This document shows, piece after piece, positions 1 to 64,000 of a DNA stretch of 64,000 bases (the stretch's first letter is position 1; every line of letters starts with the position of its first letter). The translations under genes and the position numbers were made by a program. This DNA is from Magnolia sinica (taxonomy: Eukaryota > Streptophyta > Magnoliopsida > Magnoliales > Magnoliaceae): positions 104,945,759-105,009,758 of the forward strand of contig NC_080578.1 of NCBI RefSeq assembly GCF_029962835.1, read 5' to 3'. The notes beneath the pieces are model-generated. The model did not search any database, was not told the DNA's origin, and saw nothing but the letters and a program-made list of their open reading frames with translations.

Positions 1-590
1 CCATGCGTGCAAGCATGTCATCCCGTTGCTCGTTCGTAAGTCTCCCACAGTAAGATCTGCCCGTGCAAGTCGACATTGGCAAACCTAGGGCTCTGATACC
101 AGTTTGATAGCGGATGAGCAACGAGAATCAAGAAATAAAGATAGAACGGAGATTCAAGGGTTTGAAGAGGAGATGTGAAGATAAGAAGAGAAGAAGAAGA
201 TTATAGAAGATCAGAGGAGAGAATAGATAGGGTTCATTGGAATCAACACCAGTGAAAATCTTGGAGTCAACACCAAGACGAAAGAAGAGGAATCGACACC
301 TCTAGCTGGGAAAGTTCTTTCTTTCTTAAAAAACTAAATTACAATCGATCCCTCTTTTCCCCTAGGAAAACCCTAAATAAAGACTATCAGAATGACTTAA
401 AGACTTATTACGAAATACCCCCTGCAATAGCTTTTCTGAACAAAAGGTATAAAAAAACACAGGCTCAAGGAGGCCCAACCGCAGCACCTATATGGGCCTT
501 TAAAGTGGTTGGCTTGCTGGCAGAGCCTAGAGGAGACTCGTGGGCCCCACCCCAGCATTACTTCACTGCGTATAGACTTTAAGGCCCCCA
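1..590 (-). mobile_element. Copia-type LTR retrotransposon end (fossil)
   Basis: Read on the minus strand, positions 101-86 give TGGTATCAGAGCCCTA, the initiator-Met-tRNA primer-binding site usual in plant Copia elements. The sequence on its 5' side (about 102 to 590) is then the 5' LTR, and the element body runs out of the window to the left. The outer LTR edge is not certain. It sits in an intron of the SUV3 gene, assuming the missing upstream exons lie further left. Confidence 0.5.
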
Positions 591-1261
591 TGAAGTGAGC
601 CTAAGCAGTTGGTCTAAGCAGTGGATTCCATAAGATGATATGTCCTAGGAGTTGGATTTAGGAATCATCTGAGGCACTCTTGCTTCCATGTCAAATAAAA
701 TGCTGGCAAATCTATCAGCTATTGGAGTGATATCTAACCAAGTGTTGAACCACAGACGGGCTGATTTTCTTTTCTAATTGACCATATAGCTCCATTTTGC
801 ATGAACAGCCTGTGTGAATGATATTTGCGCCAAATACATGATCTGTGTTTCATGATTCCTGGGTCGTGCTTTGAAGGAAACTATCCCTAAGAGTTCCAGC
901 CAGACTTGACATACCTCTCAACACCATCTTCATTGTACACACCATTTGTAGATCATGAAGGCAGCGACTTTTGAGATCTCCCTCTTGTCTAGGCTGACAG
1001 ACCATGTCCCAGTCTATAAGACCTGCCTTGCATTTAATTTCACTAGCTGGCCACAGGATGTTTCCCATGTGTTTCTCTATTTGTGATTAGATCAAGCTCG
1101 GAATCAGAAGCACCATAAAATTGGGGATGGGGATGCTTCATAGGACATGCTTAATCAATACAAGCTTACTTGCAAAAGAGAGGAGTTTCATGCCGCAAGC
1201 GTCTTCTGAAATAGTCAAGGAGGGGCTGAAAGAGAGACTTACGACTGAAAATGACTCATGG
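591..1261. other. SUV3 intron sequence without recognised feature
   Basis: No coding exon, RNA gene or clear repeat boundary is seen here. It is presumably intron of SUV3 with degraded repeat DNA. Confidence 0.4.
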
Positions 1262-1530
1262 AGTGCGGATTGAGATGGTTTGAAAATGTGCAATGAAAAC
1301 TGGAGATGACTCTGATTAAGGGGGGAACAGTAATTAGAGTTGAGGGCCTAAAAAAGTATGGGAGGAATACCTAGAAGGACTTGGGTTGGGGTCGTGAGAA
1401 GGGATATGAAGGTTTGTTCACTAATGAGGGTAGAGCCTTAGGATTGATTTGCAAAACAAGATTCGTAAACTTGACCCAGATAGCTGGCACAAGGCTATGA
1501 TGGAGATTGATTTTGTTATACCCCATACAG
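1262..1530 (+). mobile_element. RTE-type LINE C-terminal fragment
   Basis: Broken frames read RLRWFENV, then a piece resembling VEGLKKYGRNT and KDLGWG. This matches in layout the C-terminal tail of plant RTE-like LINE proteins (RLRWFGHVQRRP, then VKGRGRPKKTW, then VVRKD). It is short and frameshifted with no intact ORF. A sister fragment lies at 42190-42450. Confidence 0.5.
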
Positions 1531-1787
1531 TATTGTTCTTAGTTTGAGGAAGTGATTCAGAGACGCTGTCATCTTCATGTCTTAAAGCAATTCATGAAAC
1601 TGTTTATTCTTCTATTCGTATAGTTTACAGACACATTCTAGTGGTTTTTTTTTCCAGATCACAGAGATACTTGTCCAATTTGTTGCAAGTTGTGGACTAT
1701 TATTCTTCATTTTTTCATTGAAAACTTGTGTAGTTGCCTTTTTTCTGGGGGGTTGTGTAGATGCCTTATTGTTTCTTCATTTTGTAG

Positions 1788-4700
1788 GGAGGGCCGGAAG
1801 GTATGGCTCTAAATTTCCTTTTGGTGAAGTGACTTGTATTGATGCTGAGGATCTACCTTTACTTCATTCATCATTGGAATCTCCTTCTCCTGTTTTGGAG
1901 GTGATTGTTAGCTACCCCTTCAAGTATTCCAATAGGTTTAATATTCCTACACATGCAATCATTTTTATAGAGTTGTTTCTGTACACACAATTATGTACCA
2001 ACTGAGACTTGGGTACACACATTAATGCATGCATCACACGTCTTTTTCTTTTCTACCTTTCAAACAAAAAAAAAAGTCTTTATTTCCTGTTCACTTCTGA
2101 AAACAGTTGACATGTATATGCAATTGGCTTTGCCTTGAAGTCTAACTTTGTTGGCATTGTAGTGAATTCTTATATTTTGTTTCTTTCTTCAGTACAAGAT
2201 GTTCGATAAGCAGCCAAACAATGTCTACAAGGGTCCAAAAGGTCAATCAATAAGCTGCTAAATTGCCACAGAGAGAACCCAAATTATCACAATAGTGTCA
2301 TCTTTGTTTGCTAACTAGTCTGCTAATGAGTTTGCCAACAGCATAGCAAGCTGTTAAGCCATCTTTGAAATTAAAAAAATGGAATTGATAATAGTAAACC
2401 CTATGCCTATAAAGTAACAAAAATGAAGGCATCTCAAGGACTGGCATCTCCATTGGAGATGGGACTCATATTCATTTTTGGGAGGACTCTTGGTATGGGG
2501 AGAGTCCGTTGGAGTTGTAGTTTCTTTCATTGGCAAGATTAGCCCCATCCAAGAACATGTTCGTGGCTACTTGCTACTCCCTTCAAGGTAGCAACGGTGC
2601 TTGGTGCCCCCTTTTTTGAAGGGATCTATCTGATGAAGAAGCGGCCAAGTATGTTCAACTATTGGAGTGACTTCAAACATTCATCTCTCTCCAGCCTGAA
2701 AGGATTCTCCAGTTTGGAATGTGTCTCCATCGGGGAAGTTTACAGTCCAGGGTTTTTACAAATTGATTCGAAAGCCATTGTCCTCTCCAAGTCAGGAATT
2801 TTTTCATGGATTTTGGTTCTATGGAGCTCCAACCAAGGTGGCAGCTTTTGCATTGTTGGTCAGGAGAAGGAGAGTCTTAATGGTAGGCAACCTTTAGAAA
2901 TGGTCTATGGTTCCTCCCAATACATGCCTCATGTGCATGAATGACGCTGGTTCCTCCCAATATGTGCCTCATGTGCATGAATGATGCTGGTTCCTCCCAA
3001 TATATGCCTCATGTGCGTGAATGATGCTGAATCGATAGACCCTCTCTTCCTCCATTGCACCTTTGCTTAGGATGTAAATTGAGGACTGTATTCTTTTCTG
3101 CTTTGACCTTTGTCTTAGTGGCTTATTAATAAAATTAATCACTTACTCTTAAAAAAAAAGATGCTCCTGTCAAGGAGGATATTGAAGAGTAGTAAACATC
3201 TAATAGCTGATCACAAAGTTCTAGCATCTGATCGCAGAACATTAAAACCTAACAAAATTGCTTTCTATGGCTTCTTTCCTGCTTCTTACCTAACTAAATC
3301 CATCCTAATAATCCTTGGGGTTTGTACTTACGTTATCCATGTTTTATCTACATCCTCAATTGACATCATGTGATCTGGTCAACCGAAAGCTCTTGATTTT
3401 TTGACCTTTTTGGTGATTTTATAATTTTTAGCCATTTTGTTGATGTTCTGGTAGAAGGGGAAATAGAAGTTGCTGATTTTCCTATGTGTCTTGATCTGTA
3501 AAATCAGTTGGGTCTCTCTATCATGTAGGTTTAGAAGGTGCCTAGTTAACAAAGGCTAACGACTCATGATTCTACAAAATTTTGGGTTCGCCATGTGATA
3601 TTTCTCCTGCATATCCATGCCATGTGTAAATCTTTGTATATACAATAGAAGATACTTAAAAGAAACCCTGAGAAAGAAGAATGAAGATCATAGACAGAAG
3701 TACAATTTTTTGTTGTTATGTGAGGCTCGTAACTGTAAGATTAACTCCAATATTTTGTTTCTAAATTCATAATCTGAAAATGGAGAGGCAGTTGGTCACT
3801 TCATTCAGAAGAACTGTGCCTCCGCATCATACTCTCCATAAGTACAAGAGAAAATCATAAAATGAAAGCTGGGTGCTGAACAAGGTGAAACTATACTCAT
3901 TTTTCAAGTTTTGTATTATAGTCTATAGATATGGTTAAACCATGTAGCTATAAGGGTTATGCTAATGTGGATGTAATCTTTGGTGCAATTAAAAACAGAG
4001 TGAATGTATTCTTATGGCCATTTTTATTTTTGGAATATGATTATTTAACTATTCCATTTAGGGTCTTTAGATTGACATCATAGTTGTACTTCAATTTTAT
4101 TATGCAATCAGTGCATGCTACATGTCCTTGTATTCTCTCCTCAGAGGCATTGGATTTTGTTTGTGCAGCGTGCTGGACTGTTTCCGACCTTTGATCTCTT
4201 GTCTTTGTATTCACGTTTACACCCAACGTACAGTTTCCACAATATACTAGTAAGTAACAATTTCAATATCTATTTTTCATTAATGTTTCAGAATTGATTG
4301 CATAGATTGATACTGATAATTATATGCTACATTGTACAAGTTTGAGAATGTTTTTACAAAAAAGTGATATGGTTCCTTTTTTATTTTTTATTTTTCATTC
4401 ACTGGGTACTCTAGATAACCGATGCAAGGCTTGGCTTCCTGGGAACAGCCATTCTGGCTTGTTCTACTTCTTCCTCCTTTTTTGAGGATAGGTAGGCTGG
4501 GTTCGAACTCAGGACCTCGATGTTGCAACATGCCCTAACAGTGAGCTACGGGCTGAAACCCTGCAGCCTTTCTTGCTTTTGCTATTTGCAAATATGAATC
4601 TTTACTCATATGTGTTGTTGTCTTCCTTTCCAATGTTTCTTCATATATGGTTTGAAGTTCCAAGCATTTTTTACACATTTTATTTATCGGAATTGGCGTA

Positions 4701-7700
4701 AAATGGTCTTCAAATGTGCTTTTACCAAACCAAAATTCAGTACAGCTAAGTGACAGCCATACACTTGATACTGCTGGATGTATTTTGGTAACTTAAGATG
4801 TCCTTGCATCATTTTTCATAATTATGCTCATTATAAATTGATAACTTGTTTCACATTTTGCTAATTTTCTATTGATAATAATTTACCAATTTTATTGGAT
4901 TCAAACTTTGTATTGAACAATTCCTTTTGTAGTTCTGATTAAAGATATTTTCACGAAGAAATAAAAAAGAGAGACATCATAAGATCCTTGGAAATATCCA
5001 AATCATCAATATATTGTCGTGATAATCTTTGTTACCATGGTACATCATGCATGGGCATGGATATGCCGTCGGGATGTTGTTTACAATTAAAACTTGTACT
5101 GACATTCATGATGTCGATTCTTGTTTCCATTTCCTCTTTATTTTCATGCAATTTGTGTGGAGTTCTAAGCTACCATCACATGCTTACTTTCGTGTGTTGG
5201 TAACAGTTTCAGCACAAAAGGTTCTGGAGTCTGGACAGGACTTCCATACTTTAATCTATTGAAAAGTAATCTGGAAAGAGTACTGGTTGGTTGGTTTCAT
5301 TCCTGTAGGTTGATGGTAGACAGGGTGTGTTTCAACATTGATGTCTTGGGTTCGACCCACCTTACCTATGGAAAAAAAAAAAAGAAAAAAGAATGTACCA
5401 TTTGGTTGGATTTTAACCAATAGCTTCAATGTATTGTGAGGAATTACTTCTCCTCAGGTTGACTGTTAGGGATGTGTTATGTAAAAGTTATTATGGTAAC
5501 TTGTTCACTTTTTCATATGAGTTTGGACTCATCATTGGAGCTCCTAATTTTTCAGCCACCGATACACGGTGTGGATCACCTGATGAGTGGGCCATTTGAA
5601 CATGCCCCGGCCACAAAGCAAGCTTCATTCCTTGTATGATTCGCTTGTTAAATGTGGATTGCTGATCCATTTTCTTCCTACACATTTGGTCCATCTGTTG
5701 AGTGGATCAGCCTGATTTTTGGGCCAGACAACAAGCTCCAACTAATGTATGGTCCATGCGAGAACTCACAATGTGCCTAATTGTTAAGTATGCACATGCT
5801 TACAATGAATGTGAATATTTTCTTATCTCACTAGATGCTGAGGCCTACTAGACTGGTGGAGAGAGAGAGGCGGAGTTTGACTTTTTAGCCATGGTATATG
5901 TTAAAGTCCCTTGATATACATTGATACACCATCCTCTAACGGCTCGAGCTTTTAGAGCAACTGATTGTTTGACAGTATATACTAATACAACAACGTAATC
6001 ACCGGATGGATGATTGGATGGCCCAAATGGACATGCCTTGACCAAAGTGCATGTGCCACATGTGAGATCTCTCATGTGTGCCAAGTTGGTGAATGTGTTG
6101 TACTAGTACACTGAACATTGATCCTTGCTCAATTTTAAAATCTCCGCTAATCCTCAAGTAGGACACTCAGCTAATTGGCTTTTTTTTCTACTCACAAGAC
6201 TCATGACACAGTAGGGACCAGTGAACTACTAGAAGAATGGTCCATGCTGAAAAGAAAGCTCCACTCTCATTCGATGGATGACAAGTTTATGTTGTCATTA
6301 TTTTCTACATGTCCATCTTAAAGATCTATAAATAATGTCTTTCATATGCTTTAAATTTTACATTATTACCTTCTTGTTATGCAGGAACAGTTCTTAGAGA
6401 AGGCAAAATTATCTCCAAACTATTTCATTGCTAATTGTGAAGAAATGATGGTATGCAGTTTCTCTTACTGGTTTGTTTATCTGCATGCTCTTTATTGCCA
6501 AGAACAGTTTTTATAGTTCAGCTTTTCACCTGATGGCAATCAATTTAAAATCAAACTTTTCCGCATTACTGTTACGATGCATAGCGTGAGGATTTCCACG
6601 ACAAGTTCTTTCACTGCACAGCCATTTTCATTAACGAACCACATTCTACTGACAACAGAAAGTTGCTGCTGTTATTGATGAGTTGCCTCTTGTGTTGCGA
6701 GATAAATACCTTTTCTGTATGAGGTAACCATTTGTTTTCTCTAGGTTATCAAAATTCTGTCAAAATGTGTTTTTTTTTTTTTCTTCTTCTTTTGTAGGAG
6801 CTTGTATAAGTAGATACAGGATGCATTAGTGTTAATATTAGACATGGACATGAGGTGCAGGCACCACAACCCTGTTAAATCTAATACATTGACTTGTAAA
6901 TACAATGTGTGATAGACTGATAGTTTATATAAATGCTACGTCATAAAAGTGATGTGCCAGCCTGTCCCAAGCCAAGGTAAAGTCGGGTTGATGGTAGGTG
7001 GGCAGCCTGTCATCAAACCTTTTACATTCAAAGTTCATAAAGCCCTTGTCCCAACTAATTGTGGTTGGCTAGACAAATCCTATTCCACTATTCCATTCCA
7101 TTAATGACCGTATGTTAAGTTAAACCATAGGTCATCAAATCTTTTCTTACTTCCTCTCCCCATATGTCCTTTTGGAGCTTCCCCTTGCTCTTTTAGAGCC
7201 TTCGACTGGAACCCACTCCCAACCATTGCACATGGCTGGACTATCCAAGTCTACTTTCCCTTATCTTATTACCTATTGGTGCTACTTCTACATTCCCTCG
7301 AATGCATTTTTTGTCTATTTATTTCTTCCTAGTCTCGCTGCTCATCCATCTCAACATCCTCACTTCAGCTACACTCATACTAGGAATGTGTTGTTCATTG
7401 GCTGCCTAACATTTTGCCCCATAAAGCATGGCTGGTCTTATAGCTATTCTATAAAATCTCCTCTACAGTTTGTTGGTATGCAGTGATCACATAAAACTCA
7501 GAGGCACATCTCCACTTCATCTGCCCACATATAATTCTACGAGCAACATCCTTCTCAATCTCTCCGCTATCGGATTTTTTTTCTTCTTCTATGGGGTAAA
7601 GGAATTTTATTGAGAAGAAGCTGGCAGAACTAGCAAAAGAATACAAAGGAGAAAAGCAAAATTACAGCCCAAAATAGATTTTAAAACATAATCAGTTACA

Positions 7701-10700
7701 TATTTTAAAACGGAGCCCCTTCCACTATGATTTTCCCCACATCTGACTCCTCCGGGCTGGCTTTGTTTTGAAAGCATTGACTGTTCAACACCACCCCCCA
7801 ACACACACACAAAAATAAAAAAATAAAAAAAATGAAATGACCCACCAAATGGCCAAGGTGCCGAACTTACCTGCCTATCCTTTCCACCCATCCACCATGC
7901 CATGCCTGAAGAAGCTTGCCCACAGACATTGGCATCACCCACTGCATGTCAAAAAGAGCTAGGAAGTGTGCCCCCACCTTATAGGTGGAGGGGCAATGGA
8001 TAAACAAGTGATCAAGGATTCCACCGCCTTCATGCACAAGGAGCAAATGTCTGGGATGATCATAGCCCCTTTTTGGACATTGTCTATCATCAGAACTTTT
8101 TCCCCCTCTACTAGCGAAGACAACACAGCTACCTTGGGGGACATCCGTAAAACCAAAAACGGAAGGCATGAGCCCAAGAACTGGCAAGTCTTTTTGCCTG
8201 AATCATCTTGTAAAAAGATTTAACCGAAAAGTGGCCTGAGCTGTGAACGTGCCATATCATAGAATCTTTGCCTTTGGAAGGAGACTGAGAGGATTGAAGG
8301 CACTCCAACAGATGAAAGAAGTTGGCTAGCTCCCCTTCCAACAAATTTTTCCAACAAGGAGGAGCCCATATGGTGGATGCACCACACTTGGAGTAACACT
8401 CGGCCACTTTGATCTCTCTGTTAGGGGCCGAGCATGCCAAGCTAGGGAATTGGTGATGCAAGAGAGTATCGCTGCACCATGTCTTTACAAAATTTGACTC
8501 TCGAACCGTCATGTATCAAAGAGGAGATGCCTTCTCTTAGGTGGTGCTTCAAAGAGACTATCGACTTCCAAGTGTTGGAGGCCCTTTATAGGGAGGACTC
8601 TCTCGCTTCTATGAAATTATAAGACAAACAAAATCTAAATAAAAGGATTAGACACCATTGATGATTCCCCTCCATATTGTGGGCCCTGTTGCTAATGGAG
8701 GGTAGCCCAAACTTGACACTCATTGGACGATCTTTAGCTTGTTGACACGTACAGCTGACCATTTCATTTTACTGTACACTTGATAGCCACCAATTGGATG
8801 ATTAAGATTTTCAGTCTGTGTGACATTTTGGGCTCTGATCAATCCATTATGGGTCCTGTGATTTAGATGAATGGGATTGACATGCATATATGTGGTGTGG
8901 ATGGTGGATGAGACAACTTTTAAAATGGCACCGAACTATCTCTAAATAAATAGGAATAGATTTAAATTATATTTGGATGGACAGGATTGACATCCATACA
9001 TGTGGAGCATGTGGTGGATGAGACCAGTGTTCGAAATATCGATACTATCGGCCGATATATCGGCCGATATTATCGTTATCGCACCCATGCGAGACGATAC
9101 AACCCCGATAACCCCCGGAAGATATCAAAAAATCCCAATTTCAAATGTCGGCCGATATATCGTCGATATCGCACGATATTTCGACGATATCGCGCGAGTT
9201 CCTCAAAAAAATCGAAACTATAATTATCCGAAAAAATTGAAAAAAAAACCAAGAAACTGGATTTCGGTACCTGTACAAGAGATCGTCATCATCGAAAGCT
9301 TCCATTTGGTGGGCCATTCCAATCGAAGCTTCTTTCGTAGGTTAGTGCAAGCAAAATCTTCGATTTGGGAGAGAAATTCGTCAAAATCCGAAGAAATCCG
9401 GGTATTTGGGCGACATTGGGGGAAATCCTCGTCAAAATTTGGAGAATCTTCGCCGGAATCCGAAGATTTGGGAGATTTGGAGGTCGGAATCCGAAGATTT
9501 GGGAGATTTTGGGGCCGGAACCCCCTCTGCTTAGAAAAAAAAGGGCGTCCGGCCCTGGTTTTTGAATAGGGTGGCATCCGCATGAAATCGGATTGCGTAC
9601 TGAGTTACTCGGTGCACTCTTATCGTACTGAGTAAACTCAGTTGGGCCCACCTTGAATGTATGTGGTCTATCCATGCCGTCCATACGTTTTTCCGGATCA
9701 TTTTAGGGGTTGATCCCAAAACCGAAGTATATCAAAAGCTCAAGTAGAACATACCAAAGGAAACAGTGGAAATATTGATTTCCACCGTTGAAACATTTCA
9801 AAGGCCCCCAGTGATGTTTATTTGTCATCCAAACTGTTCATAAGATCACATAGACATGGATGAATGGAAAAAACAAAAATCATCTTGATCTAAAACTTCT
9901 GTGGGCCCCCAAGAACTTTTCAACGGTAGACTTCAATTCACATCATTTCAAGTGGTGTGGTCCACTTAAACTTTGGATATGATTAAATTTTGGTTGAAAG
10001 CCCTAAATTTATATAATAAGGCGGATGTACGGAGTTGATACAATGCATGAATGACAGTGAGCCCCACAGAATTTACTCAGTACGCTTAGCGTACAGAGTT
10101 ACTCAGTACGCAATCCGCTTCCGTACCACACACCACCGACTGGTGTGTTGACGTCGTCACCCAGTTTTGTGGGTCCCATCATGAGGTATGCGTTATATCC
10201 AAACCGTTCGTCCATTTGGTGAGCTCGTCGTAAGACTTGAGCCACAAAATAAGACAGATCCAAAGATCAAGTGGACCACACTGAAAAAAGCAGTGGAAGA
10301 TTAAAGGTCTACCATTGAAACCCTTTTGGGGTCACAAAATTTTTGATCGATATGATATTTGTTTTTCCTCATTATCCAGATTTGTGTGACCTAATGAATG
10401 GATTGGATGAAAAATAAACGTTATGGTGGACGTTATGGTGGGCCCTACAAATGTTTTAACGGTGAGAATCAGTCCCCACAACTATTTGTGGTGTGGTCCA
10501 CTTGAGCTTTGAATATTACTCATTTGATCTAAAATGATCTCTCCAGATGCATGAACAATATAGATATAATAAATACATTACTGTGGGGCCCATTTCACTT
10601 TGAATCGTTCAGACAACCTGAGCGGGAGGAGCGCCTGCGACGGACGCAAATTTCCTGCGAAAGACTTTCGCATTAAGTTCCTGCACTGGGAACTCAGGTG

Positions 10701-13700
10701 GGACCCATTGTGATGTTTGTGAGAAATCCTATCCGCTCATCCGTTTTGTGAGTTTATTTTAGGACATGATGTCAAAAATGAACCGTTTCCAAAGCTCAAG
10801 TGAGCCGAAAACATGATAATTGAATGTCCACAGTTGAAATATTCATGGGCTATGAAAGTTTTGAATCATACTAATATTTGTGATTTCATTTCATCCCTGT
10901 TGGAATGAAGTTATTAATGGTATGGATGGCACGTAAACATCACTGTCGAACTCAGGTAGGTTTCAACGGTAGGAACTTCCCTAACCACATTTTCCTTTAG
11001 CACGGCCCACTCAAGCTTGGTTCATTTTTGGCATATTGTCTTGAAATGAACTCACAAAACTGATGGAAGGGGAGGATTTCTCACGAACATCACAGTGGGC
11101 CCCATTTGGGTTCCCAGCACAGGAACTCCATGCGAAAGGCTTTCGTAGGAAATCCACGTGTGTGGGGTGGGAACGACGTAGTGAGTAAACTTTGTGGGGC
11201 CACTATAATTCATGTATTTTATCCGCTCCATCCATCCATTTTACCATATAATTTTATGATTTTAGCCCAAAAAGTGAAGCATATCCAAAGTTCAAGTGGC
11301 CCACTAATGGTCAATCACCATTGTTTCCTATGATATGGTCTACTTGATTATTGGATCTGCTTAATTTTTTGCATAATGTCCTAAAATGATATAGAAAAAT
11401 AGATAGACGGGTGGATACTGGATATAGTTGTCTTAGTTCAATCGGACAGCGCAGAGCTTAGGACCCTCTACAAAGGAAACCTATTATGTGCCATTCTTTT
11501 TTGAGATTTTATGATTTAAAAGTGTGTATGGAGGTCTTTTTTAACAATCCCCAAAGTTTCATTAAAAAATTCAACCATTTTCCCAATGTTTCCCCATATT
11601 TCCCAAAAAGTGCGATAAACTATGCGATACAAACGATATATCCTGTGCGATAACCGATACATATCTGTATCCCAAGGGTGCGATACATTGTGCGATACCG
11701 ATATTTCGAACACTGGATGAGACAACTTAAAAATGCGCTGAACTATACCAACAGAAATAGGAATGTATGTGAACTAACACCAAACAGAAAATAGTCATGT
11801 CCATGTGTTTCTTAGCAGTGTATCTAACATGAAAAGTTTTTCTAAGAAATGGATTATCCTTTTTTCACATGGGTGGGAGTTAATGATAGAATATTTTCAT
11901 TCATCTATTTTAAAGTACAGGATGGAGAAATCCATTACAAATAGCATGGAAACACTTATCATTCATCTAGATTTATTCGGTTAAATACCATACTGCCCGT
12001 CTGCCCGTGATTATTTTTTCTCTGTTCTCAAGTCTCTCACCCTTTCTTGCATTCGCTCTCCATTGCATTGGCAGAACAAAAATTTCTGATGCATCAATAT
12101 GGAAATATCGGTTGAGCGACGGCCCTTCCACTCGGCACCATTTGGTCTCTTAAGGCCGCTTTTGTCCCTGCTTGACAGGTTGGTCATGCAGTCAAGCGCT
12201 CTGCTGCCCTTTCACTTGAGGGCCAATCTCTAATCTGTCTCCTTCTTTGGTCCAAACCAAGAATTCAGTTAGATATGATGCAAAATGGATCTCGTTCTAT
12301 CGTGACATAGATTCTACATCAGGAACCAAGCCAACTTTGGAGCAACTTTGTGATAATGGAATCAACCAGCAAAAGGCATTAATGCTACATATCCGATTTG
12401 GCCTATGTACGAACATGCAAGCACATGTTTCATGCTTGTTTGAGTAATAGCAATGAGTTTCCCCCAATATCATGCTGGGAATGGCTAGAATTTCCAGCCA
12501 TAGACTAAAGCTACTTTTGATTCTGCAATATTTTGTTCATTGATTTCTCCAAATTCTTTCATTTCCATGTAAAGATCATTTCTTTCACTAGTAAGTTTGC
12601 CTACTCCGAAGGGAAAGAGATCGAATCTAAAAGATCTCTCTCCAAAGATTCCCAATTGGTCCATATAAAAAATCATTATAGAATAATGCAGAAATTTCAA
12701 TAGAAAAGGAAAAAAAAGGGTGGTTTGTGAGGATTACTTATGCATGAAGATAACAAATTTGGTCGTTGCTCATATTGGCTTCTTAAATTTGCAGCCCAGT
12801 TGACATGAATGATGATATTTCCACCCAGGGCCTCATACAGGTGATGATTTATTCTACTTTCATCCCTTTGTCAGATTCTTCTTTTGAATGAGTAAATAAC
12901 AGAACCTGTTGTCTTGAACCAGTTTGCAGAAAGCTATTCAAAGAAAGGGATTGTCCGACTTAAAGAAATATTCACTCCTGAGACACTCCAGGTCCCAAAA
13001 TCGCAGGATGAGCTGAAGGAGCTCGAATCTGTTCACAAGGTAATATCATCCTTTATTCTGTTTCTCTTAAGAACTGCTCATGGTGGCTTAGTTTTTGTTT
13101 TTTTGTCAAAGCCAGATGTTAACCCAACATCCTTGTCTTGGTACTCAGGGTTGTCACAGCAAGCAGAGAGGCTCAATCCCACCCCAAATTATGAAAAATG
13201 TTGTTACCCATTTAGGGTCTGTTTGGGTAGGGATCCTGCATAATTGGGATTAAATCTAATCCCGATTTTGGTGGGACCCATGCCTTCCATGTAGGATTCA
13301 CTGCACTAAAGTGGTCCTCTCCTCATCATAAACACAATTAAGGAAGTTTTAGAGAACCAAAAATGCCATTAGTTGCATTTGTGCAGAGGAAAACACCTCT
13401 GTAATGTGGCCAATTCTACATGGAGGGCATGGGGCCCGCCAAAATCAGGATTATAGTTAATTCAAATTTTGTAGGATCCCGTACTGAAGTGGACCTTTAG
13501 AGAACTTATAAAAGCCTCCCCACGTTCCATGAATCGCAAAATTAGCATTGATACTTGCTTTCATAAACAATTACCCTTTACTTATAGAAGATCAAAATAA
13601 AAACTACTTCATAGGTAGGTTGCACTAGCAAAATAGAAACAAAGGATTTTTGTTCTATAACAAAAAAAAATCCTACCTTTTATATGTCAGTTAGTCGACC

Positions 13701-14684
13701 ACAAGTAGTTGACATCAGGCTTAGATAAATATTTTTGTAGATGTCAGTCATCACTCAATTATCTTCTGAATTTCAGGGAGTTTCTGGATTTCGTTTTCTA
13801 ATCTTTAGATGATTAATATACAGAGGGTCTGTTTGGATGCACCCTCCAAAGGGGCGTTTGGAGGAGTAAACTCCCTTTTGAGCCCAACTGGGTTTTTTTT
13901 TTTTAATGTGCGTTTGGATGCACTTTGCAAACCACCATTTCATCATCGCGCTCAACAAAACAGGTGCTAAAATGCTGATTCGACGAAAACCATTATGTGT
14001 GGTTTTCATCGAGTCAACTGAACTTTTTGTGAAAGTGCGTGTCAATAAAAAAACAAAAAGAATAAAAAAACGACCGTTTGGACGCATTTCCTCGAAGGGG
14101 AGTTTCTGAAAAAAGGGTTTTAAGCCTCCTTTTTGGTCGACTCAGTCGCTGATTCAGCATTTTACCACTTGTTTTGTCAAGTGAAAGATGTGATGGGGGT
14201 TTGCAAAGTGCATCCAAATGCACATCATCAACTGCCGTTTGGATCAAAGCGGCATTTGGTCCTCAAATGCTCCTTAAATAGCTTATTTTGTCATCATGCA
14301 GAAGTTATGAAAAGGACCAAAATGACTGCAATAGCTTATTTTTGTTATTGATTTTGCTATCTGAGTTTGGTGATTAGATTTTTTTTTTCCACCAATCTGC
14401 TATTAAATAAATGAAGGTTTTGGAACTGTATGTTTGGTTGAGTTTCCGGCTGGAGGACTCCTTTCCCAATCGTGAGCTCGCTTCTTCGCAGAAGGCAATG
14501 TGCAGCCTGTGAGTATGTGGAACTTAAGTCTCTGGGTGTTGTTACTTCCATGCTTTCTTTTGACTGATTTTTCTGTATTTATGCCAGATTGATTGAAGAG
14601 TTCTTGGAGAGGCTGGGATGGCAGAAACCAAGGGCGAAAGGGTTGTTTGAACGGTCGACTCAGAGGTCCTACTCGAGTATTTGA
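1788..14684 (+). CDS. SUV3: ATP-dependent RNA helicase SUV3, mitochondrial (3' part, 8 exons)
   Basis: SUV3 is a Ski2-like DExH RNA helicase that works with mitochondrial RNA turnover. Exons read as 1788-1900, 4169-4249, 6385-6450, 6659-6723, 12795-12840, 12923-13039, 14417-14508 and 14588-14684 (stop TGA 14682-14684). All have GT/AG borders and matching phases and give about 225 C-terminal residues. The first exon begins inside helicase motif VI (GRAGR, then [12 protein letters not shown]). Next come [52 protein letters not shown] and the SUV3_C region ([17 protein letters not shown], then [12 protein letters not shown]). The order and wording match Arabidopsis SUV3 (At4g14790) as I remember it. 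The N-terminal transit peptide and the RecA-like core, including the Walker A and DExH motifs, lie left of the window. Introns of up to 6 kb hold LINEs, SINEs and a 2.7 kb hAT-like element. No break is seen in the coding exons. Confidence 0.93.
2370..3159 (+). mobile_element. 5'-truncated L1-type LINE
   Basis: Broken frames give the reverse-transcriptase zinc-binding region of a plant L1: [15 protein letters not shown], then [16 protein letters not shown], then CLMCMNDA. It ends in an A-run at 3151-3159. The left edge is approximate and no target-site duplication was found. It sits in the SUV3 intron between exons 1788-1900 and 4169-4249. Confidence 0.7.
2909..3028 (+). repeat. 40-bp tandem repeat, three copies
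   Basis: The unit begins GGTTCCTCCCAATA and ends GAATGATGCT, at 2909, 2949 and 2989. The copies differ at only a few bases. The unit lies over the zinc-binding Cys-rich segment of the LINE (CLMCMNDAG), so it expanded after or during insertion of that element. Confidence 0.9.
4478..4566 (-). mobile_element. tRNA-derived SINE fragment
   Basis: On the minus strand an A-box-like TAGCTCACTGTTAGGGC is followed about 30 bases later by a B-box-like GAGTTCGAACCC. This is the internal RNA polymerase III promoter of a tRNA-derived SINE. No cloverleaf or CCA-end tRNA can be drawn, so it is not a tRNA gene. Confidence 0.6.
5285..5396 (+). mobile_element. tRNA-derived SINE
   Basis: It shows GGTTGATGGTAGACAGG (A-box region), GTTTCAACATTGATGTC, a B-box-like GGGTTCGACCC and a terminal A-rich tail at about 5370-5396. 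Sequence between the boxes is shared with the SINEs at 14785, 25672 and 37585. Confidence 0.65.
5899..5974 (+). mobile_element. Solo LTR of a TRIM element (fossil)
   Basis: A 76-bp segment starting TGTTAAAGTCCC and ending TTTGACA closely matches the LTRs of the TRIM at 26069-26443. It is flanked by a perfect 5-bp target duplication GTATA (5894-5898 and 5975-5979). It is more diverged than the two LTRs of that TRIM are from each other, so it is probably an older insertion. Confidence 0.8.
7030..7575 (-). mobile_element. RTE-type LINE fragment
   Basis: The minus strand gives [12 protein letters not shown], then MKWRCAS, then a piece resembling AEVRMLRWM and a K/R-rich tail. These are signatures of the C-terminal part of plant RTE-like LINE proteins. 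Frames are broken throughout. It abuts the T-run that marks the 3' end of the L1 fragment at 7576-8620. Confidence 0.6.
7576..8620 (-). mobile_element. 5'-truncated L1-type LINE
   Basis: The minus-strand frames at 8129-8512 and 7867-8187 give [20 protein letters not shown] and [16 protein letters not shown], the zinc-binding region downstream of L1 reverse transcriptase. The T-run at 7576-7583 is its A-tail. The right edge near 8620 is approximate. It lies in the 6 kb SUV3 intron. Confidence 0.75.
9589..10117. mobile_element. Foldback MITE, GGGCCCACC family, CGGATTGCGTACTGAGT ends
   Basis: The left end reads CGGATTGCGTACTGAGTTAC and the right end is its inverted copy. Inside is the family core: GGGCCCACC, TGTATGTGGTCTATCC, CCGTCCATAC, and their inverted partners toward the right end. 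It is nested in the hAT-like element 9025-11715. A lone right end of the same subfamily lies at 54113-54155. Confidence 0.8.
10130..10610. mobile_element. Foldback MITE, GGGCCCACC family, edges unclear
   Basis: It contains the family landmarks in order: GGGTCCCATCATGAGGTATG, ATCCAAACCGTTCGTCC, AGTGGACCACACTG, GTGGGCCCTACAAATG and GTGGTCCACTTGAGC. Outer inverted repeats are eroded. It lies directly beside the preceding MITE. Confidence 0.6.
10651..11152. mobile_element. Foldback MITE with long TIRs (TTTCCTGCGAAAG ends)
   Basis: The left arm TTTCCTGCGAAAGACTTTCG, then AGTTCCTGCACTGGGAAC, then GTGATGTTTGTGAGAAATCC is repeated inverted at the right end up to 11152. The arms pair over about 80 bases with a few mismatches. 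The interior is that of the GGGCCCACC family. Confidence 0.85.
13214..13490. mobile_element. Foldback MITE, long TIR
   Basis: The left arm (GGGATCCTGCATAATTGGG, CCCGATTTTGGTGGGACCCA, TGCCTTCCATGTAGGATT) is repeated inverted at 13425-13485 (TTGGCC.., CATGGAGGG, GGGCCCGCC, GGATCCCGTACTG side). It lies in the SUV3 intron after exon 12923-13039. Confidence 0.65.
13824..14262. mobile_element. Two nested GTTTGGATGCA MITEs
   Basis: The inner element at about 13909-14226 has inverted ends GCGTTTGGATGCACTTTGCA and TGCAAAGTGCATCCAAATGC. The outer sequence starting GGTCTGTTTGGATGCACC looks like the broken ends of a related copy. Both lie in the last long SUV3 intron. Confidence 0.65.
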
Positions 14685-17600
14685 GCAATACTGAGATTCT
14701 CCTGTCTCCACCCTCTATTTCATGCTAATTTAAAATTTCTCAGTCTTTGTTTTTGAGAGCAAGGTTCTTGTATTTTTCTGGGTCTCAATGCATGGCTCAG
14801 TGGTGTCACACTTCGTTTCAACACTGAAGTCATGGGTTTGAGTGCCCATGTGGGGTGCTTGTGTGGTGTGTGTGGGGGGTGGGTGCGTGTGTTAAAAAGG
14901 AAAAAAATAGGTTCTTGTATTTTCTTATGTAGTTGTCCCTTTTATACCCAAGGAATTAGAGGTAGAATGACCTGAGGTTCTGCATGGTACACAGAAGTTT
15001 TGAATTCTGATGAGTGGGGCCTATTTTCAGTAATCTAGACCACTGGTCTGTTGGGTTCCACCGTGTATATGCACCATGCCCCTAAAATCTCCTCAATATG
15101 ACCCATAAATAGATGGGTAAAAAGAGAAATACAGCAAATCCACATTCAACTGGAAAAAAAAAAGGGTCCTGGGGACTGGTTTGGGTATTTTCCAATCTGG
15201 GAATTTTTTGGGCCATGGTCCAGCCAATGTGGCGTGCACCGGAATGATCGCCTGGATTACAGAAGCATGGGTGGCACCCTCAGAATAGAAAATCTATGTA
15301 TACTGTACAAAGCCTCAGGGCTCTGTCCTCAAATTCATCTTTGTAACAAATTTATTTTCTCATTCTACCCTCGTGATACTGTATTTTATTTTCCATTTAT
15401 TCAATAAAATCTTTCAAAATTTATAGTTATTTTTGCAAGGATAATTCGTCAAATCAAAATGTATGAATAGGATGTTTGTATCTGTGCTAAATGTCAAGTT
15501 GACATAAATATTAAAGAACATGCAAACTCAATGTGAGTTTTGCAGCATGAAAGAGCAAACAAGATACGACTGAACATCAGGACTGTTTGGATGCCCAACT
15601 GAACTGAATTGCAATTGTTAGTCTAAATAACCAACATTCTGACATAGCATCTGTATTGAGGGTCTAAAAACTTAAAGAACATATAAACTGAAGTTCTAAA
15701 ACTTGGTGACTTTGACTCAAAACTCGAACAAGTCTACTCGATTAGACGGAGGTTCAGTGCCGAGTCGAATATGAGGTCTCAGCTTGGTGTGACTTATCTA
15801 GTTGACTCAATGACTTGGTCAGCTTGGTGCGACTTGCAATGGCTTGAGCCAAGTTACTTGAAAAGGGTGCCTATAAAAAACCAAAGATGGGGTTTGAACT
15901 CATAACCTAAGGAAAGCTACCGCCTCTGACCAGCACAGCATGTTTGAAAATTTATCCTTTAAAAAAAAAAAAGTTTATCTGCATGCGCCTATGTAAAATA
16001 ATTATAAATATTATTAAGTTAATTATCAGATATCAAGTCAAATCAAGTAAAAACTCATCCCAGTCTTCAAGGCAGTCTGACCCTGCTGAACATTGAGCTG
16101 AGTTTTCAAAATTTTGAACTATGATATAAACTTGTTGTGAGTATTTGACAGGAAAGAACAAACAAAAGGAGACGACAGAACAACAGGTGTGTTTGTTTGG
16201 ATGCCCGAATGAAATGAATTGCAATTGTTAGTCCAAGTCACCGCATTCTGACTTGAGCATCGGTATCGAGGGTCTACGAATGCCCTGCATTTTGAGGCGG
16301 CTTCCACTCTACCAATGTGGGAAATGTCATTGAATTTCTGTCATATCTCATTGAAAGCTCAAATAAATGCAATCTCTATTGTAAGTTGGTTGCTGCCCAT
16401 CCGGCATGGGAATCTTACACCACTCCAGTTCCTGCTTCGAGCCTTCTTATTGTCCCAATTGATCACCATGACCGTTAATTCAACCAATTTCATGCCTGGT
16501 AGTTTTTGTTATTTCTAAATCTGGATTTTGGAATTTCCCATAAATGCCTTTGCTAATGAGTGAATATCTGGTTTTTTTTTTTTTTTTTTTTTTTTTATAA
16601 TAATAATAATAATTATTATTTTAAATTAGTTGTCGATGAAGGGAACACCAGCGGTGAAGACTCAGTGCACACATCTCTCACACCATCCAATTATGGTGGG
16701 TGGCAATCTTAACAACCATTTAAAAATGGGTTTTGCAGCATTGAATTTTGAAATGCTTGCTAGATCATGAAGCTGTTTGCAAGGGCCAATTTGGTCCTTT
16801 TCCTCAGGTTCCAGACAGTTGACTCCAACTATCATTCATGTACCTTCCGTACTATCCAACTTTCCTAGAGCCTTCAGTAACACAACCAAGACAGCGACGG
16901 GTTCTCTGCCCTTGACCACCATTGTCTTTACATTGTATGAGATAATACAAGCACATCAGATTTTGGTGGGTATTATGTGTAAATTGAACTGGTGACCTTA
17001 CATAAATATACAACTCTGCAACTTTGGATTGGGGTCAACCTGTACCCGATTGACCCAACTCAAGTTCGGGTCAGGTTGCGGCAGGTTTGAAAACTCCAAA
17101 ACCCAATTCGAATTTGAGTTGGGAATAATCACATGTATTTGTGTACAGATGACTTTGGGTTGGGCAGCTCGGGTTTGGATTTTGGGTTAGACTGTCAATC
17201 AAGCCCAACCTGCCCGAGTTGAGTTGCACCCCTAGCTTTTGGGCTATACTCATATAACTAAGAAAAAAATTAGCATAGTAGATGCTTCCCTTTTATGCCT
17301 TTTTTTTATTTTTTTTAGACAGTCGAAAACTTGTGTTATGAAAGTAGATTTTTAGGGTACGGAAAGAGAGTTTTGGACAAAAATACCCCTAGTTTTAAAG
17401 GCAAAGCAGCTGGAAAAAATAGATTTTTGTCTTTATTGGTTCATTCATACGGGTAGATGTTTAGTTTGGTAAGATAAGTTTTGTTTAGATCGAATAAAAA
17501 AAGATGAGTGGTAGGTTACGTCTATAGTAAAAAATTACCCTATAACTAACTAACCTCCCTTTAAAATATACTAAGTAAAAAAGGTTATACCTTTCTAATA

Positions 17601-17970
17601 CCCTCCTTCCTTCCTTCTCTTTATATCAACGAGCACATGTGGCAATACTCATGCATGCAAAACTAACACTGACTAACGTTGTGCCGATATTTGAGCCGTG
17701 CATCAGGTGGACCGCACATGAGATTGGAGCCAGGAATGTGCCGAAAGAATGAATGGGATGGTTTTAAAAAAATACTTGTGTGAATGTATGGCTTAATTGA
17801 AGATTGGGCCACCCAAATTGTACAGCTAGGGTATCTACGGTTTTGATGGGGCTAAAGTCGTGTGGCACAGTCACATGTGAGAGTGCTTTAACACGTGAGA
17901 GTTGAGATATACGAAGATTGCGAACCCGATTGCTTGATGAGCCCAGCATCACGGATATACCTGGGGATTG
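14685..17970. other. SUV3-RDM1 intergenic region, repeat remains
   Basis: No gene is seen. It holds the SUV3 3' UTR, a SINE at 14785, an AGTCGA/ACTTGG-word element at about 15695-16127 (ends GAAGTTCTAAAAC and GTTTTCAAAATTTTGAAC), a T-run plus TAA microsatellite at 16571-16615, and a 17020-17235 element made of ACCCGA/TCGGGT and CCAACC words ending in TTGCACCCCTAG. Confidence 0.5.
14785..14912 (+). mobile_element. tRNA-derived SINE
   Basis: It shows an A-box-like TGGCTCAGTGGTGTCAC, the shared GTTTCAACACTGAAGTCATG, a B-box-like GGGTTTGAGTGCCC and an A-rich end at about 14895-14912. It lies about 100 bases downstream of the SUV3 stop codon, so SUV3 transcripts may run through it. Confidence 0.7.
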
Positions 17971-18472
17971 GACTCTGTGGGCCCACCTTGATGTATGTGT
18001 TTTACCTACATCGTTGAAACATTTGGAGACTGAATAAACACCGTTGAAACATTTATATGGCCACAGTAGTTTTGCATCGAGCTAGATTTTTTGTGTTTTC
18101 TGTTCATCCTAATGGGAATGACCTTATAAACGGTTTGAATGTCATATAAAAACAGAGGTGGACTTTTAGACGGTTTCTACTGTAAGAATTTCTTACCTCA
18201 CCTTTTTACTTGCGTGACTTTCTTAGGTTTTTGATTAGCCTCAATTTTAGTATCATGTTCTGATAGGAGTTGATAAAACGGTTGGATGAGGTGAATTTGT
18301 CACAAATATCGTGGTAGACTTTATCGGCACTGTTTTTTTATGGAATGGTCCATTTAAATTTTGAGTCTGCCTCATTTTTATTTTTATTTTTTATCATGCC
18401 TTAAAATAATATAAAAAATAGATAGACGGTGTGGATAAAAACATACATCATGGTGGGGTGGGGCCACAGAAC
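17971..18472. mobile_element. Foldback MITE, GGGCCCACC family
   Basis: The left end GACTCTGTGGGCCCACCTTG, then ATGTATGTGTTTTACC is repeated inverted at 18435-18472 (ACATACATCATGGTGGGG). It ends immediately before the proposed first exon of RDM1, so it may form part of that promoter region. Confidence 0.8.
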
Positions 18473-18479
18473 TTTGCAA

Positions 18480-18906
18480 TCTCCGCACAGTACCAACCTC
18501 GTGCTATGATCTACACTACCCAGTTCGAGTCCCAAGTCATGCGTTTCGTAGCTGAAGAAAAAGTAAAAAATACGAAGACACGAAAAAAGAAAGGTCCGAA
18601 GAAGACACGAGAGACTGAAAACCTGTCTCTCTCTCTCTCTCTCTCTCACCTATTGTAAGTGTTTCCCTCCTCTCATCCCAAATCCCTTTCCTTTTCTTCA
18701 TATCTGTATATGATGTAATCCGTTTCTTTACTGAAATTGATGTGAAATCTCGAAATCTCTTTCTGATTTTCCTGCGGAAACTTTCTCACATTTCCTTCTC
18801 CTTCTTCCTCTTTTCTTTTCTCCGCAGACCTTTCTCCCATCTGCAAACGCCTTACCGTGAGCCGCACGTACGCTGCATCGGAGACGTTCATCACCAGGAC
18901 CCAGTG
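18480..18906 (+). promoter_or_regulatory. Possible RDM1 5' leader exons
   Basis: A plausible untranslated first exon ends at 18654 before a good donor (GTAAGT) and after a CT microsatellite (18627-18647). A second leader exon would span 18828-18906, between a pyrimidine-rich acceptor (TTCTCCGCAG) and a donor GTGAGT. An acceptor at 19797-19798 (TTGAAG) would then join to the exon carrying the RDM1 ATG. This rests on splice signals only; there is no homology support because it is untranslated. Confidence 0.35.
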
Positions 18907-19810
18907 GTGAGTGTCCCCTACCCCCAAAAATGTCAGACCTTTCAATTCATAATCACCTAGCCCGCACACACGCCTTCAATATTGACTGTCGGTAACCATT
19001 TTCCAACTTTTTTTTTTCCTGCATGTGTACCCCACCCGGAGTTGAACTTGAAAACATTCGCTGTGGGGCCCGCCTGATGGATGCCCTGTTCATGTCACAT
19101 GCGCACAACGCGATCTTGGCTCTTTTGGGCACTTGTGTGCTTGTGACTGCAGGTGGGAGCTGGCGAGCATGCATTCCTCTTTGGATTATTGGAAAGGAGT
19201 TGCGCAATAATCATTTAGTGATAAGAAGAGTAGAATTCTATTATCTGAGATGAAACCCATTACTCCTTTTGCCATTTTCATGTGGATTAATAGCTAGAAC
19301 CTTCAGAAAAGAAAATTCACATACTACATTTTATCAGTAAGAGTAGGAATGATAGTACCTGACTTGTCCCACTAGAGAAATCATACTATTTGGCGTACTT
19401 CAGAATAACCACTCATCATCCCAGCAGTTCCCATCATGGGTTAGGCATAACACGAAAAGTCTCACCAACTGCACGATCCTAGCCGTTTGATGAGTGGCCT
19501 AGGAATTCTTGGGTTGGCCATGTTTCTGAAACAAGAAACAGTTTTATGCAAAGACTACATTGCCACTATTTGTCAGTGTTTAAAAAAGATTTCCAGAAGG
19601 GATGAACAGCTATGGTTTTCTAAGGAATACTCCCCAAAAGTTATCCCTACCCAACATGTTGGAAATTAGTTTTCAATACACAGGGAAAATGCACAAAGCC
19701 CCAATTGCACGATTCCTTTAACTGAGTGGTCATCATTCGAGCTCAACTCCCCAAGTACTCCAACCCTTAACGACCTATGTGTTTTTATATGCTTGAAGGT
19801 TACTTTTACC

Positions 19811-22800
19811 ATGACGAGTGTGGGCCAATGGGATCAAGCATACAATTTATCGTCCGACGATTCCTCAACCTCAGATATGGAAGAAGATGATGGGGCTGGG
19901 AACATGATGACAAACAATAAAAATACTGTTGTTAGATCAGTAAAAGATGTTCTCTCAGAAGGTATGTTGTATTGGTGACTTCATACCTGGTGAAATCTTC
20001 TTCTTCTTCTTCTTCTTTTTTTGTTTCTTATCATGGGCCATGATCTTGATTATTCTTTTCTTCAAGAAATCTTCGTCCACTTTCCATTCTCCAGCCAACT
20101 TGTTTTTATCTCTATTTATTGTACAGTTTAACTTTACTTTTTTAGAACGAAACGTCTCTAGAAATGATATTTATCCTTAATGTCATAACCAAGTGACTTT
20201 GGCTCCTTCAGATTGATCTTTCTTCTTCTTCTTCTTCTTCTTCTTCTTCTTCTCCTTCTTCATGATATACCTTTTTTTGGATTCAATTAACTTTGTCATG
20301 TATTTTTGTTGTGTTGGGTGCTTTTCATGCTGCATGGACTAGCTTCTCATTCTTGCAGTGGGCATGACAGAACAATATTTGTCAATCCGCAATTAGAACA
20401 TAGAAAAAATCTGAAACTGTATTTGTCAATCCACAATTATAACATAGAAACAATCTGAATAATTCCAAGTTTTTTCACTTTGTATGGAAATAATGCGATG
20501 ATATTGAAATTGTTTTCTAAAGTCATATGCACAGCAGTAGTGGTTATGACAAATGATACTTAACCGAAGGATTATGTGTCAAGTTGGAGAGAAATTCCCT
20601 CCCCTAGGGATAACTTGCACAACTTTATATCTTTTGGTCCATACCTATGCCACACGAGTGTAGGTGTGGTATTGAATACAACAAGGATCAGCTTTGGCAG
20701 ATACTCAAAATCCAAAATCTTGGTACAGGTCGTTTTCTATCTTCTTTAAAGAGAGGGTTTTTGGAGGAAATGAACATAGGACTTGAAATTTAGAGCACAA
20801 CAAAGGTCAAAGCTAGTCTTGCTAACTTTTTCTTTATAATATGCAGAAAATGAAGAAATCACCCTTTAGATTTGAAGGTTGAAATGCTTCATATTCCAGC
20901 TGATATCACCATCAGTTCCTTTAGGATTAGACCTTCCTCCATCTTCCTGCAGTGGCTGAATATGAGTGTTTAAGCACGGTGAAGGCCAACCCCGAAGGTA
21001 CTCTGGTTTTTATATGCTAAATCAACCATTTGTCTTACAAGAGAACACAATCCCAAACCCTATATTTTCCTAGCGTCCTCCTGAAAGAGCCATCAATTCC
21101 CCCTTAAGACATGTTTTCACCATGTTAAATATGTCAAAGATATAAAGAAAGGAAGAGACACATCTCCAAAAGATGAGAGACATTTTAAGTTCCATAAAAG
21201 ATAGCAAGATTTCTATTATTTGGCACATCATGCAAGCGCAATTGGGATGATGTTTGTAAGTTGTTTGATGAGGGGGGAGCCGGTTTGAAAGATCCGGGCC
21301 TTATGAATGATAATCTTCTTGGAAAAGTGGCATTGGAGGTTTGGTTTGGATTTTGGAAACGGGCAAATTATGGAGGGATCTTCTTGTCTCTGAATACGGT
21401 ACACATGCAGGTGATTGGAGCATAAAATCTTCATCTCTTTATCGTGCCTCTCATATTTGGAAGGCAATTGTTACCATGGAACAAAAGTTTCGTGAGGGAG
21501 TGTCTTTCGCTCTCAGGAAGGAAACAAGATTCGTTTCTGGATAGACATTTGGTGTCGGTACACGCCTTTACAAGATCTATTCCTGAGTCTCACCAATATT
21601 ACTTCCGACCGGTTCATTCTTGTTGATTGTTGCTTCCCTCGTTGTTTGGTACCCTCCTTGTTGAAGAAATTTGTTGGATGAGGAATTTGAGTTCTTTCGC
21701 CTTCTCGACCATCTGAAGCTTGTTATCCCTTCGCCTCTTGAAGAAGACTTGATGGTTTGGAAATATCATGCATCTGGTGCTTTTCGATGCGGTCATTTTA
21801 TACTTTATCAAAGATGCACTCTTCACCTCCCTTCCTGCTTCATCACTATTCGTATGGTTCCCCTCTGAGGATCGCAGCTTTCGTTTGGCTTGTGGGTTAG
21901 GAAAAGAGTGGTAACCATAGATAACCTTCAAAGAAGATGTTTGATCCTTCCCAATATCTGCTTGATGTGTATAGGGGATGCGGAGTCGATCGATCATCTT
22001 TTCATTCATTGCCCCTTTGCTAGGAAAGTTTGTCAACACTTCGTTCTTCTATTCCATATCTCATTGAAGAAACTGTTGGTTTAGTGAAATTCGAAAAGCA
22101 TTTGGAGGCTTGTCGCAATGGGAATCTTTTGGTTTATAAAACAAGAGTTCCTCTATTGAAGAAACCGTTGGTTTAGTGAAATGTTGGCAGTTTCAGAATG
22201 GTCTCTTTATGTAAAAGAAGAGAAGTCAGCTGATCTTCCTTCTTGGTTTTTATTTTAGCGTCGTGTTGAATTCTTTCCCTGCCTCTTGGCAGGTCTTCTA
22301 ATAAAATTTCAGTTACCTCTCAAAAAAATAAATAAAAATGCAAGCGTATGCACTTTAATGTTTAGAAAATTTCAAAAGCTCAAAGATAGATTCCCCATCT
22401 CCTTCTCTATAGCCAATTCCAAAAATTCTTATGTTGTTGACAATTTCTCGGTAGATGGTGGAAAATTTGTCTGGAATGTGACTTGTAGAAGAAGTCTTCA
22501 AGACCGGGAAATTCTGGACTTTGTAGGTCTCCTTGAATGTCTCTACACAGCAGCTCCCTCCCTCTCGTCAGAAGATAAATCTTCTGGATTCCAGACAAAT
22601 CGTCTCTCTTTTCAGTTCGGTCCCTCTATAACTTGATGCAGAAGCAGAAGTCTGATCCAAAGCTTAATCTCTCTTTTTTGTGGAAATATGCCGCTCCCCG
22701 CGAAAATCCTAGCTTTTGGTTGGCTTGCAGGGAAAAAGAAAATCCTAATGGTGGATAATCTGAGGAAGAAGGGGATGGTCCTCCCTAATATTTGCCTTTG

Positions 22801-25800
22801 TTGTATGAGGGCAGAAGAGTCAGTTGACCACTTGCTTCTCCACTGCAGCTTCGCTCAGTCCATTTGGGCGGAGATTACATCCAGTTTTAATTTATCTTGG
22901 TGCTTCCCAGGCGAAGTTATTTAGTTCCTTCAAGCGTGGCACGGGGTGCAGCTAGGAAAGGAAAATACAATCATATGGAGGATGTCTGTACTTGCAGTCT
23001 GGTGGTCGGTTTGGGGAGAAAGGAATAACAGATGTTTCAGGAATACTTCTAACATGGCTGGGACTATAGCTACAAGGGATAAGCGTTACATGATAGAGTG
23101 GGCCTCTAATGTCAAGGATCTTTATGGTCATGATTTTTTCTTTTTAGGCGTGTAGCTGCGGTCTGCCTTCTCAGCAGCCCTTCTCTTTGTTTTTGTTTTT
23201 GCTTTTCCCTTAATGAAATCCTTCATCTTTCAAAAAAAAAAAAAAAAAAAAAAAACGTTTAGAAAATTTCAGATATGCCATTATGAAGTTGTAAAAGTGC
23301 CTACTGGTTTTTTTAATTATAATTACAAAACTGTCATTTTGCAATTTGCAAATTGTCAAATGCTTTTCAATCAAAATTGCATAACTGCCATTTCGCCTGC
23401 ACATGTAACATGTTAAGTGATTTTGGCAAGACTATTGCTGGGATGAGTGAACCCCTAGAAAGATCAGTTATATTAGGCATTGGTTTCTTAAGACATATCT
23501 TAACTCCATTTTCTTAAATATAACCCATTGTAATCAATAAAGTAGATTAGATCTGTCAAACCATTTTTATTTGGATAAATACACATGGGGATTGAGTTGA
23601 ATTGAGGTGTCAAGCAAGCCTGACCTATTCACTGGCTTGTGATACGGGTCTTTATCCACAATATACAAAGCATTTGAATTAGGGCTCAACCCACAAGTTA
23701 ATGAATACACTTCAATTCAGAGGCTAGGAAGGATGGTTATCCCTTGGGTAATTTTGTTCAAGTTCATAATTGCACTAGGTAATCCTGTACCTTTGATTTT
23801 TTGTGGAAGATCTAAAGTTGTTTTTACTAAGGACTACTTGGTGTGGGCCAAGCATTAAGCATCGCAATAACTTTCTCCTCTCACATAACTGATTCACTTG
23901 TTTCACTAACATTCAATGGCACCCTTTAAGGGTCAAATCTACCATGGAGCCATTAAGCTCATTGTGCATCCTTATCACATAAAGTGTTTATTTTACAATG
24001 CTTTACTAAGGGAAGTGTCTCGAACATGAGTTTCAGAGACATTCATTGGTCCAGTAACAGTATGTAATTCATCCACATCCTTCTCCATTCTTGTGAATGG
24101 TTCTCTGGTAGGATTCTTTCCTAGCACTCGGGTCTTCAACGGGGCGACCCTTCATCACCTTTCTTATTCACCATAGTTGTAAAAGCCTAAGCAGATTGTT
24201 TTTGAGGATGGAAGAGTGGAATTTTTTGAAACGCTTCAAAGTTGGGGACTTCAAAGTTGAAATCAAGCATCATCAATTTGTAGATGACACACTTGTTCTG
24301 TGTGAAGCTTCAGAGAGTCGGGTTAGGAATCTTAAATTCATCCATGGATGTTTGAGGAGGTGTTTGGGCTTTGCATTCATTTGGCTCAGCATTTCATCAT
24401 TAGTATATAAGTACGTGCAGAGAGGCTTTTGACTAAGTATTGGGGCTTCCTAGATTTTGAAAAAGGACTCCCTTTGTGAAAGAAAGGGAGTACTTATCTT
24501 TTGGGGGACAAATCACATTGTCTGAGGCACATTTTCTATCTTCGTGCTTACTATTTGTTTCTTTTTTTTAGATCTTGGTTTCCCCTTCGAGGAAACTTGA
24601 GAAGTCCATAAAGACTTTCATTCGGAAGGTCAGGAAGCACACATATTGCTTGATTGATTGGAAGAGGTTCAAAAGTCTAGAAAGGAAGGTGGGTTTGGTG
24701 GTGGGAAGAATAAGAAATTGGAATTGTGTAAGTGGTGCACTCTAGTATTACCAGTACCACAGTAAGCTTATGGTACTATTGGGTAGATGTGGGGCCACGT
24801 GATGTATTCAGACCATCCAACTCGTCTATTAGATGCATCACTATACAAAACCCCCATAACTCAAAACGGAGCCCAATCCAAAGCTAAAGCTATGCCACAG
24901 AAAAGGGAATGCCCATCCTTGTATTTTACAGGGGGCCACCTAAAAGGCAAAACAGTCTGAATTGTGGTCTGACCCTCCCTTCATCTAGATTGGATAAAAG
25001 GTCTGAATGACCTTGATTATATATACAAAACACGGTCGACACCCCATGCTAATCAACAATGTGTGTATGTTCCTTGTCCTATGGCCCATCTGAGTTTTGG
25101 ATTGAGATGATATTTTGAGCTTTGGAGGTTTTCTAAGTTGACAAATCTTATGGACAGATTGGATTCCATGAACATGTCACTGGGCCCCACATTTGCCTAG
25201 TACCACCATTAGCTTACAATGGCACTAGTGCCACTGGAGCTCACTCCATTTTGTAAATGGTGGAGAACTGGAGAGGAGCAGGGGTCTCTTAGGGCAAGGA
25301 TAATTGATAACGAACATGGGGTTTCCAATGGGGGATGGAATCCTAGGGCGTGAGCAAACTTGGGGATGATAAAAATGGGATGCACCTTTTTCATAATATG
25401 AGCAACCCAATTTAGAGTGTAAAAGAGGACAAGGTGTGATTTCGAGAAGATGTGGGGGTAGGAAATGAATCCTTAGCATCGGCTTTCCCAAGGTTGTACA
25501 GAGTGGTGAGAGATAAGAGGCACACTAGGAAACTTGTGGACAATAAAATCACAACTCTAGAATCTATCTGAATTTAACCTAATATATAGATAAGTTATTT
25601 TGCAATTCTATTTATGAGATTGAATAACACTATAAACTTAATTTTCAAACCCGATAATAATAACGAATGTACGAGGAGTTTGAGCCCATACCTCAATGGT
25701 AGACAAGGCGTGTTTCAATACTTAGGTCTTAGGTTCAAGCCTTAGTTTTAGGACCCTTCTAACTAGGTGCCGCTTCCACTTGGAATTCCCACTTTGGAAT

Positions 25801-28800
25801 CTCACTCCTACTCCCACTTCCTACTTATTTATACTTTTTTTTTTGGGAAAGGTGACAACTTTATTCAGAGAATGGCATAGCAAAAAAAGAAGAAGATAGA
25901 AACAAAACACAGGAACAAAACTCAAAAAAAATGTAAAAAGCCTCTACAGGGAGGCCACAACAGCCCACTCGATGATAAAAGAGTTTGCTTTATGAAAGAT
26001 CCCCTTGGGAGAGCCACTGATGTCATGAAAGCACCTATTATTTCTTTTAAACAACACATCCCACATCCTGTTGAAGTGATAAAGTCCCTTGATATACATT
26101 GATACACCACACTCTGACAGCTTAAGCTTTTGGAGTAAATGGTTGTTTGACATGGTATCAGAGCGGAAGATCCTATGTACGAATCTCGAGAGCAGCAAAT
26201 ATGCCTCGCAAATTTATTATTCTCCCATAGGGGGTCAGGAGAAATCAGGTCCGGCCCAAGGACCGGGAAATCAAGCCCGGCCTATTTATGGTGTGAGCAT
26301 CCCTCCACCCTCGTCAGTATGTTCCCATGCGGAGTTCCCACCCCGCACGTGCGAGGGGGTGTTGAAGTGATAAAGTCCCTTGATATACATTGATACACCA
26401 CACTCTGACAGCTTAAGCTTTTGGAGTAAATGGTTATTTGACACAACCATGCTAGGAGAGCCAATTTCCATCTCCCAACAATAACAGAGCCAAACTTGTC
26501 GTTGTGCCATTGTCAGAAGAAGTCCTCAGCAGAGGATGGGAGAACCCAAGCCATGCCAAAGAGACTGAAAAAGCTATCCTCCACTACCTTGGAGACGGGC
26601 AATGCAAGAAGAGATGATTCACTGATTCCTCATCCCGCCAACACAATGGGCATGCATTAACTAAAGATAGGCCTCTCTTCCTCAAATTATCAATCGTAAG
26701 CACTCTATTCCAACCCACAAGCCAAACGAAAGCCGCCACCTGAGATGAAGCCCCATACAACCAGTGTTCGAAGTATCGGTATCGCTACAAGTTTCACTGG
26801 CTAGGGATACAGAAACAATATTGATATCGCTGATAATATCGCTGAGAACCGGAAATGCGGGGAAACATGGGAAAAACGGTGGAATTTTTAGCAAAACTTA
26901 AGGAGATGTTAAAATGTACATATTTGCATATTTAGAAATTTAGAAAATTGTAAAAAGAATGCATACATTTCAAGTTTAATGGGGCCTTAAAAGCATGTGT
27001 TGTTGAAAGAAATCAGTCCAACCATCCCATCCGGCCTATTTAACCATCCAACCTTCCATCCAAATATCCATCGATATTGCAAAATATCAACAACACATGA
27101 TATTTCACCAAGAAATCATCAACAATTGGAAAGAAAACGAAAGATTGTGGTCTCAATATTGCACATGTTGCGAATTGCGATATCGATAATATCGAGATAT
27201 TATCAATGACAAATTAAACACTACATACAACCATGTACCAATGAAAAAAATTGAAATAATCTTTTTTTTCTAATAAACAAAATTTTGATGATATCAATAT
27301 GTTGGCGATATTGTTGAAATATCATCAATATACTTATGATACAAGCATCACCTAGAATTTACATAGTAAAAAATATTGGCAATACATTGGCGATATTTAT
27401 GCATTGGCAATACAAGCAACACCTATAATTTACATAGTTAAAAATATTGGCGATTACATTGGCGATATTGATATGTTGGCGATACTTGGCGATATTGAGA
27501 CATTGCTAATACCTGGAATTTCCAATACTACCAGGGATATCGTTATCGCTACCACCGTTATCGGTATCGCTGAGCTAGAGATAAGGATAATATTGGAGAT
27601 AATTCAAACACTGCATACAACCAAATGGGGAAAGAACGGGCTTTGATGCCAACAAAGGGACCTGAAATCCGAGAAGTGAGAGATTTAACCAAGAACTGTC
27701 CCACCTTAGAATCAAGCCAACAAATCAAGTCATCACTTTCTGAAAGAGTCACCCTCAAAAGCTGCTTAAGAAGAGCCACCAATTCTTTAACCTCACTCTC
27801 CTAGAGATCTCTAGGACATAGAGGGGGTCCAAACTCCCCTTGGCCGAAGAGACGAATAGCAATGACTAACAACGATGTCAAGATTCACCCCCACTTGGGC
27901 TAATCTTGGGTAAATTCTAACAATATTCTTCCTCCTATTTACACATCCTTCCAAAATCTAACAAGTGCACCATTCCCCACCCTAAAACCCACCCCACTAA
28001 TCACCACCTCCTTAACCGACGTAATGGATCTCAAAACACTCAGCCCTCTATATATGGGAATGCACTTGGGTCACCACCCATCTCGCTCCACCCCATACAT
28101 TAACTCCTTCCATAGCCCACCCTCTTCTGACCCAAACATCCAAATCCACTTTCCCAAAAGCTCTTCTTCATTCATGACACCTAAGCCACGAATCTCCACT
28201 CCCCCTTCCTCCTCTTGCCTACAAACATCAATCCCCACTCCCCCTTCCTCACCTTCCTTAGAATAAGAGCAATAAAAGTTGTGCCTTTCCCAAAACCTCT
28301 TCTTCATTCATGACACCTAAGCCACGAATCCCCACTCCCCCTTCCTCCTCTTGCCTACAAACATCAATCCCCACTCCCCCTTCCTCACCTTCCTTCGGAT
28401 AAGAGCAATAAAAGTTGTGCCCAGTTCTGAAGACAGCTTGCCATTCACCCCAAACTCAGTAATAAAGCCCAGATCTACCAGATAACCTTCGAGACCCAGA
28501 GCTTTATCCTGCCCAAGGTCCTTAATAGCTTCTTTAACCTCCTCTTTCAAAAACGGCCTTTCCAACAAGGAAGCCTCAAAAAAGGGACTGCCTCAAACTC
28601 TAAATTACCTAATCTTGGCCTGATCGACTCTGGACTCACAAGCAAATCTTTGTAGAATGGAACAATTGCGCTACATACCTGTGGTTTGCCTTCAATTCAA
28701 GCCCCGTCCACCACTATGCTCTCAATCATATTTGTATGAGCTCGAGCACTTGCAAAACCATGGAATAATTTTGTATTGCTATCCCCCTCTTTGAGCCAGG

Positions 28801-31568
28801 TTGCTTGTGAGCGCTGCCGGCATTTAATCTCCTATTTGTTTAGAAAATTGTTGCAGTCAACCCTAAGAGAATCCCTACGAGATCTCTTATCGGCAGAAAG
28901 AACATCCCCTTCTTCTTTCAAATCTAACGCCTGATTTTCCTCCAACATACTATCCATAGCTGGCTCTCTATTGCGAAAAAACCCCCCCTTCCAGTGAGAC
29001 AATTTGCCTTTCAACAAACGCAAATTTTGGAATAGAATAAAACCTGGCTGACCTGTGATGTGAAACAACTCCCACCAGCCCTTCACCAATTCACAAAAGC
29101 CTTACACTTCTAGCCACGCTAATTCGAATCTGGATGGTCTTGGGCCCCCGTTAGCCATACCAACTTCTAGTATAATCGGGCAATGATCGGAAGCGGGCTT
29201 GGGCAACCCCCGCTGACTAGAGAGAGGGAATTTATCGATCCTACTGTCCGATACCAGGAAACGGTCTACTTTGACTGGATAGGGGCAGCTTGGCCATTAG
29301 ACCATGTGAATCTAACTCCAATCGGCAAGTCGATCCACCTAAAATGACTCTCCAATAGCCAAGAGAATTTGGACCATTAACTGGTGAAAAAACCGACCTA
29401 AAGCCCGAAGATCTGTTGTGAAAGACTAAACTTAGAGAAAGCCTCCTACCCAGTTGTCTTCCTTGGACCAAAGCGAAGAGTTCTGAACAATCAGAATTCC
29501 TCCAGCAGCATCAACAGCGCCCTTTCCCAACCACTCCTTCGATGGGCCCCTCCATAACCCATTCACCACCCTTTGCTCCATTCTACTGATTTTTGTTTTT
29601 GTGAACGGCAAGCAGTTGCACCTTGTATTTTTTACCAATAGCTCGGATCTGGGGCCACTTGAGGGTACCGTCCAAGCCCCTAATATACCAAGAGATAATA
29701 CTCATGAGACCACTCGCTTACCCCTTCTCCCTGATTCACAACCTTTAAAAGCTGAGGAAGCTTCATAGTTGCTTGAGCTTTCAAGCCCTTTTAACTCCCT
29801 GAGATCTCTAGAGGTAGTATCATTGCCGCTGGAGCTGCTTCCCTCTCTTTCTGCGAACCCATTTTGCAAATAGTTTGGAATATAGCGGCGTAATCCTCCT
29901 CATAATCCCCAAAAGTGACCTCCAAGAGCCTCCCAATTTTTCCCAGACACTTTCTCACCCATTTCGTACCATGACCTACAGAAACGTACCCCATCCCGTT
30001 ACTACCAGAGTCAGTGCACATACCTCAGTGTTCTGGACGGGCGTTAACATTCTTGACAATCTGGATGGGAGTAACTTCCATTGCTGCTTCGAGATCCTCT
30101 TCAAGCAGACAGTCCATAGCTGAATCGCATACCAGGGCCCCTTCCTGAGGGCATAGAGACTGCTGCTCAGAAAGTCCTGAGCTTGATTCCAGCAGCTGCT
30201 GACCTCCTTGACCCACAGAAAGCCTGGCATTGAAACAGAAACCCACCCGGGCCTTAGGGTAAGGCCTTTTTGAAGCAGAGTGGATGCACATGGGAAGGGA
30301 ATAAATTATCATTTCCTGAGAGCGATCCATGCTCCACGCCGCATGTGCCAACCTGTGAAGATTATCTGCACACCCCATTCGTAGCAGCGAAGGCAATGAA
30401 AATCTTCCTCAGTCTCCAAGGACTTGTTTACGTTTTGAAAGAGACGCTTCCCTGCTCTGCCACCCAAATTTATGGCCGCTTCACTTCACACTTTGTGCAA
30501 CTATAGTTCTACCCTAGCTTATTGCAAGGAAAAATAAATAACTAAATAAATGGTTGTAAGTTACAGTAGCTGGAGACAATGCCTCAAAAGAAATATTTAT
30601 GAGTGGTTATTGCATGTGCCCACTTGGCATGTGTATGAGACATCCTATCCAATACATTATGTGGGCCCCATCATGTGGATAACAAGGCCCCAAAAATCAG
30701 GTTGATCCACTACTCAAATGGGAAGCATGTAGGTTGAATGCTGAATGTTGACAATATGCATTAAATTGTCCACTGGTCTACACACCCGATGGGTTGACAT
30801 CTTGATTTTTTGGCCAGGTGATCGCATGATGGATCCTGCCTGATGCATGGCTCAGATATCACATACCTGTGCCAGGTTGTAATGTGTTGCTGTGGGTAAA
30901 GGTTCACGCTGTTTTAGCAGAACTCCACCTATCCTGCCACAGATCTAATCATTCCCAGCAAGGATGGCATCCAATTTTTTATTTTTATTTTTATTTTTAT
31001 TGATCTTTCTGTAGTTTCTCCAGGCCTAAGAATGATTATTTCTCCAGGCCTTTCTTTAGTTTCTTCAGTCTACATTCTCCAGGCCTGGGGCATCCAGATC
31101 TAATCATTTCTTTCGTGTGGTCTGCCATCTTGTTGTGGAGTAACGTAAAATTTCTTCTTTACAGTGACCCCGTGATGTAACATGTGCTAATATGGTGCAG
31201 ATGCAGCGATCAGAAGAGCTGAGATGTATCAGGAATACATGAAACACGTCCCCATCCCCAATCGACGTGGGTCACTCATCCCATTTAAAACATGGCAGGG
31301 ATTGGCTAAATCTCTAAAGCAGTTGTATGGGCAGCCCTTGCATTACCTCACCAATATCCTCTTAAAACAGTGGGACCAGGCGAGGTTTGGGACTGAGGAT
31401 GAACATCAGCCGCTGGATACCATCATCCATCCTTTGAAGGCTGAAGCTACCATCTGGCTCATGGAAGAAGTTCACAGGCTTACCTCTTCTCATCACCATC
31501 TGGCTGAGCTGTGGGCTTCAGACCCAATGCACCATGCTTTTGTTGATCCAATCTTCCCACGGATGTGA
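19811..31568 (+). CDS. RDM1: RDM1, RNA-directed DNA methylation factor (two exons)
   Basis: RDM1 is a small nuclear plant protein of the DDR complex (DRD1-DMS3-RDM1) that helps RNA polymerase V transcription and links AGO4/DRM2 to target loci in RNA-directed DNA methylation. Exon 1 is 19811-19961 (ATG to phase 1, donor GTATGT) and exon 2 is 31201-31568 (acceptor TGGTGCAG, stop TGA). They join to 172 aa, against 163 aa in Arabidopsis as I recall. Exon 1 encodes an acidic Ser/Asp-rich tail ([17 protein letters not shown]). Exon 2 carries the conserved domain: [72 protein letters not shown]. This matches At3g22680 closely. An in-frame ATG-less codon (TTG) lies upstream, so 19811 is the natural start. 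The 11.2 kb intron holds several L1s, a TRIM and a hAT-like element. The gene converges on the PPR gene. Confidence 0.95.
21239..22337 (+). mobile_element. 5'-truncated L1-type LINE with target-site duplication
   Basis: Broken frames give [17 protein letters not shown] and [16 protein letters not shown], the L1 zinc-binding segment, followed by a short 3' UTR and an A-rich end at 22321-22337. The target duplication ATGCAAGCG occurs at 21230-21238 and 22338-22346. At least four frame breaks are visible. It lies in the RDM1 intron. Confidence 0.85.
22375..23256 (+). mobile_element. 5'-truncated L1-type LINE with target-site duplication
   Basis: It encodes [38 protein letters not shown] and a piece resembling [13 protein letters not shown], with few breaks, and ends in a 23-base A-run at 23232-23255. 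A 15-bp target duplication beginning GTTTAGAAAATTTC occurs at 22360-22374 and 23257-23271. The long pure A-tail and the clean duplication suggest a fairly recent insertion. It is 37 bases downstream of the preceding L1. Confidence 0.9.
24100..25560 (+). mobile_element. L1-type LINE fragment, split by a MITE
   Basis: The left part carries the reverse-transcriptase catalytic motif in the form [12 protein letters not shown] (usual plant form FADDT), then [10 protein letters not shown]. Next comes [19 protein letters not shown]. After the MITE the frame picks up pieces resembling [11 protein letters not shown] and a FWEDVW-like motif up to about 25530. Frames are broken many times. Outer edges are approximate. 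Confidence 0.65.
24740..25240. mobile_element. Foldback MITE inserted in an L1
   Basis: Inverted ends around ACCAGTACCACAGTAAGCTTATGG (left) and its inverted partner at 25203-25235 (TAGCTTACAATGGCACTAGT). The core has the GGGCCCACC family layout (GATGTGGGGCCACGTGATG to CACTGGGCCCCACATTTG). It interrupts the L1 reading between 24735 and 25240. Confidence 0.75.
25672..25790 (+). mobile_element. tRNA-derived SINE fragment
   Basis: It shows TACCTCAATGGTAGACAAGG (A-box region), GTTTCAATACTTAGGTC and a B-box-like AGGTTCAAGCC. The A-tail is not clear. Confidence 0.55.
26069..26443 (+). mobile_element. TRIM (terminal-repeat retrotransposon in miniature), complete fossil
   Basis: Two 84-bp LTRs (26069-26152 and 26360-26443), starting TGTTGAAGTGATAAAG and ending TTGACA, differ at one base. 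The 5' LTR is followed at once by the primer-binding site TGGTATCAGAGCGG, and the 3' LTR is preceded by a purine run GCGAGGGGG. The internal part is 207 bp with no coding capacity. A 5-bp target duplication flanks it (CATCC/CAACC, one mismatch). The near-identity of the LTRs suggests a young insertion. It sits inside the L1 25835-30500. Confidence 0.9.
26762..27613. mobile_element. Non-autonomous hAT-like element, CGATAT family
   Basis: It starts CAGTGTTCGAAGTATCGG and ends TTCAAACACTG, with a perfect 8-bp target duplication CATACAAC (26754-26761 and 27614-27621). The 852-bp interior is a loose array of GATATTG/CAATATC and TTGGCGATA words with no transposase. It belongs to the same family as 9025-11715 and is inserted in the L1 25835-30500. 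Confidence 0.88.
28149..28420 (-). repeat. 136-bp tandem duplication inside the L1
   Basis: 28149-28284 and 28285-28420 are direct copies differing at about five bases. The duplicated unit starts CTTTCCCAAAA and ends GTTGTGC. It covers the junction just after the lost reverse-transcriptase palm of the L1. Confidence 0.88.
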
Positions 31569-34196
31569 GGCCCATCCCCACGAAGTTGCTTATTTCTGTA
31601 CACTAGCATTTTCATGATGTTTTGGAGATACGGATTTAGTGGTGTCTCTCTCTTAGATGCGAGGTTTGTTAAGCCCACATTTGTGGAGCAGTCGGGTGTG
31701 GGGGACAACCATGAAATGCATCAGGTGGGCCACGCTGTGTAGTTTCAAGAAATAGGCAAGTCCACTCATTTAAGTTGGCCATGCATGTATCTTTAGTTAG
31801 ACCATTGGCAATTTTCTTGTACCTTGTCTGCTGTTTTCCAGGATGGCACATCCACACACTGAGGCATGGGTGGGCAAGGAACATACGGCACAGTTGCCAC
31901 GTTTCCAGAACAAGTGAGTAGCGTGAATGTTTAGATACTTTGGACTCCACTCAGTGTATAACTAGAGCTATTTCCACGCTTAACTTGTGAATTTGGTGAA
32001 TTTTTCTACTAAACATAAATCAGAATGTTGGGATCATCTAATGAAAGTGATTCTTAATAGATGGATTATCCAATGGGGGCGTACTTGGTTGACAGACGAG
32101 ACCAATCCTCGATGGTAGCTATGGACTCCCCAACTTCATGAAATGCGAAGTTTTGATTTTCTTTTCTTTTCTTTTCTTTTTTTTTGAAGAAATGCTAGGT
32201 TTATTTTTTTTGTCCCCTTTTGCTGAATTCATATAGAGTGATATACAACATATCCTCAAGGTGGGCCCTACAATAATGGTAACACCCGCTAAGCTGTTAC
32301 TTAACCAGGCAATCTGTGCCCGAAAGAAAGTGCCACTAATGTCAAAGTTCACATACAACAGTGTATTAAGGACATTTTTCCGTGGAAAAAAAGAAAAGAA
32401 AAAAAGAGTGGCGCTATGATCAGGTATATTAGAAGCTTAAATTAGCATGGATACAACAAGTGAAGTCAAGCACATCATTGGGTGTGCGCCTTCTAAAGGG
32501 TGACTAAAAAGCAATGGTTGCTATTGAGCGAATCAGCATAGCGAGGAGATTGAGTAATCATTCAAATGAGCATCGGTGTGTAACAAAGTTGCAAGAACAG
32601 CAATAGCCCAATGAATGCGGAAAAGGGGAAAGAGAAAGAAGAACCATTGTTTATTTTAAAGAAGAGGCTGAAGAGAGCTTGGTCAGGCCACTTGGAGTAA
32701 GATATGGAAGAAGGGAAGACGCTAATTGAGGATGCCGGGAGTTGGCACACTTGCAAATGCCAATTTCAAACATCTCCTCTGCTATCTACTTGGCCAGCCC
32801 AACTAAATTTTCACGTTCCATGGTTCAAAAACCCAAAAACTTTGAATCCATGTTCAGCTGGATCAGGTTTGACTCGAATCTCAACCTGACCCGATTTCAC
32901 TCGATATTGAATTATTATAAATTGAAAATACTGGGCATCGATGGATATTTAAAAAGGTATATCTGGTATAAGTATTTTAAACTGTTGACAAATAAACAAC
33001 ATCATCAATGCTTACCTCCTTTTTTGAGGTTGGCGGGATAAAATCTGGCTCCCTCATATTTCATTATTAGAAGTAATCCTACCACTTAAACAAATCGACT
33101 CCATGGGAGTCATGCCAAATCATCTGAACCATTAAGTTGACTCGACGAGTCTCTCCAAGTTCATGGTGGAATGAACTTGGCATTTCAATGGGTAATTTAA
33201 AAGGTTTTCCTTTTGGGAAGAGAACTCGACTAGGCACCGCTCCAGCCAGTCCCTAACCCAGGTATAGGAGGAAGGTTGATGTCAAGTAGGTAGGCAGTCA
33301 GTCCATGAACTTTTGCCAAGGTAGCATGAGAATTTTTCTGACTCGGGGGCGTTTGGATCATAAGTTACTTAAGATAAGTTACTCATGCCTTAAGTAGCTT
33401 ATCTTGATTTTTACTTATTAAACTAAAGTAATCAAGTAACTTTAACTAAAAAAAGCTACTTATAAATAATTGATCATAAACCAAACTTACTTATCTCAAA
33501 TAAGTTACTTATCTACTGCTGTCTGTAGAAAAAGTAACTTATTTGGTGGTATCCAAACAGGCCCTAAATGACTAGCACAAGGCCATGATAATGGTGGTGG
33601 TGCGGCAGTTGCTGATGGTGATGATTAATTTCCTATTGGGTCATAAGAAAGTTTGTTAAGGGAACTGTTCTCACATTCCCTGCTGTGTGACTCATCATAT
33701 ATATACCATATTTATCATGAGTAGATTTTGGATATTTTTGCCACAGCTAATTTCATACAAAGGAAAACTTTCAACATTTACAGAGTGTGGGAAGACATTT
33801 TAGATGAAATGAAAAATATGGTTATTGGCCGACTTACGGTTCAGATTTCACCTGCAAAAAGGACCGGTGCCCCATGGACGGTGCTGATGAGCTCAAACAG
33901 AGTGTAATAGTAGTGAGACTGTGCAGTAATGGCTTTATAGGGGCAACTGTGATGACTGAAATTCATACCGTACATCTATTGCACCGGCTCATGTTAGGAT
34001 GTCCGTTAAAAAATGAAGTAAATCTACATCTTGAGTGGACCACAGTCCTCAACACAGGAAAATGTGGAGATGGGTCGGCGAACATTGAAACATGAATGCT
34101 CTTCTCTCATCCTCTCTCTGCGTATCCTAATTTTCCTCTCTTCCATCCTCTCTGTACATGCCTTGCATGTGCCATTTTCATTAGTTGCATCTAATC
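31569..34196. other. Convergent RDM1/YS1 intergenic region
   Basis: It holds the two 3' UTRs and no gene. A MITE lies at 33346-33564. Around 32817-33200 there are pieces of an AGTCGA/GACCCGA-word element starting CATGGTTCAAAAACCC, related to 39814-40615. A CTTTT/TTTTC low-complexity run lies at 32159-32185. Confidence 0.5.
33346..33564. mobile_element. Tourist-like MITE, AAGTTACTT family
   Basis: The inverted ends GGGGCGTTTGGATCATAAG and TGGTATCCAAACAGGCCC enclose repeated AAGTTACTT/AAGTAACTT words over 219 bp. A target duplication could not be confirmed. Confidence 0.75.
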
Positions 34197-36737
34197 TCAC
34201 CAGTAATCCATGCAAGAACACTGCCCTCGCTGGAAATAATGGAACTGGTTGTTGTCTCGGACCACAATTTCACGGCTGTAGATACCCGACACCAATTTGG
34301 CAAACGTGTGGCAATCGGAGCACATACGGAGGTTCTTGATCACACGGATTGGTGCCCCATGACCGGTGCTGATGAGCCCAAATGCCATGGCCAGTTTCTC
34401 ACTATGTCGACCAAGCAAGTGCTCTTTTTCTGCTTCACTGACATCGAGCAAAACATTCCCCAAGTCAGGCACATGACCTGTATGCTTAAGTCGACTGTTG
34501 ATCTCATCGAGCATCTTAACTATCTGTATCATTTGTCGGTGCGATTCGTCCCCGGATGTGAACTCATGAATAACTCCATTCACCTCGACCGAGCTTGATC
34601 CTGGTAGCTTTTGGGCTCCTATGTCCTTCAAATGCATCCTCACCCTTGCAACATCAGACCATTTCCCTGCTGATGCATAAATATTCGAAATGAGCACATG
34701 TATTCCTGAGTGGTCAGGAGCCGACTCCATCACCTGCTTGGCCACATGATCCGCCAGCTCCACATTATTGTGGATCCGGCAAGCAGCTAATAGAGCCCCC
34801 CAAATGACACTGTTAGGCTCGATCGGCATGCTCTCGATGAGCATATGTGCTTCTCCAAACAGGCCAGCACGGCCGAACAGATCAACCATGCACCCATAGT
34901 GGACAATCTGTGGAAGAAGATCATAGTTGTCACTCATTGATCGGAAGAGACAACGGCCTTCTTCGACCAACCCACCATGACTGCACGCAGTTAGCACTGC
35001 CACAAATGCTACACCATCAGGTTTCACCCCATGCTGGACCATCTCATTGAAAAGTTGTATGGCCTGTTTTCCATTCCCTTCCATGGCCATTGCTCCAATG
35101 GCTGCAGTCCAAGCAGAAACATCCTTTTCAGGCATTTCCTCAAAAACTTGCATCGAACTTCTGGGATCCCCACACCGAGCATACATATCAACCAAAGCTG
35201 TTCCCAGCCGAACATCACAAGGGATTTCGTTCTTGTCAATGTAGGCATGGATCCATTTTGCAAGATCGAGGGCACCCAAGTACCCACAAGCAGACGCGAT
35301 GCTCACCATGGTCACCCTGTCTGCCTTTACACCAGAATCATGCATTACCCGAAAAAGGGTGATCACTTCCTCAAACTGATCCTCCTGAACCAGAGCACCA
35401 ATCATGGTATTCCAAGACACAATATCCTTTTCTGGTGTTGAACTGAAAACATTCTGGGCAGAACCCAAATCGCCATTTCTGATATATCCCGCAATTACAG
35501 TGTTCCATGACACGATGGTCTTCTTCAACATCGTGTCGAAAACCCTGCATGCAGTTTCTGGCACACCACATTTCATGTACATGTCAATGATGGAATTGAT
35601 CACCGCATCCCACCCATCCAACGCATTCCGCAAGACATATCCATGGCACTGTCTTCCTGAGACCAGCTTGCCTAAATGAGAACATGCCGATATCACCCCA
35701 ATTATCGTAACCCTATCCGGCTTAAGACCTGCATGTATCATTTCATCGAAGACTGCAAGTGCCTCCTTTGCCAAACCCAGGCGGACATAATTCGACACCA
35801 TGGTGTTATACAAAACCAAATTCCTATCGCTACACTCACCAAACAATAGCTCTGCCCTCTCCATCGCCCCACATTTCATGTACATGTCAACAAGTGCATT
35901 CACCAAAACTGCATTAAGCCCAATTCCAGATTCCCCAATATAAGAGCAGACCCGCTCGCCCAGATCAAGGTCCTGAAGTTTCGCGCAAGCAGAGACAACA
36001 CATGCCATCGTAACTGAATTAGGTCTGATCGCTTCTGCTCTCACCATCTCCCAAAACAGAGATACAGCATCTTCAGGGGAGTCCCTGTGGGCATAACCAC
36101 AGATCAAGCTCGTCCATGAAACGACATTTCTTTCAGGCATTCCATCGAACACCTTACGTGCAGAAGTCAAATCCTCACATTCAGAATAGAAATGAATCAA
36201 GGAATTAAGTATATAAGCATCAGTTCCCAGCCCCATCTTGATCAAAGAAGCATGGAATTGAATCCCCTCCGACGCCGCAGCAATCTTGGTGCAGGCGGTC
36301 AAAAGGAAAGGGAACGTGAAATGGTCAGGCAAGACGCCTTCCATTACCATCTGGAGGTATAGATAAATGGCTTCTTGGCCAATGCCAGCAGAAGCGTAGC
36401 CTCTTATCAGTGAATTCCATAAGAAAAGATTGGCTTCTTCTTCTTCTTCCAGTAAGAGTTGGAAGGCTTTTCTTGCATAATTCAAGCTCTCGGGAGTGGC
36501 GATTCGAGCGCAGGCGGCAATGAGCTTGGTGCTCACTGGAGCTGTTGTGGGGCCCATTTTCATCATCTGTCCATGGATCTGCTTCAATTCTTGGATGTTC
36601 CTGCATATCTGGATTAGCCCAGTAGCTGCTGAGTTGCGCTTAATTATGGGCCGTTGATGATGATGGTGGTCAGGATCGGTATCGATATCGACGGTGGGGA
36701 AGGAAAGATGAGGTGAAAGCAGAAGGGTCGAAGCCAT
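34197..36737 (-). CDS. YS1: PPR-DYW protein, YS1-like plastid RNA editing factor
   Basis: An intact intronless ORF of 846 aa. It matches Arabidopsis At3g22690 (YS1), a plastid DYW protein needed for editing of an rpoB transcript and early greening, along nearly its full length (for example NSLIRGYAS, CGYLGALDLAKWIHAYI, VSAWTAAIGAMAMEGNGKQA). The N-terminus (MASTLLLSPHLSFPT) is Ser/Thr-rich and suits an organelle transit peptide. PLS-type PPR repeats run from about residue 95 to 600. The E region with PG box (QKLPGSSSVEVNG) follows, then the DYW deaminase. Zinc and catalytic residues are present: HSE at 778-780 and CSDC (C806, C809). The second site, H833 with C840 and C842, lies in the tail ending CSCMDYW. 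The start ATG at 36737 is the first in frame. It is convergent with RDM1 and downstream of HMT on the same strand. Orthology and target site are inferred from similarity and position. Confidence 0.95.
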   Translation of the reverse strand: MASTLLLSPHLSFPTVDIDTDPDHHHHQRPIIKRNSAATGLIQICRNIQELKQIHGQMMKMGPTTAPVSTKLIAACARIATPESLNYARKAFQLLLEEEEEANLFLWNSLIRGYASAGIGQEAIYLYLQMVMEGVLPDHFTFPFLLTACTKIAAASEGIQFHASLIKMGLGTDAYILNSLIHFYSECEDLTSARKVFDGMPERNVVSWTSLICGYAHRDSPEDAVSLFWEMVRAEAIRPNSVTMACVVSACAKLQDLDLGERVCSYIGESGIGLNAVLVNALVDMYMKCGAMERAELLFGECSDRNLVLYNTMVSNYVRLGLAKEALAVFDEMIHAGLKPDRVTIIGVISACSHLGKLVSGRQCHGYVLRNALDGWDAVINSIIDMYMKCGVPETACRVFDTMLKKTIVSWNTVIAGYIRNGDLGSAQNVFSSTPEKDIVSWNTMIGALVQEDQFEEVITLFRVMHDSGVKADRVTMVSIASACGYLGALDLAKWIHAYIDKNEIPCDVRLGTALVDMYARCGDPRSSMQVFEEMPEKDVSAWTAAIGAMAMEGNGKQAIQLFNEMVQHGVKPDGVAFVAVLTACSHGGLVEEGRCLFRSMSDNYDLLPQIVHYGCMVDLFGRAGLFGEAHMLIESMPIEPNSVIWGALLAACRIHNNVELADHVAKQVMESAPDHSGIHVLISNIYASAGKWSDVARVRMHLKDIGAQKLPGSSSVEVNGVIHEFTSGDESHRQMIQIVKMLDEINSRLKHTGHVPDLGNVLLDVSEAEKEHLLGRHSEKLAMAFGLISTGHGAPIRVIKNLRMCSDCHTFAKLVSGIYSREIVVRDNNQFHYFQRGQCSCMDYW

Positions 36738-36784
36738 AGCTGATGATAGCCACTGTCAGTTCACACTTCACTGTTAGCCACCCC

Positions 36785-36870
36785 AACCAGGGATCGATAG
36801 GAAGGCCTCAGCGTTGAAACAAGGTATCTTTCACTCAGTCTACCACTTGAGCTATGGATCAGGATGTGTT
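36785..36870 (-). mobile_element. tRNA-derived SINE fragment next to the YS1 start
   Basis: The minus strand reads CATAGCTCAAGTGGTAGACT (A-box), then CCTTGTTTCAACGCTGAGGC, in the same layout as the SINE at 55160. It lies 48-133 bases upstream of the YS1 ATG and so within its leader or core promoter. Confidence 0.6.
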
Positions 36871-37052
36871 AAGTAATGCATCGGTTACCACCCATACAAT
36901 TAGAATTACGAATCCCCTGTGTCGGGCTGTTTGAGATCGATACACCCATAACGTTCATGGTCGATACATAACAGTATTGGGTGATACATACTGGTTCCGA
37001 ACACACAGATTGTTGCATACTGACACTGCCAATAGCTACTTGGACAATGCCG

Positions 37053-37475
37053 ATTCTATGGCCCCATCATGATTTATGTGTTTTATTCATATTGTCCATA
37101 CACTTTTTCAGCTTATCATAGGGCATGAGCTCAAAATTGAATGATACAAATTTCAAATGGATCACACCATAAAAAAAAAATGGTGATGGAACTCCTACCA
37201 TGAAAAGCTTTCTAAAACCCAGTGTAAAGTTTATTTGCCATCCAACCTACTAATCCTAAATTAGGTAACATAGACCTAGATAAAGGGAGAAAGTAAATAT
37301 TAACTTATTTCAAAACTTTTGTAGCCTTGAGAAGTTTTTAATGGCGGTGTGGTATATTAAAAACTGTTTAATCACCACCGTTTCCTGTGGTGTGGTTCAC
37401 TTAAGATTTGGATCTTCCTTATTTATGGGAAAATGAATGGACAACATAAATAAAGCACTCTCTTAGTCATATAGA
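37053..37475. mobile_element. Foldback MITE, GGGCCCACC family, old
   Basis: Family landmarks in order: GGCCCCATCATGATTTATGT, ATTGTCCATACACTTTTTC, ATGGATCACACC, GGTGTGGTTCACTTAAG and ATGAATGGACAACAT. The ends have diverged. It lies between YS1 and HMT. Confidence 0.7.
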
Positions 37476-39507
37476 GAGATCATAATTACATGCGTTGCCC
37501 CAGGCCCTTGTGGGGAGAGCAAGAGATGCCTACTTAGTTTATACAGTAAATGAATTGTGTATAAAACGTGATACTTAAACCATGGGGTGGGTCTTAATGC
37601 ATGGCTAAGTGATAAATATGTTGCGTTTCAACACTAAAGTAAGTTATAGATTTAAGTGTTCATGTGGTGTGCATCGGTGCAAATGTATAAAAATAATAAT
37701 ATTGGGAAGACCCAAATGTATAGTAATGAGGATAATTGGCTTAAGCAGTTGTTTCATATCCTGCTTTTTATAAATAGGATTCCTTCATAATACAACAGAA
37801 AAAAAAAATATGGTGGATTGTCTAGATTTATTGTCTTTCATCAAACCTATCGATCAGGTCTAACTCAGTGGGAAACTACGTTGTCATTGGCGTGGGAACT
37901 TAATGGTTTGTGGAGCAATTCTACATTGTTCACATTGGTGTGGCCCCATGTGAGTTTTTAATAGGTGTCATCTACACTACTGTTGAAATAATGGTTGTCA
38001 CCTAATAGATGCTGTAGATTTTATATATACACAACATGGTAGACCTTACATATGCTATCCTTTTCATGCCTATGACAATCACATTTTTCTGATGAATCTA
38101 CCCTCTCTTAACTAATGCTGTGAAGACTAATTGCAACGGCAAAAATGTTCAAAACTATTGGCATTATGCAGGGTATTGAAAGACAAGTAGCTGTGTGATG
38201 TATCAATCAGGTGCACCGACCAATGAGCACAGGAAGGGATGGTTTAAAGTTTTAGATGATCCTATTAATTACTTTTTCTACCGTTAATCACACCCACCAC
38301 TAACTTCTTTTTATCTTCTTCTTTTTTTTTTCCTTCCTTAATTGTCACTTCAATATCCGCTTATCAAATGAATGGGATTGCCTTGTATTCGTGATTTTGA
38401 GACAAATCATCCACTCCAGGCCCTGCATATGGAAGACCCGATCCATTTATCATTCTACAAAACTGTCCCATCATTTATCTAAAACATTCATGAGCCATCA
38501 ATGATAGAGCCAACTAGATGGACGGCCCCATTTGATACATCTCCCTGCCACATGAAATTTGAAGAGATGGGTCTGCCGGCTCTACCATATTTCTCCCTAG
38601 TCCACTATGCGGGGCCCACCTGATTTCCTTCTAAGATATATATATATATCTGCCCATGAGTTCCACTAAATCACAAGGTTTTGCATGAAACAGTAGGGGA
38701 TGGAAATACTTTTTAACTGTTGAACCTTCATGGGTCCCACCATCAGATTTATATTACATCTAGCCCATTCATGAGGTGATGCCCACAAGGATGAAGGGAA
38801 AATACAAATATCAGCCTCATTTGAAGCTTCTATGGTCATCGCATAGGGGCCCACATGGGGAGAGATTTCTTTGATTGGAATGTCTCTCTTCTAGGTGCCA
38901 CAATAACTGATCTATGGTGCAATAATCACGCTTCAAAGGTAATCATGACTACTGATTCTCATGTTGAATGTTAACCAAGGAAATGTTCATTTTCATGTTC
39001 TACACTTCACCTCCACTTATGGATGGTCAGGATCATCCCTTACCATTGACAGTCACACACTGATGTTAGGCTTGGCAGACATGCAAGTCAATCCAGACTA
39101 TCATAAATAATGGGAGAACATCGTCCACAATCATAGCCCGAATGCAACACTGATCAAATGATCCTAACCATCCCATTCATCGCTATCGATGGATAAAATG
39201 GTCCACCGTCCATATTCAATGGGCTCAATTAGATGGTTAAGATCGTACCAGCAATGTCGTTTTAGAGATAATGGGCCATTAACAAATGACAAAGATGCCA
39301 TTTTCTCCTGCCCCGTATCTCTATAATCTATTCATGCATGCCTGACCAACCCATGATTTTCTTTCCCGGTCTTCCGACATTCTCAGCTTCGGAAATTGTC
39401 TAAACATGACCAACAGAGAGCGAAAATTCAGATTCATATGGACCAACCATTCTGAGTTTCTCGATTGATATTTACAGCTCTCCAAGTTAGTCCTTAATTT
39501 AAGTCAG
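37476..39507. other. YS1-HMT intergenic region
   Basis: No gene is seen. It includes a SINE at 37585, a TA microsatellite at 38638-38650, GGGGCCCACCTGA-type repeat remains around 38610-38870, and the HMT 3' UTR just left of 39508. Confidence 0.5.
37585..37700 (+). mobile_element. tRNA-derived SINE
   Basis: It shows GGTCTTAATGCATGGCTAAG (A-box region) and GTTTCAACACTAAAG, as in the SINE at 14785, and ends in an A-rich run. The B-box is eroded. Confidence 0.6.
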
Positions 39508-42500
39508 TCATGGCAGAGATGTTTGTAAAACGGATTCCTTGCGCAGAGTCCTTGATATTGCACGGATAGTATTTGGAGTCGTTCTGCAACAGCCTCCTAT
39601 GAGGGAAGCTCCAACTTCGCGCCATTTGCTGACATAAGAAATGAAATCTTCATCCGAAACCTCCGTAGATGCCTTCTAGCAGGAAAGAAAAGAAAAGAGA
39701 AGTAAAAGGATTTTCAGTAACGTATGTTGAAAGCATTTTCTGGGCATCTAAAATGCAGAATTACATGGAAATTGGATCCATGGCACTAGCATCCTAGACT
39801 AGTTAACTAAGACCATAGTTCAAAAACCCAAAAACTCAACTGGAAGTCTGAGACAGGTCAGGTCGACTCGATATTTATAATTATATTAACAAGAAGAGCT
39901 TCAGTAAGTCCACACGTTTACAAGACAGATAATGCACAGGCGACCACATGTGCCAGCATGGCATGCAGGTGAAATATCAAAATCATTCATCATGATGACC
40001 TCACCATGTAGATGCCATTGCTGAAAGATAAAAGTTGTCTCGCTCAGTAGGTGTGTCATGACGTTAGAAATAAGTGGATGGATTAGAAAAGTTTGGCCAT
40101 TTTTTTCATAACTGTACATTTGTTCAGTTAATTGTGGCCCACCTAACTAGTGGACTGACATGATCCTTGGGATAGGGAATCTATATATTGGGACCCTTCC
40201 AATTAATAGCTTGGGTATTACACCCATGTGCAACACTAGCATGTGTGGAATGTGCATCATCATCTGACTTGTAAACACGTGCAGGCTTGGCAAAGCTCTA
40301 ATAAGAATGTTTTGAGTAATAATAGATATTTCATTTGTTATTGAGTGTAAAGTTAACATGTATGATACATGGTTACAAAACATGCGAATGGTGTCATGGG
40401 TTCAAATTTCAGGCTGCCCTATAATTATTATACTAATAAGCAATGAGCCAGTGAGTGACTCAGCTTGAGTCATGTTGAGCCGCATTAGTCAACCGAGTCA
40501 GCGAGCTGACTCAACAAGTCAGGCCGAGTTGTGACCCAGTCAAGATTGCCATCAAGTTTCTTGGTGATTTGGCTTGAAATCTTGTCAAGTCAAGTCACTG
40601 AGTTTTAAAACTATGGTTAAGACTGCATTAGTACTTTGTAGATGTCGGGATGACCGAGTGGATTGGGAGACGAATTTGATGAAGGAACATGAGTTTAATT
40701 CAGCAAATGGCCATCTTTCGATGCATCGTTGAACTGAATTGTGATGTTTAGATCCACAAAAGAAATCATAATTAGGATTCTTAACGATGGGATAGGATTC
40801 AAGTTGCAATTACATTACCTTCAAGCTGGACTTGAAGGAATACATCTGCAATCTCAGGGCTGCCTATGATACTAAAAACAAGTACTATGGAACGCCCTCT
40901 TATTGAACTGAGTTTCACAATTCAATTCAATTGCACATCCAAACACATCCTTAAACAATGATCAAGGAAAAAACTCATCTATCATTTTGATAGCCATCTA
41001 TATAGATGAGCAAGAGATTGGGGTCATCTTAGAAACCCATTGCACAAGAAATAAGAGCCAAGGAGATGACATGATCTGTATTTGAAAACAAGAGATTAAG
41101 ATAGAAGTAGTACCAATACACCTGGTTACCCTTGAATATTTGTTAGTTTTCACTGGCCTATAGTGATTTTGGACACGGACAATTCAAAGTTGTTGAAGCC
41201 ACTTTTCGCGGACCATCATGAAAAAATCATGCTAACTCGAGATCATAAACATTAGAACAATGGCCTCTATTGGTATAACCATCCAATTGAAGTAATTCTT
41301 GAGAGAGACAATCCAAGGTGGAGTGAACTGAAGGAATAATTAGGTTGATGATCTAAGCTTCGTTCGATAAACGACCTAGGCCATCTGTTCTATAGGGCAT
41401 TTAAATTTTTATTTTTATTTTTCACGATGGTCCATGAAGAGTAGGCTAGGCCTAATGGATGGTTTAAATCAGTGGTGGGATGATCCATATGTCCAAAAGA
41501 GCCAGGGTGCACAGGTAGATGTGGCATCAGTGCCGTGTGTCATAGTGCTAATTAGGCCCATCAGGTTTAAAGCAATTGTAATGGGACATCAAAACCATCC
41601 TCAGGTGTCCAGCATGGCTACCTCCAAAAGTATAGACAAGGGGACATTTTTGTACACTCATAAAAGAGTTAAAGAGAATAAGACTAAACAAATGATACAC
41701 ATCATGCAAAAACTATGCAACACCTATGTGAAAACCCAAAGAGTTAGGAAACCCACAAAATAAAAAGAAAGGAAAAGATGTTACATGCAACCTATTGTAT
41801 AAGAAAAATGTCAAAAAAAGAAAGAAAGAAAGTAAACCCTAGAACTAGATCCAGGGGGAGCAGTTGCCTATGAATAGTATCCTGGGACCAAGAGAGTGGA
41901 GATGCGCTTGAGTGCAAGCAAGCAATGATAAAACTTCATCTTAACAATAAAAGCCCACTTAACAACAAAGGGGAAAAAAAAGAGGAGGAAAATATTACAA
42001 AAAAAACGATAATCAACACAAGACCTCATGTGAAGTGTCCAAAGCATTCATGATGTTTTGGATGACATAATTGAAATATTGGTGCGTACATAACAGAGGT
42101 GGATAATATATTCCTCTAGAAATTTCACCTTTCTTCCTATTGTTTAGAGTTCTGCAGAGTTGCTCAAAAGTTTAAGGACTCAACATGTGCACCGGGGAAG
42201 AATAGTAGCACCAATATGTAATAAGATGAGGGAAAGTAGACTTAGATGGTTCATATGCGCAACAAAGACCAAGAATTGCCCCAGTTAGGAGTGAGTTGGT
42301 GCAAGTTGAAGGCTCTAAAAGGGCAAGGGGAAGGCCCTAAAAGACATGGGTGGAGGTAGTAAGAAAAGACTAGATGACCTATGGTCTAACTTAGTTATGG
42401 TGGAATTGCAGAAAAGGATTCGTAGACTACTTTCTATCGAATCTAATTAATAAATCCAATTTTCAACTGGATTCGATAGAAAGAGAGTACATTTCTGCAC

Positions 42501-45500
42501 AAACAAAAGGGAATGATTTGGACTCAAGAAAATTCTGCCGATAATCTACATTACTCCCCAAGTCTTTACCAGACTTGGCAAGTTGTATCAGTTTGGCAGA
42601 GTCGAGCACTGAAGTGAATCTTAGAGCCCTGATTAACATAAAAACTGAACTAATAATTCAACTCATAGGTCCAAAAATAGAAGCAATTGCTCAGAATGTA
42701 TTCAAAAGGAGGAAAAACTCACCACCCACTCCTTCCTATCTGCATCGTACGTCTCCCCACTATTTGGGTATATGAGGATTGGTTTGTCTGTGACCTGCAA
42801 GATAAATAACGCCACACAAAAAAAGACCACCATGTTAGGACTGTATTTGTATTCATCTCAAGAGTAAGAACAGTATTTCAAAAGCTGGGAATCATATGCA
42901 CAAGAAAAATTATCAGAAAATTGGCAACTACCAGAAAAAAAGAAGAAGATTCAATGGCTAGACATACAACCCTCTTGTAAACTGTGCATTTTAAAATCCT
43001 TAGATGCCAGGTCTAAGTGTTCAAATGCATGAGTTGATTTTACAATTTCTAGGCAGTAGAATATTAAGAGCTTATATAACTGCAGAGGGATAAATGCTAT
43101 TAGCTTACAATTGATGAAACTATTGTAAAAATTGCTAGTGTTCGCTTTTAAGAGTTTCAGCTTTTCAACTCCATTTTACTTACCTAAAGCATTGGCATAA
43201 TATCCTATTCCTACTTACAAGTCAATACACTGTCAAGATACATGTCTGCAGGTATTTGGGAACTTCTGCATGTCCACAAATTCAACTTTATTCAACACAT
43301 AATAGTACTCTCCTAGACAAAGCTAACTCAAATATTTCAAAGGAGGAGAACTACATAAAGTGCATCTGTCAGTGATAGAGACGCCACGAGCAATAAGGTC
43401 TTTTGTTTTGAGCCTGGATTGAAGAGCAAACCAAGCGGTGCAGGCGTACTTAAGGAAATTCAAGTTATTCCAAATGAAGTCCACAAAACTCATGGCCCAT
43501 TGTTTAGAAGACTGAAATAGGGAGTTGGAGAAGTGAATTGATCAAAAGGTGCATTCCTCCATGTAACACTATCACCTCGATCTGAAATAGCCTCCTACAC
43601 TGTATCCAGTGAGGGAGAGCATCCGATGGGCCAGTTCCAACTGCCATTAGAATGAAATTGGCAACTTTAATCTCTCTTTCCTCCCCCCAAATCAATGATT
43701 GAGCTGCTCCCAAATGTCTCAAAAAGACTAAAGTCATTGACCAAGGATCATGCCATAAGAAGAAACATCTGCAAGTGCCCAAAATATAAGAAATATAGTA
43801 TTTGATGTGTTGCCTCATGCCGAAGATGCGCTTCCAAATACTGGAGGAACTTGTAGAGCAGGAAATACTTCAGCAGCTTCGCCCTTTAATGTGTTACCCA
43901 TGGATGCAATTGGTCCATGAAGACTTATGAACCAATGCGAGATGCCATAAGAGTTTTGCTGTACATGTCGCATTCCAAGCCTTTAGACTGTTTATGACCG
44001 GACCTCTAAATTCCCTAGGTTTTGCATGTCTTGCTATCTTAACTATGTGGAGAGACCTATTCTCTCAGTCAGCCCCAAGAAAGTTCCAAATTCCCATGTG
44101 ATTTTAATTTAAATTGATTAGATTAAACTTGTCACTGGTTGTAAATCATCCCGCCTACTCTCTTCTTATTCAAGATTCTGGTGTGCACAAGGTATTCAAA
44201 ACCGGTTACGTAATGGCTGTTACGGCTGTTATATAACAGTAATGGTGGGAACAGTTACGCTTTAACCGGAAAAAATGGCCTGTTACCAGGCCAATGCAGG
44301 TTTTTTGGCTGTGGCCGTTACAGCCGCTGTTACCATTATTGAATACCATGAGTGTACATGTTGAAGAAGCTAGAATGATCTAGATGCACATTTCTGTGGG
44401 GAGGGGGGCCCACAAATTCCGCTTCATAAAATTTAAAATTATTTGCCTTTTCCAATACTTGATTTTTCAATAAAGTTCAAGCTGCATTAAAAAAATGATA
44501 CAACAACCAGAGCTCCTGTCGCACACATGCACAATAAATGCTGAAGTAGCATCTTCTCAAGATGTACAGCAAGTTTTAATTACATAACTATGATCTCATT
44601 CGAGTTTGGATATTCATAAGAAAATGCACACTATGAGCATAACATGGAACTTTTGCTGTGTCTTTTAGGTTCAATAAGTGACACTTCATGCACGCATTTA
44701 ATTTGCAAATACAATTCCGACAATGAAAGGATCATACCTTCTTAATGGAGAGAATCATTCCATGGATAAATCTAGGAGAGGTGCAGTTGATTCCAACGGC
44801 GACGACCTTCTTACATGAGTCAGCAATGGAGGCACACTCAGGCAATGAATCTCCACTAACCACATTAACACCATCATTCGAATTGAAAGAAAACCACGCA
44901 GGAATCTTTATGTCATTTTCTTCAAGAAGCTCAACATATGCCTAAAAAAGAGCACCAGGAGAGATAGGCATGAGGCCATAACAGAAATAGGTTCCCAAAA
45001 AATATGCAATTTTTTTTTTTTTTTTAAATTTTTTTAAATTCATAAATATGTCTATTTAAAAATACAAACATATCAACTTTGGAAGCATGAGATGGAAAGA
45101 AGGATCATCGTCTTCAACAGCAATGCATTATATGGCTCAAGAAAGCAGAATGAGAAATAGGTCATGGGACAGAGAAAGCATAGCTTTATAGGTTTAAAAA
45201 AACAGGAGCTCATGCGTGTGCTATAAAGCTCGTGCACATGCCACGCATGTGCCAGCATGGCATGATAGATCCAAGATCCAATCCATCCATCAGAACAACA
45301 CCACTATATTGATGCCCTAGCTCTGCAGACCTATTCTTGGCATATATGGACCGAAAGAAGCCCGAACGGAAGTGGACGTAGTCCATCAAATTCAGGCCCA
45401 ATCGCATGACGTAATTGGGCCTAGATGCGTCCGGATCGAAGAAAATCATTTTGGATTGAGAGAAATTGGCATTCGAAGTGCGAACCATAAATTAGCCATA

Positions 45501-48500
45501 ACTTTTGATCCGAGTATCGTTACGGGATGCACGACCTGTGAATTTTGACTGGAACAGGTCAACCGACCCATGTAAGCAGGTTGCGTTGCTCTGTTTCACG
45601 AGAAAACGACTCCTTCCTATTCAAAATCGCAATTTTACGGAAAAGAACTTATTATTTTTAGTAAGTTTTAGGTTGGACATATCTCTTTCATCTTAGAGTT
45701 TTAGTATGTGATGTCTTCTTAGGATTTGCTTCCTATCATACCAGGAATTATTCAGCAAAATTAAATTAGAACATTCTATTTTTAGTAAATTTTACTACTT
45801 TGGGTAAGTTTTGGTTTAGTTGAATTATGACTCTTAATTAGGGTTTACATTTTATAATTTAAAGCATTGTAATTTTGTTTTAGAGACATCAATAAAATTA
45901 TTTCGAATTTACCTTTATTTATTGTTGATTCAAGAGTCAATACACCTTTTGGATTCAAGGCTTGCACACTTGATCTTCCTCATTATCTCTTCATGCTCTT
46001 CCCCTGCGTCACTAGCCCAAGAATTAGGTTGATCTACTAGTCAAGTGAGCCACAGTTTGCAAAACAATTGCATGGCTCTGAAAAACTTGGATGAAGTTTT
46101 CTAACCCATCCACATTTCCTACAAGCGATTGGACTAGATTTTATTTTTGGGAAAACATGTACAAGGTCAGATGAACCTGATGGATGGATTAGATCTCGCA
46201 CATGTGTCATGCTAGCACATGAGTGGCAACGACACGAGTTTTGTTACACACGTGAGCTCTAAAGGCTAGACTTTTCATAGATTAGAAAATTACAATGGGG
46301 TAAGAAAGTAAAAAATTCAAAATATTAGATTGTCATCATCATCATAGCCTTGCCCTGCAATTTGGGGCTGGGAATCATTCTCATAATTGACTGGAAAAAG
46401 TCCAATGATCGGCTACCCACCTAATATCTAGGGCTGAAAGTCAGGCGGGTTGGGTTGGGTTGCTGCTCAACCCTAGCCCCAACCAAGGTTCCTATACCTT
46501 AACCCTAACCCAACCTCGAGTTGGGAATTCCCAACCCAAGCAGGCACGGTCGGGTTGGTTGGGTGTATACTTGCTAATATTTTTGTTATTACATTAGTAT
46601 ATTCTATTTCAATACACATCTTATTTTTGTACCTATGATTTTATTAATTATATATGCAGTTATTTATCATAAAGAACTTCATTTTTTTTCTAAACAAACA
46701 AGCTAAAATATATAAAAAATACTCCTTTAAAAGTCATGTTGTGTAGCGTGCAATTTATTTGGGAGAGAGAAATCCGACATATCTTGTTATCTTGAGTCAT
46801 CGGAAATGCCGTGGACCAATGAGACCCGACGGCAGTGGAATTTCCTGTGCCTTCAACACAGACTATCCGCACTCACCCGACGCGACATCAAACCCTCCTT
46901 TAACCAGGCTGCTGACAGACTGGCGCATCGCTACCAAGTGGAGTTTACTAAATTAGATTGTATTTAACTATTTATCATGCGGGTCTCAAGTACAACCTAT
47001 TGGACCATAATTTATGGTCCACCCATCCAATAACTTCCAACCTATCAAGTTTGTGCGCCATCCGATGCTTCCAATAGGTTTTCCTGACCACGAGGATCAA
47101 CATTAGCTCCATCAACTCATTAGGTGTGCCACGCCATAGAAAACAATTTATAGCCATTGAATCAGGTGCTCCATCAACTTACAAGTATGGTCCACTCAAT
47201 GAGTAGATGTTGGTTAATTTTTGCATAATGTGATCCTCCTTAAGCGGAGACAATTGACTGGATTAGTTAGATGTTGTGTGCAAATGAAAGCTTGGAAGTT
47301 ATCTACTGGGTGGACCATAAGTTATGGTTCAACCAGTTGGACTTGAAACCTTCTCTTTATCATATATCATTTTTACTCGATATTTGAAGCAAGCAACACA
47401 ATACAAGCAGGCCAGATGCAAACATCAACCTCAGGTTGTGCTCATGGGTCATGTATTGTTCTTTAATGCAACTTCAGTCAAAATGTGTAGCCCAGAGATG
47501 AAAAGTGGATACAATTGATTTCTGCATAGAAAGATTAAGGGTGTGTTTGGTTTTCCAATTTCCTGTGTAATGCAAAGTAAATGAGCCACCATTATCATTT
47601 CAAGGTATTTGTTTAAACAAGAATTACGGCTCAGAAATCAAAACTCAAAAACACATGTAATGGAAACAAGTAGAGGAAATTATAATCATTACATTTTTAC
47701 ATTATAAAACTATCATTTTTATAGTGATGTCTGGGTAAAACAAACAATGGCAGCAAACTCATCATTGCAGTCAAATGTAGGTGATGTCACCACACAATTA
47801 CAGGAGAAAGTAATCATTACCCATTACCAGCCATTTACCATTGTAATTGAAAAACAAACACGCCCTAAAAGGGGTTGTCAATAGAGCAATAAGTGGGATT
47901 ATATGAATAGAACTTATTAGTGAAACCAAATCCAAATAATAGAAAGCTTGCAAATACCTGAGCTTCGATTTTGTTTGGAATCGTTTCAAAGGCAATCAGA
48001 TCAGCACCTGACTCTGCAAGGACCTGGACTCTTCTCCTATGAAAATCTTTCAAAGTTGCCAATGTAACTATGTCACCGTAGTTCCCACTGCGAGAATTAA
48101 ATGGATCATAAAAGCAAGTGAATCATGCGCACATGGCGCGAGTTTTGGAGTATAAGGTTTTCTTACAAATAGACACCCCTTGTAGCTTTTTTGGACTATT
48201 GAAGTTTAATAAAAATTATGCTTTTTCCTACTCCTCTGAGTTCTTGAGTTGTGGAAATCTAATTGGGTGCGAAGCCCTCCCTTCATCGAAGGGCTAACTA
48301 CCATGGTGCGAAGCCACATTTATCTCGATTCGCCCCCATCCTCTACTATATCTACTTCTCATCTCCTACCACCATCCGTGCTTCAAATCTGTCCTTTATT
48401 GCAGCAATTCTCCTTTCTTCAGCAGAATTCCAGAATCTGGCCTTGCAGGAGGGCTAAAACTTCGGCGGAGCACCACACACAGTTCACATGTCGGATCACT

Positions 48501-51500
48501 ACAAAACTTGGAGGTTTTGAAGCCCCCCTGGCCGACCAGAGCCAAGGAGGCGGTTTCGGGATTCGGACCCCCCCTCGCACATGCGGCCAGGCCCCTGTGC
48601 ACGTGCGTCAGGCCTGGCCTGCTGTCTGCGCACGGGGACTATCTCTAGGTTCAGATTTTCGCCTATTTTACTCCTCTCATGCCTCTTATCCATAACTCTA
48701 ACCCTCGATTGCGTTATTTCAATTTGTTTGCCCCCCCCTCCTTGGGTTTTTTGAATTGAAACTAGTGAATCCCTTGGATTAGGGACTGATTGTTGTGCAT
48801 GTGTGGATGAGTTTTACTTCCCTTTGAGTATCGTTTGGCTCATAATTTTTATTGATCCAGCCCTAACACGTGTAGGCCTGAACCTGCACAGATTCCCCTT
48901 GCTTGAATATTTCAACTTTTGTGTGGGATGTGGAAGTTTTATGTGAATGTTTTTGAATTAGTTTATTATATGAGTAAGTAATCATTACCCATTACCAGCC
49001 ATTTACCATTGTAATTGAAAAACAAACACGCCCTAAAAGGGGTTGTCAATAGAGCAATAAGTGGGATTATATGAATAGAACTTATTAGTGAAACCAGATC
49101 CAAATAATAGAAAGCTTGCAAATACCTGAGCTTCGATCTTGTTTGGAATCGTTTCAAAGGCAATCAGATCAGCACCTGACTCTGCAAGAACCTGGACTCT
49201 TCTCCTATGAAAATCTTTCAAAGTTGCCAATGTAACTGTGTCACCGTAGTTCCCACTGCGATAATTAAATGGATCATAAAAGCAAGTGAATCACGTGAAA
49301 ACACTTGTACATTGATGCTAAAATGGTAAAGAAATGGCCAAAAAACAATTCACCTGTACTCAGAACCATCGGCTAAATATGCCCCATAGCTTCCTATTGA
49401 AGCGGCAACTAATATACGACGACGTTTGGAGACTTTTCCATCCGCAGGGCCATCATGTGGTCCTTCTTCACATCTCTCCCAAAATATATTGCGTGCTTCA
49501 CGTGCAACCTCAACACTTCTCTGCAGTAAAGCTTCACTTTCTTCCCTAGACAAGCCTTTAGACTGGAAACCCTGAATTGTAGCCTGCTTTGACCCATGGT
49601 TGAAATGATCTTAAGACACCATTATCGTGTGAAAGCAAGGGAAAGATGGATGCCCCAAGTACCTGATAAGATGCTGTGATAATGATCTCTGCGCCAGCTT
49701 CAAGGTAATCTAGGTGAACCTGTTTCATTAATGGATATGAAAAATGTATTAACCCTTTATCTGGGGAAGATTAAGGGTTGAGGCATTCCCTCTGAACTTG
49801 TCCATTGTTATGTGGCCCACTTGAGTTTCCATTTGGGCTTATTTTTGGGCCTTGGGTGTAACGTAATGCAACACATCTAATGGACGGATTGGCTGTCACG
49901 AATATATCAAGTGGATCGCACTTCTGCCTGGTACCATCATAGTTTACGGTGGTAACAGTACGACAAGAGCACACTACTAGGAATTAATAAAGTAGAGAAA
50001 TTGACCATGATGCATAGAAATAAATCTTAAAATTAAATGATATGATGGATAAATGTGTCTACCAAGCAAAATAACCATGCATGTATGATACCGGTACCAG
50101 TGCCCGATACAACCAGATACTTTGATGTGGTTCCTTTGTACATTCATATCCTTCTTTAAGTGCCTGAAGGCTGTGTTGGACAGGTTGGGGAGACTAAGGC
50201 ATGAGTTTTTGTGGCAAGGTGCAGAATAGAAGCAAAAGTTTCATATGTTGAAGTGGGATGAGGTGCAAAGTCTTTTCTTTCTTCTTTTTTTTTGGGGGGG
50301 GGGGGGGGGGGGCAGGTATAAATAAACTGGAGGTTATGAATTCAATGTTGTCGGGTAATTGGTCATTGAGATTTGGTTTGGAAGATAGTAGTTTATGGAG
50401 AAAGGTAGGGGTGGTGTGAAAGATTCATCCTTTCATAGGTTTTTGGCACTGTGAAAGACGGTTATCAGTATGGGGACCAAGTTCAAAGAGGGGATTGGAT
50501 TTATTTATTTTTTTTAAATTTATTTATTTATTTGTAAAAGGATAACTTCATTCAAAAGAGAAGGAAAAGATACAAAAGGGGAAGAGAATCTGCTGAAATA
50601 GCAGAAAACTAGCAACCTAAGAAAAGTAAAAAGAGGAGATTGGATTCTCCTTAGGAGATGGTAAAAGGATTCGATTTTGAGAGGATGCATGGACAGTTGG
50701 GAGGGTGCTTCTAGAAGACTTTCCGTGGTTAGCTAGGTTATCCCCAGAAGTGAGCATTCCCATTGCTCGGTGCTATATGGTTTCAGGTAATGCGGTGGTC
50801 TAGTCTCCTCCATGTCAGAGGAATTTACTAGAGGACAAAGAGGATGAGCTCATTCGTATGTTGGAGCAGCTTCATAGTATTTGTCCTTCTTTGGGAGTTA
50901 GAGATGCAATGGTGTGGAATAAAAGAAAAGTCCAGTCAGTTCTCAATTAGCTCTTTCTACGGGTTGATTCTTGAGTTATCTTCCGGAGAGTACAATGGGC
51001 ACACTGCATTCGTATGGCACTATGGAGCCCCCTTAAGCATGGTGTGCCATAATGGCCGTTATGGGGCTGTAAAAGCCGTTATGTGAAGGTAATGGTGTGG
51101 CAACTGTTATGCGTTACAGGATCGTAACGGTCATAAAAAAAATGACCTGTAACAGCCTTACAGGCCCCGTAATGGCCTGTTTCGCCTCGTAACTGTGGGC
51201 ATCTCAATCCCAACTGTTCCATGTGGTGGAGCCCACCTAAGTCTTGGATCAACCTGAGCTTTGTCTTCCAAAGAGAACAGGAGGGTGTGGGCATGATGGA
51301 CGATTGGATGCCATTAAAACATCAAGGTGGGCCCCACATATCAATTAGCACGTTAAGATTCTCCTAGAAACGTTTGTATTGGATCCAACCTCATTGAGAA
51401 ATGGGAACAAAACACACCAAAACATCCATCCACAACTCAAAACCTAAATTTAAGAACTGCAGATGAAAATCAGTTGGTAGAAACTGAAACGACAACATCA

Positions 51501-51930
51501 GACGAATGACATGAATGAATGAAAGAATAAGCAACCGAGCAACTGAATAAGAGATCCAAACCATCGATATGATGGGCCATGCTCACCGGAAATCTCCCAG
51601 AGGGACAGAAACTCGCCAAAAGCCCCAAATTCAACAGAAGAAAAGGAAAGGCAAAAGATCCAACTGGGAGATTTTAGGTACATGGACCATCCATGATAAG
51701 ATCCATCAAATAAACAGTTTGGATTGCAGAACAGAGAAAAAGGAATGAAGGAATGCCTGACGGATGAGGTGAGGGGAGCTGATGAGGCATGTAGCGCTCC
51801 AGAGAGGGTCGTTGAGGTCGGCTCCATACCGCTCCAGCTCCGTAGCGAGGCCACCGTCGATCACGGCCCACCCACCAGCCTCTTTTATGAAATCAGCCAT
51901 TGCCCATTCCCCTACAAATCCCATCTCCAA
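39508..51930 (-). CDS. HMT3: Homocysteine S-methyltransferase, HMT3-like (7 exons, exon 4 duplicated)
   Basis: The enzyme transfers the S-methyl group of S-methylmethionine to homocysteine, making methionine in the cytosolic SMM cycle. Exons on the minus strand: 51930-51757, 49719-49663, 49583-49354, exon 4 at 49255-49126 or 48087-47958, 44941-44738, 42794-42723 and 39675-39508 (stop TGA). With one exon 4 the protein has 344 aa; Arabidopsis HMT3 has 347 as I recall. Motifs: [83 protein letters not shown]. The three zinc-binding cysteines are present: C250 in GINC, and C318/C319 in GGCC. All phases fit. Intron 1 uses a GC donor (CAG then GCATTC). Two exon 4 copies sit in tandem; using both would shift the frame. 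ATG at 51930 is preceded by a TATA box. Closest to At3g22740 by wording ([17 protein letters not shown]). Introns carry LINEs and MITEs. Confidence 0.94.
39814..40615. mobile_element. Non-autonomous hAT-like element, AGTCGA family
   Basis: Inverted ends CATAGTTCAAAAACCCAAAA and GAGTTTTAAAACTATG; flanks ACTAAGAC (39806-39813) and GTTAAGAC (40616-40623) match at six of eight bases, consistent with an old 8-bp duplication. Both ends carry GACTCGA/GAGTCA/TCAAGTC words. It lies in HMT intron 6, 139 bases downstream (in gene order, upstream) of the last exon. Confidence 0.7.
40616..42189. other. HMT intron 6 sequence without clear feature
   Basis: No exon or bounded element is recognised. An A-rich, AAAG-repeat stretch lies at about 41640-42010. 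Confidence 0.4.
42190..42450 (+). mobile_element. RTE-type LINE C-terminal fragment
   Basis: Broken frames read [20 protein letters not shown] then RGRP and KTWVEVV, the C-terminal tail of plant RTE-like LINE proteins. It is the best preserved of three such fragments (the others are at 1262 and 7030). Confidence 0.65.
42430..42483. repeat. Perfect 14-bp inverted repeat
   Basis: CTTTCTATCGAATC at 42430-42443 is repeated inverted as GATTCGATAGAAAG at 42470-42483, around a 26-base AT-rich loop. It lies at the right edge of the RTE fragment. Confidence 0.85.
43340..43960 (-). mobile_element. L1-type LINE fragment in HMT intron 5
   Basis: The minus strand gives [14 protein letters not shown], then [20 protein letters not shown] and CTLC, the zinc-binding segment of L1 ORF2. 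Frames are broken at least twice and both ends are missing. Confidence 0.75.
44191..44347. mobile_element. Short GTAACGG-word element
   Basis: Inverted ends GGTATTCAA and TTGAATACC enclose 157 bp made mostly of GGTTACG, GGCTGTTACGG, GGCCGTTACAG and GCTGTTACC words on both strands. No clear target duplication. Related words recur at 51025-51205. Confidence 0.65.
45250..45990. other. Unclassified repeat-like segment in HMT intron 4
   Basis: A 700-bp stretch contains sequence typical of LTR or leader regions (CGAGTATCGTTACGGGATGC, then an AT-rich part ending near CATCAATAAAATTATTTCG) but shows no paired LTR, primer site or coding part here. Treated as a possible LTR-element fossil only. Confidence 0.3.
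46430..46570. mobile_element. GGGTTGG-word segment
   Basis: A 140-bp array of GGGTTGGGTTGG and CAACCC words on both strands, centred on CAACCTCGAGTTGGG. It looks like the interior of a word-array element of the type seen at 57411 and 61406; ends were not found. Confidence 0.5.
47539..47865. mobile_element. Tourist-like (PIF/Harbinger) MITE
   Basis: Inverted ends GGGTGTGTTTGGTTTTCCAA and TTGAAAAACAAACACGCCC, flanked by the 3-bp duplication TAA (47536-47538 and 47866-47868). It is 327 bp with no coding content. Its right end (47808-47865) was copied along with exon 4 into the second copy at 48976-49033, so the MITE insertion predates the exon duplication. Confidence 0.88.
47808..48125 (-). repeat. 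Exon 4 duplication, gene-distal copy
   Basis: This 318-bp block matches 48976-49293 at all but about five positions. It holds the MITE right end, the intron border, a complete exon 4 (48087-47958) with acceptor TCTCGCAG and donor GTATTTG, and 38 bases of upstream intron. Its exon has Ile at the position where the other copy has Thr (GDIVTL against GDTVTL). Confidence 0.93.
48126..48975. other. 850-bp segment between the duplicated exon 4 blocks
   Basis: Sequence unlike its surroundings: C/G-rich in the middle (48470-48640), with a stretch from 48720 to 48930 that resembles an LTR or leader region of a retroelement. No coding sequence is supported and no paired terminal repeat is seen. It may be a transposon fossil that came in with, or provoked, the duplication. 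Confidence 0.4.
48976..49293 (-). repeat. Exon 4 duplication, gene-proximal copy
   Basis: The second 318-bp copy, with complete exon 4 at 49255-49126, acceptor TATCGCAG and donor GTATTTG. It keeps Thr in GDTVTL, which agrees better with the family (GDSVTL/GDSITL in Arabidopsis), and lies 98 bases from exon 3, so it is the likelier constitutive exon. Confidence 0.93.
50140..50990 (+). mobile_element. L1-type LINE fragment in HMT intron 1
   Basis: Broken frames read [20 protein letters not shown], then KWDEVQSL, then [17 protein letters not shown], the segment following L1 reverse transcriptase. A G-run of about 17 bases at 50296-50312 interrupts it. Ends are approximate. Confidence 0.65.
50502..50629 (-). 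mobile_element. Very short L1 3' end insertion with target duplication
   Basis: A 128-bp minus-strand insertion: T/A-rich tail at the left (50502-50536), then a short LINE 3' UTR-like part. The 17-bp flanks at 50485-50501 and 50630-50646 (AAAGAG, then G or A, then GATTGGATT) match except at one base. It is nested in the L1 fragment 50140-50990. Confidence 0.75.
51025..51205. mobile_element. GTAACGG-word segment
   Basis: Words GGCCGTTATGG, AAAGCCGTTATG, GTAACGGTCAT, CTGTAACAGCC and CCCCGTAATGGCC fill about 180 bp on both strands, like the interior of 44191-44347. No ends were found. The sequence to 51350 resembles half of a GGGCCCACC foldback MITE. Confidence 0.5.
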
Positions 51931-52001
51931 ACGCCCACAACGAACAGAAATAAGAAGCAGAGAGAGGCGATGAAATCAACGGCCTGAATTGCTCGCCCGC
52001 C

Positions 52002-52009
52002 ATTTTATA
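52002..52009 (-). promoter_or_regulatory. TATA box of HMT
   Basis: The minus strand reads CATCTATAAAATGGCG, with TATAAAAT at 52009-52002. It is 72 bases from the ATG, which puts a transcription start near 51975 and a leader of about 45 bases. Confidence 0.6.
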
Positions 52010-52140
52010 GATGCTACTCTCTCATAAGAGAAAGACAGTAGCCGCTTCCTTGCGACACAGAAGAGAAGTGGTTTGGTCTAAATTACGGAAATAACCTCTG
52101 TCCTGTCGCTGAATTACGAAAGTGCATCTCACCTGTACAC

Positions 52141-52686
52141 GGATTAGATACTGACAAGGTCAGTAGCTAAATCCCTACTGTAGTGACGTCACCAAGCTCT
52201 GTGGACCCCGCCATGATGCATGTGTTGTATCCATACCGTCCAACCATTTGTAGAGATCGTTTTATTTGATGAGAAAAAGAATGACATAGATCTAAAATTC
52301 AAGTGGACCCACCACAGAAAACTGTGGGATCAGTCACACCCACCGTTGAAACATTTATAGGGCCCACCATGATGTATTTTTTGGATCCAACCTATTCATA
52401 AGTTAACTTAGAGATATATGAAGTGAAAACAAAAATATAAGCTTGATCGGAAACTTCTGTGGCCCCTATGAAGTTTTGAACGGTGGATGTCACTGTCCCC
52501 ACTGTTTTCTATGGTGGGATCCACTTGAACATTAGATATATCTCATTCTTTTTCTCATACCATAAAACGATCTCTCCAAGTGGATGGACGGTATGGATAC
52601 AACACGTGCATCATGGTGGGGTCCACAGAGTTTGGTGACGTCACTTCAGTAGGGATTTGGCTACTGACCTTGTCAGTATCTAATCC
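52141..52686. mobile_element. Nearly palindromic foldback MITE in the HMT promoter region
   Basis: The left arm GGATTAGATACTGACAAGGT, then AAATCCCTACTG and GTGACGTCACCAA is matched inverted at 52630-52686. Pairing continues through the GGGCCCACC-family core (CCATGATGCATGTGTTGTATCC) for most of its 546 bp. It is the best preserved copy in the window and starts about 130 bases upstream of the HMT TATA box. Confidence 0.88.
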
Positions 52687-53379
52687 AAGCTGTCCATCCA
52701 TTTGAAGCTCATTTTAAAGCGTGATCCCGAAAATGAAGCAATTCAAATCTTAGGTAGACCACACCGTAAGAAACAGTGGTGATTGAATATCCACAGTTAA
52801 AAACTTAATCCACTTGCTTGATATGTGGCAAAAATGTGCAATTATCCATGCCAGAGGTTACGTGAGATTCAGAAGGAAATTCACATCCATCCACCGTTGA
52901 TTTGCTATCCAACTACACAAGATGTACCATTGATAAGCTATTGTTTATTAAATTGTGTAAAACTAACTTCTAAGCTACGTTTGACTAGAAGGATTGAGTT
53001 GGGTGAACATGCTGGCAGATCTCATCCTCCAATGTATCTTTGCCATTACATTTATTAGGAGATTTTCCATTTTTTGAGATTTGCTAGGGAAAAATCTCAC
53101 CAAAAGTAGAAAAACATTAAATAGTATTTATTACAAAATAATAAATAATTTAAATTTTCATATATTATAATAATGAGTTTTTAATTATTATTATTATTTT
53201 GCTTAGTGCACATCCGGTTGCACCAAATATCAAAAAAAATTCACAAAAACACACCCTCAACTTAAATATCTGTGATGCCAAACATGCATTGAGCCCACCA
53301 AATCAATGGTCTGGATCTTTATAACCAAATGGCAAACATGTATTAAGCCATGCACATCAACAAGCCATATTTTACTTAA
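52687..53379. other. Half foldback MITE and AT-rich sequence
   Basis: 52687-52810 reads as an inner part of another GGGCCCACC-family copy (TGTCCATCCATTTGAAGC to CCACAGTTAAAAAC). The rest is AT-rich with a short ATT microsatellite near 53190 and no gene. Confidence 0.45.
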
Positions 53380-53955
53380 GGCCTGTTTGGGAGCGTGGAT
53401 CTAGAATCCTCTGGATTCGGAATGCGTGGATTTAAAATCCTCCCATTGTGTTTGGCACCCTTGGAATAAAATTTAGTCCAAAAGTAACTATATATGGTAT
53501 ATTTATAAGAGTTTGAATTTAATTATTAAATTAACTTTAATATCTTTAATTAGTGAATGTATATAATGTTTAATACAATGGTTGTAATAAACCCGCTAAA
53601 ATATATGCTTTGCCTAAAAATGATTAAATTCTAACTTTTGGATGGGCCACAAACACAAGATCATATGTGAGTAACTAACCAACAATTTTTAACCATTGAT
53701 TTATATAAAAAAAAATGTTCAGATAATGTTGATCATCATATTAAAGTAATTATAGTGATGCAATTGATAATCTAATTATTTTAGGATATCATTAGCAAGC
53801 AATGTGCCTAGTAGAGTAATAGCCTAGTGATATACATATTACACATGCAACTATAGAAAGGATTTTAGATGTAATTCAAGTTTTTACTGTAGATTTTAAA
53901 TTTAAAAAAAGATTTGAAATTTTCTGAATATGAAACCCTGATGCCAAACGACCCC
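53380..53955. mobile_element. MITE, GGCCTGTTTGG family
   Basis: Inverted ends GGCCTGTTTGG and CCAAACGACCCC with TAA/TTA next to them suggest a PIF/Harbinger-type MITE. The interior (GAGCGTGGAT, then ATATGCTTTGCCTAAAAATG) is shared with 58977-59518. Confidence 0.65.
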
Positions 53956-54112
53956 TTATGGACTCTATGCGCGAGTCCTAAGGGCTATGAGGCCATAATG
54001 AATGTATTTGTCTTACATCAACGCTAAGGTATATAACACATACATCAAGGTGGGCCGTGCAGTCAGGGACTCACCCACGTCACCTGCGGCTGGCCCAATC
54101 AAATCACACCAA

Positions 54113-54155
54113 GTACGCTAAGGGTACCGAGTTACTCAGTACGCAATCCGCTTCC
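54113..54155. mobile_element. Lone end of a CGGATTGCGTACTGAGT MITE
   Basis: AGTACGCTAAGGGTACCGAG, then TTACTCAGTACGCAATCCGC is the right end of the MITE type seen complete at 9589-10117. The preceding GTGGGCCGTGCAG belongs to its core. Confidence 0.65.
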
Positions 54156-55159
54156 TCATCGAATCCATTGTTCCCCAGCGTCGCAGAATCAGTTCCCTAG
54201 AGATGCCTCATCGATTCCATTGTTCCCCAGCATCGCTGAATCAGTTCCCTTTTAAGTGGTCCTGATAGTGGGATGATTTAGACCATTAGTTTAGTGGGAT
54301 CCACCATAGATGCATATCATTGCTATAAATCTCTCGTATCCAAACTTGGGCAGTTTTTCTATTGAAGATGGACACTGATCCAAGAATTAGTGTTTTACTA
54401 TCCAATTTATCAGCTCGAAACAGATTGAACGATCATAGTTTTCCCAACCATGAAATTCTTGTGATGGTCCATCCACAATGGATTCCCTGAGATCATCGGG
54501 CTAGATCACCCAACCATAAACGACACTGTATGGATTGAAAGGTCCGAACACTGCAAGCATACATCGGAGGAGGATGATATACTCCCTCGGCGATATGGCC
54601 AGTGAATATTTCTTATTTCAGCAGCATTTTTTATAATTGGTGGTGTCTCATCCACTACGGAAGTGGCCTCTGTGCAAATTTGTCCAAATGTACCCAAAAT
54701 GTCGAACAAGTAGTGGTGGACCATAGCTAATAATTTTTTTTAAAAAAAAACATATTGGTTGGTGGATCCTATATAATCCAATTAATTGCTAGCTATCAGA
54801 TGGATGTTGGAAATTACATGGTCAGATGTCCAAATTCAACCGCCAAAAATCATATTCTAAGATCATTGGTTTAAACATGAATTTTGGCTCTATTCATTCA
54901 AAGTTTTCAATTTGAACAACTGTGGTTAAATATTTACCTGTAAATTCCACTCAACAGTTTATATTTTTAAAGGTATGAGATTATGTTGATGAATAAAAAG
55001 CCATGTAGTAAAACTTTCATGAAATCCACCCTGTCTATCTGCCTCATTCCAACCATTCAACTTGAAATCACGATCATCTGAAACTCAAGTGGGCCAAAGA
55101 ATGACCCAAAAAATCACAAATTCTATAACTTACATGGGATATATCAACACTCCAATCTA
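54156..55159. other. Non-genic sequence
   Basis: A 45-bp near-direct repeat starts it (CATCGAATCCATTGTTCCCC and CATCGATTCCATTGTTCCCC, at about 54157 and 54209). No gene or bounded element is seen. Confidence 0.45.
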
Positions 55160-55262
55160 TTGCTCAAGTGATAGGCTGAGTGAAGATAACCTCGTTTGAC
55201 CTCTAAGGCCTTGGTATTGATTCCTAAGTGGGGTGTGGCTAACATAAGTTACATGTTTAGGT
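55160..55262 (+). mobile_element. tRNA-derived SINE fragment
   Basis: TTGCTCAAGTGATAGGCTGA (A-box region), then ACCTCGTTTGACCTCTAAGG and GGTATTGATTCC (B-box-like); same layout as the SINE at 36785-36870. Confidence 0.55.
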
Positions 55263-55602
55263 ACGGTGGCCCACTTGAGAGTTGAATAAGCCTGATTTTT
55301 AAAAAAAATTTGAATGATGGACTAGCAAGTGATGGAAAACATAGATTTCTTGCAAGTTAGGTTTTTACCTTATGTTAGTGAAATTAAATGCCTTAGGCAC
55401 CTAAACGAGGTTACCCAGTGTCACTTTCACCTTCTTCTTCTTCTTCTTTTCCCCTCTCTCTCTCTCCCTCTCTCTCTCTCTCTCCACATGTATATCCTAT
55501 CAATAGTATATTATTGAAAGAAACGAGGAGATTGAAAAGGGAGAAAAGTGTTGTTCACGTAAGCAATTAGAGAAAGCACTAGTATAAGAGCGTGTGGATT
55601 AG

Positions 55603-56066
55603 GTGTGGCCCTGACATTGGGGCCCACCTTGATGTATATTTTATGTATTCAAGCTGCCCATCCCTTTTTCCCCCTCTTTTTAGGACAGGAGCCCAAAAAA
55701 TGAAACGATCCAAATCTCTTGTGGAGCATACATTGGAAAAAAAAAGTAGTGATAAACTATTAAAAATTTCTCACAGGCCACAAAAGTTTCAGATCAAGCT
55801 AATATATACTTTTTTCCTTTCATCCAGGTCCATGTGACCTGATCAGTAGGTTGGATGACAAATAAATATTAAGGTGAGCACTAGAAAGTTTTTAATGGGC
55901 TGATTCAATTGCCACTGTTTCCTATGGTATATGGTCTACCTAGCGCTTGGATCTGCTTCATTTTTGGTCCCATGCCCTAAAGGGAGTTTAAAAAACAGAT
56001 GAACAATGTGGGTTGTGTGGGTGTATAAAATATACATCAAGGTAGGGCCCAAGGTTAGGGTCGCAC
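55603..56066. mobile_element. Foldback MITE, GGGCCCACC family
   Basis: The left end GTGTGGCCCTGACATTGGGG, then CCCACCTTGATGTATATTTT is matched inverted at 56020-56066. The internal landmarks are complete (AGGTCCATGTGACCTGATCA in the middle). Confidence 0.85.
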
Positions 56067-57194
56067 CATATTGTATATAAATAAATATATATAACAGGAA
56101 AGCATGCATGCCCTCATCATTAGAAAAAAAAAAAAAAAAAACCATCACGAAGAACATAAATGAAATCTCTACCAAACCCTGCTTTGTGGGACCCACTGTA
56201 TTGTGTATGTAAAATCCACACCAACAATCACGTGTGACGTCTCAAATGAAAATGACCCAAAAATCAGGTTGGCCACATCATGTTGAAAATGTAAAGTAAT
56301 GACTGGAACATTTTATTCCATGCCTTAGTTTCGGATCAATCTATTTTTAGCAGTCATCGCAATGGGGTGCACCTGATGAATAGGTAGGATTGAATATACA
56401 CTGCCGGATTGCGCCCTATACAAACCTATGGTTGTGTCCCCTCCCCATTTTTCCTTTTGGTGTGGACCACCCGATTTGTGGGTCATACTGATTTTCCGTA
56501 CCCAGACCTAACTTTAAAAGGTGCAACTGACGGACGGAGTAGATTTCTCATAATTAATATGGTGGGCCTGCACAACTCAAGTCTTGTGCCCGGCATGGAG
56601 GATTCCATCTGGTTGTACGCCTGGGAGGAGAGAGGGAATTAATTTGTACTCTGCTAGCGGATGATGAATGATAGTCGAGCACTAAAAATTATATGCATGG
56701 CATACATAAATTCAAATTAAACAGACTCCATTGTATAAAATTATGTTACAGTCCCAAAATGAAATTGGTTGTACAATATTAATCTCTGATTTATGGAGGC
56801 TTATTTTTTGAAACCGGACCATTAGTTACTGTTCATTTTTAACCATCCAATAAATAACCATCAATTAATGTATGGTCAGATAAATGAAATAAGCTTAATT
56901 TGGACGGTTCGAATTCAATTACTCATGTTCCAAGCATGCAAAAATAATATAATCTTCAATTACCCATATATCAAGCATGCAAAAACAATATTATCTTTTA
57001 AGTCCATTTAAGTGTAGTCTGCGTGGAGCTTATCTTTAAGAAAGATTAATATATTCCACCACCTTCCTCTGTTCTCTTGAAATGTGGATTGTGTTTGGAT
57101 GCACGCAACTGGTACATCACCAATAAAAAAACACCACGTGGCATGCATAGGCATGGACCTCAGGTGCGAATTAAAGATTTCCGGCTACTTCAGA

Positions 57195-58119
57195 GGATCC
57201 TGACTGTCGGGCCCACATTTATCTATGTGTCTTATATCCACTTTGTCGAAAAATTCAGTAGAACTAAATCTAAGGTGGACCACAGCAAGGAAACCTTAGT
57301 GATTGACTGTTAAAAATTTCTCAGGTCAGAAATGTTTTTAATCAAGGTGATATTTGTGTTTTCCCTTCAGCTAATAATTAACAGATTAGATAACAAATAA
57401 ACATTACAGTTAGAGGTGTACGCGAACTGAGTAGCTTGGTTAGCTCGCGCGACTCGACTCGAAAAAACCTAATTCGACTCAGTTCGAAGTTGGTTCGAGC
57501 CAAGTCGAGCTGATTTTTTTAGCTCAAAAATGAGTTCGAGCCGAGTGTGAGCTGGCCCAGCTCGACTCGATTCAGATTGAACCCAGCTCGAATTGAACTC
57601 GGATCAAACCAATTCAGTGACACGGTTACTTTGATATTGATGTTGCTCACCAAGTGTTTGATAAAATGACTCAACGAAGTGTGGTTGGTGGCAAGGAAGG
57701 TATGTATATGATATCCGATTTTTATGTTGCTTTGATAGTGTTTGATAAAATACCTGAAAAACCTTTGCTGTTGTTTTACATACAATAGGCTTTTAAAGGT
57801 GTAGTCCAAGTGTTTATGAAAATGTTGCACAGATGAACTTGGATTGAACTGGTCTGAGCTGCTAACCGAATCGAGCCGAGCTGAGTTCGAGCTGAGGTCA
57901 GCTAATGGTTTGACTCAATGTACACCCCTAATTACAATGGGCCTTAGAATGTTTTTAATGGTGAATATTAAATCACTATAATTTCCTACGGCGTGGTCTA
58001 CTTAAGATTTGGATATGCAGAATTTATGACCTCGCACTCTAAAAAATTATTCGAAGAAATAGATGGACAATGTGGATATAAGACAAATACATTATGGTGA
58101 GGCTCACAGCTAGGAATCC
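57195..58119. mobile_element. Foldback MITE split by a hAT-like element
   Basis: The left end GGATCCTGACTGTCGGGCCC, then TGTCTTATATCCACTTTGTC is matched inverted at 58070-58119. Without the inserted 57411-57930 (plus its 8-bp duplication) the MITE is about 400 bp, normal for the family. Confidence 0.82.
57411..57930. mobile_element. Non-autonomous hAT-like element, TCGAGC family
   Basis: Ends TAGAGGTGTAC and GTACACCCCTA are inverted copies with one mismatch. Flanks ATTACAGT (57403-57410) and ATTACAAT (57931-57938) form an 8-bp duplication with one mismatch. Both ends are filled with CTCGACTCG, GTTCGAGC and GAGCCGAGCTGAG words; the middle has none. No transposase. Confidence 0.85.
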
Positions 58120-58424
58120 AATGACCTGGTTGGACCCAGGGCATTGGGTGTGGACCATGTATGTCCACAGCTGGATTCAATCCCTGTTCATTTTCTTCAT
58201 TCATAATCAAAGTAACTTGAAGCACTCGAAAATAAAAGAGGACTTCAAGAAAGAACTATGTCATAGGCACCATCATAGACTACCATAAGAGAAAGATAGA
58301 TATAAAAGGTTAGATATGGGGTTTTAGGATTCTGAATAATAATGTCGTTTTCTTAAAGAAAAATTGCTAAAGTAACCATGGTTACTTTTACTACTAAAAA
58401 AAAGTTAACTAAATTAATGAATAG

Positions 58425-58810
58425 ACCGTGGGGCTGTATATCTACGCTCTCCCTCAAATTTGCCTGCCGATTTTAAAGACGTACTGAAAATGAAGTAGAT
58501 ATATATCTCAAGTGAATTACATATTAGGGATTGAATGGTCATGGTTGAAAATTTATTGATAACAAAGAAAGTTTTAGATCAGTTAATATATTTATGTTCA
58601 TCCACGCCGTGGAAAATAAGTGATATAATGGCCCTAGGTAGTTTCTAATGGTGGGTGCTCACTGATCATGGCTTCATGTGGTGTGGTCCAACTGATATTT
58701 GAATCTGCTTCAATTTTTTTATTATGCCTTAAAATGATCTGGAAACGTTAGATGGTATGGATTTGAATAGATATTTCTTTGCTCAGGGCTGTGTGGGGCC
58801 CACAAAAATG
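58425..58810. mobile_element. Foldback MITE, GGGCCCACC family, diverged
   Basis: Landmarks: GGGGCTGTATATCTACGC at the left, GGTGTGGTCCAACTGATATT, and GGCTGTGTGGGGCCCAC at the right. Confidence 0.6.
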
Positions 58811-58976
58811 CAGTGACAAAACCCCTCCTTCCATCTGTTTTGAAAGGCTAACAATAGGATAGCAATATAAAAATTAGGTAGATCCAAGACTCAAGCAGGG
58901 TCACACCAAAGAAAAAAGTGGGAACAGAATCTTCTACAGCTGAAACCTTCCTCACGCTAATCAAATTGTTCGTAAG

Positions 58977-59518
58977 GGCATGTTTGGGAGCGTGGATTTG
59001 GAACCCCTAGATTTGCAATCCTCCAAGTGTCATTGGCACCCTGAGTGACTATCAACTTTAATCCAAAAGTACCTATGGATGATATGTTTACAGGGGTTTG
59101 AATTTAATTACTAAATCAATTTTAATATCTCTAATAGTGAGATATGTAATTTTTGATACAATGGTTGTGATAAGCCCACTCAAACATATGTTTTGCCTGA
59201 AAATGATGAAATTCCAAGTCTCGTATAGGCCGCAAGCACAAGATCATGTTTGAGTGACTAACCAACAATTTTTAATCGTTGATTAACATGGACAATGTTT
59301 AGATGGTGCTGGACAATGTTTGGACGGTGTTGATCATCATTAGTGAGTCATGTGCCCAATAGAATGATAGTGTATAGTTATACACTTGTTACACCTGCAA
59401 CTATTAAAATGATTTTAGGTGTAATCCAAACTCTCACCATGAATTGCAAATCCCTCATAGAGGGATTGAAAACCCCCTGGATTTGAAACACCCGTTTACT
59501 TTACGCCACCAAACAACC
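58977..59518. mobile_element. MITE, same family as 53380-53955
   Basis: GGGCATGTTTGGGAGCGTGG at the left and ACGCCACCAAACAACC at the right. The interior shares ACATATGTTTTGCCTGAAAA and CACAAGATCATG with the first copy. The right edge is eroded. Confidence 0.6.
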
Positions 59519-59720
59519 TAGGGATTTGAAACATGTCAAATCCCCTACAATCCACAGTGCACATGGGTTTAAATGGGATTTGGTAGGAGTGAGTTTTAAG
59601 ATCCCATGGATCATTGCAACGTCTGTTTGGGACTCACATAAGGTATGAGTTGTGAAGCCTCTTCTTGGAATTAGCGTTGCGGCAAGGGTTTCTCCAATCC
59701 TACTTTGAGTTTCATGTAGC

Positions 59721-60040
59721 CAACGGTCGGTGCTATGAAGACCTCACCATGATGTATGTGTTTTATCAATGCCATCCATTTATTTTGAAATATAATTTTT
59801 AGGGTTGATCCCAAAAATGAGGTAGATATAAATCTCAGGTGGACCATGCCCGTGCCATGGGAAAACAGTAGTGATTGAATTACACCATTAAAAACCTCCC
59901 AAGGCCAAATGTGCGGTCCACTTGAGATTTGGATCAAACTCATTTTTGAGTTCATATCATAAAATGACATGGAAGAATGGGTGGACGGCATGGATGAAAC
60001 ACATACATCATGGTGGGGCCCACAGAGCACCGACCGGTAG
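59721..60040. mobile_element. Foldback MITE, GGGCCCACC family
   Basis: Left CGGTCGGTGCTATGAAGACC, then CACCATGATGTATGTGTTTT is matched inverted at 59998-60040 (ACATACATCATGGTGGGGCC). At 320 bp it is shorter than most, lacking the central third. Confidence 0.82.
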
Positions 60041-60379
60041 TACACAAAATGAGTAGCCAATCCATTTCTCAAACATGAAGTTGGATGGCCTCCCTACCAC
60101 ACAGTGTAATCATTACATTTTGATAATTCCATCCCACTTAAACCCATCTAATCCTATGCTAAAAACACCCCCTAAAGTTATTGCCACTCAGATAAACCGT
60201 AAGAACAAACATCCACGTGAGATCTTGAATGGGATCCAGATCCAATTAATTTTTAAATTTTTGTCCTCTTGTAGTACTAAAAAACAGATGAATAAAGTGA
60301 ATTTGTGACGGACGAAATAGCTGAATATCCACGCGGTGGTCACGCGGGAGCGATTGCCGGTTATGCTGTACATAAAAAT

Positions 60380-60826
60380 CTCAGTGCCCAGATCTACAGG
60401 GTGTCCGCAGAAATGTCTGTGATAAAACCACTCCATCCATCTGTTTTGAAAGACCAAGATAGAACAGGGTTCTAAAAATCAGGCAGATCCAAAACTCAGG
60501 TGGGCCACACCAACAAAATAGTGGGAACAGCAACAGTTACCATTGAAACTTTCCTGGAGCTGATCATGATATTTATATTCCATCCAAACCGTTCATAGAA
60601 TTATTATCACTCAGATAAACTGTAGGAACAAATATCATCCTGATATAAAACTTCTATCACCGCCTTGCATTCAATCCCTACTGTTTCGTGTGGTATGGCA
60701 CACATGAGTTTTGGATCTGTCTGATATTTGGAATCCTATCCTATTGTGGTCTTTAAAATCAGATGGACGGAGTGGATTTATCAGAGACATGGGCCCACAT
60801 GGCCCTGGGCACCTGGGGTCACACGT
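60380..60826. mobile_element. Foldback MITE, variant subfamily
   Basis: Left CAGTGCCCAGATCTACAGGG, then AATGTCTGTGATAAAACCAC is matched inverted at 60770-60826 (GGATTTATCAGAGACATGGG). The core keeps the family wording (AGGTGGGCCACACC, TGTTTCGTGTGGTATGG). Confidence 0.78.
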
Positions 60827-61405
60827 AATCCACTCCCTGCTTAGGAGATATCAAAGTTTTTTCCCTTGCCGATTAACAGCGTCTCGACCCGATGCTTTCT
60901 ACGGTATACTCCGGTTTTTAGTAATGAACAATTGAGATCCATGATTCGGTTGCCCTCAACGGTGGATGATGCACGAATAGAGGGTCGAAAAAAACAACGG
61001 TCCATTCATGATAAACCAAGAAAGACCAACGGTGTTGATCATCGAACTCCGGGTCCCACATGTCAGAATCGAGAAAAGGGTTGAGGTCGAGATGGAAAGA
61101 ATAAAAAAAAAGGGAAATGATGGCTGTGATGTGGTGGCCTGTAAGGAGAAAACTGATAGGACAGCCGACCATATTGCATGGACATTTCGGTCGGCCATAT
61201 CATGTGGGGTTTGGATTTGGATGAAGTGGGAATTGCCACTGATGGAGATAAGCCTTGTTGGTGTCCAAGATAGATACGTGACATGAAAGGCATCCTCTAT
61301 CATGTGGGGTCCACCATCCGTACTGAAGCAGGTGGTGTCCACTTGAACAAGTTGGCCACCAATACAAATTACAAAATGAATCTGGATAGTTGTTCTACTT
61401 CTAAG

Positions 61406-62052
61406 TAGGGGCGCACAACAGTGGTTCGGCTCCAATTTCACGGTCTGGTTTGGAGTTGAAACCGGAGCCAAACTGTTCCTTACGGTTTTAGGATTTTTGG
61501 AACCGGAACTTGACCATTAACACTCTAGAACCGAACTGGAATTGGACCATGAAAATCGGTTCGGTTTTGAATTGGCTCCACAGTTCTGAGTTTTTTTTAT
61601 AATCCAACTCAATTACATGTTTTATTTTATAATTTAGCCAATGTCCATTCATGTTGTGATCCATTTAATGAATGATTTAGATATTGTGTACGGTGTGAAA
61701 AAATAAATTTATGAAAACAATCAAATGGTATATTATAAACCATAAATCACGAGTTAAATATACAACTAACATATATTGCAAACTCATAAACTAGTTTTAA
61801 GACAGGTTCAATTCTTAGTTCGGTTCGTTCGATTCCAAGTTCAGTTCCACAGTTCGGATCCACAATTCAGATCTACGGTTTTGTTCATGATTCGGTTCGG
61901 TTCTACATACCCCTAAACTGAAACCGAACCAAATTAAACGGTTCTTCGATTTTTGAAACCGGAACCGTTGCACTCTAGAACCAGACTAAACCGGACCGTT
62001 TGGTCGGTTCCAATCCGGTTCCACCGTTCTACCGGTTCGATGTGCACCCCTA
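61406..62052. mobile_element. Non-autonomous hAT-like element, GGTTCGG family
   Basis: Ends TAGGGGCGCACA and TGTGCACCCCTA, flanked by a perfect 8-bp duplication CTTCTAAG (61398-61405 and 62053-62060). The outer 150 bases at each end consist of GGTTCGG, AACCGGA, GAACCG and TTCGGTTC words; the middle is AT-rich. No transposase. The ends resemble those of the element at 57411. Confidence 0.88.
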
Positions 62053-62074
62053 CTTCTAAGGTAGTGTATCCGTG

Positions 62075-62640
62075 ACTGATGTCCATCTTTTTTTAGAGCT
62101 AATTTTAGAATATGACTCCAAAAATAAAATAAATTCAGATGGACCACACCACAAGAAATAATAGTGATTGAACACTTATCATTAAAATATTTCTGAAGAC
62201 CGTAATTATATTTGGAAATTTTTTAACGTAGTGTTCAATCACCATTATTTCCTTAGAATTTGATACGAGTCATTTTTTAGCTCATGCCTTAAAATGAACT
62301 AGTTTGAACTAGTGAAACGGTTGAACGGCATGGATATAAGACAAATGTATCAAGGCGAGCCTTATCCACCTATTTTTACAGCTCATTCTAGGATATGAAC
62401 CCAAAAATGAGTCAGATCCAAATAACATGTGGATCACACAGAAAACAGTAGTAATTGAACGCCCACCATTAAAAACATCTTGGGCATTACGAAAGTTTTT
62501 GTTTTCCCTTCACCCAGGTCTGTGTGATCTACTCCACAGGTTAGATGGAAAATAAACATTGCAGTAGGCCTTAGAAAGTTTATAATGGTAGACATTTAAT
62601 CACCACTTTTTCTGTGGTGTGGCCGTGGGCAGCAGGGCAG
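62075..62640. mobile_element. Two partial foldback MITEs, GGGCCCACC family
   Basis: Two overlapping sets of family landmarks: ATGGACCACACCACAAG and CGGCATGGATATAAGACAAA (to about 62360), then CATGTGGATCACACAG and TCTGTGGTGTGGCC (to about 62630). Ends are not resolved. Confidence 0.5.
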
Positions 62641-64000
62641 ATTTACACCACCGCCCATCTCTAGCCAGGAACAGGCAGAGCAGCGTGGGGGTCTACCATG
62701 ATGTATCATCCATCCCTTTTCTCATTTCATTTTAAGGTATGAATCAAAAAAATGAGGCAAATCAAACGCTAAAGTAGACCACACCAAGTATTAAGCTTGG
62801 GTTGCACTCAATGCAAGTCATCTTGGCTTGCATTAAATCCAAGAGTCATTTGTGGTGGGGCTCCCACACAGATCTGCCCGTTCCAGCGTCAACATCAGAG
62901 ATGGCAGGAGCGATTGTTTGGATAATTGGCCATTGCATTAGAAGCCCCACAAAAGTGATCCTAAACATAGATTGATATCGGATCATCCATCAGCTCCAAC
63001 ACACATTTCATGGACTACCATCTAAAATTCAAACCAATTCATTGAATGTGAATAGTATGAGAATGTCAGTAGTTGGCCAGAGCCTGCCAATGTTTTCAAG
63101 TTCTAAACCTTCTATTACTTGACCTGTAGATATTCTCTTTAGAAGAAGAAGAAGAAGAAGAAGAAAAAGAAGAGGCAGCAGCCATTAGATCTCCCAACCT
63201 AAAGGGTTTTAGATCCATGTACCATCATGATTTTTAAGACTCCGAAGAGTCTGATGCGACTCATCCGACTCAGGCTTACACAGTTTAATCAGTACACTAC
63301 AGCCTATAGAGTTACCGCATCATATAAAACTATAACTAAAACCTCTAAATTCATGTGGTATGGCCCACTTGAGTTTTGGAATAGTGTGAATTTTGCCTAA
63401 TTATTTCATCAGATGAACGGATTAGATAGCACATAAACACCACATTGGGCCCACATATCATTTTACCAATATCATTGCCGTTGAAACCATACTTAATTAG
63501 GGATGGCAAGGGCCTGGTTTGGGTCAGCCCAGCACAGGCCTAGCTAGCAGGCCCGACCTTAATCCTGAGACCAAAGATTGATAATAATAAAAATCCCTAT
63601 TTCTTACTTCGATTTTACCAATCTATCCGTTAATCAAGTGGGCCATACATGCACAAAGAAGTAGACATTTTAGAGGAATGAGCGGATGGCCATTCAAACA
63701 GATTCTGAAAAATGGATATGGATTCAATAAGAGAAATCAATAGCAAGGATCGCTCAGCCAGCGTGATTTTCAACCAGTGGCCCATCAACAGATGGGACCC
63801 GATTTAGATGGATGGCCTGATCGACCTGCCATGGGTCGACACCCACTACTGATCCAGCAGGACTTATGATACAGGCATTACAAGCAGTTTAGAAGTTAAG
63901 AACAACCCCAAAGCACTAGCATTCCGGGTGACAACATACACGAAACTGCCTTCCTTCGACGTGTATATATGAAAGAAAGAAAGAAAGAAAAAAAAAGAAG
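62641..64000. other. Non-genic right edge
   Basis: No gene is seen. A GAAGAA microsatellite lies at 63142-63172, a GGCCTGG/CAGGCCC word segment at 63505-63560, and a GAAA run at the very end. GGGCCCACC-type remains recur throughout. Confidence 0.45.

Follow-up and report, generated by a model that had tools for sequence, protein, structure and literature searches.

The 64,000-nucleotide stretch of Magnolia sinica DNA analyzed here (the window) is transposon-swollen plant nuclear DNA, containing four genes and many transposon remnants. Gene models and Pfam matches placed the four genes in the order SUV3, RDM1, YS1, and HMT (Table 1). The strands are mixed (+ + - -), the introns are long and transposon bearing, and gene-model coordinates give intergenic gaps of about 5.1, 2.6, and 2.8 kb, taken left to right. 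An initial annotation of this DNA had named SUV3, RDM1, YS1, and HMT3, and all four were present in the order it gave, the last as an HMT2/HMT3-type gene. Its left bound, 1788, is the outermost SUV3 exon boundary that the window contains, and its right bound at 51930 fell a few bases from the HMT start codon at 51924.

Table 1. Coordinates of genes and other features in the 64,000-nucleotide window
Feature	Position	Strand	Basis or detail
SUV3 (mitochondrial RNA helicase), C-terminal part	1788..14684	+	gene model, Pfam, SUPV3L1 match
SUV3 exons (n = 8)	1788-1900, 4169-4249, 6385-6450, 6659-6723, 12795-12840, 12923-13039, 14417-14508, 14588-14684	+	
RDM1, two exons	19811-19961 and 31201-31568	+	splice signals, Pfam, structure match
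YS1-type editing factor (PPR-E-DYW), 846 aa in one exon	34197..36737 (start 36737)	-	ORF, Pfam
HMT2/HMT3-type homocysteine S-methyltransferase	39508..51924	-	gene model, Pfam; 7 exons, 342 aa
HMT exons	51924-51757, 49719-49663, 49583-49354, 49255-49126, 44941-44738, 42794-42723, 39675-39508	-	
Tandem copy of HMT exon-4 region	47797..48125 (exon copy 48087-47958); other block 48965-49293	-	97.6% identical
Right flank	51925..64000	.	no coding gene by six-frame Pfam, ~12 kb past HMT

All internal exon boundaries of SUV3 obeyed AG/GT, and the 225-amino-acid product carried the C-terminal domain of the family (Pfam SUV3_C, 1.7e-16; Suv3_C_1, 4.2e-12) and matched human SUPV3L1 at 4.9e-33. The N-terminal part of the gene lies past the left edge of the window. 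The 172-amino-acid RDM1 product contained a complete PF09187 domain (RdDM_RDM1, 6.1e-67, positions 2 to 119 of 119), and exon 2 matched the At3g22680 structure 1vk5 at 8.3e-61. Exon 1 is a predicted exon, placed by its splice signals and phase. Between the two exons is an 11239-bp intron containing LINE remnants; grape RDM1 likewise has 2 exons, encoding 174 amino acids (PMC9780290).

The YS1 product had all of the PPR tract, the E motif, and the DYW deaminase domain in Pfam searches. It scored 55.9% over 816 amino acids against a provisional Arabidopsis YS1 reference sequence, in a comparison covering YS1 alone. Arabidopsis YS1 is At3g22690 (PMC5680337), an assignment with which the place of the Magnolia gene next to RDM1 agrees. 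The HMT product covered a full S-methyl_trans domain (PF02574, 8.9e-81, positions 2 to 282 of 283). It matched PDB chain 5dml, presumably of E. coli origin, at 3.4e-71, and scored 72.8% to HMT3 (which we take to be At3g22740) and 57.8% to HMT1, in a comparison that covered these two members of a family to which HMT2 (At3g63250) also belongs, both references being provisional sequences. For YS1 and HMT, any orthology predicted from sequence would lean on such provisional references. The initial annotation had also proposed that each gene can be called an orthologue by position. Position does support the gene names, but it cannot tell HMT3 from HMT2, because one grape gene is named HMT2 and HMT3 in separate papers (PMC6312537, PMC7470616).

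The region around HMT exon 4 is present twice, as a 329-bp tandem repeat whose copies are 97.6% identical and 1168 bp apart. Since exon 4 is 130 nucleotides long, a transcript that included both copies would reach a stop codon once four codons of the second had been read. With just one copy, whichever it is, the frame is predicted to be kept, and the two products differ at one amino acid. The two copies may serve as alternative exons, one of them may go unused, or the repeat may be an artifact of assembly.

Six-frame Pfam scans of both strands, with stops written as X, covered 14681-34221 and 36760-64000. Left of 14941, Pfam was run on two of the three plus frames and PDB sequences were compared with all three, the minus strand being scanned at 7000-10002 only. 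Within 14681-34221 and 36760-64000, the Pfam matches belonged to RDM1, to the methyltransferase, or to LINE remnants (zf-RVT), with no other gene. These scans were not fully sensitive (one of eight SUV3 exons was flagged in 1-14941, and HMT exon 1 fell under the Pfam cut-off), so a gene whose exons are short or weakly conserved may have escaped them. Six-frame searches for kinase, CXC, NET1 (KIP1), and proteasome motifs returned isolated, chance-like matches and none that was credible. No PBD, Raf-like kinase, or CXC gene was seen within the window, whose left edge cuts SUV3. The tRNA and Rfam scans of the window had no matches. A weak COX5B match (E 0.079) was taken as chance.

The Arabidopsis counterparts of these genes fall in two intervals. 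In the portions of the literature covered, SUV3 is At4g14790 (PMC4151020), PBD1 and PBD2 are At3g22630 and At4g14800 (PMC11546751), the kinases RAF39 and RAF26 are At3g22750 and At4g14780 (PMC4511077), and SOL1, TSO1, and SOL2 are At3g22760, At3g22780, and At4g14770 (PMC9085292, PMC3207858). The PBD1/PBD2, Raf-like kinase, and TSO1-type neighbors named in the initial annotation agree with these printed locus numbers. For rice, locus-number searches of the sources covered confirmed two CXC genes and turned up no relevant passage for the other loci tried. By locus number, taking HMT3 as At3g22740, chromosome 4 reads CXC-kinase-SUV3-PBD and chromosome 3 reads PBD-RDM1-YS1-HMT3-kinase-CXC. Because locus numbers follow position, the paralogue pairs are collinear but numbered in opposite directions, and the intervals therefore look like sister blocks. 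That all three sets of paralogues keep one relative order suggests that the chromosome 3 and chromosome 4 intervals are such blocks, as the initial annotation had proposed, although no passage in the cited sources, as far as these were covered, says so. We take NET1A and NET1B to be a pair across the two blocks, Q9LUI6 to be At3g22750, and the duplication behind the blocks to be the alpha duplication. Merging the two orders predicts that SUV3, RDM1, YS1, and HMT3 lie side by side, with PBD at one end and the kinase at the other, and the window has these four together, with SUV3 from one block in the same run as RDM1, YS1, and HMT from the other.

A partly comparable run was pieced together from published locus data for grape chromosome 5. 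RDM1 lies at 5505841-5509295 (Vitvi05g00537 / GSVIVT01018017; PMC9780290), Vitvi05g00538 at the next locus is an At3g22690-type PPR gene, Vitvi05g00540 is an HT1-type kinase, and Vitvi05g00542 is NETWORKED 1A (PMC12279613). The kinase VviMAPKKK25 (GSVIVT01018020) spans 5521761-5528578 (PMC4511077), and its position and annotation indicate that it is probably the same gene as Vitvi05g00540. Grape HMT, VIT_205s0020g03860, has a SNP at 5515972 (PMC6312537; the gene also appears in PMC7470616). Extrapolation from locus numbers would put VIT_05s0020g03860 near GSVIVT01018019-21, with RDM1 (01018017) on one side and roughly the kinase (01018020) on the other. The grape run is a reconstruction, since the source papers may differ in assembly version. 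Two identifier steps past grape HMT, VIT_05s0020g03880 is described as a transcription factor by a source whose family list includes CPP, the CXC family. Our guess is that this is the CXC gene of the block, and it was not counted as evidence. As far as these papers were covered, the order RDM1-YS1-HMT is identical in the window, in grape, and in Arabidopsis numbering. Grape carries RDM1, YS1, HMT, a kinase, and NET1A together, and SUV3 was not located there in the sources covered. Among the papers listed by a keyword search, none combined SUV3 with an identifier from chromosome 5 of grape. A search for candidate-gene lists naming several of the block's genes gave animal studies only. SUV3 was not found beside RDM1 in a second genome within the covered parts of the grape papers that use chromosome 5 locus identifiers.

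These comparisons make it very probable that the old order was kept here, and that the Arabidopsis lineage duplicated the block, after which the two copies shed different sets of genes. The ancestral order would have been SUV3-RDM1-YS1-HMT, with a proposed PBD gene on the SUV3 side and a proposed kinase, CXC factor, and NET1 on the other. After duplication of this block in the Arabidopsis lineage, each copy would have lost different genes, so that chromosome 4 kept SUV3 while chromosome 3 kept RDM1, YS1, and HMT3. The grape run of RDM1, YS1, HMT, kinase, and NET1A, as reconstructed from the sources covered, supports an undivided ancestral block. The initial annotation had claimed such a block for this window. 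On its side are SUV3 standing with RDM1, YS1, and HMT here and the reconstructed grape run; the predicted flanking genes, however, were not seen within the window as scanned, nor was the SUV3-RDM1 pair found elsewhere in the sources covered. Under random placement, the chance of finding the three other named single-copy genes within three genes of RDM1 is roughly 6e-12, a figure that depends on an assumed gene number of about 27,000 per genome.

SUV3 is the one member whose history might differ, being alone among the four in sitting in the other Arabidopsis block. RDM1, YS1, and HMT could be the ancestral group, with SUV3 arriving independently beside RDM1 in this lineage and between the kinase and PBD2 on Arabidopsis chromosome 4. 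The grape position of SUV3, which was not found in the literature as far as it was covered, leaves some room for such a history. We consider it very unlikely, as SUV3 would have had to move twice, independently, into one small neighborhood and as At4g14790 sits between the RAF26 (14780) and PBD2 (14800) loci, within the sister block in the sources covered.

A different question is whether the run is unduplicated in its own genome, as the initial annotation put it. Polyploidy is frequent in plant lineages, and the window may have at least one further copy in its genome, in which case it would be well retained and the word "unduplicated" would not apply. We regard this as a serious possibility, somewhat short of probable, and it is compatible with descent from an undivided ancestral block.

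Selection might also have kept the four genes together across flowering plants, for example through shared chromatin control or joint regulation of organelle RNA and methyl supply. By family, organelle RNA is the target of two of the four, the other two are linked to the chemistry of methylation, and part of the run is also present in grape as far as its literature was covered. This explanation is hardly credible, given that strands are mixed, the genes are 2.6 to 5.1 kb apart with long, transposon-containing introns, and Arabidopsis splits the set across two chromosomes; moreover, descent alone already predicts shared order. Retention of an older order by descent is thus the account we favor, in which the ancestral place of SUV3 and both flanks would be as proposed above, and the grouping would presumably reflect plain inheritance with no functional reason behind it.

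The four-gene run is ordinary plant microsynteny, an older gene order preserved, and nothing new in kind. An undivided block is unremarkable because it would be expected in most plants outside the crucifer duplications. No earlier description of a SUV3-RDM1-YS1-HMT block was found in the literature searched. The window adds a further genome that keeps intact a run now split in Arabidopsis, gives positional support for the gene names, and offers a modest check on the losses from each Arabidopsis copy. By itself, the run raises no new question.

Compared with known systems, the window resembles each Arabidopsis interval in part. The At3g22630-At3g22780 interval (PBD1, RDM1, YS1, HMT3, RAF39, SOL1, TSO1) has RDM1, YS1, and HMT3 in the same order, taking HMT3 as At3g22740, but lacks SUV3, and none of its PBD, kinase, or CXC genes turned up in the window as scanned. 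In the At4g14770-At4g14800 interval (SOL2, RAF26, SUV3, PBD2), RAF26, SUV3, and PBD2 are consecutive by locus number and RDM1, YS1, and HMT are not there, yet the place of SUV3 between the kinase and PBD ends fits the combined order. Grape chromosome 5, at about 5.50 to 5.59 Mb, has RDM1, YS1, HMT, kinase, and NET1A in one run in the sources covered. The grape run is more compact, at about 23 kb from the RDM1 start to the kinase end, and RDM1-YS1-HMT is undivided there as in the window.

The HMT2/HMT3-type homocysteine S-methyltransferase gene (HMT) carries a tandem duplication of its 130-nt exon 4 together with flanking intron. Comparison of the two duplicated blocks revealed differences at 8 of 329 bp, three of them within the exon, and a single amino acid change (T to I) distinguishes the exon copies. 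A message retaining both copies shifts frame and runs into a stop, and the frame is kept in a message with either copy alone. From its sequence, the intron 1 donor of HMT (51756-51755, minus strand) appears to be GC, not GT (CAG/GCATTC); judged by eye, use of the GT nearby would break the frame.

Repeats and LINE-related features in the window
Feature	Position	Strand	Remarks
HMT exon 4 duplication, with flanking intron	47797-48125 and 48965-49293		Tandem
136-bp tandem repeat	28149-28421		Two copies, 97% matches
84-bp repeat	26069-26152 and 26360-26443		Copies about 290 bp apart, 98.8%
Diverged copy of 84-bp sequence	5899-5974		84-86% over 76 bp, 20 kb distant
LINE zf-RVT remnant	about 22688-22867	+	11.2-kb RDM1 intron; Pfam
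LINE zf-RVT remnant	about 26593-26763	-	11.2-kb RDM1 intron; Pfam
Weak zf-RVT match	about 43347-43499	-	HMT intron; 8.5e-05, under Pfam's cut-off

In the mitochondrial RNA helicase gene SUV3, an intronic segment (13353-13457, plus strand) gives a weak hit, at E 0.079, to chains of cytochrome c oxidase subunit 5B, probably by chance.

LINE-like open reading frames were also recognized by eye near 2.5-2.9 kb (plus strand) and near 8.1-8.5 kb (minus strand); a Pfam scan did not flag the latter. The sole intron of RDM1 hosts LINE remnants, and RDM1 itself belongs to a transposon-silencing pathway.
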